From Sabellastarte sp. h YS-2021 (lineage: Eukaryota; Annelida; Polychaeta; Sabellida; Sabellidae): a stretch of DNA of 64,000 nt. The stretch is taken from NCBI GenBank assembly GCA_964017235.1, contig OZ024930.1:24866614-24930613 (forward strand), written 5' to 3'. The notes below the pieces were generated by a model. It was given only the letters and a program-made list of their open reading frames with translations. It was not told the origin of the DNA and ran no database searches. Positions within the stretch are counted from its first letter, which is position 1, and each line of letters starts with the position of its first letter. The position numbers and the translations under genes are program-made. Below are positions 1-64,000 of this stretch, in pieces.

Positions 1-1247
1 TTCAAATTAAAAGTAACATAGATATATTAGGCATTCTCTTCAGATCTCATTAAATTCATACAAATACTTACAGTTACCTCGACTATCAAATCAAAAAGTT
101 CAGCAGAAACAGTACACTTCATCAGTCAGTATTACTTTACTTTAGCAGTTCAGCAAGGTTGTCAGATCTTTCATATTAAAATTGATATATAATCAGTTTA
201 ATGTGCTATAGAAGAAAAAGGTTTAAAATGCATAATTATTAATAGAAATAATACCACATTATTTCAGCAGATGTAGCCTGTAGTTTTATTAACATGCTGC
301 ACATTTGCAAGTTATATGCACAGTCTGTTGTCTGAACTCCCACTCAACGCAGGAAAATATCTGTGTACATTTTCATTACCAAGGTTCAGTTGAATGTTTG
401 ATTCACTGTTCTTCAAAGGAAACTTCTCTTAAACCACATCTGATTCAATATTTTCATCTGTACATCTTGAAGTATTCTGCACTGTAGATTATACAGTTTT
501 TGTAACCAAAAGAAAAAAGTGGAACCTATTGAAATATTAAAAGTATGACAAAGTGACTAATGCTATATGGGTTGATTTTAAGGGATAAAATACAGAAATG
601 GTAACTAACAGTAAAACTTATTTCAAAGAATGTTCAAAATGACTTTTGCCATACGAGAACAAGTAGTGGAAAAATACTTGGCTATTTATAGCAGACATAT
701 GCCTGATGAAATGTTCTCTTTTTGTTTTTCTTTTTACCTTTTGAAATAAAAATTAATGTTTAAAATTTTACATGCATATCTTTAAAAAGTTACTGGTACA
801 AAAGGGTTACTGCCAAAATAGTCAGACTAAAAGGCTGTTTCTCACTGCATTGTGACTAGCTCTTGCAAAATCATGTTCATAAAGATTTGAACAATAACTG
901 ATTAAAGTGCAACCTTGAACATCAACAGAATGAGCCTTCAAGGTGTTAAAGTCCAAGGATCACAGCTGATTGAAATAATTGTATAAATATTAGTCAGCTA
1001 CATAAAACACTAGCCAGACAGTTTTGAAAACATATGTGGCTAATGCTGCTACCTTTAAAGAGAATGTCAGTGCAAACAACTACAAACAAAGTTTTGAGAA
1101 ATCTGGAGGTCTTTATGAAAAACCTTTATGCAAAGGATTATATAGATAAATAATACTTTTCAGAAGGATAACAAGTAATGGTTATTTTAATTATGCTGAA
1201 TTTTGAGTGTTTCAGACAGCATTTACAAAAATAATTATTTTGTGTAG
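1..1247. other. AT-rich leader or 5' intron of SLC41A-like gene, nothing recognised
   Basis: This is AT-rich sequence without convincing coding potential; the short open frames here show no family signature. A good 3' splice acceptor (a T-rich tract ending in TGTGTAG) ends at 1247. The segment is therefore probably a 5' intron whose upstream non-coding exon lies outside the window or is unrecognised. A promoter could not be located. Confidence 0.4.
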
Positions 1248-1311
1248 GTTCTCACTGAACTGGAACAGTTTCTTACAAAATGGTCTTTTCTCAAGGATAG
1301 TATTTGCCGCA

Positions 1312-1878
1312 ATGACAAAGCTCACCGATGACCTCCTGAATGATAACAGTGGGCAGTACAGTGACACAGATGAATCGAATGAAAGGACGCCACTGTGTCC
1401 GGATGGCAACATGAATACCAAACTTTCTCACTACACAGTACCGCAGTGTGAGGGGGCTTATAACAGCATGGAACCCAGCCCACCCATTCTCACAGGCAAG
1501 AGTACTGCCAGGATTGTTTCTGTTGATGTGGACAATACTAATCACCAGTCAGCCTCCAGCCAAGAAGACAGCGAGGATTGTAGTCCTAGTCGTGTGGTTT
1601 ATGTGGATGGGTTATTGGGTTATCAGCATATGAACGGTATCATACCTGCAGGGGCCAACAAACTGGAAGGAATAGATTATGAGAGGGATATAGAAGTAGG
1701 AAATGGCTCTAATGATTTAAATGATGCCGCTGACGGTGCCGCTAGTATTGAGGACAAGGAACGGTGGCGAGACCCTGGTGAAGAGACATGGTACCGGATT
1801 ATGCTGGAGACCTCGTTCCCTTTCTTCTCAGCAGGGATGGGTATGGTGTTTGCAGGGGTTGTGTTAGGGGTTGTGCAG
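1312..1878 (+). CDS. SLC41A1-like: SLC41A-type magnesium transporter, first coding exon
   Basis: This exon encodes 189 residues of a solute carrier family 41 protein, the animal MgtE-related Mg2+ transporters/exchangers of the plasma membrane. The chosen start is the Met of MTKLTDDLLND. An open frame continues upstream to 1207, but a splice acceptor ends at 1247 and the upstream residues look non-coding. Residues 1-155 are a polar, acidic, presumably cytosolic tail. Near residue 160 begins WRDPGEETWYRIMLETSFPF, followed by transmembrane helix 1 (FFSAGMGMVFAGVVLGVVQ). The exon ends CAG|GTAGTT in phase 0. The 17.5-kb intron that follows is packed with transposable elements. Paralogue (SLC41A1, A2 or A3) cannot be fixed by eye. 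The family is secure because the later exons carry the conserved MgtE signatures. Confidence 0.88.
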
Positions 1879-2149
1879 GTAGTTTCTAATCAAGCATTCT
1901 ATTCTATTATAGACTTTTATTGTGCTTAATCTCTGCATTCAGGCAAATTCTAAGGTGCAAAAATGATAAACTGTATTCCAGGTCATTAGTCCATAGACAT
2001 AGCAATGGGCATGTCCACAGAGACACTTTTTATCCTTTCCAAAGTGTACTTATTTGTTTTTGGGTCTTGGTATTCTTGCTGCCTCTGTCGAAGTATTGCC
2101 TTCCTGTAACATTAGATTACTTATTAAAAATTTTTTTCTTAATTGTGAA

Positions 2150-2790
2150 AATAAAAGTTCCTTATTATCTCAGAAATGGTGTGAGATAGAGCAGTTCAGC
2201 CCAATTTTTCGTCCTGCCATTTTGCCGGATATATGCAAAAGCGATTTTTCTCAAGTGGTGTGTGATAAAGTGATTTCAGCAGAATATTTGATTCGGAGAG
2301 TATCTGCCAAGGTATGTCCCCATTATTTCAAAAATATCTTTTCCTGCCATATTCAATTTTTGCATATAAAATGCAAAAATGTATTTATCTCAGAAACAGT
2401 GCATGGTGGAGTGTTTGTGAATGCATTTTCAGCCCAGAATGTATCTATAAAGGTATCTACCCTTTTTTGCAAAAACAAAACGTTGCCCAGCCATTTTCGC
2501 GGCTTTCTTGAATTTTTGTGTAAAATGCAAAAACACATTTGTCAAAAAAATGGTATGAAAATTTTGTTGTCCTGCCATTTTTGATGGCTATCTTGAATTT
2601 GAATTTTTGTGCTCAAAGGATATCGGTCAAGTTTTCCAAAACAAAAAATTTTTGCACCATTTTGGCAGCCAAATTTTTTAGATGTTTTTGCAAGCTAGTC
2701 TCATGCTTCTGTAAAATGAATAGTCTAGCACGTCTTCTTATGTTGACATCTTTGATGTATTTTCATCCTTCAGTGTGGATCATCTGAAAA
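2150..2790. repeat. Decayed tandem repeat, old relative of the 169-bp family
   Basis: Imperfect units contain 'tctcagaaatggtgtgagat', 'agagcagttcagcccaattt', '...gtatctgc...' and 'cctgccattttg'. The order of motifs matches the clean 169-bp array at 38450-41055, and a second decayed array at 52320-53040, but with heavy divergence. Open frames here are by-products of the repeat. It lies in intron 1. Confidence 0.6.
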
Positions 2791-3516
2791 GTTTGAAACA
2801 TTTCTGGTACAGAATCTCTGCAGATCTGTTTCACCTATGGAAAAGCATCTTGTTTCAGGGAATCTTGTGTAATTCATCAGTCATCAGAGGGTTTAATTCA
2901 TATCAGAGTCTGACCTTGGGTAGAAAGTATACATTCATCTTTGAGGAAGAGTATTTACTCTGTTGACTATATTGTTTTCAAGTGGATGGGTTTAAGCCTA
3001 TTACTCACAAAATAGTCTGGAGACAGAACCTAAAACTGCAAAAGTCTCTGTATTTCTCCTGGTAGTTATTATATCCTTGTGGATACCTCCATTGGAGTTT
3101 CTCGTTATCACTCTCTTGGGAAAGTTTTATATCTAGTCTTCTTAAATTTACAGCACATGTTCTTTGTCATGAAAGCTTGGCTGGGAATATTTTGGCCTCA
3201 TTTTATAAAAAACAAAAACAAAGCTGCCATTGTTGTTTCTTTGAAACTAGTCTTGTTTGTGCTGACAAACTGTAGCTGTTTTCAGTTGCAGAAGATTAAA
3301 TGTGTATGATTGATTATATTATTTGTTAAACACATTTATATGTCTTCAAGATGCATATACATATGACCTTGCTCCTTATCCTAGAGATTTTAGAAAGTTA
3401 TGGGGAGATCTTTTTATGTGGTCAGTTTTGACCTCTTTCAAGGTCAGATGAGGGTAAGAAAAATTTAAATTCCTTATAACCTAGTTCTTATTTGTCTTAA
3501 AGGTTTATTTTATTGC
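2791..3516. other. Intron 1 sequence, nothing recognised
   Basis: No coding signature, RNA gene or clear repeat is visible. The segment ends at the left terminus of the DIRS element, which begins at about 3517. Confidence 0.4.
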
Positions 3517-3640
3517 GTTAATACATCTTACCTCGTGGACAGATGCATTTGTCTGGCGCCCTGCTGGTCTCACCAAACGTGGCTGGGACCGGTAGTGTCC
3601 TGTTTGTTCGCCAGGTGGCTGTGTAGCCCCCCTGCCAGTG
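3517..3640 (+). repeat. Left inverted terminal repeat of DIRS copy A
   Basis: It matches the reverse complement of 8064-8213 with a few substitutions and a small length difference. Shared landmarks are 'gtggacagatgcatttgtc', 'gccctgc.ggtctc', 'agtgtcctgtt' and 'cgccaggt.gctgtgtagcc'. Confidence 0.9.
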
Positions 3641-3805
3641 TACTGTGCATGTGCACGTATGCGCAGTTCCTCTTTTTGTTTGGCGTGAAAGAAGTCAGAC
3701 ACTTTCAATTCTAAGAGAACAAAAAGTTTTTAAATTTTTTTTTAAATTTTAATTCTAGTGATTATTTGTGTTGAAAAGTTGTGGTAACTGTGTTTATTGG
3801 ATATC

Positions 3806-5966
3806 ATGGCCTCTCCTAGTGACAAAAAAGGTCATCGTAGAGGATCATGTGGACATGTGATGGCCATTTTTGATTTGCGTGACAAGTGTCCGCAGTGCAG
3901 GGAAAAGCTCATTAGTGAAGACGATTGTGTTAAAGATAGACCCTGCTTTATTTGTGCCAGTTTTTCTGAGGTACAACGGGAGTCTTTTAACAACACCCAC
4001 ATACAGGATTAGAAAAGAAAAAAAAAACAGGGGTGTTTGTTTCCCCAAAGAAAGTTACAGTACTGGCCCCTGTTAATGACAATGAACTGACTTTTCAGTC
4101 TCCAGCTGGACAATCTGCGCAGCCTGTTGCACAGACCTCTGCCCAAGGCTCTTCTACCTTTTCATTTGTTACATCTGAACAGTTCCTTGCAATGTCGGAT
4201 AAATGGGCTGAACAATTTGCCAGAATGGAAGCTTTACTCAGCACAGGTAACATTTTTTCAACTCCCAAAAATTCTGTTAAACAAATAACTTCTCAAGATT
4301 TGATTTCAGACACTCCTTTCTTGGCTCCGTCTGCCTGGTCCACTGGTCCAATGGAGACCCCGGCAGTTCCGGATGGCCAAAGCAAATTAAACAAAGAAGA
4401 AAACAAAGATAAAAAGAAGGGTCATAACTCATGCAAGGACAAAGACATTAAGGACAAAGACATTATACATTACAAAAAACGTGACCGGACTGATTCACCG
4501 GTACATTGCAAAGCTACCACCGGCACTCAAGCACATGCTCTCTCTCCACCAGCTAGAAGCCACTCCGGACCGGAGTTGGATCAGCAGCCTGGTGCCAAAG
4601 CAAAAATCATACCGGAAAATACCTCTGTGACTCAAGATTCATCAATGGCACCTAGACCAATTCCAGGACCTTCCGGTACCGTTCAGGTAGCCTCTGTTCA
4701 CGCTTCCCGTGGATTAAACTTATGACAGTGCCTGTGCCTACCCACCAGAATCAGCAGACATTCCCTTTATTGAGGAACCTTACTCTTGAGACTGAAGTTT
4801 CCGGTAGTTTGTCAGATCTGGAGGAAGATTTACTTTCAGACACCACTGACAAAACAGAGCAGACAGAGGATATGAACTATAGAAAAACTATTCGCTCTGT
4901 ACGTTCCTTCATGGGTTGGCATCACATCCCTACTTTTGAATCTGACTTTACAGAACCAAACAAATCAAATAACCTGTTGAAGGGTAAAATCCCAAAGAAA
5001 CCCACCAGGATATCAGTAGCTATGCCTCCTGACAATTGGTTCTGTCAGAAGCTAGAGCGGTTGAACTTAACAGTGGCTGAGGGTTACCCTTCTAGGGCCC
5101 AAGATTCCGCAGGATCGAAGAAAGACCAATTCATTAAAGTACCAAAGAGCCAGTCACTCTGGTACAAAATGCAAATGTTGAAACCGGAGGAACCCCATAG
5201 ACTAGGACGCTCCGTTTTTAGTTGTCATAATACAGAGGTTAAAGTAAATTCGCAGTTTCCTAGGATAACAAAAGCCTCAGCCTATCCTTCCACTAGACCT
5301 CCTTCTAGGCAGATATCCCAGGAATACCTTAGATGCTGGGAAAGATGTGCCCATGAGGACTCTTACATAGTCAACCACGTGTCTGGTTTTAATAGGTGCT
5401 AAACAGAACTGCAAGAAAGAATGTCACGCCATATCCCTGTGCTTTGTTCCAGAATCAACAAGGGGAAAGCACCCAAGGAGGTTTACCCAGCCTTAAGTGA
5501 TTTAAAAGACTTGATGGCTTTCATCAAAATTTGTCAGTGGCCATGGGGACAGCACTTGAGCATTTGGCTGATAGCCTCTTTGTTCATCTCTCTAACGTCA
5601 TTCTAGTGCGCAGAGATTCTTACCTAGAATATGTCAAACAAGGTACTATGAACCTCCTACGCAACTCGCCCCTTTTTGGCTATGCGCTTTCCCGGATGCT
5701 GCTATTACCACAACAGGACATGACAAAGTACGAATCCACTGGTGGTGCTCCAGGATCCGGTCCGGGTATCCCACAGCATGCCAGTTGGAGAGGCAATCAT
5801 TGATATAGACCATATGAACGCAGGGACCACAGAGCTTCAGGTTCCACTGATCAGTTTGCTCAACAACCAGCTTGGAGACAATTTAGTAGGAGCCGTTCAA
5901 GGGGATGTGGAAGGGGCTGGAGTTCCAACCCCTTTTGTCCAAGTCCTGCCAGTTCAAGCCCTGTAA
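3806..5966 (+). pseudogene. DIRS copy A gag-like region, broken
   Basis: Translation from MASPSDKKGHRRGSCGH shows a Cys-rich head with CGH, CPQCREKL and RPCFIC pairs, a pattern typical of the first protein of DIRS elements, which probably binds nucleic acid. Reading then shifts frame near 4010-4033. The next stretch (4033-4725) has an FLAMSDKWAEQFARMEALL helix followed by a Lys/Asp-rich, Pro/Ser-rich low-complexity tail. Further fragments follow in other frames to about 5966. At least four frame changes or stops interrupt the product. The gag-like role is inferred from position and the Cys pattern; there is no single diagnostic domain. Confidence 0.65.
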
Positions 5967-6545
5967 ATGACAATTATTATTTAGATCCAACTTGTGTAAA
6001 GACTTTAACCAGACAGTTGGACCCTGTGTCAAACCTGGAACCAGGTGTAGTTGTAAACTCTCAAATAGTTAATCAGACGTTGTCAGACAAAGTGGGTTAT
6101 TCAAAACCAGTGTTGAAAAAAACTGTAAATACGTATGTGTTTTGTCGTGTTGTAAATCATGCTCTTTTTGTAAGTTTCAATGGGCATCCGCAAAATAAAG
6201 GTTTCTCTTTCTGCCCAAGTTGTTCCTAGTGCTCCCAATGTTGTCAAAGAGCTGGATGTAGGGGGCAGGTTACAGAAGTTTTGGCCAAGGTGGCAAGATT
6301 TGTGTGTGAATCCAAGGGTGGTTTCCATTCTGAAGGAGGGTTACTCCCTGCCGTTAAAAATGAATCCCCCTCTCACAAGATTTCCCATGATTTAGACTTC
6401 AGAGTGGTTATGCAAACCCGGTGAAAAAACGGTTCCTAAAAGAGGCATTACTAGCTCAGCTAGACAAGTTGGCAGTAGAAAGAGTGTTGGTCTGGTCATC
6501 CCTAGCTTTCTATAACCGACTGTTCTTAGCCCCGAAGCCCAACAA

Positions 6546-7340
6546 GTGGCAACCCATCTTGGATTTAAGTTGATTAACCTTTACCTCTCATCTGAAATGT
6601 TCAAGATGGAAACCCCAGAGACAATCAGAGTATCACTACAAAAAGGGGAATGGGTAACATCGCTGGACTTCAGCGACGTGTATTTCCACATCCCCATCAA
6701 TCACAGATCAAGGAAGTACCTGGCGTTCTTTTTGAACAAGCAGACATACCGATTTACTGCTCTTCCGTTTGGCGTGGCCACAGCCCCGTTGGAGTTCACA
6801 AAGGTGGTCAACCGTCGCATCCCCTAGGCCACGCCCTACAAATGTTTACAGACACCTCAAATGAAGAGCAAGACAAAGGTCCCAGGTCGCTTGAATGTGA
6901 TAGCGGACAGATTGTCCAGACACAAACAAGTAATTCTAACAGAGTGGTCCCTATCTCAGCAGGTGTTCAATCTCTTGTGCTCCAGATGGGCCCCGCCACA
7001 AATAGACCTTTTTGCAACCCAGTTCAATCACAAACTCTCCAATTTTGTGTCACCAGTTCCGGATCAAACAGCCTGGGCAGTAGACGCTCTGAGCCTCCCA
7101 TGGGAAAACCTGGATGTCTATGCCTTTCCACCAGTCTCTCTATTCAGCCAGTTAGTTTCCAAGGTGATGGACCAAGGCCGTCAGAGAATGATACTGATTG
7201 CACCGGGGTGGGCCAACATGCCTTGGTTTTGGGATCTGGTCAATCTATCGGTTCAGATTCCATTCATGCTCCCACTACAAAAGGATCTCGTGACACAGCC
7301 CTTAACGGGCTACTTCACCGGAACCTCAAAAACCTGAACC
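6546..7340 (+). pseudogene. DIRS copy A reverse transcriptase / RNase H, deleted
   Basis: The RT fingers and palm are recognisable: METPETIRVSLQKGEWVTSLDFSDVYFHIPI (RT motif A with its Asp) and RFTALPFGVATAPLEFTKVV. The frame then stops near 6827. The expected Tyr-x-Asp-Asp-Trp catalytic box is absent. Within about 20 bases the sequence jumps to FTDTSN, the start of the DIRS RNase H domain. It then jumps directly to the RNase H end VPGRLNVIADRLSR (from 6861), followed by the conserved linker with IDLFATQFN, SPVPDQTAWAVDALSLPW and LIAPGWANMPWFWDL. Two internal deletions explain this. The product cannot be active. Confidence 0.85.
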
Positions 7341-7347
7341 TACATGC

Positions 7348-8040
7348 TTGGCTCCTAGAGCCTCTGTCATTCAGAAACAAGGTTTCTCTGACGAAGTGGG
7401 AGCGAGAATTGAGGCTCCGCAGAGACTCTCAACCAGAGCCGTCTACAAATCAAAGTCGGCTATTTTTATCAAGTTGTGTAAGTCAAACGAGGTGGACTTC
7501 CGGTCGCCCTCCGTGACCCAGATTGCTGATTTTCTTTCACACCTTTTTAAAGACAGAAAACTACAACCCAGTACTATCGAAGGGTATAGGACGCCATTGC
7601 TGATATGGTGGGCAATGACAGTTTGAATATCAGTAAAGACGAGAACTTGACCCGCTTGTTGGATAGTTTCCATAGGTATAAGCCTAAAGGCAGGCGGGGA
7701 GTACCCACATGGATCCTATCAACGTTACTTCACCAGCTGACAAAGGCTGGGTTTGAACCACTAAAGCACTTGAACCACTAAAACACTTGACCTTCGGCTT
7801 CAAGACAGTCTTTCTTTTGGCCTTGGGCTTAGGCAAGAGACAGTGAAATTCGTGCTTGGCTTTACAAGAATATTAGACATCAAGTGAATGGGAGTAAGGT
7901 CACTCTCTACCCTTCTCCCATTTTCCTTTCAAAGAATCAGTTGTTTCGTGAGGGTCCTTCCTGTGTGGCTCCAGTAGTCATACCAGCCTTGGCCCAATCT
8001 TTGGACAAGTCTCTTAAGGAGGACAAATCACTTTGTCCGG
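7348..8040 (+). pseudogene. DIRS copy A tyrosine recombinase, truncated
   Basis: The N-terminal core-binding part is readable: LSTRAVYKSKSAIFIKLCKSNEVDFRSPSV..IADFLSHLFKDRKLQPSTIEGYR. After a stop near 7626 the catalytic-domain landmarks persist in pieces: a degraded KHLTFGFKTVFLLALGLGK (position of the first catalytic Arg lost), SPIFLSKNQLFREG, and KSLCPVR near 8045. The inverted terminal repeat follows directly, so the C-terminal HxxR/Tyr segment is missing. In DIRS elements this enzyme integrates a circular DNA copy. Confidence 0.8.
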
Positions 8041-8063
8041 TAAGGTAGACAACAAAAAGAAGA

Positions 8064-8213
8064 ACACCGGCAGGGAGGCTACACAGCGACCTGGCGAATG
8101 AACAGGACACTAACGGTTCTGGCCAGAGACCAGCTCAGGATGTTTTTTCTATCGCTTTGCGAGACCGGCAGGGCACCGGACAAATGCATCTGTCCACTAG
8201 GTAATGTATCAAC
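8064..8213 (-). repeat. Right inverted terminal repeat of DIRS copy A
   Basis: This is the inverted partner of 3517-3640. It contains about 25 extra bases relative to the left copy, around 'gatgttttttctatcgc'. Confidence 0.88.
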
Positions 8214-8573
8214 TTATACAGTCTTAGGAAAATCTGCAGCTCTCTACCCAAAAAATGGGTAACCCCTCATCCCCTCCCCACTGTATAATGTTTATCCAGA
8301 TGCCATGCTAATGACAAGTGATGAATGAATACATGCTATTAAAATCTGATAATGTGTGTGTTTCTGTTTTTGTTCAGTCCAAAAGCTTTTCAAGTTATTT
8401 TGTACATTCATGTTACCCCCACAAAAGTGATTTTGTGAGTATGTATGTCTGTTTGACTGTTTGTGGTTATGATAACTCCAAAATTAATGAAGGATTTTTT
8501 TATAAAATATTGTAAGTAGCTAGGGCCTGACAGAGGAAGACATAATCATAGATTTGAAAAGATATGGATCATG
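8214..8573. other. Unassigned AT-rich sequence
   Basis: Nothing recognised between the DIRS right end and the left end of the long inverted-repeat element. Confidence 0.3.
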
Positions 8574-8948
8574 TTTGTATCCACCGAATAGCATCCGGTG
8601 GATACTATGGATTACGCAGGAGTATGCTGCCGTTGCTGCCGCCGCCACAGTGTGTAGAGATTTTCTTGTTACCCCTCTAGAGGCCAGGATATTATAGGTA
8701 GACTTCTCAAATTTGCAGGATATATTCATATCCATAAAATCTTGCTTGGGAATATTTTTGGCCTCATTTTGAAAAACAAGATGGCCTCCAAGGGCATTTT
8801 TCGACTTTCAGCAAGGAGTTTTGTTGGCCCTATAAGTATTATAAGTAGAGATCTCAGATTCACAGGATGAGTTCATCATTACAAAACCTTGACTGGAAAT
8901 ATTTTTGGCCTCATTTTGAAAAATAAGATGGCCGCTCAGTCATGAAAA

Positions 8949-9310
8949 GTGCTTATATCTCCCTTATTATTGGTCCTAGAAGTTTGCAATGTGAAACCAA
9001 CCTATAGGAAATCATGGGCTGCAAATCTTCTGATGTGGTCAGATTTGTCCTTGGGCCATTCCTTCAAGGTCAAAGAAGGATAGAGAAACCTAAAAGTGCT
9101 AATAACTCACTTATTATTGGTCCTAGAGGTTTGGGATGGTAAACCAACCTATCGGAAATCATGGGCTGCGAAACTTTTGATGTGGTCACATTTGATCTTT
9201 GGTCTCTCCATCAAGGTCAAATGAGGATAGAGAAACGTAAAAGTGCTAATATCTCGCTTATTATTTGGTCCTAGAGGTTTGGGATGGTAAACCAACCTAT
9301 AAACACAACA
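8949..9310 (+). repeat. 147-bp tandem repeat, about 2.5 units
   Basis: Units carry 'cttattattggtcctagagg', 'aaccaacctataggaaatca' and an inverted pair of TTGACCTTG/CAAGGTCAA. The same family forms arrays at 14157, 15490, 16470-18165, 21620 and 58289. Confidence 0.8.
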
Positions 9311-9984
9311 GAAGATTCCCATCCCATGATTTCCTATAGGTTGGCTCCACATGCGACACCTCTTGAACCAAGAATAAGGAAGATATAGGCACTTTTAAAG
9401 TCTGTTACATAAAAAAAATTGCCATGGCGGCCATCTTGTTTTTCAAAGTGAGGCCAAGAATAGCCCCAGGCAAACTTTTGTAATGATGAATATATCCTGC
9501 AAATTTGTGATCTCTACCTATAATATCCTTTGCTCTAGAGGGCCAACAAAACTCCTTGGTGAAGTGGAAATACACATGTGGCAGCCATGGTTCTTGTGTT
9601 ATATAAGTTATTGTGGCTATCTTGAGGGCAGTTTTAAGGTTCTGAGGCTTATTGGGGTGAATAGGGTGCCCGTGAGTCGCCCACGGGACGAAGATCGGAA
9701 CGTGAGCTTACTAGGGACATTTATCATGAGTCACCCCAACCACTTAGTTTGCTTGGTGTCTATTATTCTGTCTTGCCTGCTCCTTAGCCATGATGTTGTT
9801 GGGTTTTCTGTGCTTCAGTCTCCTCTTTTGGCTGAAAGTGGCTGACCAAAGTCAGTTCTTAGTCTCTCCCTGTGCCCTTCGTGTTCCTGCCCCGATCAGG
9901 GATTACTCCTGTAAAATTTTCTCAAATAAGTTTCCTGCACATGCCAGGGTCAAATATCTTTTATCTGGTGACATCGCCCTTGAC

Positions 9985-11092
9985 ATCCGTCCTTGGTCCT
10001 CTGCTGTTCTCCTTATACACCACTCCTTTGAGTAAGGTTATTGGAACGCATCCTGACATCAAATACCACTTTTATGCAGACGACACGCAGTTGTTTATTC
10101 ATATCTCTCACAAAAATGCAGCCCTGGCTTTTAACAAACTGAATTCTTGTCTTCTGGATGTTCAAAAATGGATGTCGTCAAGTATGCTCAAACTAAATCC
10201 TGACAAAACAGAGTTTATCATCTTTGGATCCCATGCACAACTCAAGAAATTAGATCCCTATCTCCCAGTTAAGATATTTGGTAATTTCATGCATCCTGCA
10301 GTTGTTGTTAAGAACCTTGGTGTCTGGTTTGATGCTAATTTTTCCTTTGCTAACCATGTCCGCAATATTTGTAAGACATGCTTCATTCAAATTCGTGATC
10401 TCAGGCGGGTTAGAAAGCACTTGACTGATGAGGCTGCTATCCTGGCAGCTAATGCCTTGGTGAGCAGTCGCCTTGATTACTGCAACTCTCTCTTCAGGAG
10501 TCTGTCCAGTCTCAATATGCGTAAACTACAGTGTATTCAAAATACACTTGCCAGGATTGTCACAAACTGTAACAAATACACACGGGCATCTCCTATTCTC
10601 AAACGACTCCATTGGCTCCCAGTTGAATCTTGCTGTATCTTCAAAACTGCCACTCTAGTTTATAAGTTTCTTCACAGTGGTCATCCCAGTTACTTTGGTC
10701 CTCTTCTGCCCACTCGTTGCGGAAGATATAGTACAAGATACAACCATCCAGATAAAAGGTTCCTTGAGGTTCCTCAATTCTGTCCATCTGTACATAAATC
10801 CAAAAATCACTTTGGCCACAGCTTTGCTTTTGATGCCCCCACAGTCTGGAATCATTTGCCTAATGAGGTACGTTCTGCCCCAACTCTCACCTGTTTCAGG
10901 AAAAGGTTATAATCATATCTCTTCCACAAGGCGTTCCCACCTTAGCTTACACTCTATCCGGCGTCTCCGTGGTACTGGACTTGGCAACGGCTATGGACAG
11001 ATGATTTCTTAAACTTGATTTTTGGTGTTGCGCCTTAGAGTCTGCCTAGCAGAGATTAAGCGCTATAAAAGTACAAAATAGAATAGAATAGA
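9985..11092 (+). pseudogene. LINE (CR1/L2/jockey-like) reverse transcriptase, 5'-truncated copy
   Basis: An open frame encodes the C-terminal part of a non-LTR retrotransposon RT. It starts inside SVLGPLLFSLYTTPLSKVI, followed by the catalytic YADDTQLF box and thumb motifs LNPDKTEFIIFG and NLGVWFDANFSFANHV. Then comes the typical C-terminal region LDYCNSLFRSL, LQCIQNTLARIV, LHWLPV, and FAFDAPTVWNHLPNEVRSAPTLTCFRKRL, ending near 10911. The 3' non-coding tail ends in a short (AGAAT)n run at about 11075-11092, as in CR1/L2-type LINEs. The upstream endonuclease and RT fingers are missing, so it is a dead 5' truncation. Clade assignment is by motif memory only. A related copy lies at 24001-27769. 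Confidence 0.85.
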
Positions 11093-11989
11093 ATGTTCTT
11101 TTTCAAAATGAGGCCTAAAATATTCCCAGGTAAGCTTTTGTAATGATGAATATATCCTGCAAATTTGAGAACCCTACCCACAATACCTTGGCCTCTAGAG
11201 GGGTAAAGGGAAAATCTCTACACACTACAGTGGCAGCGGCATACTCATGCGTAATCCATAGTATCCACCAGATGCTACCCAGTGGATACAAAAATTTAAC
11301 CTGATGAATCGTAGTTTGATCAAGTTTTATGAATGTATATAAATTAATGCGCTGTAGTTTCAGTGGCCTAGATAGAATTTATGAAAAAGCATTCACAGCG
11401 AAGACATCAATCAGGTGACATTTCAGAAAATTAAGGACTTTTTGTATCCAGCATATGACCCGGTCTTTCCTAGAACATAAACACTTTTTTCCTTTGGTCA
11501 AGCCTTACCCACATAAAAATTTATAGAAATATGCTCATTACTTTTTATGTCAGCTGACTTGTCAGTCAGCTGACATTATGTCATCACCCTGCGGCGTGGG
11601 CGTACGTGTCCGCGTCCGCGTGAACAACTTCTTCTCCAAAACTACAAGGCCTAGAGACGTGCTGTTTTTTTTAAAAGATACCTTATCTATCGAGGATGAA
11701 AAATTGTTCAAGGCATGCAAATCTGTCTGTTCGTCTGTTTGCTAGAGACATTACAAGGGGGGTACCCCCACCAAAAGTGTGAAAATTTCAACACTTAATC
11801 ACAATTTTCTCAGTGACTATTGCAGGGATTTCTCTCATATCTTGCATATATGTACTAGGCCACAGGTAGATTCTCTTGTGTGAGTATGAGACCTGGATCT
11901 GTCTTACTTTTTTTTTAATAAATTTTTTTAATAATTTTTAATGCATTAAAATTCATGAAATCATGCACAAAATCATTTATAACTTGAAA

Positions 11990-14156
11990 AGTGTTGCATT
12001 TAGAGCATTTTGTTAAAATATGTTATTCAGCTACTTTTTTCATAGCTACAATATGGTGAGTAAGTTGGGTGCCTGTCTCAATAGCTAAGTGAGTAATAGC
12101 TACTTTTGGGCTTTTCAGTAACTTCCATCATGAGTAAAATCACTTGTAACTTAAAAACTATTGCATTTAGAGAAATTCGTATAAATATGTTATTCAGCTA
12201 CTTTTGGGTCAGCTATAACATAGTAAAATTTTAGACCTGTAGCTCATGGCATAGCTGAGTAATAGCTACTTTTAGGTTATCACTGTTGAGTAAATCGCTT
12301 ATAACTTCAAAACTATTGCATTTAGAGAATTTCGTATAAATATGTTATTCAGCTACTTTTGGGTCAGCTATAACATAGTAAAATTTCAGACCTGTAGCTC
12401 ATGGCATAGCTGAGTAATAGCTACTTTTAGGTTATCACTGTTGAGTAAATCGCTTATAACTTCAAAACTATTGCATTTAGAGAATTTCGTATAAATATGT
12501 TATTCAGCTACTTTTGGGTCAGCTATAACATAGTAAAATTTCAGACCTGTAGCTCATGGCATAGCTGAGTAATACCTACTTTTAGGTTATCACTGTTGAG
12601 TAAATCGCTTATAACTTGGAAACTATTCCATTTACAGTATTTTGTTTCAATATGTTATTCACCTATTTTGGGATCAGCTATATCATAGTGAAGTTTCAGA
12701 TCTGTGGCTCATTGCATAGCTGAGTAATAGCTACTTTGAAGTTCTCACTATTGAGTAAATCTCTTGTAACTTAAAACCTATTGCATTTAGAGAATTTCGT
12801 ATAAATATGTTATTCAGCTACTTTTGGGCCAGCTATAACATAGTGAAATTTCAGATCTGTAGGTCATGGCATAGCTGAGTAATAGCTACTTTAAAGTTCT
12901 CACTATTGAGTAAATCAGTTGTAATTGGAAAACTATTGCATTTAGAGAATTTCGTATAAATATGTTATTCAGCTACTTTTGGGTCAGCTATAACATAGTA
13001 AAATTTCAGACCTGTAGCTCATGGCATAGCTGAGTAATAGCTACTTTTAGGTCATCACTATTGAGTAAATCAGTTGTAACTTCAAAACTATTGCATTTAC
13101 AGTATTTTGCTTAAATATGTTGTTCACCTACTTTTGGGTCAGCTATAACATAGTGAAATTTCAGACCTGTAGCTCATTGCATAGCTGAATAATAACTACT
13201 TTGAGGTTCTCACTATTGAGTAAATCAGTTGTAATTGCAAAACTATTGCATTTAGAGAATTTAGTATAAATATGTTATTCAGCTGCTTTTGGGTCAGCTA
13301 TAACATAGTAAAATTTCAGACCTGTAGCTCATGGCATAGCTGAGTAATAGCTACTTTTAGGTTATCACTGTTGAGTAAATCACTTATAACTTGGAAACTA
13401 TTGCATTTACAGTATTTTGTTGCAATATGTTATTCACCTATTTTGGGGTCAGCTATAACATAGTGAAGTTCCAGACCTGTGGCTCATTGCATAGCTGAGT
13501 AATAGCTACTTTGAAGTTCTCACTGTTGAGTAAATCAGTTGTAATTGGAAAACTATTGCCTTTACAGAAATTTGTGCAAATATGTTATTCAGCTACTTTT
13601 GGGTCAGCTATAACATAGTGAAATTACAGACCTGTAGCTCATGGCACAACTGAGCAATAGCTATTCTCAGGCACTGACTGTTGAGTAAATCGGCTATAAC
13701 TTGAAAAATATTGCATTTGGAGTATTTTGTTAAAATATATTGTTCACCTACTTTTGGGTCAGCTATAACATAGTGAAATTACAGACCTATAGCTCATGGC
13801 ATAGCGGAGCAATAGCTATTTTCAGGTTCTCACTATTGAGTAAATCAGTTGTAACTTGAAAACTATTGCATTTACAGTATTTTGCTTAAATATGTTGTTC
13901 ACCTACTTTTAGGTCAGCTATAACAGAGCAAAAATTCAGACATGTAGCTCATTGCATAGCTGAGTAATAGTTACTTTGAGGTTCTCACTCTTGAGTAAAT
14001 CAGTTGTAACTTGAAAACTATTACATTTAGAGTATTTTGTTAAATATGTTATTCACAGACGTTTTGGTCAGCTATAACATAGTGAAATTGCAGACCTCTA
14101 TGTCATGGCATAGCTGAGCAATAGCTTCTTTAAGGTTCTCACTGTTGAGTAAATCA
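11990..14156 (+). repeat. 155-bp satellite array in P1, about 14 monomers
   Basis: The period was measured directly: the motif 'cgcttataacttcaaaac' recurs at 12296 and 12451. A monomer contains 'agctacttttgggtcagcta', 'taacatagtaaaatttcaga', 'catggcatagctgagtaata' and 'actattgcattta'. Divergence is higher at the array edges than in the middle. Confidence 0.92.
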
Positions 14157-14985
14157 TTGTATCCAACCTGTAGGAAATCATGGGCTGGGAATCTGTTAAT
14201 ATGGTCCGATTTGACCTTGGAACCCTCCTTCAAGGTCAAATGAGGATAGCCAAACATAAAAGTGCTTATAACTCGCTTATTATTGGTCCTAGAGGTTTGG
14301 AATGAAAACCAACCTATAGAAAATCATGAGCTGGGAATTTTTTGGTGTGGTCGGATTTCACCTTGGACCCCTCCTTCAAGGTCAAATGAGGATAGCCAAA
14401 CTTAAAAGTGCTTATAACTCGCTTATTATTGGTCCTAGAGGTTTGGAATGGAAAACCAACCTATAGAAAATCATGGGCTGGGAATCTTTTGGTGTGGTCG
14501 GATTTCACCTTAGACCCCTCCTTCCAGGTCAAACGAAGATAGCCAAACTTAAAAGTGCTTATAACTCGCGTATTATTGGTCTTGGAGGTTTGGGATGGTA
14601 AACCAACATATAGGAAATTATGGGCTGGGATTCTTTTGGTGTGGTCAGATTTGACCTGGGACCCCCCCTTCAAGGTCAATTGAGGATAGCCAAACTTACA
14701 ATTGCTTATAACTCGCTTATTATTGGTTCTACAGGTTTGGGATGGTAAACAAGCTACAGGAAATCATGGGCTGGGAATTTTTTTGTGTGGTCGGATTTGA
14801 CCTTAGACCCCTCCGTCAAGGTCAAACAAGGATAGCCAAACTTAAAAAGTGCCTATGACTCACTTATTATTGGTCTGAGAGGTTTGGGATGGTAAACCAT
14901 CCTAAATTCTTTGGCTGGGAATCTTTTGGTATGGTCAGATTTGACCTTTGGATCCCTTCTTCATGGTCGAACGAGGATATTGCAT
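14157..14985 (+). repeat. 147-bp repeat array in P1, 5-6 units
   Basis: Successive 'aaatcatgggctgggaatct'-type landmarks lie about 146-148 bases apart. Each unit holds an inverted pair TTTGACCTTG ... CAAGGTCAAA separated by about 11 bases. The junction with the satellite reads tgtatccaacctgtagg, which reveals a deletion relative to copy P2. Confidence 0.88.
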
Positions 14986-15489
14986 TTATAGTATTTCTTT
15001 AAATATTTTTAACCTACTTTTTACACTTAAACAATTACCTTGTTACTTTAATTCATAATACCATTTGCAGGGCACAACTTTTTTGTCCTTTTCTTCTGTC
15101 AGCTTCGGAATATCTTTCAAACATGCTGTTCAGTTACCATTTACTGTATTTCTGTACAGCCCTTTCCCTGATAATTATGCTTTCCTCTCATTATCACCAT
15201 CACAAATCAAAAACATTCAGTCAGCTGACACAGTGCCCGTTCACGGGCACTCTCCTCTTGTTTTTTAAATGCTATCACTAGCCTTGAAGTTTATTTTTAT
15301 TGGGCAAGACAATAAAAATTGACCACTAATTAATAGAAGTCCACTGTTAAAAATGCCTAAATAAACTGAAAATGTATTTTTTATTAGTTTAAACTTATCA
15401 TAAAGTCGTCCCCCAGAATTTTTAGCCCCTCCCCCACATTTTGTGTAGTGGTGGGGGATCGCCCCCACTTTTTGAAATTCCTAGAATCA

Positions 15490-15925
15490 ACACTGTTATT
15501 ATTGGTGACAGAGATTTGGGATGGTAAACCATCGCATAGGAAATCATTGGCTCGGAATCTTTTGGTATGGTCAGATTTGACCTTTGGACCCCTCCTTCAA
15601 GGTCAAATGAGGACAGCCAAGCTTAAAAGTGCTTATAACTCATTTATAATTGGTCCTAGAGGTTTGGAATGGTAAACCATAGGAAATCATGGGCTGGGAA
15701 TGTATTTGTGTGGTTAGATTTGACCTTGGACCCCTTCTTCAAGGTCGAACGAGGATATTGCATTTGTAGTATTTCTTTAAATATGTTTTAACCTATTAAC
15801 TTTTTTATCCTTTTCTTCTGTCAGCTTCGGAATTTCTTTCGAACTTGCTGTTCAGTTACCATTTACTGTATTTCTGTACAGCCCTTTTCCTGATACAGTG
15901 CCCGTGAATGGGCACTCTCCTCTTG
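15490..15925 (+). mobile_element. Isolated 3' end of the same hairpin-element family
   Basis: Two units of the 147-bp repeat are followed by the family tail and the terminal hairpin agtgcccg/..gggcact, ending at ctcctcttg (15925). It matches the tail of P2 (21930-22476) rather than that of P1. An internal deletion removed the part after 'aacctatt', together with the subterminal arm. It is probably a remnant of another insertion lying 230 bp beyond P1. Confidence 0.8.
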
Positions 15926-16469
15926 TTGAGTAATATCAAATAAAGATACCCAGGAAACAATAAATCACATAGTTTTGGAAAAAAACTGGTGGCGGTCTGT
16001 GCTCTATGAATGCTTTCCAGCAGAATAAAAATACAATGAACAGTTGTATCAAATAATCCTAAAAATATGTTACGTTAGATAATATAAGAATTTTGGTGCA
16101 ATAAATATTCCTCTTTGTATTAATACTGTGGCAAATAATTTTCTGCTCTTTAGGACAGTTCTCTTTAGTTATGTTAAATGTATGCAATATGTACAAGTGA
16201 ATGAAAATACCAAAACTTTTACTTTTCTGATAAAGTGTGCACACACATTGGTAACAGTAGCCTCAGCAATACATGTATACACCAAGATAACTGGATTATC
16301 AACTGATAGAAACCACAAGATATAAATTTCACTCTCTTGACAGTTGTAAAACATATAAAACAGTGGGGGGTAATGCTGGGAGAGGTGGGGTGGGGGAAGC
16401 AGTTAAAGGAACCAGTTGCAGATTTTCCTTAGACTGTATAAAAATTTAATGTACTATTAAATTTTCCAG
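15926..16469. other. Intron 1 sequence, nothing recognised
   Basis: AT-rich; a G-rich tract lies at 16367-16400. No gene or repeat was identified. Confidence 0.35.
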
Positions 16470-18165
16470 TTTATGAAACCAGCCCATGTGAAATCATGGA
16501 TGAAGTCTTTTGATATAGTCAGATTAGATGTTTGGTTCCTAGATGAAGGTCAAAAAGGCATGCCCATAATCAAAGTGCCTATATAGAGATTATTATTGCT
16601 CCTATCATAGGTGCTTGCTCACCAGATTTCTTTATGCTTCTAGTGGATACAGATATGGATTGGTTCCTTATGCGCTCGGTCTAGTTTTTTTTCGGGATAT
16701 AGGCAAGCTTCTCTAGTAATTCTGTGGAAAAATTTCTGTATGCAGGGTTGACGTCCACTCTCACCTCTCTTTTAAGAAGTCTCAGTGTGTAGTACAGACA
16801 AATTTAGAATCAGTTTGTGCCATAAAACAACAATTCCCATGATATTCTAATCTATTATAACTGCTGTGACTGTCAATCCACCTGTTGTCTTCTCTTAGAC
16901 CTAAGCTTCTAGATCTTGGAACCGGTGGATAATTTGGTTTAGCGTTTGCTAAACTGCTGAGAGATTTTCAACGTTAACGCTCTCAGAGGTAAACTGCACT
17001 AGCTGGCTTCACCAAATTTGCAGGATATCTTCATTGGGAGGTAAGCTTCACTGGGACTGAAATTAGCCTCATTCCTAAAAACGAGATGGCCGCTGTGGGC
17101 ATTTCTTTAAAATTTATCTACCTTTTTCTACTGGCTGGTTCTCATAAGTAGAAGATTGAATCTCTTCATAGTTTATGTGTATAACAGAAATACATGTCCT
17201 CTACAATCTTGCAGACATTTGACCTTGAAGCTCCTCATTCAAGGTCGTCCACAGAATGCCATAATACCCCATGTAGTGGACTTTAAAAGTGCATATGTCT
17301 CCCTTATTATTGGTCCTAGAAGTTTGCAGTGTGAAACCTACTTATAGGAAATCATGGGCTGGGATCTTCATGTGGTCAGATTTGACCTTGGGCCCCTAAT
17401 TCTAGGTCAAAGTCAAACAAGGATAGGCAAAGTTAAAAGTGCTTATAACTTGCATATTATTGGTCCTAGAAGTTTGCAATGTGAAACCAACTTCAAAGTT
17501 ATTGGAAATCATGGGCTGGGAATCTTTTGATGTGGTCAGATTTGACCTTGGCCCCCCCTCGTTCAAGGTCAGATGAGGATAGCCAAACTTTAAAATGCTT
17601 ATAACTCGCTTATTATTGGTCCTAGAGGTTTTCAATGTGAAACCAATTTACAGGAAATCATGGGCTGGGAATCTTTGATGTGGTCAGATTTGACCTTGGC
17701 CCCCCTCGTTCAAGGTCAGATGAGGATAGCCAAACTTTAAAATGCTTATAACTCGCTTATTATTGGTCCTAGAGGTTTTCAATGTGAAACCAATTTACAG
17801 GAAATCATGGGCTGGGAATCTTCTGATATGTTCAGATTTGACCTTGGGCCCCTCCTTCAAGGTCAAGTGAGGACAGCCAAACCTAAAAATGCTTATAAAT
17901 CGCTTATTATTGGTCCAAGAGGTTTTCAGTGTGAAGCCAACCTACAGGATATCATGGGCTTGGAATCTTCTGATATGTTCAGATTTGACCTTGGGCCCCT
18001 CCTTCAAGGTCATATGAGGACAGCCAAACTTAAAAATGCTTATAAATCGGTCCTAGATGTTTTCTGATGGTAAACCAACATATAGGAAATCATGCGCTGG
18101 GAATCTTCTGGCGTGGTCGGATTTGACCTTGGGCCCCTCCTTCAAGGTCAAATGATGATTCACTG
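16470..18165 (+). repeat. Decayed and intact 147-bp repeats with a fold-back-type 5' fragment
   Basis: Degenerate units begin at about 16470. At 16920-17140 there is a fragment resembling the left end of the 8574 element: hairpins gtttagc/gctaaac and ctgagag/ctctcag, then 'caccaaatttgcaggatatc' and 'gagatggccgct'. From about 17200 to 18165 six to seven better-conserved 147-bp units follow, each with TTGACCTTG and CAAGGTCA arms. Two adjacent units (about 17530-17790) are almost identical, indicating a recent unit duplication. The association again pairs the fold-back family with the 147-bp repeat. Confidence 0.75.
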
Positions 18166-19348
18166 GTTTTGGTGAGTTGTATTTCAGGTGGTTACAAATT
18201 TGCATTGGTTCTCCATTGGGCAGGTCTAGTTCTGAGTTGTTTTCATTGTCATTTATTACTTAGACATTTGCAGCAACATGACTTTCTCCCAGACCATCAG
18301 CTGATAAAATTTCATACAATGTCACATTTAAGTTGTTTGTCTTACAGGTCAAAACAGCTGATGGAACTGCGTTGTTGCTGTGAAAGATTGACTTTATCTT
18401 ATGATCTTCTATATAGACTTTTAAGGTTGTTAAGTTATTAAGGAACAAACATACATCTACTCAACTTAGATCTTTAGGGTAAATGCAGATGGGAAAGACA
18501 TAAAAGTTACTAATGCTTAAAAAAGGAATTTTAATTTTCACAGATCTATATAAAAGGCTTCAGCTGTAGTAATTTGGATAATTAGAAATTTACTGCAATA
18601 AAAAACACCACTTTTCACCACTTTCTGTTGTGAATATTGTCAGCTTATCTACTATTTTTAACAAGTCCTGAATTACAACTGTACAGCCTTATTACCTCAG
18701 AGGTATTATTTTCACGACTGTATGTCTGTTTGTCTTTTAGCAGGATTATGCAAATACTACTGGTTGGATCAGCCTGAAAAAATGAAAAGATGGGTCTTGG
18801 TCCAACAAGGATCCCATTCAATTTTGAGAGTTTCACTGAATCACAGTCTGGATACAAAAAGTTAATCGTTATTTTCCATTTTCCTTTTATTTTGTGTCTT
18901 GGCAAAGGTTTGTGCTCTGTGAGTGCTCTTGTTTTTCTGTGTTTTTGACCACAGTATTCCAAATCCTTAAGGAGGTGGGGATTTTGTGGCATACAACACT
19001 ATTTACTTGTCGATGCCCCAGCGGTTTCCTATGCAGAATATTGGCAACCATTTCCTGTTTTTAGTTTGTCTTAATCTAATAATATCTAATCTAATCAGAA
19101 CTTTGATAGCATTTATTTTCCATCGCTTGACAGTCTCTAAGGTGCAACTTTGCATAGACAAATAGAATAATCATAGCTCCATTGACATAGCCAAATCATA
19201 CCAGAGATGCTATTGGTGTATGATGTATTATCTTGGACCAAATACACATGCACCAGGTGAAATCTTAAGGTACTTAATACTTCTGGTCTACTTTACAAAG
19301 TTTTGGTTAAAAGTGTTAACACTATAATTGGCATGCTTGTGTTTTCAG
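18166..19348. other. End of intron 1, nothing recognised
   Basis: Single-copy-looking AT-rich sequence ends in a TTTTCAG acceptor at 19348. Confidence 0.4.
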
Positions 19349-19456
19349 CACTGGCCAGTGTTTACTGATGTGTCAGAAATCTTCATCTTGGTGCCAGCGT
19401 TATTAGGTCTCAAGGGAAACCTAGAAATGACGCTAGCATCTCGGCTTTCCACACAA
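19349..19456 (+). CDS. SLC41A1-like: SLC41A-type magnesium transporter, coding exon 2
   Basis: The exon encodes 36 residues: [21 protein letters not shown], then [15 protein letters not shown]. This is the hallmark start of the MgtE/SLC41 transport domain: the '[22 protein letters not shown]' segment is nearly invariant in the family. It is bounded by TTTTCAG| (19348) and |GTAAGT (19457). Both junctions are phase 0, matching exon 1 and exon 3. Confidence 0.95.
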
Positions 19457-20009
19457 GTAAGTTTCACCACCTAAAATTATCCAGGACATCTTCAAGATAG
19501 ATTTGCAATCACTGAATTTTGAAATATAACCATGCCTCTTGAGTAGTTTCAATTATATTTTTATGTTTAAAGTGACAATCAGACTTTTTATGTCAGCTGA
19601 CTTGTCAGTCAGCTGACATTATGTCATCACTCTGCGGCGTGGTCGTACGTGTCCGCGTCCGCGTGAACAACTTCTTCTCCAAAACTACAAGGCCTAGAGA
19701 CATGCTGTTTTTTTTAAAAGATACCTTATCTATCGAGGATGAAAAATTGTTCAAGGCATGCAAATCTGTCTGTTCGTCTGTTTGCTAGAGACATTACAAG
19801 GGGGGTACCCCCACCAAAAGTGTGAAAATTTCAACTTTTTATCACAATTTTCTCAGTGACTATTGCAGGGATTTCTCTCATATCTTGCATATATGTACTA
19901 GGCCAGAGGTAGATTCTCTTGTGTGAGTATGAGACCTGGATCTGTCTTACTTTTTTTTAAATAAATTTTTTTAATAATTTTTAATGCATTAAAATTCATG
20001 AAATCATGC

Positions 20010-21436
20010 ACTAAATCACTTATAACTTCAAAAGTGTTGCATTTACAGCATTTTGTGAAAATATGTTGTTCAGCTACTTTTTTCATAGCTACAATATGGT
20101 AAGTTGGGTGTCTGTCTCAATAGCTAAGTGAGTAATAGCTACTTTTGGGCTTTTCAGTAACTTCCATTATGAGTAAAATCACTTGTAACTTAAAAACTAT
20201 TGCATTTAGAGAATTTCGTATAAATATGTTATTCAGCTACTTTTGGGTCAGCTATAACATAGTAAAATTTCAGACCTGTAGCTCATGGCATAGCTGAGTA
20301 GTAGCTACTTTTAGGTTATCACTGTTGAGTAAATCACTTATAACTTGAAAAGTGTTGCATTTAGAGCATTTTGTTAAAATATGTTATTCAGCTACTTTTT
20401 TCATAGCTACAATATCGTGAGTAAGTTGGGTGTCTGTCTCAATAGCTAAGTGAGTAATAGCTACTTTTGGGCTTTTCAGTAACTTCCATCATGAGTAAAA
20501 TCTCTTGTAACTTAAAAACTATTGCATTTAGAGAATTTCGTATAAATATGTTATTCAGCTACTTTTGGGCCAGCTATAACATAGTAAAATTTCAGACCTG
20601 TAGCTCATGGCATAGCTGAGTAGTAGCTACTTTTAGGTTATCACTGTTGAGTAAATCGCTTATAACTTGAAAACTATTGCATTTAGAGTATTTTGTTTCA
20701 ATATGTTATTCACCTATTTTGGGGTCAGCTATAACATAGTGACGTTTCAGACCTGTGGCTCATTTCATAGCTGAGTAATAGCTACTTTGAAGTTCTCACT
20801 GTTGAGTAAATCAGTTATAATTGGAAAACTATTGCATTTACAGAAATTTGTGCAAATATGTTATTCAGCTACTTTTGGGTCAGCTATAACATAGTGAAAT
20901 TATAGACCTATAGCTCATGGCACAACTGAGCAATAGCTATTCTCAGGTACTGACTGTTGAGTAAATCAGCTATAACTTGAAAAATATTGTATTTGGAGTA
21001 TTTTGTTAAAATATATTGTTCACCTACTTTTGGGTCAGCTATAACATAGTGAAATTACAGACCTATAGCTCATGGCATAGTGGAGCAATAGCTATTTTCA
21101 GGTTCTCACTATTGAGTAAATCAGTTGTAGCTTGAAAACTATTGCATTTACAGTAGTTTACTTAAATATGTTGTTCACCTACTTTTGGGTTAGCTATAAC
21201 ATAGTAAAATTTCAGACATGTAGCTCATTGCATAGCTGAGTAATAGTTCCTTTGAGGTTCTCACTGTTGAGTAAATCAGTTGTAACTTGAAAACTATTAC
21301 ATTTAGAGTAATTTGTTAAATATGTTATTCACAGAATTTTTGGTCAGCTATAACATAGTGAAATTGCAGACCTCTATGTCATGGCATAGCTGAGCAATAG
21401 CTACTTTCAGGTTCTCACTGTTGAGTAAATCATTGT
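20010..21436 (+). repeat. 155-bp satellite array in P2, about 9 monomers
   Basis: Same monomer as in P1. A unit resembling the array's entry sequence ('gcatttagagcattttgtta', 'cagctacttttttcatagct') recurs at about 20340-20480, so the leading monomers have been duplicated here. Confidence 0.9.
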
Positions 21437-22200
21437 ATCCACTGGATAGCCGCAGTGTGTAGAGAGAGATTTCACCATTACTGCTCTGATGAAAAAAAAT
21501 ATTATAGCTAGCTTTCTTAAGTTTGCAGTATATATTAATAACCATAAAATGTTGTCTGGGAATATTTTTGGCCTCATTTTGAGAAACAAGATGGCCGCCA
21601 CAGGTGTTTTTTGTCAGTCATGAAAAGTGCTTATATCTCCCTTATTATTGATCCTAGAGGTTTGGGATGATAAACCAACCTGTAGGAAATCATGGGGTGG
21701 GAATCTTTTGGTGTGGTCAGATTTGACCTTCAATGACCCCTCCTTCAAGGTCAAACAAGGATAGCCAAACTTAAAAGTGCTTATAACTCGCTTATTATTG
21801 GTCCCAGAGGTTTGGGATGGTAAAAAGACAGGAAATCATGGGCTGTGAATCTGTTGATATGGTCCGATTTGACCTTGGAACCCTCCTTCAAGGTCAAATG
21901 AGGATAGCGAAAATTGAAAGTGCCTACAACTCGCTTATTATTGGTGACAGAGATTTGGGATGGTAAACCATCCCATAGGAAATCATTGGCTCGGAATCTT
22001 TTGGTATGGTCAGATTTGACCTTTGGACCCCTCCTTCAAGGTCAAATGAGGACAGCCAAGCTTAAAAGTGCTTATAACTCATTTATAATTGGTCCTAGAG
22101 GTTTGGAATGGTAAACCATAGGAAATCATGGGCTGGGAATGTATTTGTGTGGTTAGATTTGACCTTGGACCCCTTCTTCAAGGTCGAACGAGGATATTGC
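21437..22200 (+). repeat. Fold-back terminus fragment plus 147-bp repeats in P2
   Basis: 21437-21620 reads tgtatccactggatag..cagtgtgtagaga..., then 'ggcctcattttgagaaacaa' and 'gatggccgcca', clearly related to the 8574 element's left arm. From 21620 there are four 147-bp units. The segment tgtatcca^...^aacctgtagg is what P1 and P3 lack. Confidence 0.8.
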
Positions 22201-22476
22201 ATTTGTAGTATTTCTTTAAATATGTTTTAACCTATTTTTTACACTTAAACAATTACCTTGTTATTTTCCTTCATAATACCATTTACAGGGCACAACTTTT
22301 TTATCCTTTTCTTCTGTCAGCTTCGGAATTTCTTTCGAACTTGCTGTTCAGTTACCATTTACTGTATTTCTGTACAGCCCTTTTCCTGATAATTATTCTG
22401 TCCTCTAATCACCTTCACAAATCAAAAACACTCAGTCAGCTGACACAGTGCCCGTTCACGGGCACTCTCCTCTTGT

Positions 22477-22974
22477 TTAACCATCGAATTGTATTTCACA
22501 TGTACATAGATAAATAGTGTTATAAAAGTTTAAAGTCTTAATGTAGATGATGAACAGAAAGAATTTGTTTATTAAATACAGTTGGGGTTGGGACTACCCT
22601 CAGTTTTCTGGGTTGATTAATCAGCTGTTTTTTTCTGACCAATGATTGAGTCAAAATTAAATTTTACACACTATTTTGTTGTTGTTAGTTTTGTTTTGAG
22701 ATAGGGTTTCTTAACCAGTAGATAAAATATTGCGGTTGATGAGTTTAATCAAGACATGTAAAATAACCTTTTTTCATATTTAATAAGTAAAATGATGATA
22801 AATTCTTAAAGAACAAATGAAATACTAAAGCAGCATTTAAAATTGTTCATGGAATCCAGATCTGTATGTTAATCTGTTGCTACACTACTTCAAAGTGTGG
22901 CACCCACCTGTAAGTCAAATTTTCCCAGCCTGTTTGAGGAAGTTTGATCAGACATATTGTTTTGTGGATTTCAG
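22477..22974. other. Intron 2, nothing recognised
   Basis: AT-rich; ends in a TTTCAG acceptor at 22974. Confidence 0.4.
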
Positions 22975-23046
22975 GCTAACTTAGGCAATATGGACACATC
23001 TAGAGAGCAGTGGAAGATGATTGCTGGCAATCTGGCTCTCACTCAG
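22975..23046 (+). CDS. SLC41A1-like: SLC41A-type magnesium transporter, coding exon 3
   Basis: This exon of 72 bases encodes ANLGNMDTSREQWKMIAGNL and then ALTQ. This is the conserved SLC41 loop after the first MgtE helix ('ANxGxMD...W..i.GNlAL.Q'). It is flanked by TTTCAG| and |GTGACA, phase 0 on both sides. It is too short to stand out as an open reading frame and was found by family motif and splice signals. Confidence 0.92.
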
Positions 23047-24000
23047 GTGACACTAGCTTTATGGAAGGAGTCATAGATATATATGGAAATATTTTCTGCA
23101 AGCCTGAGCTACCTCCTGTTATAAATTGCAAGCCTTGTTTTTTGCCTCACAATGTCAATTTACAGCATTTTAAAATTGATAAGATATTGATAAAGGCATT
23201 TCCAGATTTTTGGATAGATTTCTGTTATTTCAAAACCCTTGATATTTAGTATGCACCACACGAAGCCACTTCCTGTAAATATGGTAGCAAGTGTAGGCAA
23301 AATAAAAATTTGTGACACATTGTTTTCAAAATGAAAGCTGCATCACATTTGGATATTTTTTATTAATAGAAAACTTGAATTATTGCTGAGCAAAAAAAAA
23401 TCAAAGATCACCTGATCAACTGTCTGACCACGGTGTTAAAGTAAACTTACATTACAGAACAGTGTATTGATATCAGTCTATGCCAAACCTTTCATAAAAG
23501 TATTAATGTTGAGAGTAGAGTTCCTTCCCTACTTATAAAATCCAGAATGTGAAACTTCAGACTATAACCGCTGCTTTGAATGAAATGGGTGGTCTCACTG
23601 CCACTTTGTAACTGTTTTCAGATATAGTCCAAAGTAATAATCCCAAGCAGATTGAACACCCAAGTCTGTAAACCCTCTAAATTTAGACGCATTTTGATGT
23701 TACAAACAAGTATTTTGAAATATTCAGAATGTTTATATTAAAACACCAAACAAGCGGTTCAGTCATTATATGCTCAATTTTCTTGAGTTGGCCAAGATAG
23801 CACTTAGTACCAGATGGTAAGCTTGTAGCTTTTAAAGCTACATTTAATTAAAGTTTTAAAATTTATGTAAACCTTTGGTAATTCAAATTAAACCTTACTG
23901 GAGATCCCTCAGTGATGTACTTCCTTACTTGGGTTATCCCTATGAGTGTTAAGTATTTATTCTGCTGTTTATGCATATTTTTTACAATTTTTAATCAGCC
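23047..24000. other. Intron 3, nothing recognised before the LINE
   Basis: AT-rich, no coding or repeat signature recognised. Confidence 0.4.
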
Positions 24001-24355
24001 AATTGAACTGACAAACTTTGGCAGATTCTCGGCTGTAGAAGGTTGAAACCCAATGTAGTTGCTGGTTTTGTTCTAAAATGGTTCCAATCCTACCTTCAGG
24101 ATCGTTTTCAGTCCGTCAAGATTGGTTCTGCTGTTTCAAATTTCTTCAAATTGAAGTTCGGTTCAGTCCCCCAAGGTTCTGTCTTAGGTCCTCTTCTGTT
24201 TTCCCTCTACACAACACCCCTTAGTCAAGTCATCAAAAAATATACTGGAGTAAATACCACTTTTATGCTGATGACACTCCGCTGTTGATTCACCTATCAT
24301 CTGAAAGATAATCTCAAGTCTTTTGACCATCTGAAATCCTGTTTGAAGGATATTT
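24001..24355 (+). pseudogene. LINE reverse transcriptase, upstream half of a split copy
   Basis: Translation gives VAGFVLKWFQSYLQDRFQSV, KLKFGSVPQGSVLGPLLFSL and YTTPLSQVI, then a frameshift just before the position of the catalytic YADD box (FMLMTLRC in the shifted frame is TTFMLMTL for YHFYADDT). It ends at HLKSCLKD where another element has inserted. The continuation starts at about 26833. Same LINE family as 9985-11092. Confidence 0.82.
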
Positions 24356-24659
24356 GTATCCCCGGACGAAAGTCGGGGATACTTAGGATTCAGTACGGTC
24401 ACGCCGCCGCCGCCGCAGAGATTTCCTTTTGGACGCGATAACTTAAAAAATATTTTAGTTAGAACTTTCAAATTTGGTATGTGGGTTGGGCAATGCCACG
24501 AACGCTATTGTTTTGTGACCTTGACCTTCAATCTCAGGGTCACTGGTGGCCTCTTAAAGGTCAGATTTTGGCCATTTTTTCACTTTTTGGCCCAGTTCTC
24601 CTATACAGAAAGTTAGATCATCCTATGGCTGGTATATATAATACATATATATGTCCTCT

Positions 24660-25095
24660 GTAAGCATGCAGAAATTTGACCTTGAAGCTCTTCATTGAAG
24701 GTCATCCACTGACCGCCAAAGTACCTGACCGAGGGTCATTTTTGGCCTTTTTGGAGATATTTTCACACTTAATGCTGACTATATTGCATGGAAACTATTG
24801 AAAATGGCTTTGGAGGTTGAGTACATGATGGACTTCTACCATCCAGGCTTACTGGTTACAGATCTTCATTTAAGGTCATCCACTGACCGCCAAAGTACCT
24901 GACCAAGGGTCATTTTTGGCAAATTTGGAGATATTTTCACACTTAATGCTGACTACATTGCATGGAAACCATTGAAAATGGCTTTGGAGGTTGAGTACAT
25001 GATGGAGTACCAGCATCCAGGCTTACCGGTTACAGATCTTCATTTAAGGTCATCCACTGACCGCCAAAGTACCTGACCGAGGGTCATTTTTGGCC
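24660..25095 (+). repeat. 174-bp tandem repeat, about 2.5 units
   Basis: The motif 'gtcatccactgaccgccaaa' recurs at 24701, 24875 and 25049, exactly 174 bases apart. Units include TGACCTTGA-like and 'gagatattttcacacttaat' motifs. Confidence 0.88.
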
Positions 25096-26700
25096 CTCTA
25101 TTTGTTTGTTTGTTTGTGCACAAGATAACTCAAAAACTGACAGATGGATTTTGATAAAATTTTCAGGATATATCCAAAATGGTAAAAGGAAGATATGATT
25201 AAATTTTGGGAGTGATCCGGATCACTGTCTGGATCTTCTGGATCCATGAAATTTAATTTTTAAAGACAGATAACTCAAAAACTTATGGGTGCATTTTGAT
25301 GAAATTTTAAGGAAATGTCCTTAATGGGACAAGGAACAAGTGATTAGATTTTGGGAGTGATCTGGATCACTGTCTGGATCATCCGGATCCAGGCTGCCAG
25401 ATGTGTTTGTGTACAATATAGCTCAAAAACTTATGGATGGATTTTGATGAAATTTTCAGGATATGTCTGAAAAGGTAAAAGGATGAAATGGTTGAATTTT
25501 GGAAGTGATCCGGATCACTACATGCATCTTCTGGATCCATGAAATGTAATTTTTAAAGACAGATACCGCAAAAAGTTATGGATGGATTGTGATGACATTT
25601 TCAGCAAATGACCTAAATGGTACAAGGAACAAGTGATTACATTTTTGGAGTGATCTGGATGACTGGATCATCTGGATCCAGGCGGCAACATAATTTTAGG
25701 ATGAATTTTGATGATATTTTTAGGATATGTTAGAAATGGTAAAAGGAAGAAGTGGTAAAAGGAAGAAATGATTCAATTTTGCGAGTGATCTGGACCACTA
25801 TCTGGATCTTCTGGATCCATGAAATATAATTTTAAAGACAAATAGCTCAAAAAGTCATGGGTGGATTTTGATGAAATTTTCAGGAAATGTCCTAAATGGG
25901 ACAAGGAACAAGTGATTAGATTTTGGGAGTGATCTGGATCATCTGGATCCAGGCTGCCAGATGTGTTTATGTACAAGATAAATAAAAAACTTATGGACGG
26001 ATTTTGATGAAATTTTCAGGATATGTCTGAAAAGGTAAAAGGATGAAATGATTGAATTTTGGAAGTGATCCGGATCACTATATGGATCTTCTGGATCCAT
26101 GAAATGTAATTTTAAAGACAGATACCAAAAAAGTTATGGATGGATTGTTTCAGCAAATGGCCTAAATGGTACAAGGAACAAGTGATTAAATTTTTGGAGT
26201 GATCTGGATCACTGTCTGGATCATCTGGATCCAGGCTGCCACATAATCTTGGGATGGACTTTGATATTTTTAGGATATGTTACAAATGGTAAAATGAAGA
26301 AGTGGTAAAAGGAAGAAATGATTCAATTTTGCGAGTGATCTGGACCACTATCTGGATCTTCTGGATCCAAGAAATGTAATTTTTAAAGACAAATAGCTCA
26401 AAAAGTCATGGATGGATTTTTATGAAATTTTCAGGAAATGTCTTAAATGGGACAAAGAACAAGTGATTAGTTTTTGGGAGTAATCTGGATCACTGTCTGG
26501 ATCATGTGGATCCAGGCTGCCAGATGTGTTTGTGTACAAGATAACTATGGACGGATTTTGATGACATTTTTAGAATATGTCTGAAAAGGTAAAAGGATGA
26601 AATGATTGAATTTTGGAAGTGATCCGGATCACTATATGGATCTTCTGGATCCATGAAATGTAATTTTTAAAGACAGATATAAGTGAAAGAACTAGTGATT
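25096..26700 (+). repeat. About 145-bp tandem repeat arranged as 270-293-bp dimers
   Basis: The half unit carries 'ggattttgatgaaattttca' and one or more GATCC/GATCT-GGATC motifs. Two types alternate: one followed by 'ctggatccatgaaatgtaat', one by 'ggatccaggctgccagatgt'. The first type recurs at 25241, 25534, 25814, 26094, 26364 and 26648 (spacings 270-293). Some units contain the 14-base palindrome gtgatccggatcac. Confidence 0.85.
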
Positions 26701-26832
26701 AGCTTTTGGGAGTAATCTGGTACTGTGGACAATCCTGACCTGGTGCTCCAGGAAACAGGCTCAAGACCGACATATTCACGCCTTAACTATGTCCCGTCTG
26801 GGGATACACTGCGTCGAGACGCAATCTCTAGT

Positions 26833-27769
26833 CATGTCTGGATGTCTGAAAACAAACTTAAGCTAAACCTTGATAAAACAGAATTCATAGTTTTTGGTGC
26901 CAAAGACAGATACAAATGGCTCAGTGACTCATTTCCTGTCAATATCCTGGGTAAGTGTCTCTCCCTCCTGATGTTGCTCGCAATCTGGGTGTTCTGTTTG
27001 ATGCAAAGTTTCGTTTCACCAATCATGTAAATTCTGTCATCAAATCTTGTTTTATTAACCTCAGGGACCTTTATCGTATCAGGAGGTTTCTTTCCGTTGA
27101 TACATCAGTGGTGATTGCAAATGCTCTGGTTAGCAGTCATTTGGATTATTGCAATCCTCTATTTCGTAGTTTGTCATCTTGTAATGCTACCAGGCTCCAA
27201 TACGTTCAAAATGCTCTTGCACGGTTTGTCACAGGTGCTTCTAGGTTCACTCACATCACATCCAGCTTGAAGACACTTCACTGGTTACCTGTTCGACAAC
27301 GAATTGTCTTTAAAACCCTCACTACTGGCCAGCCCAAGTATTTTGCACCATATCTCTCCTTGTACAAATGTGCCATGAACACAAGACGCTCAAACCCAGA
27401 AAATATGTTCCTCCAGGTTCCTCAGTATTGTTCTCCCATCCATAAATCAAAGGTCCACTTCAACAACAGTTTCTCATATGATGCCCCAAAGTTATGGAAT
27501 GATCTTCCACATGATATACGCAGTGCTCCAAATCTCACATGTTTCAAAAGTCGACTAAAAACTACTTATTTCAGAAATCGTTTCCACCTTGGTTTCTAAC
27601 TACCGAACACTGGCTTGCCTCCCTGGGTGCAACTTGGAATATGTCTAAAGTCTTGATGATTTATGCCTGATGAACTGGATGGTGTGCCTTAGAATCCATA
27701 GATACAGAGATTCAGCACTTGGACAACTGATTGATTGATTGACTGATTGATTGACTGATTGATTGATTG
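26833..27769 (+). pseudogene. LINE reverse transcriptase, downstream half of a split copy
   Basis: It resumes at VWMSENKLKLNLDKTEFIVFG, shifts frame near 26970, and then reads NLGVLFDAKFRFTNHVNSVI, LDYCNPLFRSL, LQYVQNALARFV, LHWLPVRQRIVFKTL and FSYDAPKLWNDLPHDIRSAP, ending at a stop near 27599. The 3' tail finishes in a TTGA/CTGA-type microsatellite (27728-27769). About 60 residues around the YADD box are lost or disrupted between the two halves. Dead copy of the family at 9985-11092. Confidence 0.85.
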
Positions 27770-27890
27770 GTGTGGTCAAATTTGACCTTTGACCTATCAT
27801 TCAAGGTTAAACAATGGTAGTTCATTTCAGAAGTGCTTATAACTCACATATTGTTTGTCAGAGAGGATAGATTGGTTCTCTGATACAGTA
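27770..27890 (+). repeat. Single decayed 147-bp repeat unit
   Basis: 'gtgtggtcaaatttgacctt', '..attcaaggttaaac' and 'agtgcttataactcacatat' match the 147-bp family. It abuts the LINE tail, so the LINE may have inserted into this repeat. Confidence 0.6.
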
Positions 27891-28209
27891 GATGTAGTTT
27901 TATTGTGTTAATGAAATTTCTGCTAAAATTTGACTGCATTCTGTTTAGTCCATTATCGCTGTATTACTGTCTTAATCTATGGTGCTATTATGTCATTGTA
28001 CTTTGTTAATTCCACATAGTCCTATTTTATGGATTTTGCTATATTCAGTATATTGTGTATTCTATACCCAGATTATATATTTGTGACATGTCTTTACACC
28101 ACTTAACTCTAATAAAAACAAAAGAATGAAAAAGTAGTCAAAGCTTCAAACTGATCTGGTTTTTGTGATTTCTGCTCTCTTTATGGTTAAAAAGATATGT
28201 GTGTTCCAG

Positions 28210-28354
28210 GCCCAAGCTATAGTGGTGGGTTTTCTGGCATCCATAGCTGCTATGATATTTGGGTGGATCCCTGAAGGCAAGTTTAGCTTACCTCATGCCT
28301 TCCTCCTCTGTAGCAGTAGTGTGATGACTGCCTCTATCGCTAGCTTCATCTTGG
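28210..28354 (+). CDS. SLC41A1-like: SLC41A-type magnesium transporter, coding exon 4
   Basis: It encodes [20 protein letters not shown] (membrane helix), then [20 protein letters not shown] and ASIASFILG (helix). The 'QA.VVGFLA..AA' and 'LLCSSSV.TAS.ASF.LG' motifs are strongly conserved in SLC41 proteins. Acceptor GTGTTCCAG| at 28209 and donor |GTAAGT at 28355. The start is phase 0. The end is phase 1, the Gly codon being completed by the next exon. Confidence 0.95.
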
Positions 28355-28845
28355 GTAAGTGAAAAGTTAAGGGTAAAGTTTGTTCGCATATGCCTTAAGT
28401 CAACACAAGCAAAAAATAAACAAAAATTTTTATTGTCTGAATAATCACAGTTAAAACATTGTTTTCAGTTTTCCCTATAATTATGATTTTCTATTGTTTT
28501 GCATTAAGTTACCCCATTTGCTACATGGTCTGTCTTTTTGAAACAAAAAATTTCCTCTCCCAACTGAATTACTTACTTGGGGTTTTACTCTTGATACATT
28601 GCTAGAGACTGGATCCCAGTAAATTTCAAATATAATTGTATTTTTGAACATACGTCTAAAGGGATAGTTAAAACATAAGAATTGAAAGTGAAAGAACTTT
28701 TAAGTTACACAAATTATGTATTGCAGTTTTGAGCACTGATGTTTAGAGTTCGGAAGCTAATGACCTACACAAAAACTCCCCTTAATGATAACCCTTTTGC
28801 CACGTGTTTCTACAACACGTAACCTCAGAAGATTAAATGTTTCAG
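28355..28845. other. Intron 4, nothing recognised
   Basis: A short AT-rich intron of 491 bases, without a transposon, unlike introns 1-3. Confidence 0.6.
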
Positions 28846-28992
28846 GTTCAGTGATGATAGTGGTTGTGATATTCTCACGTAAGTGCCATATCAACCCAGA
28901 TAACGTGGCCACACCAATAGCCGCCAGTCTGGGAGATCTGACCACACTCACTCTGCTGTCGGTATTGTCTTCTGTACTCTACAAGGCCATAG
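28846..28992 (+). CDS. SLC41A1-like: SLC41A-type magnesium transporter, coding exon 5
   Basis: Reading in phase 1 from exon 4 it gives (G)[20 protein letters not shown], then [20 protein letters not shown] and SSVLYKAIG. The '[20 protein letters not shown]' block is the most diagnostic motif of MgtE/SLC41. In bacterial MgtE the equivalent P-D-N and G-D region lines the Mg2+ pore, and both Asp residues are present here. Acceptor TTTCAG| at 28845 and donor |GTGAGA at 28993. It ends in phase 1. Confidence 0.97.
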
Positions 28993-29900
28993 GTGAGATG
29001 TTATTGTTGTACTTTTTGTCGTAATTACAAAAAAGAAGAAGTTACATGTTAACTTCATGCACAAGAAAAGTACATACAGAATCTTCCTGCAAGTTCAACA
29101 CATGTTTCACACCTATAGCCCTGGACAATTGTCTTAGAACATCTCTCGACTGTGACTTAAGACTGTTAATCCGGTATATCAATGTTATGAATACTTCATG
29201 TATTGAGTGAGAAATGCAACTGTGTTGCATTAGACATATTGATCAAATAACATAAATATGTGTCGGTTATCTGAAAGTAAGGAAAATTTTGTGAAAATAG
29301 ACAAATCTGACTTAAAGTTTCAAATTTCATACATGGATTTGAATATATATGATATAGGATAATCCATTGATAGCTCAGATAAATATACTTAGTCTAATGG
29401 CTCGTGTTTTGAGTAAGTAACTTTAGTATCAGTCTTCAATATAATTTGAACTTTCTAATGGATTTCAAATATAACAGGTATTTACAACCAAACATTTTCC
29501 TGGATTCTGTGAATAGTTAGTTACCAAATATTTAATTACAATGTGGACATGAACTTGCCTCCAGTGACTAAATTATTATCATCATTATTATTAATAATTA
29601 ATGTTACTTCTCTACACACTGCTTTCCAGCAGTGATTAGCTATCACCTTGATGTTACTAGTTGTAATATGAGTATTATTATTTGAGTGTTATTTTTATCA
29701 AAGTCAGTATTTTCTTCAAAATTTACACAACCATTCCCAGCAAGCAGTGATTGGTCGTGTTGCTATTGAAAGGAATTTTCAAGACCACTTCCTGAAAGCA
29801 AAAATTCCACAAAATTCAGATTTTTTTCAGTTGCTTGTTCTTGTATTAGTAATGATTTCAGTGACTAGTTGTTTATCTATCAGGACCTTTTTCTTGACAG
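28993..29900. other. Intron 5, nothing recognised
   Basis: An AT-rich intron of 908 bases with a TTCTTGACAG acceptor. No repeat or RNA gene identified. Confidence 0.55.
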
Positions 29901-30048
29901 GCACTCAGGAGTGGCTGGCTCCCGTCCTGATGTGTGCCTTCCTGGCACTGACCCCCATATTCTGTGTGATCTCCCATAAAAATACCTACGTACACGATGT
30001 GCTCTACACAGGATGGACACCGGTCATTGGAGCCATGGTCATCAGCAG
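29901..30048 (+). CDS. SLC41A1-like: SLC41A-type magnesium transporter, coding exon 6 (last one found)
   Basis: The exon gives (G)TQEWLAPVLMCAFLALTPIF, then CVISHKNTYVHDVLYTGWTP and VIGAMVIS plus two bases of the next codon. This covers the linker into the second MgtE-like repeat ('N..V..vL..GW.PVI.AMvIS'). Acceptor GACAG| at 29900, donor AG|GTCAGT at 30049, phase 2. The six exons total about 395 residues, against roughly 510 in vertebrate SLC41A1. The next exon should continue with the conserved GG..LD...P and '.VINGvGGNLVA.QASR.ST.LH' block, which I could not find in 30049-64000. Confidence 0.93.
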
Positions 30049-30594
30049 GTCAGTGCCTTAATGGGGCCTTGGAGAATATCTTATCTAATCTACTGCTTTG
30101 CAGATAAATATCCTCCCCTAAACGGGGAATTACGAGCACAAAATGGATAAAAGAATTAATAAAAGGGTGTAGCAGACGCTAAACTGGAAAGCTATTTGCC
30201 GACTGAAAGACACTGATCCTGTTACGTTTCGTTTTCTTTTAATCAAAACCAGTTTTGTCACATGTTCATTATTTTAACATAAATTTACCAAAATATTCAA
30301 CTACAACAAATATTTCACATTATTTTGTAATATTCTATTAATATATCAGACGTTTTTTCCTCAAAAGTCTTCAAAAAGCACATCGCGGTTGATATTTATA
30401 TGCGAGTTATATCTCATGTACGCATTTGAAAACTTATGTCTTTGCATTTACTAAATCAAACATACCCGGTTTTTCACCGATTTTCCGCTTTCGGTAACTG
30501 GTTCTAAAATTCGCATTCAACCACAACACTGTAAAAAGGGATAGGAGGTGGATCACAGCAATACACAATGTTCTAAAACCAGAGAACAATATAT

Positions 30595-30765
30595 TAAAAG
30601 TGCAGCAGAATGGCCAAGTGATTAGCAATGATAATTTGTGTAATAAGTTGAGATGTGTCTTTGGGCAAATATTGGGGCTGGCTATGTGTTGTGTAGTAAC
30701 CAACCCAAATGTGGGTATCCCTGAGTTTGTTAGAACCAACTGGAAGTACCAGTAAAGAAAATATG
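30595..30765 (+). repeat. Decayed tRNA-derived SINE
   Basis: 'agaatggccaagtgattagc' looks like a pol III A box (TGGCCAAGTGATTAG). Downstream, 'gttgagatgtgtctttgggc' sits where a decayed B box and the common 'TTTGGGCAA' SINE body motif would be, and 'accaacccaaatgtgggtat' follows. No clear tail or target duplication remains. Confidence 0.4.
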
Positions 30766-30847
30766 GCGGCTGATGTAAGCCAAGTCATTGAAAATAAAAT
30801 GTCAAACAATCGCAAATGAGAAAGAATTAGCAAAAAAAATATATATA

Positions 30848-33188
30848 CAGTAGAATTGATTTTACTCGAATGGTTATTCGTCGAAATTCGCCGTTATTCG
30901 AACCAATTTTTAAGTCCCAACTTTTTTCAATTAAAATGGACAGAAATACTCGAATTTTCGAGTTTCAATATCACCCATTCCTCAAAGCAATTTCTGGGTA
31001 CAGAAAACTGGTTTTCAGTGAAAAACAATGGGATTACCTCCAAGCTACCAACAACTTTAGTCATCTAGACTTCAGAGAAGGTGTCACATCTAAAATTTCT
31101 CACCTTTGAATCATGCTTACACAGTTAACCCCTTCAAGTGGACACTTATTTGATTGCGTATCATACAAATAACTGACAAATATTAATCCCTTTAGATGTT
31201 TATGATTACACATGGGGGCCACCATTGTTAACTCATTTGCATATGGCAATTGCTATTTTCAAACAAAAATTAGAGAGAGAGGATTTATCATTGATTGCAA
31301 TTCCCGAAAAGTAAATGTCTATAAATATGGGGATTTTTTGTGAGAAATCATTCATTTCTGAGTTATTATCAGATGATATCATGGCTACAAAAAGGAAAGT
31401 TGTTTGTAAACCATTGCATGAGAAATACAGTGCATTAATTGAAGTGGAAAATGGTGGTAAGAAAACGGACATTGCTGCAAAGTATGGGGTTCCTTTGAAT
31501 ACTCTGAGTACATGGATTAAAAATGCAGAGAAAATAAAAAACTCTTTCAAATCTGGGGAACAAAACTTGGCTAGAAAAAGGATAAGAATAAGTAAATTTG
31601 AAGAAATTGATAGTGCTTTATTGAAATGGTTCAGTGCTAGACTTGATGAGGGTGCAGCAATTAGTGGGCCAATTCTAATGGAAAAAGCCAATAAATTCGC
31701 CAGTGAGCTTGGATACCCAGAGTTTAAGTGTACAGTCAGCTGGGTCACCACCTTCAAGGAAAGGCATGGTATTAAACTGAGATCTGTGCAAGGTGAAGAA
31801 AAGTCTGTGGATGTGACAACAGTTGAAAATTGGCACAAAACAGTTTGGCAAAATATTCTTCAAAATTATGAAGCAAAAGATATTTTTAACTGTGATGAAA
31901 GTGGATTATTTTACAAACTTTTGCCAAACAAAACTCTCTCTTTCAAAGGTCAGAAGTGTGCAGGTGGAAAGCTTTCAAAGGATCGAATTACAGTGCTGTT
32001 TTGTGTCAATATGGATGGCAGTTACAAATACCCTTTGCTCACTATTGGAAAGTCTGAGAAGCCCAGATGTTTCAAAGGCCAGGTCACCCTACCTACTGAG
32101 TACAAATCCAATCGCAAGGCATGGATGACTGCAGAACTGTTCACAGAATGGCTCAGGAAATTTGACAGAAAAATGGCTGCAGAGAAGAGGAAGGGTGCCT
32201 TATTGTTAGACAACTGTGCTGCTCATCCAAAGACTGTCCCTAATCTGAAAGCTGTAGAATTGTTTTTTCTTCCACCCAACACTACCAGTATTTTACAGCC
32301 ACTAGATCAGGGGATAATCCGCAATTTTAAACATTACTACAGAACCAGTGTGAATAGAAAACATGTTGAGGCATTAGACAAAGGGACTGAATTCAAGATG
32401 AGTGTGTTAGATGCCTTAATAGAAGCACAGAGAGCCTGGGAGAGGGTCACTGCACAGACAATAAGTAACTGCTGGCTACACATGACTTTTAATAAAGCAA
32501 CACAGGGGTCAATCTCATCCCCTACTGAAGAGTTCACTGAGTATGTGTGCCTAGATGACAATGTTCTAACATCAGAAGCCCCCACTGACCAGGATATCAT
32601 TGAAGAAATTAAGAATGACAAAGAAGAAAGTGACCATGAAGATGAGGTAATTGCAATCGAGCCACCACCACCCCCTACCAGTGCAGAGGCTGAGGCTGCT
32701 TGTGATGTAATGAGAAGATACTTAATGTCCAAATTAGGAAGTGAAAGTGAGCTTTTGAAGTTGTGTTCAATTGAGGAGTTTATTGCCAGAAGTATGTTAG
32801 CTGGCATCAAGCAATCACAAATCCCAGATTTTTTCAAAAAATAAGATTCCTGGAGAGAAAGTTTGGTGCTTCACCTCAAATTGGGTTTAGCGTACATACA
32901 GTGAGAGACAATTAAAACAACAAAGTAATTTTGCTCAATTTTATTGCTACTACAGTGTAATATATGTTTTTATCGTGATAAATTGTGATATTCTATGTTA
33001 ATAAAAGGTTTTACAGGTATTTCTTTATTTCTGCTTCTATACTTTGCATTAAATCACAAAAATACTCATTATCGCCCAAAACATGCTCCTCACGATCTTT
33101 ATGATAACTAGTTGATCAAACTCGAAATGGCTATTCCTCGAACAGAATTACTGACACTTTACAACTTTGATTAAAAGCAATTCTACTG
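30848..33188 (+). mobile_element. Tigger/pogo-type DNA transposon, apparently complete
   Basis: Termini are inverted: the left end begins cagtagaattg.ttttactcg, and the right end, read in reverse complement, begins cagtagaattgcttttaatc. TA dinucleotides flank both sides (30846-30847 and 33189-33190), as expected for the Tc1/mariner superfamily. The only gene is the transposase at 31381-32844. The total length of 2341 bp is normal for a Tigger. It lies about 800 bases downstream of SLC41A exon 6, presumably in intron 6. The open frame and recognisable ends suggest recent activity. Confidence 0.92.
31381..32844 (+). CDS. Tigger-family transposase (DDE_1), intact ORF
   Basis: 487 residues. The start chosen is MATKRKVVCKPLHEKYSALI, a typical Tigger N-terminus with a Psq/CENP-B HTH (…GGKKTDIAAKYGVPLNTLSTWIKN, residues about 20-50). 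A second CENP-B HTH follows (KWFSARLDEGAAISGPILMEKANKFA..., residues about 80-140). The DDE_1 catalytic domain spans about 165-370, with Asp in IFNCDESGLFYKLLP, Asp in ALLLDNCAAHP and Asp in ILQPLDQGIIRNFK. An acidic and proline-rich tail (…EESDHEDEVIAIEPPPPPT…) follows. Upstream in-frame codons from 31315 exist but lack family similarity. All three catalytic Asp are present and there is no frameshift. Closest in style to TIGD4/TIGD6-type proteins. TIR flanks argue for a transposon gene rather than a domesticated one. Confidence 0.93.
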   Translation: MATKRKVVCKPLHEKYSALIEVENGGKKTDIAAKYGVPLNTLSTWIKNAEKIKNSFKSGEQNLARKRIRISKFEEIDSALLKWFSARLDEGAAISGPILMEKANKFASELGYPEFKCTVSWVTTFKERHGIKLRSVQGEEKSVDVTTVENWHKTVWQNILQNYEAKDIFNCDESGLFYKLLPNKTLSFKGQKCAGGKLSKDRITVLFCVNMDGSYKYPLLTIGKSEKPRCFKGQVTLPTEYKSNRKAWMTAELFTEWLRKFDRKMAAEKRKGALLLDNCAAHPKTVPNLKAVELFFLPPNTTSILQPLDQGIIRNFKHYYRTSVNRKHVEALDKGTEFKMSVLDALIEAQRAWERVTAQTISNCWLHMTFNKATQGSISSPTEEFTEYVCLDDNVLTSEAPTDQDIIEEIKNDKEESDHEDEVIAIEPPPPPTSAEAEAACDVMRRYLMSKLGSESELLKLCSIEEFIARSMLAGIKQSQIPDFFKK

Positions 33189-34612
33189 TATATGAATATT
33201 AGCTTGTTAAATATTTGGTTTTACCCTTTTTATTTATGGAAGTAAGTAATAGTTTAGTAGTGTTGTGAGTACTTAGTTCACTAGTGTTCACTTAGTTTGT
33301 CAAAATATACAGCCTGTTTTCACTTACTTATGCACTCAGTCACAGCCCTATATAAGAGGTTCTTTGTAGCCAAGAATTCCAGGTAACTGGGGACATTTTA
33401 ATGGAAAAGGACCCCCAAATAACCAAAGCATAGTTTTCCTTAGAAGAGAATTCAGTTAAAGGTTCTGCTTAAACTAGTTCCACCATTTGTTTATGATCAA
33501 TTTGTGCCACAATAGCTGCCAATCAGAAAACGCAGAGTACACACACAGCTTTGTAGTACATGATCCAGTGAGGATATTATAATAAGAGCCTTAATAGTAA
33601 AACTGCCGATTGCTAGGTTTACAGAGATGGTTATAAGTGACTCTTTTAGATACAGTTTGGGAAATTTAGTATGGTACTTTTGCTATTTCTCACCACAATA
33701 TGGTAAACATCATGATTTTGATGTCAGGACTTTTCAGTCTGCAAAAAAGTCATCATGATACAAACGTGGCTTCAGAATATCACAGAACTTATGGAGATGA
33801 TATCACACTGTCATGGCAATTACAAAAACTGATGTTGTTTTGTAGCTTAAGTATTTATAAAGATCTACAAAGTGTTTATTTAGTGCCATTTTGACTGGAA
33901 TATACCGAAAGGAAAGATTTAAATCCTTTTTGACCAAGTCTTGAGATTTCAATAGGATTTGGAAAATATTTTCATATTTTACGCATCTGCATACACATTG
34001 GGTATATTGCCCTAATACAGAGTTCATTTTACCATGCGTTTTCGCGTCTTTTGTCGCTATACTGAGGCAAAAAGATGCGTACACATTATGGTACCAAGTC
34101 GCAGTAATGCATAGATCTTGCATTATCGCCCACGTGTTCGCTGTATATATTGGGGAATTAGACGGAATTTGTTTTAAAAATCAAATAAAAGAACACATAT
34201 ACTATCTTTTTAACCCAACTCCTCCCATGTTTCCTTGCTTCTAAATCCTTTAATTTGATTGGTCGAGCGGAAACAGCATTGTCCAATCACAGTTTAACAA
34301 ATATTCGGTATTTATCAATAATAGAAAACACGTTTCATGGTTCTTTTGATGACTTTTTTTGACAACTCCTATCATGAATAGCTCTAAGAGACAAATTTTA
34401 AAGGAAGTTAAAGGACATTTTAAAGCATTATGATGAGGGAAATGAAAGTGATATTGGGTCAAGTAATATTGGGGGGAAAATCAAAAGAACTTTTAGTGAA
34501 AGTTGGTTAGGGAAATATTCCTGGTTAAGGTTTGACTCATTAATAATGACTTGAAATTGTCACAGTAGAAATTTAAACTGTTTAACTTAAAAAATAAGCA
34601 AACTTTAATTAT
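33189..34612. other. Non-coding stretch, nothing recognised
   Basis: AT-rich sequence after the Tigger. No exon matching the missing SLC41A C-terminus, RNA gene or tandem repeat was seen. Confidence 0.4.
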
Positions 34613-34627
34613 TGCATATATATATAT

Positions 34628-36078
34628 GTTACGCCCAATTTGTGAAATTGCCCATTTCGTGAAATAGACAAGGATTTTGCCCATTTCGCGAAATAGGCAG
34701 CTGACTTGCCCATTTCATGAAATAGGCAATTTATCCAGTATTTGCTTGCCCATTTCATGAAATTTGCAAAACTTGGGTTGCCTATTTCATGAAATGGGCA
34801 ATACCATGTATGAAAAATAAATTTTCATGCATAGAAGTCTTTTATTGTTTTAATGTTACTGTAAACACTATTTCACACGTATTGTCATATTTTTTTATAA
34901 ATCTACAATATATAATACTGCTAAAATGATTATCCATGCTGGTACACTGTTATTAACACAGAATATATTTCACACAATTAGATACTATATTATTCAAATA
35001 AAAACATCTTTCTTCAACTCAAACATCAAATAGATGTTATATTATACCTATTACAAATAAATACCATCTTCAGTGATTATGATTTACAATTCACAGCATA
35101 TTGTCTTATTTATAAACATTGTCACAAAATTTGTGCTAAACCTTTGTTACCAAATAATCCAATTGTAACCACATCTCAGAGGGGCCACGGTGGCAGAGTG
35201 GTAACACTCTCGCCTCCCACCTCTGCGGCCGGGGTTCGATCCCCGTCATGGCCGTAAGTGGGAAAGCTGGTAGTTGCTTGCCGTTGGTCGGCAGTTTACA
35301 GTACAGAACCCTAGCGAACTATATGTACTGGTTTCCTCTGCCCTTCAAACTACCCGTCGTGATATGACCTGTACAGTGTTGAAAGCGACGTAAAACCCCA
35401 AATAAACAAACAAACCCCATCTCAGGACCTGTGTCTCTAGAGGGCCTAATGGTTGATTGCAATTCACAATACTTATAGGTTGACCCCATATAAAAAGGAC
35501 GCTAATCTTGAAAGCGGCCATTCCAGTGTCTTTCATTAATTAGGACACACAATTTACAGTTTATCTTTTGATCTAAGATTAAAGAATGTACATTGAATAA
35601 TTGACCCCTTTAGTGATATTTTTGACACAAAAATATTTTAAAGTTGTAAGTTGTGTAAATAAGTTACTCTTAAGAAATAGATATTTATTAAAGCTACCTT
35701 TAACTGTGTAACATTTCAGTTGCATTCCTATAAATGTCAAACAAAACTTTACCATATTTAAAAATACTGAGACAGAAAAACACAATTTACCTTTATTTAC
35801 CTTTTTCTTTTGAAATACCAGTTTTAATATTTGTTACATATTTGTAAAACTTCTATGCACAATAGGAAGTTTCTTAAAGATATTAGCAAAGTTTTTTGTT
35901 GATCTATGCGTGGAAATTATATTTTCATACATAAGATTGCCTATTTCATGAAATGGGCAAGCCATAATTGAATAAATTGCCCATTTCACGAAATGGGCAA
36001 GTCAGTTGCCTATTTCATGAAATGGGCAAAATTCTTGCCTATTTCACGAAATGGGCAATTTCGTGGATTGGGCGTAAC
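34628..36078. mobile_element. Non-autonomous TIR element studded with short palindromes
   Basis: Ends gttacgcccaat... and ...attgggcgtaac are inverted, with inversion continuing for about 170 bases. Both sit in (AT)n runs, so exact borders are ambiguous. Six palindromes of the type gcccatttcatgaaatgggc lie in the left arm (34635-34803) and five in the right arm (35938-36068). Core centres vary as CG/CG, CG/TG, CA/CG and CA/TG. A second inverted pair just inside ('atgcatagaagtc' versus 'tctatgcgtgg') extends the symmetry. There is no coding sequence. A SINE is nested at 35180-35417. I do not recognise the superfamily. Confidence 0.75.
35180..35417 (+). repeat. tRNA-derived SINE with target duplication
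   Basis: The tRNA-like head has an A box tggcagagtgg (35191-35201) and a B box ggttcgatccc (35233-35243), the spacing of a tRNA. A body of about 130 bases and the 3' end gcgacgtaaaaccccaaataaacaaacaaa follow. This ending resembles molluscan SINEs such as RUDI (from memory). An 8-base direct repeat catctcag flanks it (35172-35179 and 35418-35425). It is not a tRNA gene: the head cannot complete an acceptor stem and continues into the SINE body. Confidence 0.85.
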
Positions 36079-36639
36079 ATATATATATGTACATGCTGAC
36101 TACAAATATATGTCTTGAATTGAAATTGAAGTTTTTTTCAGTGAGTAGACTTGACCTTGATTTAGTATTGCAAATTCAGTTTTAAGATAGACTAATGGTA
36201 CATTTTTTTCTCTTCTCTCCTATTTAAGTCAATTTGCTCAAATGTAAGGTTATTTTTTTATTTGACTCATCGTGTTTACTAAATATCTCCCCAAAATTTA
36301 GTGTAGGAGTCATTTGGCTCAAGTAGCTCCAACTCTAGAATGAACGCTGCTAATATGCAATATTTTGTATACTCATGTTCTTGCAATCTTACCCCCAGCC
36401 ATTAAGTGCTGCATGGGTGTTGTGTCTGGATGGGTGGGCGGGTGTAATGGTGAAGAATTTAAATGAAACTATTTAATTATTAATAAACTTTGAATTCAAT
36501 AATATAAAGGGCAAGGCAAAGTGCCTCAGTAAATTAGCTCTCATTGGACTTAGCAGTAGAGATCAATAATCATATGGCATACCACCTTTAATGAGAATAT
36601 CAACTAATCCCTGTCTCTTTGAGATAGGTCTCTTTGAAA

Positions 36640-36894
36640 TAAACCCAGTAATTGGTGACAAGTAAAATGTGTTGGTATACAGTGACTCGTATAAGAGCCT
36701 CAGTCTTTGAGCTGAGGAGAGAGAGAGAACATGAAATAGTATACAGAGGGGGAGAGCTTAGTTGGCTCTCTCACTCAAGAGAATGTGTTCAATTGTAATT
36801 GTGATTTGTGTTTATTGAACTAGAATAAACTATGAAGGAATCATGTGTTTCACTTCTGTCTTTGTGGCGACCCTGAATCTCTCATAAAAACCAG
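36640..36894 (+). other. Possible solo LTR remnant
   Basis: The stretch has 'actcgtataagagcctcagt' (TATA-like), a purine-rich GAGAGAGAGA tract, then 'gaactagaataaactatgaa' (AATAAA signal) and finally 'ctttgtggcgaccctgaatc', which resembles the junction after many Gypsy-type LTRs. No matching second LTR, coding region or target duplication was seen, so this is a weak call. Confidence 0.25.
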
Positions 36895-37970
36895 CCAATC
36901 GAGTCTAGACAGAAGTGAACAGCGGATGGCAGGAAAAAGTATGTTCGGGCTGTATCTCAGAAACCGTATGGTGTAGGAAGTTGATACTTGGTATCGACAT
37001 TGGTTGGGTGTTGTAGGTGTGCAATGTCATGGTGTGACCTTGATTTGACCAGTGGACAGCGGGTGGCAGGAAAAAGTATGTTTGGTCTGTATCTCAGAAA
37101 CCGTATGGTGTAGGAAGTTTATACTTGGTATCGACATTGGTTGGGTGGTGTAGGTGTGCAATGTTATGGTGTGACCTTGATTTGACCTTTGACCTTGCTG
37201 TAGTGACCTTGAGTTTGAAAATGTTGTCTGGGCTATATCTGGGAAACCATATGGTGTAGGAAGTTCATACTTAGTAGGCACACTGGATAGGGAGTGTATG
37301 TGTGCAACCTCATGGTGTGACCTTGATTTGACCTTTGACCATGCAGTAGTGAGCTTGACTTAAAAATATATCTCCTGGCTATATCTCAGAAACCATAAGA
37401 TTTAGGAAGTTAGTACTTGGTAGCATACTGGACAGGGAGTGTATGTGTGCACTGTCATGGTGTGACCATGATTTGACATTTGGCCCTGCCATAGTGGCCT
37501 TGACCTTTAAAATCTTGTCAGGGCTATGTGTGGGAAACCCTAAGGTGTGGGAGGGATGTTGATACTTTGTATGGTCATTGGTTGAGGGATGTAGGTGTTC
37601 AATGTCATGGTGGGACCTTGATTTGACCTTGCCATAGTGACCTTGAGTTTTAAAATCTTTTCCGGCCTATATCTCAAAATCTGTAAGGTGTAGGATGTTG
37701 ATAGGTGGTAGGGAAATTTGTTAGGTGGTGTAAGTGCATACCATCATGGGATGACCTTGATTTGATCTTGGGGCTTGCTGTAGTGACCATGACCTTTAAA
37801 ATCTGGTCAGCCATATCCTGGAAACTGAAAGGTGTAAAAAGTTGATTCTTGGATGGGTCATTGGTTGGGGAGTGTGTAGGTATGCTAAATCATGGTATTA
37901 TCTTAACCTTGTCTTTGCCCAAGTGTGTTCACCTGCCATATTTGAGACATATTTCTCATATCACAAAAAC
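36895..37970 (+). repeat. About 145-bp tandem repeat rich in TGACCTTGA
   Basis: The motif 'ggtgtgaccttgatttgacc' recurs at 37031, 37168, 37314 and 37459 and continues in decayed form to about 37965. Units also contain 'tatatctcagaaaccgtatg' and 'gtgtaggaagttgatacttg'. Each unit holds two to four TGACCTT half-sites in direct orientation. It abuts the hairpin element beginning at 37996. Confidence 0.85.
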
Positions 37971-37995
37971 ATATGGCTTGCTGTGACCAATTATT

Positions 37996-40900
37996 ATGTC
38001 CACCCCCCTGGGGGGTGGATATATTATTTTTGCTTTTTTCGCCGTCCGATGTCCGATGTCCGATGTCCGGCGTCCGGCGTCCGATGTCCGGCGTCACGCA
38101 TGGTTTCCGCTCATTTAAAGGAAAAGTATTAGAGCTATTGTCACCAAATTTGGTATGCAGGCTTATTGGGTCAGTAGCTTGCTTGGGATTGCTTTTGGCT
38201 GTTGTACCTCTTTTGCTTACTGAGTAATACTTAAGTACAGCTATTTTCAGTACCCATTGGTTTCCGTGCATTTAAGCCAAAATAATTAAAGATATTTTAC
38301 TACAATTTTGAATACAAGATTGTTATGTCCATAGCTCGCTTGGTATTGCATTTGGGACTGATAGCTTTGTCAGTACATGAGTAATAGCCATTTAGGTACT
38401 TCATTGTGTATTTTCAGTACTACTTTTGAGTAATTTGCTTCTATCTCCTTAACCGTGCGAGATAGAGCGATTTCGGCAAAATTTTCGACCCACAGGGTAT
38501 CTAAGGAGTGTACTCTTTGCAATTTTCAAAAAATTTTCCCCTCCCCAAAAATGGCGGCCATTTTGAATTTTCGAATTTTTGCCAAAAATGGCAAAACACA
38601 AATTTGCTTCTATCTCCTTAACCGTGCGAGATAGAGCGATTTCGTCGAAATTTTCGACCCACAGGGTATCTAAGGAGTGTACTCTTTGCAATTTTCAAAA
38701 AATTTTCCCCTCCCCAAAAATGGCGGCCATTTTGAATTTTCGAATTTTTGCCAAAAATGGCAAAACACAAATTTGCTTCTATCTCCTTAACCGTGCGAGA
38801 TAGAGCGATTTCGTCGAAATTTTCGACCCACAGGGTATCTAAGGAATGTAATATTTGCAATTTTCAAAAAATTTTCCCCTCCCCAAAAATGGCGGCCATT
38901 TTAAATTTTCGAATTTTTGCCAAAAATGGCAAAACACAAATTTGCTTCTATCTCCTTAACCGTGCGAGATAGAGCGATTTCGTCGAAATTTTGGACCCAC
39001 AGGGTATCTAAGGAGTGTACTCTGTGCAATTTTCAAAAAATTTTCCCCTCCCCAAAAATGGCGGCCATTTTGAATTTTCGAATTTTTGCCAAAAATGGCA
39101 AAACACAAATTTGCTTCTATCTCCTTAACCGTGCGAGATAGAGTGATTTCGTCGAAATTTTCGACCCACAGGGTATCTAAGGAATGCAATCTTTGCAATT
39201 TTCCAAAAATTTTCCCCTCCCCAAAAATGGCGGCCATTTTAAATTTTCGAATTTTTGCCAAAAATGGCAAAACACAAATTTGCTTCTATCTCCTTAACCG
39301 TGCGAGATAGAGCGATTTCGTCAAAATTTTGGACCCACAGGGTATCTAAGGAGTGTACTCTGTGCAATTTTCAAAAAATTTTCCCCTCCCCAAAAATGGC
39401 GGCCATTTTGAATTTTCGAATTTTTGCCAAAAATGGCAAAACACTAATTTGCTTCTATCTCCTTAACCGTGCGAGATAGAGCGATTTCGTCGAAATTTTC
39501 GACCCACAGGGTATCTAAGGAGTGTACTCTTTGCAATTTTCAAAAAATTTTCCCCTCCCCAAAAATGGCGGCCATTTTGAATTTTCGAATTTTTGCCCAA
39601 AATGGCAAAACACTAATTTGCTTCTATCTCCTTAACCGTGCGAGATAGAGCGATTTCGTCGAAATTTTCAACCCACAGGGTATCTAAGGAATGTAATATT
39701 TGCAATTTTCAAAAAATTTTCCCCTCCCCAAAAATGGCGGCCATTTTGAATTTTCGAAGTTTTGCCAAAAATGGCAAAACACAAATTTCCTTCTATCTCC
39801 TTAACCATGCGAGATAGAGCGATTTCGTCGAAATTTTCAACCCACAGGGTATCTAAGGAATGTACTCTTTACAATTTTCAGGGTATCTGAGGAGTGTACT
39901 CTTTGCAATTTTCAAAAAATTTTCCCCTCCCCAAAAATGGCGGCCATTTTGAATTTTCGAATTTTTGCCAAAAATGGCAAAACACAAATTTGCTTCTATC
40001 TCCTTAACCGTGCGAGATAGAGCGATTTCGTCGAAATTTTCGACCCACAGGGTATCTAAGGAATGTAATATTTGCAATTTTCAAAAAATTTTCCCCTCCC
40101 CAAAAATGGCGGCCATTTTAAATTTTCGAATTTTTGCCAAAAATGGCAAAACACAAATTTGCTTCTATCTCCTTAACCGTGCGAGATAGAGCGATTTCGT
40201 CGAAATTTTCGACCCACAGGGTATCTGATGAGTGTACTCTTTGCAATTTTCAAAAAATTTTCCCCTCCCCAAAAATGGCGGCCATTTTGAATTTTCGAAT
40301 TTTTGCCAAAAATGGCAAAACACAAATTTGCTTCTATCTCCTTAACCGTGCGAGATAGAGCGATTTCGTCGAAATTTTCGACCCACAGGGTATCTAAGGA
40401 GTGTACTCTTTGCAATTTTCAAAAAATTTTCCCCTCCCCAAAAATGGCGGCCATTTTGAATTTTCGAATTTTTGCCAAAAATGGCAAAACACAAATTTGC
40501 TTCTATCTCCTTAACCGTGCGAGATAGAGCGATTTCGTCGAAATTTTCAACCCACAGGGTATCTAAGGAATGTAATATTTGCAATTTTCAAAAAATTTTC
40601 CCCTCCCCAAAAATGGCGGCCATTTTGAATTTTCGAAGTTTTGCCAAAAATGGCAAAACACAAATTTCCTTCTATCTCCTTAACCATGCGAGATAGAGCG
40701 ATTTCGTCGAAATTTTCAACCCACAGGGTATCTAAGGAATGTAATCTTTGCAATTTTCAAAAAAAATTTCCCCTCCCCAAAAATGGCAGCCATTTTGAAT
40801 TTTCCAATTTTTGCCCAAAATGGAAAAACACAAACTGGCCTTAACCGTGCAAAATAGAGTTATTTCGTTGAAATTTTCGACCCATAGGGTATCTAAGAAA

Positions 40901-41193
40901 TGTACTCTTGGCAATTTTCAAAAAAATTTCCTTTTCCCAAAAATGGCGGCCATTTTGAATTTTCAAATTTTTGCCCAAAATAGAAAAACAGGAATTTGCT
41001 TCTATCTTCTTAACTGTGCAAGATAGAGTGATTTCGTCAAAATTTTCAACCCAACCAATGCAAAAAGGCATGAAGCCGAAATAATTTACATCTACACTAA
41101 CAAATATTTAAGCATCATTGATATATTTTACAAATGAAACAGGGTCTTGTAAGACTACTGTACAATTTGGGCAAAAGGTTCATGGGTGGACAT
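37996..41193. mobile_element. Hairpin element with 169-bp tandem core
   Basis: The left terminus is a hairpin, atgtccacccccc / ggggggtggatat (37996-38022). It is followed by a CG-rich run of GATGTCC/GGCGTCC repeats (38042-38098), then 'gctattgtcaccaaatttgg', a segment like that of the 24356 element. The core is a 169-bp array (38450-41055). The right terminus gggtggacat (41184-41193) is the inverted arm, followed by another small hairpin acacat/atgtgt. There is no coding capacity. Confidence 0.68.
38450..41055 (+). repeat. 169-bp tandem repeat array, about 15 units
   Basis: The period is exactly 169 over most of the array: identical frames start at 38579, 38748, 38917, 39086 and 39255, then at 39965, 40134, 40303, 40472 and 40641. 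Each unit contains 'gtgcgagatagagcgatttc', 'cccacagggtatctaaggag' and the near-palindrome aaaatggcggccatttt. Internal units differ by only a few bases. The last two or three (from 40740) are clearly older. A partial duplication (about 39870-39905) breaks the register once. Open frames on both strands are by-products of the period (169 is not a multiple of 3). Confidence 0.95.
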
Positions 41194-42439
41194 TACACAT
41201 GATAATGTGTGTTCTTCTATGCTATCCTGTTTCTATTCGCATCTACTATCAACAGGGCGGCCTATTTCTAGTTATAGGTACTTTTACTTAATTCTACTCT
41301 GTCCATTGACAGCTATGCTTAAATTAATAAAATTTACAGTTACATAGTTTTTAGTTTACTGATTAATGTGGTCATCTTGCTATTGAATTGCCTTGTTTTA
41401 ATACTTTATCTTACATACATTTTCATACATTTTCTCTCTCTTAAACATCATTTTCTCTGCTTAAACATTATGTGGACCTTTATATAACTGTCACTTATTG
41501 CTCTGAAAGTCTTCTGATCTTTTGGTGTTTCACTTCTGCTATATCTCATGGTGTCAAAAATTGTTTCCCTGGGCTGTGTGGTTCGGGCATCTCTGAATCT
41601 ATACTTAAATTGCAGTCATGGCACCTTGATTTCAAATGCCTCATGTAACACTATCGTAATTGAAGTTAAAATTACTAGAAGTAGTTTTCTTCACAGATGT
41701 CTTGACCCATTCTAACACTTTCTCCCAGATTAGCTCAAATATATGGCTGCTGTGTATTGGTGATGGCATTTTAGGAGGCTCAAAGTAATCTACAGAAAGA
41801 CTGTTTGACAAATTGCCCTTTATTAGGAATGAGCACTTCGTATAAACTGAGACTTTGTGTGAGTGTAACAGCACATAAATATTATATGAGGTATTGCCAA
41901 AGATATTGTAGGAGTATACCATTACTGCATATGTAGGCAGATCAGTCATGTTCAGTTATACTGTAATCACCATATGTTTTTGCTTTCAACTCTTGTTTTT
42001 ATTTGTTTCATAAATTGTTATTTATGGTATCATTAGATCCCTGGTACAAGTCACGAGTTAGTACGTGTAAGTTACAACACACTCCACAACCTGTACTTGC
42101 TGTGAATTTTTTTTCTTTTTCTTTTTTTTTAGTTTCATCAGTGATTCGATAAGTAGGTCATGGAAACAACGTTATGATTTATCTGCAGCATTATAGATCA
42201 AACAAGTTGGTCTGGCTACAGCGTGCTCACTCGGAAGTGGTAAAGTTAAGTCCCTGGGACTCAATAGACTTGAAAAAAATGAGTCCTATGTTTCATTTTT
42301 GGAGTCCCAATATTTTATTCAATTCCTTGAACGTAAATTACTTAAACCAATTTCACATAAATTACTTAAACCAATTGCAATGTTAAATGTCAATTTCAAC
42401 ACTTTGTAACTAGCTAAAACTGGCTAAAACAATGTAAGT
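41194..42439. other. Non-coding stretch, nothing recognised
   Basis: AT-rich sequence between the 169-bp element and the 3' end of the hAT-like gene. Possible 3' UTR of that gene close to 42400-42439. No other feature seen. Confidence 0.35.
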
Positions 42440-42981
42440 TCACTGAATCCTGTCTTTCATTGCCCGAAAATTGTTCTTGGCTGCAGTGTAATCGTACTCT
42501 GCATAGTGTGGGCCATTTATTGTTATTTTCATTAGCCTGTCCACTTGTTCATCTCTCAACCTATTTCTGCTTTTGGACTTGATTCTGTTTTGGGCAGAGA
42601 ACCCCCGCTCACAAGATGCAGAGTTCAGAGGCACTACCAAAGCTAGCTCTGCAAAAACAACAAAATCTGGGAAAACATCACTTTGATCTTTGATAAGTAT
42701 CTCACAAAATTCAGGGAAAGATTTGTTTCTATGAAGACCAACAAAATGCTTATATGCCAAGAAATCTTGTCTGCATCTTGCTGCGTTCACAATATTTTGG
42801 TTCTCCTGCCCATACCTCTGTAACAGATAATCAAGTTCATTTTGTCCAAACAAAGCAACTTCAGCATTGTTGTTTGTAAGTGCTTTTGGGTTTAAAATGA
42901 TATTTAATGCCTTCAAAGTGACTTGGGCATCTTCAGGGAAACGTTGCTCCAAGTTGTCCAGTAGTGCTTGAATGAATCTCG
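42440..42981 (-). CDS. hAT-transposase-like gene, C-terminal exon (dimerisation domain)
   Basis: It reads on the minus strand from an acceptor TTTTATTTTCAG| (first exon base 42981) to a stop at 42440. The product contains RFIQALLDNLEQRFPEDAQV and the hAT C-terminal dimerisation block: FAELALVVPLNSASCERGFS, then AQNRIKSKSRNRLRDEQVDR. In this block the Glu of CERGFS is the third catalytic acid of hAT enzymes. It needs one base from the previous exon to be in frame, whereas the upstream exon at 49683 ends in phase 0. A small linking exon is therefore missing or unrecognised, or the gene is decayed. Similar in type to ZNF862/KIAA1586-like vertebrate genes derived from hAT. Confidence 0.82.
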
Positions 42982-43659
42982 CTGAAAATAAAATAAAGAA
43001 ATCAGATGCCATCTGTGAATATTTCGGGATTCAGGGGGGCATACAGGCAAAGTTTTTACTATATTCTATACATTGATATTTGTTACACTCAGCTGTACAC
43101 TCGTAGATAGGGCTTGAGCAACACCTGCGCATTAAGCCCTGTTAATGCTGGACTCAAACCATCAGTCACCTCAAATTTGGGATCAAACTTTTTACATCAG
43201 TCAAGTGTTCATTTGCTAAACTCCTATACCAAAAGGCCAGCAAAAACACAAAGTTGGAGTTTCCCATTCAACATTCAGGGTCATATTGGGATGACTTCCA
43301 GAAGTTCCAATATTCCCAAAAGTTGACATGAGCTACACTTGAACCCATGTCCACAGAGTTGAGAGCCAAGTGATTATATGCAGCAGACCACAAAGAAGTA
43401 GTAGGTATATTCTATAATTGCAACAGGGAACAGTAAGCTAACTATTGTATTTTGCAGAGATAGTGTCATAAGGACTGCTTAAATTTATACACAAATTGAT
43501 TTTTGGTTAAATGTGCTACATGGTAAGTATTACAATAAAACACACAGTATAGAATTACATACTTTTGGTTGTCCTGAGTGTAACTTTCCCTTGAGTAGCA
43601 AACTTCACTTCTGTGTCTCGAAAGCGTTTTTGGTTGTCATCCATTGTATCAAGTGCCTC

Positions 43660-43862
43660 TTTTATAGCGAAATACCCTTACCATTTCCTAACAGTAGCTA
43701 TTTGTTGGAGCCATCCAACCCAATGGCCAACGCAGAGATGCGATTTTAAGGTTTACTAACAACCTTAACCAAGCCATTGGGTTACAGTAGTCCGTCCTCC
43801 CGCCAAAGAGGTCACATGACTACATTGTTTACCTCATTATTTTTGTTGGCCATCATCAGTAT
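43660..43862 (+). repeat. Left inverted terminal repeat of DIRS copy B
   Basis: Its reverse complement is found at 49092-49304. The outer 35 bases differ between the two ends, as expected for DIRS ends with unique extensions. Confidence 0.9.
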
Positions 43863-45668
43863 GGACGTCTTTGGAAATTAGTAGAAGTTTTGTCAAGGTT
43901 TTTATTTATTTTTTGACATTTCACAGTGAATCTCACTTCTTCTTTACAGGTATATGATACAGAACTTATACCTTTGTTGAATCTTCGAAGGTATGCATTA
44001 TATTATGCAAATAGAGGACTTTTGGATGGCGACATCGAAAGTTCCATCATCTTCAACCTCGAGGAATAAAATCTACATAAGATGGTCATTATGCAACAAT
44101 GATTATTTTATATAGCTTGCCAGTCGTTTGGTTCAGTTTGCTGGACGTTGGAAGCTATAATTTTGCAGCATACATATCTAGAGATAGTGTATTCTTCAAT
44201 AACAGAAGCGATCTGGACGGCGCCATCTTGAATGAGAATGGGGGCAGCCATTGTAGTTGCCATTGGACACTGCATCGTGTATTAGAATGACAATTCGAGT
44301 GGCCGTTATTGCTGTTCACGTCGGATTCTTATAGCCAGGCGTTGAAAGCAATTTTTTGTCACAATGTACTTCCCAGTCGAATAGATTGTCGACGCTACAG
44401 AAGAAGGAATCTCCCTTGGGGGCAGCCATTACAGTTACCATGGACACTGCTCCGTGGCGGAGTTTTGAATGCAGGAAAGACTACCCCTTCGGAAAACTCT
44501 TCGTCGAGGTCCAGTCAAAACATTCACCAGAGGAAAACACCTGTGTGACGTCATCCATGCACAATCGAGTATTCTATTCCTTCCAAAAGGTTTAGATTCG
44601 GGTTGTCAGATGCCCGGGAGTGCCATTCATTTCTACAAGGAAAGGCTTTTGTTTCAATAGTTTTAGACAAGAATTGAGTACAATCGGGTTTCTATACCTC
44701 TCAAAAGGTTAGATTCAGGTTGTCAGGTGATGGGGATTATGATTCATCTCAAGAATACAAGGAATCTATTCCTTATTTGGCTGACTGTTATTGAGTGGCT
44801 AGGGATTGATTTAACAGGCGCAGTTTCTGTGAATGCTCCCTTGTTTGGTCACATTTACCTTCTTTTGGAATTCCCACATTCCTTGGGTGAACAGCCAGCA
44901 TTGAATGTGGCTTTTATGTTGGGTTTCAAGGAGTTTGAAGCCTCTGATGTTTTTAAAGAGCAGCTATACAGGAAGAAGTTTTGCTTGGACTTCCTTACAT
45001 ACATCACTTTCCTGGACAGCTCCTTAGTTGCAGGAGGTCTGCAGGAGGAACATGACCTTTCAGACACTTTGGAAACAAGGTCCCTGGTAGGGGACTGTAA
45101 GAGAGAGGAAGTGTCTCACTTCTTCAGTTCAGGTCAAATTTAGAGGATCCTAGAGATCACTATGTTATGTTATAGACTTCAATATGCCTTGGACTGGGTG
45201 CAATGATGGTTGCATTTCCAGTCCAGTCAACCAGTTTGTGTTCAAATCTTCTTGTTGCAGTTTGACCATGTCTAAGAACATGTGACTCAACAGGAGGGAT
45301 GTAACTTACAATGCCTTTAGCAAACCTACAATGCATTTTTCACTCCTAATGAGGTTCTCTTGCTGGACATATCAGATGTTCAGAGGATTTCATCTAGTAT
45401 TTTCATGGAAATAAGGATGATTAGTAAGTCTAGAAGTGAGCATGCTCCTAGTCTGGACTAATAAAGGGACACCAGGCCTCAGGGCAGATTCTTTTTGTTT
45501 CTATCATGACAGTTACCCTGGAAATAGAATTACAAGTGCCTCCTACTCCTCAGCTAGTTAAAAGGGGAGAGGATCTTACTTTTACAGGCCCTATGGAAGT
45601 TTTGGTAGTATACAAGTCTTGGTAACAGGATAATATTCAGCCAGACCTTTCAGAAGTGAGGTTGGCAG

Positions 45669-45698
<30 letters not shown>
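45669..45698 (+). repeat. Homopolymer of 30 A
   Basis: An uninterrupted A30 run inside DIRS copy B. No element boundary was recognised next to it. It may be microsatellite expansion. Confidence 0.9.
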
Positions 45699-45699
<1 letters not shown>

Positions 45700-45889
45700 A
45701 ACGAGAGAAACAGCAGTTTTGATAGAAGCTGTTTATGGATTGATCGACAAAAGGGCGATAACACCAGTCACCGGTGTCACATCACTTGAGTTTTACAGTT
45801 TATTTCTTGTGACAAGCAAGGAAGAAATGGCAGCCAGTAGTTGTTAAGGTCAGGTATATGAGCTTGCATGTACCTTACTTAATATAGAA

Positions 45890-47900
45890 TGTTTGATATT
45901 TGGAATTCGTCCATAAAAGGCGAGTGGATGACTTCACTCGACCTTATGGGTACACACTCGTCACCGGTAGACTCGGCTAACAAGTATCTTCGCTTCATTG
46001 GAGGCTACAAATTCTACCAGTTCACTGCCTTACCCTTCAGTATTGCTACAGTTTCTCTCTCGAGTCCACCAATGTAGCAAAAGGGTTGAAGCTGATGGCT
46101 CTCGCAGAAGGCATCAGTATTCGCCAGTATATAGACGATTGGCTAATGACAACATATTCAAAACAGCAATACCAGGGATACACCCACTGGGGATGCATCT
46201 TGTCGAGAGCCTGGGTTGGATCAAATTTCTAAAAATCAGATTTATTTCCAACTCCGTTGATCGAAGTTTGGCTACAATTCGACCTCAGGGTAGGTCTAGT
46301 CTTCCCAACTCAAAGGGAATCTATTGTCTTCTTGGAAAGACAGTTGCCATGTTGAAAGCTTCTCACTTATCTTCAGGGAAGCTCATGTCACTTTAAAAGC
46401 ATGGTTTCAATGGAGAAGACTATACCATTGGGTTTTCTGAACAGGAAGTCATTCCAATGGTATCTGGAAACACTGCTGTCTCTGGATATCCCATTTCTTG
46501 GGTCTTTGGTTCAGGGATCATCTTCACTGGTGGACCAATAGTTCAATTTTGAAGGAGAACTCACCACTCCTTTAGAAGGAGCCCAGTCTCTCTCCTTTCA
46601 CAGAAGCTTCCCTAAGGGTTAGGGGCTCTCTTGAAGCATCCACAGCCATTGGTCTGTGGAATCAGGAAGAGTCAAGACTCCTCATAACATAACATTATAC
46701 AGCCGGAAGTTATGTTGTTACCTTAATATGATTCAGAAATCAGCTTATGAGTTGAAATCAGTTGATTTTCACAGACAATTCTTTAGTGGTTGCCTATGTG
46801 AACAGCCAGGGAGGCTTCCACTCGGGGAATATGTACCTTGATCTGTAGAATCATGGTTCAGTCCAATGCCAGAATGATTCAGAATCAGGGAAGTACATCC
46901 CAGGGAATCTACATGTTCTGGCAGATTCCTTGTCTAGGAAGATAAGTTATTTCAGACTAAAGGGGCTATGAATCGTCAGGTTTTTTAATCATATTACACT
47001 TGCTGCCATCAATCAGTGGTTGATGTGTTTGCAACAAGATGAATCACAAGATTCCTATGTAGCTCTGCCCTGAAAACAGGTGCTTGAACATCTCTTGTGA
47101 AGGTCTGGACAGACAGGTGTTTTTGCCCAGGGTCTTGGTCCTGCAGGTGTTGTAACATGTATATGTCTCATGTCCCAGATAGTTGGGATTGGGGAACAGA
47201 TGCATTGAACATCTCTGGGGAGGGTCTGCTCAGTTATGTCCAGTGGCCCTCATCCTTCAGGTTTTTCAACAGATGACCACCTACAGGTGCAGAATCATCA
47301 TGATTGGGTGGCCAGGGATTTTTTAGTTTTGGGATCTGGTGAATCTGTCCACAAAACTTCTTCTAAGACTTCCCTTGGGAGTAAATCTGTTTGACTCAAC
47401 CATTCAGTAGCAGACTTCACAACAATCTAGTTTACTTGAATCTTCATGTTTGGCATCTGGAAGTCAGGCATGAATATTATGGAAGATTCCCCGAGGAAGT
47501 GGTGAAACAATGAAGGAGCACTCCTCAAGGAGAATCTGAAAATCAATTGTTCTTTTTTGGGAAGTGGTGTGAATAGAGCCACGTACCATTCCAAGGAGCA
47601 AATTTCCTGTAATACTAGTTTAAGGAAACATCCTAATACCATCCATTATTGTGGGCTATAGAACAGCAATTGCGGATGGTTTGAGGCCAAAAGGGTCAAG
47701 AAGTATCTAAAAGTTGAGATAAATAAGACATTAACAACTTTTAGTAAGAGACAGACCAATGTTTGGAATTTGTCATTTGGTCCTACATGCTCTTATCAGA
47801 CAACCTTTGATCTTGTGAGGAAGGCTTTCTTGAAGTTATTTCCTTTCAAGACAGTCTTTGGTCTTGGCTTCAGGTAAAGTAGTGACAGTCATGTTTGGAC
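45890..47900 (+). pseudogene. DIRS copy B RT / RNase H / recombinase remains
   Basis: RT motif A is readable at 45925 (GEWMTSLDLMGTHSSPVDSANKYLRF, for an expected W.tSLDL.DAYfHIPI) and FTALPFSIAT at 46020. In another frame near 46125 the catalytic box reads QYIDDWLMTT. An RNase H-like end appears around 46905 (YIPGNLHVLADSLSRK, the usual HIPG.LNVLAD.LSR). Beyond 47340 only scraps resembling the recombinase survive, such as LEVRHEYYGRFPEEVVKQ. Many stops and frameshifts. Inactive. Confidence 0.75.
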
Positions 47901-48170
47901 CCTTCCCTTAGTTATAGGGAGAATGGGTCACAAGTAACTTTGGCCCATTGACTGCCTTTTTGGCCATGAACCAGTTGGCTTCAGATGGGCCTACTGCAAT
48001 TACTGCAACTGAGCCAGTGATCTGTGTCTCTGTGGATTGCAGAGTCAGGGTAAAGGAGTGACATTAATGCTTGGACATATTCTTCCTTTAGTTATAAGGA
48101 GAATTGGTCACAATTGCCAGATCCAGTTTGCTTTGGATGGGCCTACTGCAATTAAGCCTGTGGTCATGCC
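47860..48170 (+). repeat. Short tandem duplication of about 190 bp in DIRS copy B
   Basis: 'gtcatgtttggacccttccc' / 'ttagttatagggagaatggg' at about 47890-47930 recurs, diverged, as 'aatgcttggacatattcttc' / 'tttagttataaggagaattg' at about 48065-48110. 'gatgggcctactgcaattac' recurs as 'gatgggcctactgcaattaa'. Confidence 0.6.
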
Positions 48171-48952
48171 AGCTCTTAGCCTCTTTGGACAACAGTTTGA
48201 CTCAATGTGGGTCTGTCTGTCCTGTTAGGGGTTGGTAATCAAAAGGTTTGAGATAGAACAAAATCTTTTGTTTTTACTGCCATTAAGAAAGTTTCTTAAT
48301 AAGACTTGTCTTTTGGCATCTATTTCATCTTGATTGAGTCAAGATTGAGTCACGGAAACTATTGATGTATGTTTTTGATTGCATCTTTAGTTTTTATAGA
48401 TGATTTCCTTACATGAGTTTCTTGATACATGTTATTGGAAATTGCATCGTATGTATACCAATTTCTGTCTGAAAAACCTCTGTTGTCATAGGGTCAGTTT
48501 TGAAATTGGTTCCTACAGTTGTAGTTACAGTTTGTTACTTTATAGTATGTGTTTCATACTTATATTGGTACATTTGCAGTTTGTGGCTGGTATGTCTGCA
48601 ATGCTGGATGTATTTGTAGTTAGATATCAATGTTGCCTAAATCTGACTTGAGAAGGATTTGGCATTATGCTGATGACACTTACAGGTTTGTTTGACCTTG
48701 TTTGGGGTCGGATGTTACAATGTAGATGGGCTATCTATTTATGACATCCTTTTGCAACACCAACATTGTCAGCAGTTGTGAGAACTACAGCTACATACTG
48801 CCATTTTTTGGAGTTGTATGTTGTGAATGTTTGGAAGTTATATGTTCATTAATGCATGTAATTCCATTATGAAGTTCTCATGATGTCTAGTTGTAGGTTA
48901 GGTAGTGGTTTTTCTTAAAAAGAATTCCCTCCATCCTACAAGGCTGAATTCA

Positions 48953-49048
48953 GCTACTGTTAGGAAATGGTAAGGGTATTTCGCTATAAAATTGAAAAAT
49001 TTAATAGTAATTTAAATTTTTATTAGAAATACTTACCATTTCCTAACA
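48953..49048 (-). repeat. Internal complementary region (circle-junction template) of DIRS copy B
   Basis: It equals the reverse complement of the right outer end fused to that of the left outer end, with the junction at about 48990. In DIRS elements this region is thought to template completion of the termini and formation of the circular intermediate. Confidence 0.88.
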
Positions 49049-49091
49049 CTCAAATTTCCCTCCCGCCTCCCCGCAAGTCATTCTTTTACTT

Positions 49092-49304
49092 GCAACAAAA
49101 ATAATGAGGTAAACAATGTAGTCATGTGACCTCTTTGGCGGGAGGACGGACTACTGTAACCCAATGGCTTGGTTAAGGTTGTTAGTAAACCTTAAAATCG
49201 CATCTCTGCGTTGGCCATTGGGTTGGATGGCTCCAACAAATAGCTACTGTTAGGAAATGGTAAGTATTTCTAATAAAAATTTAAATTACTATTAAATTTT
49301 TCAA
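49092..49304 (-). repeat. Right inverted terminal repeat of DIRS copy B
   Basis: Inverted partner of 43660-43862. The last about 40 bases (taataaaaatttaaattact…) are unique to this end and reappear inverted in the internal complementary region. Confidence 0.9.
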
Positions 49305-49682
49305 ATCTAACTGGAACAGGGAAGGCAATGCATGCTGAAGCTGATTATCATCCTGAAAAGGGACATTGCATCAAAGTGCTTTAGTTTTGAATTTGTTTAA
49401 AGTTTAAGTTTATTTTATTTTATTTATTTTGTCTCGTTATTACTATGATAAGTTACATTATTATTGTTACGTTTGTTCAATCTTTAGTTTACAAGTTGTA
49501 TTAGTTCTGTTTTATGTTGTTACCAATCAGATAAGTTTCATTTGTTTACTCTTTGTTAAGTTTACTCTTTGTTCAGTTAAGTTTTATTTGTCCTGTTTTA
49601 AAATTTTTATTGAGATTAAGCTTAAAATACTTTTATAAATACCGGTAATTATTCAGGAATATAGTCTGCATTCTAATTGTAC
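49305..49682. other. AT-rich intron flank of the hAT-like gene
   Basis: TTTATT/TTTGTT-rich sequence between DIRS copy B and the splice donor of the hAT-like exon. No feature recognised. Confidence 0.4.
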
Positions 49683-51002
49683 CTGCATGGTCGTCAGAGT
49701 TGCTTTTACTGTGTCTAAGGCTGTGCTTGCCATGGCAAAGTCTAGAGATTCACGCTGGAAAACCTTTGACATCTTTGAAAAATTTGGAAGGATGTCGGCC
49801 AAAAGACAAGTGATCCCGATGAAGCTGTACTTCTCCACTTTATCTGCTAGTCCTCTGGCAACTGCAACACCATTGGCAGCTGCCTCACCCAGAGCAATTA
49901 CTAATGCTGGCCAACAGTGATTAATTGCATATACGGCCTGATCTAAGGACAACCAGCGCACTGCGTGAGGTTGTTTCAGTGATACAAATTTATCATCCTC
50001 TAGCAGGTCATAAATTTCCCGTAAATGATTGTACCTTTGTGCTGAATTATGGAAGTAGAAATAGATCGAGTTCACTGTATCTTGATAGGACTTTATCTGA
50101 TCTACTATGTTAGCTGCTTGTGAAACAGCCAGTGCCAGTCTGTGAGCATAGCAATGAACATGAATAGTAAGGCCACCTGTCAGCTCCTTAAGTCTAACAC
50201 CTACTCCTGATCTAGACCCCATCATGACGGCAGCACCGTCTGAACCAAAACCAAGTACTTTCTGGATAGCTATCCTCTCACTGGCCAACCATTCAGTTAT
50301 TGCATTAATTATTGTCTCTGCCTTTCCATCTGGGACTGTTACATTTGTAGCAAAGTACACCTGAGATTTACCATCTTTAACCACCTTGACATAGATCACT
50401 AGCTTCTTCAAAACTGCAATATCAATGGACTCATCAGTCATTAAGCCTACAAATCGTGAGCCACCTATAATTTCTCTCAAATTTCCATCCAATGCAGAAG
50501 CAATAGATTCAATCATATCTGATACTGCATCATACGATTTGTATGTTTGAGTCATGTTTGGAGCACCATTACTAACTTGTAGACCAATCAGTTCAGGAAA
50601 AATTGTCAGGGGCAAATGATTTTGTGCAATGAAATAAGCAGTTTTCAGCTGGCTTTCTAGTGCATCTGAGGTTTTAAGCACCTGACTAGCTTTGGCCTTT
50701 TGAAATTCCTCCCTTCCTTTAAGAATTTTAAGGCCATCTTTGTGGCTTGAGGAGGCTATATGACGAAGCAGTGCACTCCTTTGATAATCTTGGCAACCCT
50801 GGGTAAAAATGTTGCTTTTCCCTGCTTTTTGACATACAGAACAAAACATTTTTGGATCTGAACTACAAGCAGAAGCACTGGCCTCAGCTCCACCCTGTGA
50901 TTGATTTCCAACAAATAACCAGGATTTAAAAGTTGAATCATTCAACCAAAATGGGTTATAATGTCTAATTTTTTTTTTCTTGAGAGCTGGTGATTCTGAC
51001 AT
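49683..51002 (-). CDS. hAT-transposase-like gene, first coding exon
   Basis: 440 codons on the minus strand. The start chosen is MSESPALKKKKIRHYNPFWL; the in-frame upstream extension is a low-complexity NHTF repeat. A zinc-finger-like region has FCSVCQKAG ... RHIASSSHK (residues about 55-95; C-C-H-H). The RNase H-like catalytic fold follows: VGLMTDESIDIAVLKKLVIYVKV (first Asp), VLGFGSDGAAVMMGSRSGVG (second Asp), and the hAT insertion-domain signature HVHCYAHRLALAVSQAANIV. It ends ACC ATG CAG|GTACAA, a good donor in phase 0. There are no stops or frameshifts across the exon. The gene continues toward 42981 across a 6.7-kb intron holding a DIRS element. It could be a host gene derived from hAT or an old spliced transposon; no terminal repeats were identified. 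Confidence 0.88.
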
Positions 51003-51420
51003 AATTACAGTATTGCAGCAGACTGCAGAGAAAAATGTATGTTTTACACTGGAAAATGTATGATTAACGAGATAAAATGTATGGTTCACGCGGAAAAATG
51101 TATGATTCACGTATATACTGTGTCAAACTAGCATAAAATCGCGGTAAAACAGAGAGGAATGAGGTCTCGCGATTGAACGAGATCTCGCGGTTAGTTCTCG
51201 CGAGCTTTTTACTCGCGATTAGCAGTGGGCGATATTAAAGGATCTTGCAAATTGGATGAAATCCGCAAGTTTTGTTATTTTAATTATATAAAAGTACAGG
51301 AATATTCGTCGTTTCGTCCCCGGGACGTAGTCGCCCTTGTTTTCTTTCGTCCGCAGCTACAATCACGCGTCCTTAACAACTCGGGGACGACGTAAACGAG
51401 TTCACTGCTGGCTATTTGTA
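51003..51420 (-). promoter_or_regulatory. CpG-rich upstream region of the hAT-like gene with CGCG elements
   Basis: In an otherwise AT-rich window this stretch has many CpGs. Within 51160-51225 it has four close relatives of the CGCG element TCTCGCGAGA: ggtctcgcgattg, gatctcgcggtta, gttctcgcgagct and actcgcgatta. In vertebrates that element is bound by BANP and drives TATA-less, often bidirectional promoters. It lies 160-225 bases before the start codon. A cluster of 'atgtatgattcacg'-like repeats separates it from the coding start. Promoter role is inferred. Confidence 0.45.
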
Positions 51421-52319
51421 ATTGGGCCAATATACATACAGTGCAACTTCCAGTATCTGAACATGTTGAGATTGAATTTTTGTCTTTGCATAAATGCACA
51501 TTTGGATAGTTACTAAGGTTGTATCATTTATAATTGAAGTACAATATTATAGCAGTCATTAACCAACACATTGTGAAGGTTTCAGGGATGATGATAAATG
51601 GCTCTGATTAACCTGCTCAAATTTTTATTGGTAATTTTGAAGCAAGTTAACAAACCCATTGCTTAAAATAGAAACCGAGTCATTCATAGTTATTCTGAAG
51701 ACTTCAAAGGAAAGGGATTCAGAGGCTTCAACTTTGTGTTCAACCAAATCGTGAAAAAAAGTTTTAAAAGAATTGAACAAGAAAAACGAAGGGTTTGATA
51801 ATTTTAACTGGCACTCTATGGTGTGTTCCAACAAAACATACCAGTGTAATAAAGAGGGAGAATTTTTGAAAATTTCCAAATGGCTTTGTATACTTTTTTG
51901 GTGTTTATACAAAAGGAGTGTCAACTCACTTCCAGCTCTCATGCTGCCTATTTTTTAAGCAGAGATTATATTATTGCGTGACACTTGTTTGTATACAGGA
52001 GAAAATTCACACAGAAGGGCCACCGGCTCCTGCATTTTCTATGGGCCATAGCTAAGGAACTATTTGGGGATTCTCTTCAAATATGGCATGGGTTTGCAGT
52101 TGCCAGGGGAAAATTTTCTGAATATAATTAATGACATTTCAATCATATTACTAAAAATATGTTTTCAAGGGGTGTGCTTGTCCAGATGATGCCTTGAAAA
52201 ACGTTTCACATATTTACATGAATTTGGCAAGTAGGTTAGTTATATAGATGTCTGGAAATCATTAACTTTTGGAAGTAATCTGTGCTGATACATAATGACT
52301 AACTTATTAATGATTAAAC
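51421..52319. other. Non-coding stretch, nothing recognised
   Basis: AT-rich. A minus-strand open frame of 105 codons (51625-51942) has no recognisable family and ordinary composition, so it is not annotated as a gene. Confidence 0.35.
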
Positions 52320-53041
52320 TTTACAATATTTCTTCATTATCTGTTTCTCCAAAAAATCTTTGTCCCACCATTTTTGGTGGCCATCTTGAATTACTGCATA
52401 AAATGCAAAAAACATACCTCGGAAATAGTGTGAGATCCATTTTGGCCTAGAGGGTGTGTTCAAAGGCATCTGTCCATCTTTCAAAAAAATCTTTGTCCTG
52501 CCATTTTGCCAGGAATGCTAAGTTTCTGTGTAGAATGCAAAAACGGATTTATCTTAGAAACTTTGTGAGATAGAGCAGTTTCTGCCCAATTTTTTACAAA
52601 CAGGGTATCTGCAAAGGCATTTGCCCTTTTTTCAATAAATCACTCTCCCACCATTTATGGTAGCCAAACAAAAGGTGTCTCAGAAATGGTGCAAGATAGA
52701 GCGATTTTGGCTGAAAGTTTGGCCCAGAGGGTGTATTGGAAGATATCTACAAATAACTCTGCAGCCATTTTGGTAATATTGAATTTCTGATCAGAAATTC
52801 TGATAACAAAAATGCTTTTTCTCAGAAATGGTGAAACAGCAATTTCTACTGAACTTATGGCCTGGAGGGTATGTGCAAAAGCATCTGACCATTTTCCAAA
52901 AAAAATTGTTCTCTGCCAATTTGAGTGATCATCTTGAATTTCTGCGTGTAATGCAAAAACACATTCATCTCAGAAACGGTGTCAGACCGAGCATTTCGTT
53001 TGGGTCCAGAAGCATCTGCACCTGCCCGGTTTTTTGGGTTT
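52320..53041 (+). repeat. Decayed tandem repeat related to the 169-bp family
   Basis: Four or five imperfect units contain 'ctcagaaa.ggtgtgagat', 'agagcagtttctgcccaatt', 'cagggtatctgcaaaggcat' and 'ccattttggtggccatcttg'. The motif order is as at 38450-41055 and 2150-2790. The hairpin element P3 is inserted directly at its end (53042). Confidence 0.7.
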
Positions 53042-53464
53042 TTTTTATGTCAGCTGACTTGTCAGTCAGCTGACATTATGTCGTCACTCTGTGGCGTGGG
53101 CGTACGCGTCCGCGTGAACAACTTCTCCTCCAAAACTACAAGGCCTAGAGACGTGCTGTTTTTGTTAAAAGATACCTTATCTATCGAGGATGAAAAATTG
53201 TTCAAGGCATGCAAATCTGTCTGTTCGTCTGTTTGCTAGAGACATTACAAGGGGGGTACCCCCACCAAAAGTGTGAAAATTTCAACACTTAATCACAATT
53301 TTCTCAGTGACTATTGCAGGGATTTCTCTCATATCTTGCATATATGTACTAGGCCAGAGGTAGATTCTCTTGTGTGAGTATGAGACCTGGATCTGTCTTA
53401 CTTTTTTTTTAATAAATTTTTTTAATAATTTTTAATGCATTAAAATTCATGAAATCATGCACAA

Positions 53465-56400
53465 AATCATTTATAACTTGAAAAGTGTTGCATTTAGAGC
53501 ATTTTGTTAAAATATGTTATTCAGCTACTTTTTTCATAGCTACAATATGGTGAGTAAGTTGGGTGTCTGTCTCAATAGCTAAGTGAGTAATAGCTACTTT
53601 TGGGCTTTTCAGTAACTTCCATCATGAGTAAAATCACTTGTAACTTAAAAACTATTGCATTTAGAGAATTTCGTATAAATATGTTATTCAGCTACTTTTG
53701 GGTCAGCTATAACATAGTAAAATTTTAGACCTGTAGCTCATGGCATAGCTGAGTAATAGCTACTTTTAGGTTATCACTGTTGAGTAAATCGCTTATAACT
53801 TCAAAACTATTGCATTTAGAGAATTTCGTATAAATATGTTATTCAGCTACTTTTGGGTCAGCTATAACATAGTAAAATTTCAGACCTGTAGCTCATGGCA
53901 TAGCTGAGTAATAGCTACTTTTAGGTTATCACTGTTGAGTAAATCGCTTATAACTTGGAAACTATTGCATTTACAGTATTTTGTTTCAATATGTTATTCA
54001 CCTATTTTGGGATCAGCTATAACATAGTGAAGTTTCAGATCTGTGGCTCATTGCATAGCTGAGTAATAGCTACTTTGAAGTTCTCACTATTGAGTAAATC
54101 ACTTGTAACTTAAAACCTATTGCATTTAGAGAATTTTGTATAAATATGTTATTCAGCTACTTTTGGGCCAGCTATAACATAGTGAAATTTCAGATCTGTA
54201 GGTCATGGCATAGCTGAGTAATAGCTACTTTAAAGTTCTCACTATTGAGTAAATCAGTTGTAATTGGAAAACTATTGCATTTAGAGTATTTCGTATAAAT
54301 ATGTTATTCAGCTACTTTTGGGTCAGCTATAACATAGTAAAATTTCAGACCTGTAGCTCATGGCATAGCTGAGTAATAGCTACTTTTAGGTCATCACTAT
54401 TGAGTAAATCAGTTGTAACTTGAAAACTATTGCATTTACAGTATTTTGCTTAAATATGTTGTTCACCTACTTTTGGGTCAGCTATAACATAGTAAAATTT
54501 CAGACCTGTAGCTCATTGCATAGCTGAGTAATAGCTACTTTGAGGTTCTCACTATTGAGTAAATCAGTTGTAATTGCAAAACTATTGCATTTAGAGAATT
54601 TCGTATAAATATGTTATTCAGCTACTTTTGGGCCAGCTATAACATAGTGAAATTTCAGATCTGTAGGTCATGGCACAGCTGAGTAATAGCTACTTTGAAG
54701 TTCTCACTATTGAGTAAATTAGTTGTAATTGGAAAACTATTGCATTTACAGAATTTTGTATAAATATGTTATTCAGCTACTTGTGGGTCAGCTATAACAT
54801 AGTAAAATTTCAGACCTGTAGCTCATGGCATAGCTGAGTAATAGCTACTTTTAGGTCATCACTATTGAGTAAATCAGTTGTAACTTCAAAACTATTGCAT
54901 TTACAGTATTTTGCTTAAATATGTTGTTCACCTACTTTTGGGTCAGCTATAACATAGTAAAACTTCAGACCTGTAGCTCATTGCATAGCTGAGTAATAAC
55001 TACTTTGAGGTTCTCACTATTGAGTAAATCAGTTGTAATTGCAAAACTATTGCATTTACAGAATTTAGTATAATATGTTATTCAGCTACTTTTGGGTCAG
55101 CTATAACATAGTAAAATCTCAGACCTGTAGCTCATGGCATAGCTGAGTAATAGCTACTTTTAGGTCATCACTATTGAGTAAATCAGTTGTAACTTGAAAA
55201 CTATTGCATGTACAGTATTTTGCTTAAATATGTTGTTCACCTACTTTTGGGTCAGCTATAACATAGTAAAATTTCAGACCTGTAGCTCATGGCATAGCTG
55301 AGTAATAGCTACTTTGAGGTTATCACTGTTGAGTAACTCGCTTATAACTTGGAAATTATTGCATTTAGAGTATTTTGTTTCAATATGTTATTCACCTATT
55401 TTGGGGTCAGCTATAACATAGTGAAGTTCCAGACCTGTGACTCATTGCATAGCTGAGTAATAGCTACTTTGAAGTTCTCAATGTTGAGCAAATCACTTAT
55501 AATTTGAAAACTATTGCATTTAGAGAATTTAGTATAAATATGTTATTCAGCTACTTTTGGGTCAGCTATAACATAGTAAAATTTCAGACCTCTATGTCAT
55601 GGCATAGCTGAGTAATAGCTACTTTTAGGTTATCACTGTTGAGTAAATCACTTATAACTTGGAAACTATTGCATTTAGAGTATTTTGTTGCAATATGTTA
55701 TTCACCTATTTTGGGGTCAGCTATAACATAGTGAAGTTCCAGACCTGTGGCTCATTGCATAGCTGAGTAATAGCTACTTTGAAGTTCTCACTATTGAGTA
55801 AATCAGTTGTAATTGGAAAACTATTGCATTTAGAGAATTTCGTATAAATATGTTATTCAGCTACTTTTGGGTCAGCTATAACATAGTAAAATTTCAGACC
55901 TGTAGCTCATGGCATAGCTGAGTAATAGCTACTTTTAGGTCATCACTATTGAGTAAATCAGTTGTAACTTGAAAACTATTGCATTTACAGTATTTTGCTT
56001 AAATATGTTGTTCACCTACTTTTGGGTCAGCTATAACATAGTAAAATTTCAGACCTGTAGCTCATTGCATAGCTGAGTAATAGCTACTTTGAGGTTCTCA
56101 CTATTGAGTAAATCAGTTGTAATTGCAAAACTATTGCATTTAGAGAATTTCGTATAAATATGTTATTCAGCTACTTTTGGGCCAGCTATAACATAGTGAA
56201 ATTTCAGATCTGTAGGTCATGGCACAGCTGAGTAATAGCTACTTTGAAGTTCTCACTATTGAGTAAATTAGTTGTAATTGGAAAACTATTGCATTTACAG
56301 AATTTTGTATAAATATGTTATTCAGCTACTTTTGGGTCAGCTATAACATAGTAAAATTTCAGACCTGTAGCTCATGGCATAGCTGAGTAATAGCTACTTT

Positions 56401-58288
56401 TAGGTCATCACTATTGAGTAAATCAGTTGTAACTTCAAAACTATTGCATTTACAGTATTTTGCTTAAATATGTTGTTCACCTACTTTTGGGTCAGCTATA
56501 ACATAGTAAAACTTCAGACCTGTAGCTCATTGCATAGCTGAGTAATAACTACTTTGAGGTTCTCACTATTGAGTAAATCAGTTGTAATTGCAAAACTATT
56601 GCATTTACAGAATTTAGTATAATATGTTATTCAGCTACTTTTGGGTCAGCTATAACATAGTAAAATCTCAGACCTGTAGCTCATGGCATAGCTGAGTAAT
56701 AGCTACTTTTAGGTCATCACTATTGAGTAAATCAGTTGTAACTTGAAAACTATTGCATGTACAGTATTTTGCTTAAATATGTTGTTCACCTACTTTTGGG
56801 TCAGCTATAACATAGTAAAACTTCAGACCTGTAGCTCATGGCATAGCTGAGTAATAACTACTTTGAGGTTCTCACTATTGAGTAAATCAGTTGTAATTGC
56901 AAAACTATTGCATTTACAGAATTTAGTATAATATGTTATTCAGCTACTTTTGGGTCAGCTATAACATAGTAAAATCTCAGACCTGTAGCTCATGGCATAG
57001 CTGAGTAATAGCTACTTTTAGGTCATCACTATTGAGTAAATCAGTTGTAACTTGAAAACTATTGCATGTACAGTATTTTGCTTAAATATGTTGTTCACCT
57101 ACTTTTGGGTCAGCTATAACATAGTAAAATTTCAGACCTGTAGCTCATGGCATAGCTGAGTAATAGCTACTTTGAGGTTATCACTGTTGAGTAACTCGCT
57201 TATAACTTGGAAATTATTGCATTTAGAGTATTTTGTTTCAATATGTTATTCACCTATTTTGGGGTCAGCTATAACATAGTGAAGTTCCAGACCTGTGACT
57301 CATTGCATAGCTGAGTAATAGCTACTTTGAAGTTCTCAATGTTGAGCAAATCACTTATAATTTGAAAACTATTGCATTTAGAGAATTTAGTATAAATATG
57401 TTATTCAGCTACTTTTGGGTCAGCTATAACATAGTAAAATTTCAGACCTCTATGTCATGGCATAGCTGAGTAATAGCTACTTTTAGGTTATCACTGTTGA
57501 GTAAATCACTTATAACTTGGAAACTATTGCATTTAGAGTATTTTGTTGCAATATGTTATTCACCTATTTTGGGGTCAGCTATAACATAGTGAAGTTCCAG
57601 ACCTGTGGCTCATTGCATAGCTGAGTAATAGCTACTTTGAAGTTCTCACTGTTGAGTAAATCAGTTGTAATTGGAATACTATTGCCTTTACAGAAATTTG
57701 TGCAAATATGTTATTCAGCTACTTTTGGGTCAGCTATAACATAGTGAAATTACAGACCTGTAGCTCATGGCACAACTGAGCAATAGCTATTCTCAGGCAC
57801 TGACTGTTGAGTAAATTGGCTATAACTTGAAAAATATTGCATTTGGAGCATTTTGTTAAAATATATTGTTCACCTACTTTTGGGTTAGCTATAACATAGT
57901 GAAATTACAGACCTATAGCTCATGGCATAGCGGAGCAATAGCTATTTTCAGGTTCTCATACTATTGAGTAAATCAGTTGTAACTTTGAAAACTATTGCAT
58001 TTACAGTATTTTGCTTAAATATGTTGTTCACCTACTTTTAGGTCAGCTATAACAGAGCAAAAATTCAGACATGTAGCTCATTGCATAGCTGAGCAATAGT
58101 TACTTTGAGGTTCTCACTCTTGAGTAAATCAGTAGTAACTTGAAAACTATTACATTTAGAGTATTTTGTTAAATATGTTATTCACAGACGTTTTGGTCAG
58201 CTATAACATAGTGAAATTGCAGACCTCTATGTCATGGCATAGCTGAGCAATAGTTTCTTTCAGGTTCTCACTGTTGAGTAAATCATTG
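53465..58288 (+). repeat. 155-bp satellite array in P3 with 10/12-mer higher-order repeat
   Basis: Landmarks recur exactly 1549 bases apart (54561 and 56110; 54961 and 56510). Further downstream the offset becomes 1858 (55271 and 57129; 55591 and 57449). This means a block of ten monomers was duplicated and the second copy later gained two monomers (309 bases). Confidence 0.92.
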
Positions 58289-59110
58289 TATCCAACCTGT
58301 AGGAAATCATGGGCTGGGAATCTGTTAATATGGTCCGATTTGACCTTGGAACCCTCCTTCAAGGTCAAATGAGGATAGCCAAACATAAAAGTGCTTATAA
58401 CTCGCTTATTATTGGTCCTAGAGGTTTGGAATGAAAACCAACCTATAGAAAATCATGAGCTGGGAATTTTTTGGTGTGGTCAGATTTCACCTTGGACCCC
58501 TCCTTCAAGGTCAAATGAGGATAGCCAAACTTAAAAGTGCTTATAACTCGCTTATTATTGGTCCTAGAGGTTTGGAATGGAAAACCAACCTATAGAAAAT
58601 CATGGGCTGGGAATCTTTTGGTGTGGTCAGATTTCACCTTAGACCCCTCCTTCCAGGTCAAATGAAGACAGCCAAACTTAAAGTGCTTATAACTCGCGTA
58701 TTATTGGTCTTGGAGGTTTGGGATGGTAAACCAACATATAGGAAATCATGGGCTGGGATTCTTTTGGTGTGGTCAGATTTGACCTGGGACCCCTCCTTCA
58801 AGGTCAATTGAGGATAGCCAAACTTACAATTGCTTAGAACTCGCTTATTATTGGTCCTACAGGTTTGGGATGGTAAATAAGCTACAGGAAATCATGGGCT
58901 GGGAATTTTTTTGTGTGGTCGGATTTGACCTTGGACCCTCCGTCAAGGTCAAACAAGGATAGCCAAACTTAAAAAGTGCCTATGACTCACTTATTATTGG
59001 TCCGAGAGGTTTGGGATGGTAAACCATCCTAAATTCTTTGGCTGGGAATCTTTTGGTATGGTCAGATTTGACCTTTGGACCCCTTCTTCATGGTCGAACG
59101 AGGATATTGC
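58289..59110 (+). repeat. 147-bp repeat array in P3, 5-6 units
   Basis: Differs from the P1 array by scattered substitutions and single-base indels only, unit for unit. Confidence 0.9.
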
Positions 59111-59388
59111 ATTTATAGTATTTCTTTAAATATTTTTAACCTACTTTTTACACTTAAACAATTACCTTGTTACTTTATTTCATAATACCATTTGCAGGGC
59201 ACAACTTTTTTGTCCTTTTTTTCTGTCAGCTTCGAAATATCTTTCGAACATGCTGTTCAGTTACCATTTACTGTATTTCTGTACAGCCCTTTCCCTGATA
59301 ATTATGCTTTCCTCTCATTATCACCATCACAAATCAAAAACATTCAGTCAGCTGACACAGTGCCCGTTCACGGGCACTCTCCTCTTGT

Positions 59389-59910
59389 TTGGGGGGGGGG
59401 CTGGGGTTATAGTCGTCCGAGCAGAGGCATCAAGGGGGGCATAAAGCTTGTAGGTGTTCCACAGCCTAAACCCATGCATGGATAATAAGGCCTTTGTAAT
59501 AGGATAACCCCATTGGCCATTAAACGTGACATGGCAGCCATTTTTTTTTTTTACTAGGCCAAAATTACTATTAGGCTAGCTATCATATATCTTCTGTGCC
59601 AAGTTTAATGAAGCTAGCTGCAATATTTCTAGATTTAGAGCATCTTTATGATTTTCAAAAAATCGGCTATGGTGGCCATTTTGTTTTTCAAAATAAGGCC
59701 AAAATTTTGCACAGACATGTTTTGATAGCCATAAACATTCCCTGCAAATTTGGTGAAGATATCTGCATAAATAAATGAGATATTAAAGTTTATGCATGGA
59801 CGCACGCTCGCATGTACAAAATGTGTTTTATAATCTCCCGACCATGGCCTTCAGCCGCTGGCGGGAGATAGAGAAAACAATTGCTCCCACAGTGGGAGTG
59901 AAAGTCATGG
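59389..59910 (-). mobile_element. Decayed hairpin-type element in reverse orientation
   Basis: Read on the minus strand it starts with inverted motifs ctcccac/gtgggag and tctcccg/cgggaga (about 59836-59900). A 'gcgagcgtgcgtcc' CG-rich stretch follows, then 'accaaatttgcagggaatgt', 'ggccttattttgaaaaacaa' and 'aatggccacca', the same order as in the 8574 element. A G10 tract marks the junction with P3. Borders are uncertain. Confidence 0.45.
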
Positions 59911-60686
59911 CTACTTCAATGTTTTATTGTAGTCAAAATAACAATAAACTTGTATAAACTTAGAAACTTTTTGTTTTGACAAAAGTGCAATCTGGCAAAA
60001 TTTGAAATTCTGCAGACAGAATTTAACAGCCAAGTCTTTCTGCAAAAAGTATTTCTGTAAATGTTTTTCAAGGTGCAATAGTATGGGTTTTATCAAGTTA
60101 AAAAATCTTTCTGTCATAATGAATTAACTTTTAACTTAGTATGCACTGTGTAATGCTTTGCACTCTTGCTGAAGTGTTATACATACCTCTCAGATTCAAT
60201 CAGAAAGAAAGACAGAACCAACTTTTTGTGATTCAGCAAACCATTTGATACCATTTTGTTGTTTTTGTATGATCAAAGGATAATTGTATTACAATTAGAG
60301 TACTTTTAAACAAATCCTTGCTTCTTTCATTAATTTTGTTCCCTTTTAAGAAATTGATTTCTGCTATATTTCTTCAGTTGTAAAGTATATTTGCTATCTC
60401 ATCAAATTTTAATCAAATAAAAACCACTCTAATTAAATATAATTAAAGTACAAGTTTGCAATATCCAGGTTTTACTGTTCACTTTAGGTATCACCGTATC
60501 AGTGTCTGTTTTATGTGTTGTATTTCCCAATTTCCAACTAGCTAAAGGCATAACTTTTACAGCCAAGATTTTTGGTGGACTAAAAAGATTGCTGCAGTGC
60601 AAGGTTCATGATAAATGTGTGTTCATATAGCCCTACTTGTTCAAAGTTACCAGACCAGCCCTGGATTACAATGTATAGCTGCAGTA
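59911..60686. other. AT-rich spacer, nothing recognised
   Basis: No coding, RNA or repeat signature was identified between the decayed element and P4. Confidence 0.4.
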
Positions 60687-63600
60687 TTTTTATGTCAGCT
60701 GACTTGTCAGTCAGCTGGCATTATGTCGTCACTCTGCGGCGTGGGCGTACGCGTATGCGTACGCGTACGCGTGAACAACTTCTCCTCCAAAACTACAAGG
60801 CCTAGAGACGTGCTGTTTTTTTTAAAAGATACCTTATCTATCGAGGATGAAAAATTGTTCAAGGCATGCAAATCTGTCTGTTCGTCTGTTTGCTAGAGAC
60901 ATTACAAGGGGGGTACCCCCACCAAAAGTGTGAAAATTTCAACTTTTTATCACAATTTTCTCAGTGACTATTGCAGGGATTTCTCTCATATCTTGCATAT
61001 ATGTACTAGGCCAGAGGTAGATTCTCTTGTGTGAGTATGAGACCTGGATCTCTCTTACTTTTTTTTTAATAAATTTTTTTAATAATTTTTAATGCATTAA
61101 CATTCATGAAATCATGCACAAAATCATTTATAACTTGAAAACTGTTGCATCTAGAGCATTTTGTTAAAATATGTTATTCAGCTACTTTTTTCATAGCTAC
61201 AATATGGTGAGTAAGTTGGGTGTCTGTCTCAATAGCTAAGTGAGTAATAGCTACTTTTGGGCTTTTCAGTAACTTCCATCATGAGTAGAATCACTTGTAA
61301 CTTAAAAACTATTGCATTTAGAGAATTTCGTATAAATATGTTATTCAGCTACTTTTGGGTCAGCTATAACATAGTAAAATTTTAGACCTGTAGCTCATGG
61401 CATAGCTGAGTAATAGCTACTTTTAGGTTATCACTGTTGAGTAAATTGCTTATAACTTCAAAACTATTGCATTTAGAAAATTTTGTATAAATATGTTATT
61501 CAGCTACTTTTGGGTCTGCTATAACATAGTAAAATTTCAGACCTGTAGCTCATGGCATAGCTGAGTAATAGCTACTTTTAGGTTATCACTGTTGAGTAAA
61601 TCGCTTATAACTTGGAAACTATTGCATTTAGAGTATTTTGTTTCAATATGTTATTCACCTATTTTGGGATCAGCTATAACATAGTGAAGTTTCAGATCTG
61701 TGGCTCATTGCATAGCTGAGTAATAGCTACTTTGAAGTTCTCACTATTGAGTAAATCAGTTGTAATTGGAAAACTATTGCATTTAGAGAATTTCGTATAA
61801 ATATGTTATTCAGCTACTTTTGGGTCAGCTATAACATAGTAAAATTTCAGACCTGTAGCTCATGGCATAGCTGAGTAATAGCTACTTTTAGGTCATCACT
61901 ATTGAGTAAATCAGTTGTAACTTGAAAACTATTGCATTTACAGTATTTTGCTTAAATATGTTGTTCACCTACTTTTGGGTCAGCTATAACATAGTAAAAT
62001 TTCAGACCTGTAGCTCATGGCATAGCTGAGTAATAGCTACTTTTAGGTCATCACTATTGAGTAAATCAGTTGTAACTTGAAAACTATTGCATTTACAGTA
62101 TTTTGCTTTAATATGTTGTTCACCTACTTTTGGGTCAGCTATAACATAGTGAAATTTCATACCTGTAGCTCATTGCATAGCTGAGTAATAACTACTTTGA
62201 GGTTCTCACTATTGAGTAAATCAGTTGTAATTGGAAAATTATTGCATTTAGAGAATTTAGTATAAATATGTTATTCAGCTACTTTTGGGTCAACTATAAC
62301 ATAGTAAAATTTCAGACCTGTAGCTCATGGCATAGCTGAGTAATAGCTACTTTTAGGTCATCATTATTGAGTAAATCAGTTGTAACTTGAAAACTATTGC
62401 ATTTACAGTATTTTGCTTAAATATGTTGTTCACCTACTTTTGGGTCAGCTATAACATAGTAAAATTTCAGACCTGTAGCTCATGGCATAGCTGAGTAATA
62501 GCTACTTTTAGGTCATCACTATTGAGTAAATCAGTTGTAACTTGAAAACTATTGCATTTACAGTATTTTGCTTAAATATGTTGTTCACCTACTTTTGGGT
62601 CAGCTATAACATAGTAAAATTTCAGACGTGTAGCTCATGGCATAGCTGAGTAATAGCTACTTTTAGGTTATCACTGTTGAGTAAATCAGTTGTAGTTGGA
62701 AAACTATTGCATTTAGAGTATTTAGTATAAATATGTTATTCAGCTACTTTTGGGTCAACTATAACATAGTAAAATTTCAGACCTGTAGCTCATGGCATAG
62801 CTGAGTAATAGCTACTTTTAGGTCATCATTATTGAGTAAATCAGTTGTAACTTGAAAACTATTGCATTTACAGTATTTTGCTTAAATATGTTGTTCACCT
62901 ACTTTTGGGTCAGCTATAACATAGTAAAATTTCAGACCTGTAGCTCATGGCATAGCTGAGTAATAGCTACTTTTAGGTCATCACTATTGAGTAAATCAGT
63001 TGTAACTTGAAAACTATTGCATTTACAGTATTTTGCTTAAATATGTTGTTCACCTACTTTTGGGTCAGCTATAACATAGTAAAATTTCAGACGTGTAGCT
63101 CATGGCATAGCTGAGTAATAGCTACTTTTAGGTCATCATTATTGAGTAAATCAGTTGTAACTTGAAAACTATTGCATTTACAGTATTTTGCTTAAATATG
63201 TTGTTCACCTACTTTTGGGTCAGCTATAACATAGTAAAATTTCAGACCTGTAGCTCATGGCATAGCTGAGTAATAGCTACTTTTAGGTCATCACTATTGA
63301 GTAAATCAGTTGTAACTTGAAAACTATTGCATTTACAGTATTTTGCTTAAATATGTTGTTCACCTACTTTTGGGTCAGCTATAACATAGTAAAATTTCAG
63401 ACGTGTAGCTCATGGCATAGCTGAGTAATAGCTACTTTTAGGTTATCACTGTTGAGTAAATCAGTTGTAGTTGGAAAACTATTGCATTTAGAGTATTTAG
63501 TATAAATATGTTATTCAGCTACTTTTGGGTCAACTATAACATAGTAAAATTTCAGACCTGTAGCTCATGGCATAGCTGAGTAATAGCTACTTTTAGATCA

Positions 63601-64000
63601 TCACTATTGAGTAAATCAGTTGTAACTTGAAAACTATTGCATTTACAGTATTTTGCTTAAATATGTTGTTCACCTACTTTTGGGTCAGCTATAACATAGT
63701 AAAATTTCAGACCTGTAGCTCATGGCATAGCTGAGTAATAGCTACTTTTAGGTCATCACTATTGAGTAAATCAGTTGTAACTTGAAAACTATTGCATTTA
63801 CAGTATTTTGCTTAAATATGTTGTTCACCTACTTTTGGGTCAGCTATAACATAGTAAAATTTCAGACCTGTAGCTCATGGCATAGCTGAGTAATAGCTAC
63901 TTTTAGGTCATCACTATTGAGTAAATCAGTTGTAACTTGAAAACTATTGCATTTACAGTATTTTGCTTAAATATGTTGTTCACCTACTTTTGGGTCAGCT
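60687..64000 (+). mobile_element. Satellite-bearing hairpin element, copy P4 (runs off the window)
   Basis: The 5' hairpin (60692-60721) has one stem mismatch. The CG-rich run has become an alternating gtacgc/gtatgc series. The unique segment matches the other copies, and from about 61120 satellite monomers continue to the window end. The 147-bp array and 3' tail must lie beyond 64000 if present. Confidence 0.85.
61120..64000 (+). repeat. 155-bp satellite array in P4, at least 18 monomers, 5-mer higher-order repeat
   Basis: The variant 'cagttgtagttgg' recurs at 62687 and 63462, and 'gtcaactataac' at 62756 and 63531, both 775 bases apart (5 x 155). Another copy of the second variant at 62291 is 465 bases (3 x 155) upstream. 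Monomers toward the window end are nearly identical. Confidence 0.92.

Follow-up and report, generated by a model that had tools for sequence, protein, structure and literature searches.

Four satellite-bearing repeat families of a Sabellastarte genome as probable HINEs, one of them carrying an element of another

The window analysed here, a 64-kb stretch of the 1.79-Gb genome of Sabellastarte sp., contains four repeat families named after their starts, A (8574), P (11542), B (24356), and C (37996), which are very probably HINEs, i.e., gene-less elements copied by Helentron proteins via rolling-circle transposition. Their layout is that of HINEs known from oysters and other animals, and we infer rolling-circle replication for these families. 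Beyond the anatomy itself, the evidence comprises insertion into T-runs without duplication, a coding element of the same plan accompanied by short elements with both its ends, and copies of C standing head-to-tail.

The common layout recognized by an earlier sequence-only reading of this DNA (a hairpin followed by a CG-rich run, an array of tandem repeats, and a short inverted arm) was borne out in all four families. The hairpins lie where that reading had placed them and have perfect arms of 10 bp in A (8577-8605), 13 bp in P (11547-11576, 19590-19619, and 53047-53076), and 9 bp in B (24356-24382) and C (37999-38019); each is located after Ts and followed by the CG-rich run, and a 5′ subTIR with its complementary IR is present near the 5′ end of A, P, B, and C. 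The window bears 18 perfect hairpins with arms of at least 9 bp and an arm GC of at least 0.4, versus 0-3 in each of 12 dinucleotide shuffles, although these are not 18 independent cases because repeated copies of one family are included. The ‘aaatttgg/gcaggatat’ segment, ascribed to three families, was found in A, B, and C and is absent from P. Tandem Repeats Finder (TRF) reproduced unit lengths of 155, 147, 174, 145, and 169 bp, while a proposed 285-bp unit measures 293 bp. It was also supposed that the families look unrelated; this does not hold for A and B, whose 5′ modules are alike (local score 219 vs. a maximum of 140 in 100 shuffles), nor for P, which holds an A element. A scan at Rfam gathering thresholds gave 0 matches.

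The inverted arm, regarded earlier as the end of the elements, does indeed lie at the 3′ ends of families P, B, and C, but it is not the last feature: a second hairpin, CT(A/T)G, and then T come after it, and the same order is found in canonical A copies. As a chance baseline for the 3′ hairpin, 950 of 20,000 random 32-mers hold a hairpin of at least 6 bp. The C element extends further than its arm (41185-41194), occupying 37996..41271 on the plus strand with the hairpin, a GTCC run, an array of 169-bp units (TRF), the arm, the 3′ hairpin, and the terminus TTTCTAG/TT (the slash marks the element boundary), so that its true end is about 80 bp beyond the arm. The features of a canonical Helitron (TC at the 5′ end, CTRR at the 3′ end, and a target between A and T) were not found in these families: the 5′ ends are Ts rather than TC, and the 3′ ends read CTAG in A, B, and C versus CTTG in P and the coding element L037, while insertion between A and T would fit one B site.

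Empty insertion sites come from B, a family described here from its window element. This element (24354..26831, plus strand; 3′ end TCTCTAG/T) carries 174-bp and then 145/293-bp arrays (TRF) and is inserted within a LINE reverse transcriptase reading frame. Its two empty sites are both T-runs without duplication, the LINE-based one being a weak locator (219 vs. 218-214 for neighbouring cuts); A, P, and C gave flank bases only. TT precedes 28 of 30 A copies (27 distinct left flanks) and directly follows all 11 A copies and all nine P copies in which this position was read, and ATT stands upstream of C at seven of eight loci. Differing insertion signatures had been named in advance as the observation that would speak against a single mechanism; they were looked at in A, P, B, and C and do not differ, which, together with the coding Helentron of the same plan, supports one Helentron-like mechanism.

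It is most improbable that cut-and-paste transposases instead moved these families as MITEs or foldback elements whose hairpin ends arose by convergence. Such a view draws on the long inverted arms of the copy at 8574 and on Donax elements of similar look, formerly named MITEs according to the title of a reference. However, a fixed-length target duplication, expected of a cut-and-paste TIR transposon or MITE, was found neither at the B empty sites nor beside the 11 A copies, the element ends are asymmetric, and the long inverted arm is confined to one locus. At that locus, an A copy left half (8575..9301, plus strand) comprising TT, the 10-bp hairpin, a GCC run, two related left-flank segments, and 2.4 units of 147 bp, without a 3′ end, adjoins a second A 5′ half in inverted orientation (9302..11294, minus strand), split by a LINE at ~9600-11093. 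The 9301/9302 junction has one match in the whole 1.79-Gb genome; the long inverted arm is a local fusion and not a family pattern. A foldback reading of A was dropped after this result and the examination of canonical copies.

While the 8574 copy lacks the inverted subTIR followed by a palindrome, A copies elsewhere have a HINE-like 3′ end in 11 of 11 cases with that end in view. Put by locus, 11 of the 12 canonical loci with the arm in view possess the full 3′ end, the twelfth being cut by the locus end; among the 11 ends, the arm is always present, and the hairpin is perfect in seven, has one mismatch in two, and is unclear in two (L029 and L030). An old A fragment in the window (16474..16684, plus strand) also retains the terminus GGTCTAG/TT. 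The genome contains about 2,400-2,800 A 5′ ends; a first estimate of 2,393 + 2,346 matches was too high, since in a check of 31 sources 24 of 33 hairpins matched both strands. The A copy of this window resembles a foldback element and the A family does not, which calls for caution with single copies.

Family P has two arrays (TRF: 155 bp, then 143-147 bp), and, judged from sequence, the second is a nested A element, a finding that is new here. P copy 1 (11542..15260) consists of the hairpin, the 155-bp array, an A remnant with a deleted left flank (14159..14979), the 3′ arm, the 3′ hairpin, and CTCTTG/TT. Copy 2 (19585..22475) contains an A element (21435..22196) that aligns from A’s first base and has lost its hairpin, and copy 3 (53042..59387), with 30 units of 155 bp and the end CTCTTG/TT, holds an A remnant at 58288..59106. 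Copy 4 (60687..64000) extends past the window end and keeps a 9-bp hairpin remnant (60696-60717), and a 5′-truncated copy (15485..15925) also ends in CTCTTG/TT; all these P copies and the nested A sequences are on the plus strand.

The A-in-P junction occurs in the genome in two forms, one with 3,829 + 3,803 = 7,632 matches and the other with 2,127 + 2,135 = 4,262, with 0 matches for the controls of each, which suggests a route by which double-array HINEs arise. An A element would have inserted at TT inside P’s 155-bp array and then lost its 3′ end, after which the A-carrying P would have been copied as one unit, giving P a second array. Recombination between A and P arrays could also be proposed; the nested A lacks its own 3′ end in the three window copies and at all five loci reaching P’s 3′ end, and the authors of the oyster study (PMC7492417) suggest recombination, the capture of a junction, or the insertion of filler. 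We consider this origin unlikely, as the left junction is the exact A terminus, TT/GTATCC, followed in P copy 2 by A left-flank sequence, and array-to-array recombination would not keep such a terminal edge. Nesting may well be of wider significance: multi-satellite HINEs are probably built by insertion at TT of another HINE’s array, 3′ loss, and joint amplification, so that satellites cross families, and here one such event would account for 11,894 counted junctions.

A coding Helentron of the same plan is present in the genome, its ends being defined from copies L037, L038, and L057. The 2,237-aa frame of L037 matches Helitron_like_N (90.1 bits) and PIF1 (96.6 bits), and with a C-terminal endonuclease below the cut-off (Exo_endo_phos, 21.4 vs. 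24.5 bits), it has the Rep, helicase, and endonuclease set of a Helentron. In L040 (H40), another Helentron type for which no clear ends were found, the endonuclease match is above the cut-off (29.3 vs. 27.4). The L037-type 5′ hairpin has 2,203 + 2,054 = 4,257 genome matches (controls 0; no strand doubling in five sources), and the 3′ end reads CTTG. Three of five loci inspected (L069, L072, and L074) are elements of 757-1,041 bp with both coding-Helentron ends; short elements and a coding Helentron with the same ends coexist in one genome. The terminal bases of this Helentron differ from the ones seen in families A, P, B, and C, and no autonomous element with A, P, B, or C ends was found among 10 of the 24 Rep loci, six of which were seen as a 4-kb stretch only. 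One of these ten loci, L062, holds an A-type 3′ end together with C-type sequence.

Whole C copies (genome matches 3,521 + 3,645; no strand doubling in 13 sources) stand head-to-tail at steps of 4,674, 4,673, and 4,673 bp. Ordinary tandem duplication or unequal crossing-over, rather than rolling-circle multimers, is a serious possibility for such neighbours, if not the one we would favour, given these near-identical steps. It also draws on the L037-type hairpin, for which 23 same-strand doublets occur among 100 listed matches: L037 and L038 both have a doubled 5′ end (L037 therefore measures 11.7 kb from the inner hairpin or about 12.3 kb from the outer one), so the doublets are probably inherited and may copy a few ancestral ones, and counting them as 23 separate multimers was abandoned. 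On the other hand, each C junction that was read (three of three) joins the ends of two elements precisely across a single TT (CTAG-TT-ATGTCC), and unequal crossing-over alone would require a prior end-to-end insertion.

A module common to the tandem units was sought and not upheld. A 12-column motif in six monomers scored 92.2 versus 81.8 ± 2.5 (maximum 88.4) in 100 shuffles, but reversing the C monomer gave 97.3, leaving the element-strand reading second of 32 orientations; at width 20, the score of 117.9 only just exceeds the shuffle maximum of 115.5, and one of six half-flipped sets is higher (119.5). Pairwise local scores of 12 segments (66 same-strand and 66 opposite-strand pairs, 100 shuffles each) placed ten same-strand pairs above all shuffles (A_LF-B_LF, A_LF-E_LF, A147-C169, C169-D, P155-C_LF, B145-P_LF, C169-E_LF, A_LF-C_LF, P_LF-C_LF, and E_LF-D) versus one opposite-strand pair (C169-E_LF); the other 56 same-strand pairs were not above all 100. 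The sequence signs of a shared module are suggestive only.

In the proposed mechanism, the Helentron Rep-helicase-endonuclease would recognize both the subterminal arms and the hairpin at the 3′ end and nick beside the terminal T; one strand would be copied or peeled off and inserted into TT without target duplication, with satellite arrays carried as passengers inside the elements.

As far as the passages of the cited reports relied on here describe them, the Helentrons and HINEs reported from mite, Culex, and Drosophila (DINE-1 among them) likewise have subTIRs, a 3′ stem-loop, TT targets with variable T numbers, and Rep, helicase, and endonuclease in their autonomous copies (Thomas et al. 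2014, PMC4067079). In contrast, the subTIR-to-3′-end distance is about 80-90 bp in C versus 38-60 bp in those elements, and the CT(A/T)G termini are unlike theirs. Also close by description are the Pacific oyster Cg_HINE elements (Vojvoda Zeljko et al. 2020, PMC7492417), with a 5′ subTIR and complementary IR, a GTCC-type microsatellite, arrays of 140-180-bp units, a 3′ subTIR and palindrome, and T-rich targets without duplication; bivalve Pearl elements, again by description, place short arrays of ~160-bp repeats in a HINE frame (PMC7492417). Satellites in bivalve HINEs are therefore already known, and the supposition that the Helentron link was unmade for three of the present families does not stand as regards the general link. 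Two of the 11 oyster elements possess two arrays, and in the parts of that report drawn on here, the authors could not tie their elements to autonomous Helentrons and left the double-array origin open. The likeness is taken from descriptions. On both oyster points, namely the part played by autonomous Helentrons in moving these elements and the source of a second array, this genome adds something: a coding Helentron accompanied by short elements that carry its ends and the composite family P, where a junction showing one element inside another explains one double array by nested insertion.

Families A (from 8575), P (four 5′ ends plus a truncated copy in the window), B (24354–26831) and C (37996–41271) are all HINEs, the non-autonomous relatives of Helentrons, by both anatomy and insertion. 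Each starts with one or more Ts followed by a hairpin and a CG-rich run, and each carries tandem units of 143–174 bp, so that the plan of hairpin, CG-rich run and tandem core claimed in the sequence-only reading is present in all four. The 5′ module of A is homologous to that of B. Perfect GC-rich hairpins of at least 9 bp number 18 in the window, several copies of the same family included, vs. 0–3 in each of 12 shuffles. The inverted 5′ arm, proposed as the ending, is indeed found in P, B and C, but a second hairpin (9 bp in P, 6 bp in B and C) and then CT(A/T)G at the element edge, followed by T, had been overlooked; as a background for these 3′ hairpins, 950 of 20,000 random 32-mers from the window contain one of at least 6 bp.

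B interrupts a LINE reverse-transcriptase frame. Rejoining its flanks as GATAT^TCATG gives the top protein alignment (score 219), but adjacent cuts score 218–214, and the frame therefore places the site only roughly. Helentron L039 hosts a related B copy, and the empty site GTTTATTTTGG is found in two further loci, L037 and L038; the comparison reveals no duplication and puts the cut either at A^T or among the Ts. Right flanks of P begin with TT in 9/9 cases (window positions 15260, 15925, 22475 and 59387; loci L063–L067 elsewhere in the genome). The expected insertion without target duplication is borne out by the B empty sites and by 11 copies of A.

Genome-wide searches covered the 1.786-Gb assembly (647 contigs), in which the window occupies 24866614–24930613 of contig C4. 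The terminus of C, about 80 bp beyond the inverted arm, is fixed because whole copies stand head to tail on another contig, C1 (starts at 17,088,378, 17,091,018, 17,095,692, 17,100,365 and 17,105,038); all three junctions read, out of four in this series, are TTTCTAG-TT-ATGTCC. The bases preceding C are ATT in seven of eight fetched copies and ATA in the eighth. An older array related to the 169-bp unit of C (score 270, shuffle maximum 173) occupies 52300–53020, adjoining P copy 3.

The A copy at 8574 consists of two opposed 5′ halves without a 3′ end. Its inverted arm is attributed to local fusion between two A copies, since the inverted junction matches only itself in the genome and no close opposite-strand pairs of A were seen by eye among the 100 matches listed. 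The supposed ending with a short inverted arm is mistaken for this copy but correct for others: 12 of 30 further copies from C1 show a 3′ arm (one cut off at the locus end), and the other 18 extend beyond the fetched 1.5 kb. As every one of the 30 fits the 5′ pattern perfectly, this sample is biased to young copies; four have a common left flank, leaving 27 distinct ones. TT stands upstream of GTATCC in 28/30. The 3′ termini read GGTCT(A/T)G and then TT in 11/11, with no target duplication, and their hairpin is perfect in seven, has one mismatch in two and is unclear in two (L029 and L030). At L012, one A lies directly 3′ of the end of another (GGTCTAGTT abutting GTATCC).

In P, the 155-bp units are followed by the 147-bp array of A. 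The second part of P copy 2 (19585–22475) aligns from the first base of A, with the A hairpin deleted, and in copies 1 (11542–15260) and 3 (53042–59387) the A left flank is missing; the 155-bp unit is broken at a TT. Allowing up to three mismatches and counting junctions, not elements, the copy 2 form has 3,829 + 3,803 genome matches and the form of copies 1 and 3 has 2,127 + 2,135 (controls 0 for both). Some A/P junctions occur in short tandem duplicates with steps of 720 and 1,393 bp. The 3′ end of A is missing from the nest in the three window copies and in 5/5 loci reaching the P 3′ end (a sixth, L068, ends before it). Most simply, A inserted once into P and the composite was then amplified; recombination is a less likely origin.

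Helitron_like_N has 24 matches genome-wide. L037 contains a 2,237-aa frame with Helitron_like_N and PIF1 and an endonuclease match just below its cut-off; that of L040 clears its own. The ends of this element type, defined by comparing copies, are a hairpin TAGGCGGGTTG/CAACCCGCCTA after TTTT, then a GTCC run and a 164-bp × 3.1 array, and, on the 3′ side, CAACCCGCC...CTCTTG before T (L037, L038 and L057). Because the 5′ hairpin is doubled in L037 and L038 (spacing about 600 and 770 bp), the element measures either 11.7 kb or about 12.3 kb. The hairpin pattern has 2,203 + 2,054 genome matches (controls 0). Both ends delimit elements of 757–1,041 bp at three of five inspected loci (L069, L072 and L074); L070 has the hairpin doublet, its 3′ end lying outside the view, and no such 3′ end was found at L073. 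For 23 of the 100 matches listed, the next hairpin is at most 2 kb away, always on the same strand; these doublets were probably inherited, rather than being 23 events, since the coding copies carry one too. The suggested search for a Rep/helicase element with the same termini has yielded a coding Helentron of like plan, but the ends of A, P, B and C are not on it, and no coding partner bearing them appeared among 10 of the 24 Rep loci, mostly examined in part. A Rep-like match at L062 has C-type sequence and a 3′ end of the A type nearby.

A fifth family, E (59400–59875, minus strand), has the hairpin ATCTCCCG/CGGGAGAT and a left-flank segment related to that of A (score 266 vs. a shuffle maximum of 151); no 3′ end was located for it. 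HINE ends were not recognised around the F array (36942–37896, 146-bp × 6.6). The repeat at 34633–36080, with inverted ends TTACGCCCAAT.../...ATTGGGCGTAA, 29-bp units and TA-rich flanks, looks like a different, cut-and-paste element. Open frames at 31315–32844, 42440–43012 and 49653–51110 presumably resemble Tigger/pogo-type and hAT-type transposases. Exon-like pieces at 19360–30050, which look like an SLC41/MgtE-type magnesium transporter, would place several of these elements in introns. The window holds 30 occurrences of the motif TGACCTTGA / TCAAGGTCA, a putative half-site for nuclear receptors (ERR/SF-1-like), vs. an average of 0.84 and at most 4 in 50 shuffles; most lie inside 147-bp units. 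The occurrences fall within 3364–3440, 9066–9213, 14212–14942, 15578–18144, 21724–22160, 24516–25046, 36152–37790 and 58341–59069.

At the level of titles and abstract openings, with subscription journals mostly outside the scope, neither these four families nor nested HINEs were found described. The A/P composite is a useful case of how satellites become combined. Helentrons and HINEs are defined by the features considered here, according to Thomas et al. 2014 (PMC4067079). In Vojvoda Zeljko et al. 2020 (PMC7492417), 11 satellite-carrying HINEs of like layout, two of them with double arrays, are reported from the Pacific oyster; the authors discuss several origins of double arrays and were unable to tie their HINEs to autonomous Helentrons. 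A, P, B and C have the satellite-carrying layout in common with the oyster elements and are further members of a kind already known.
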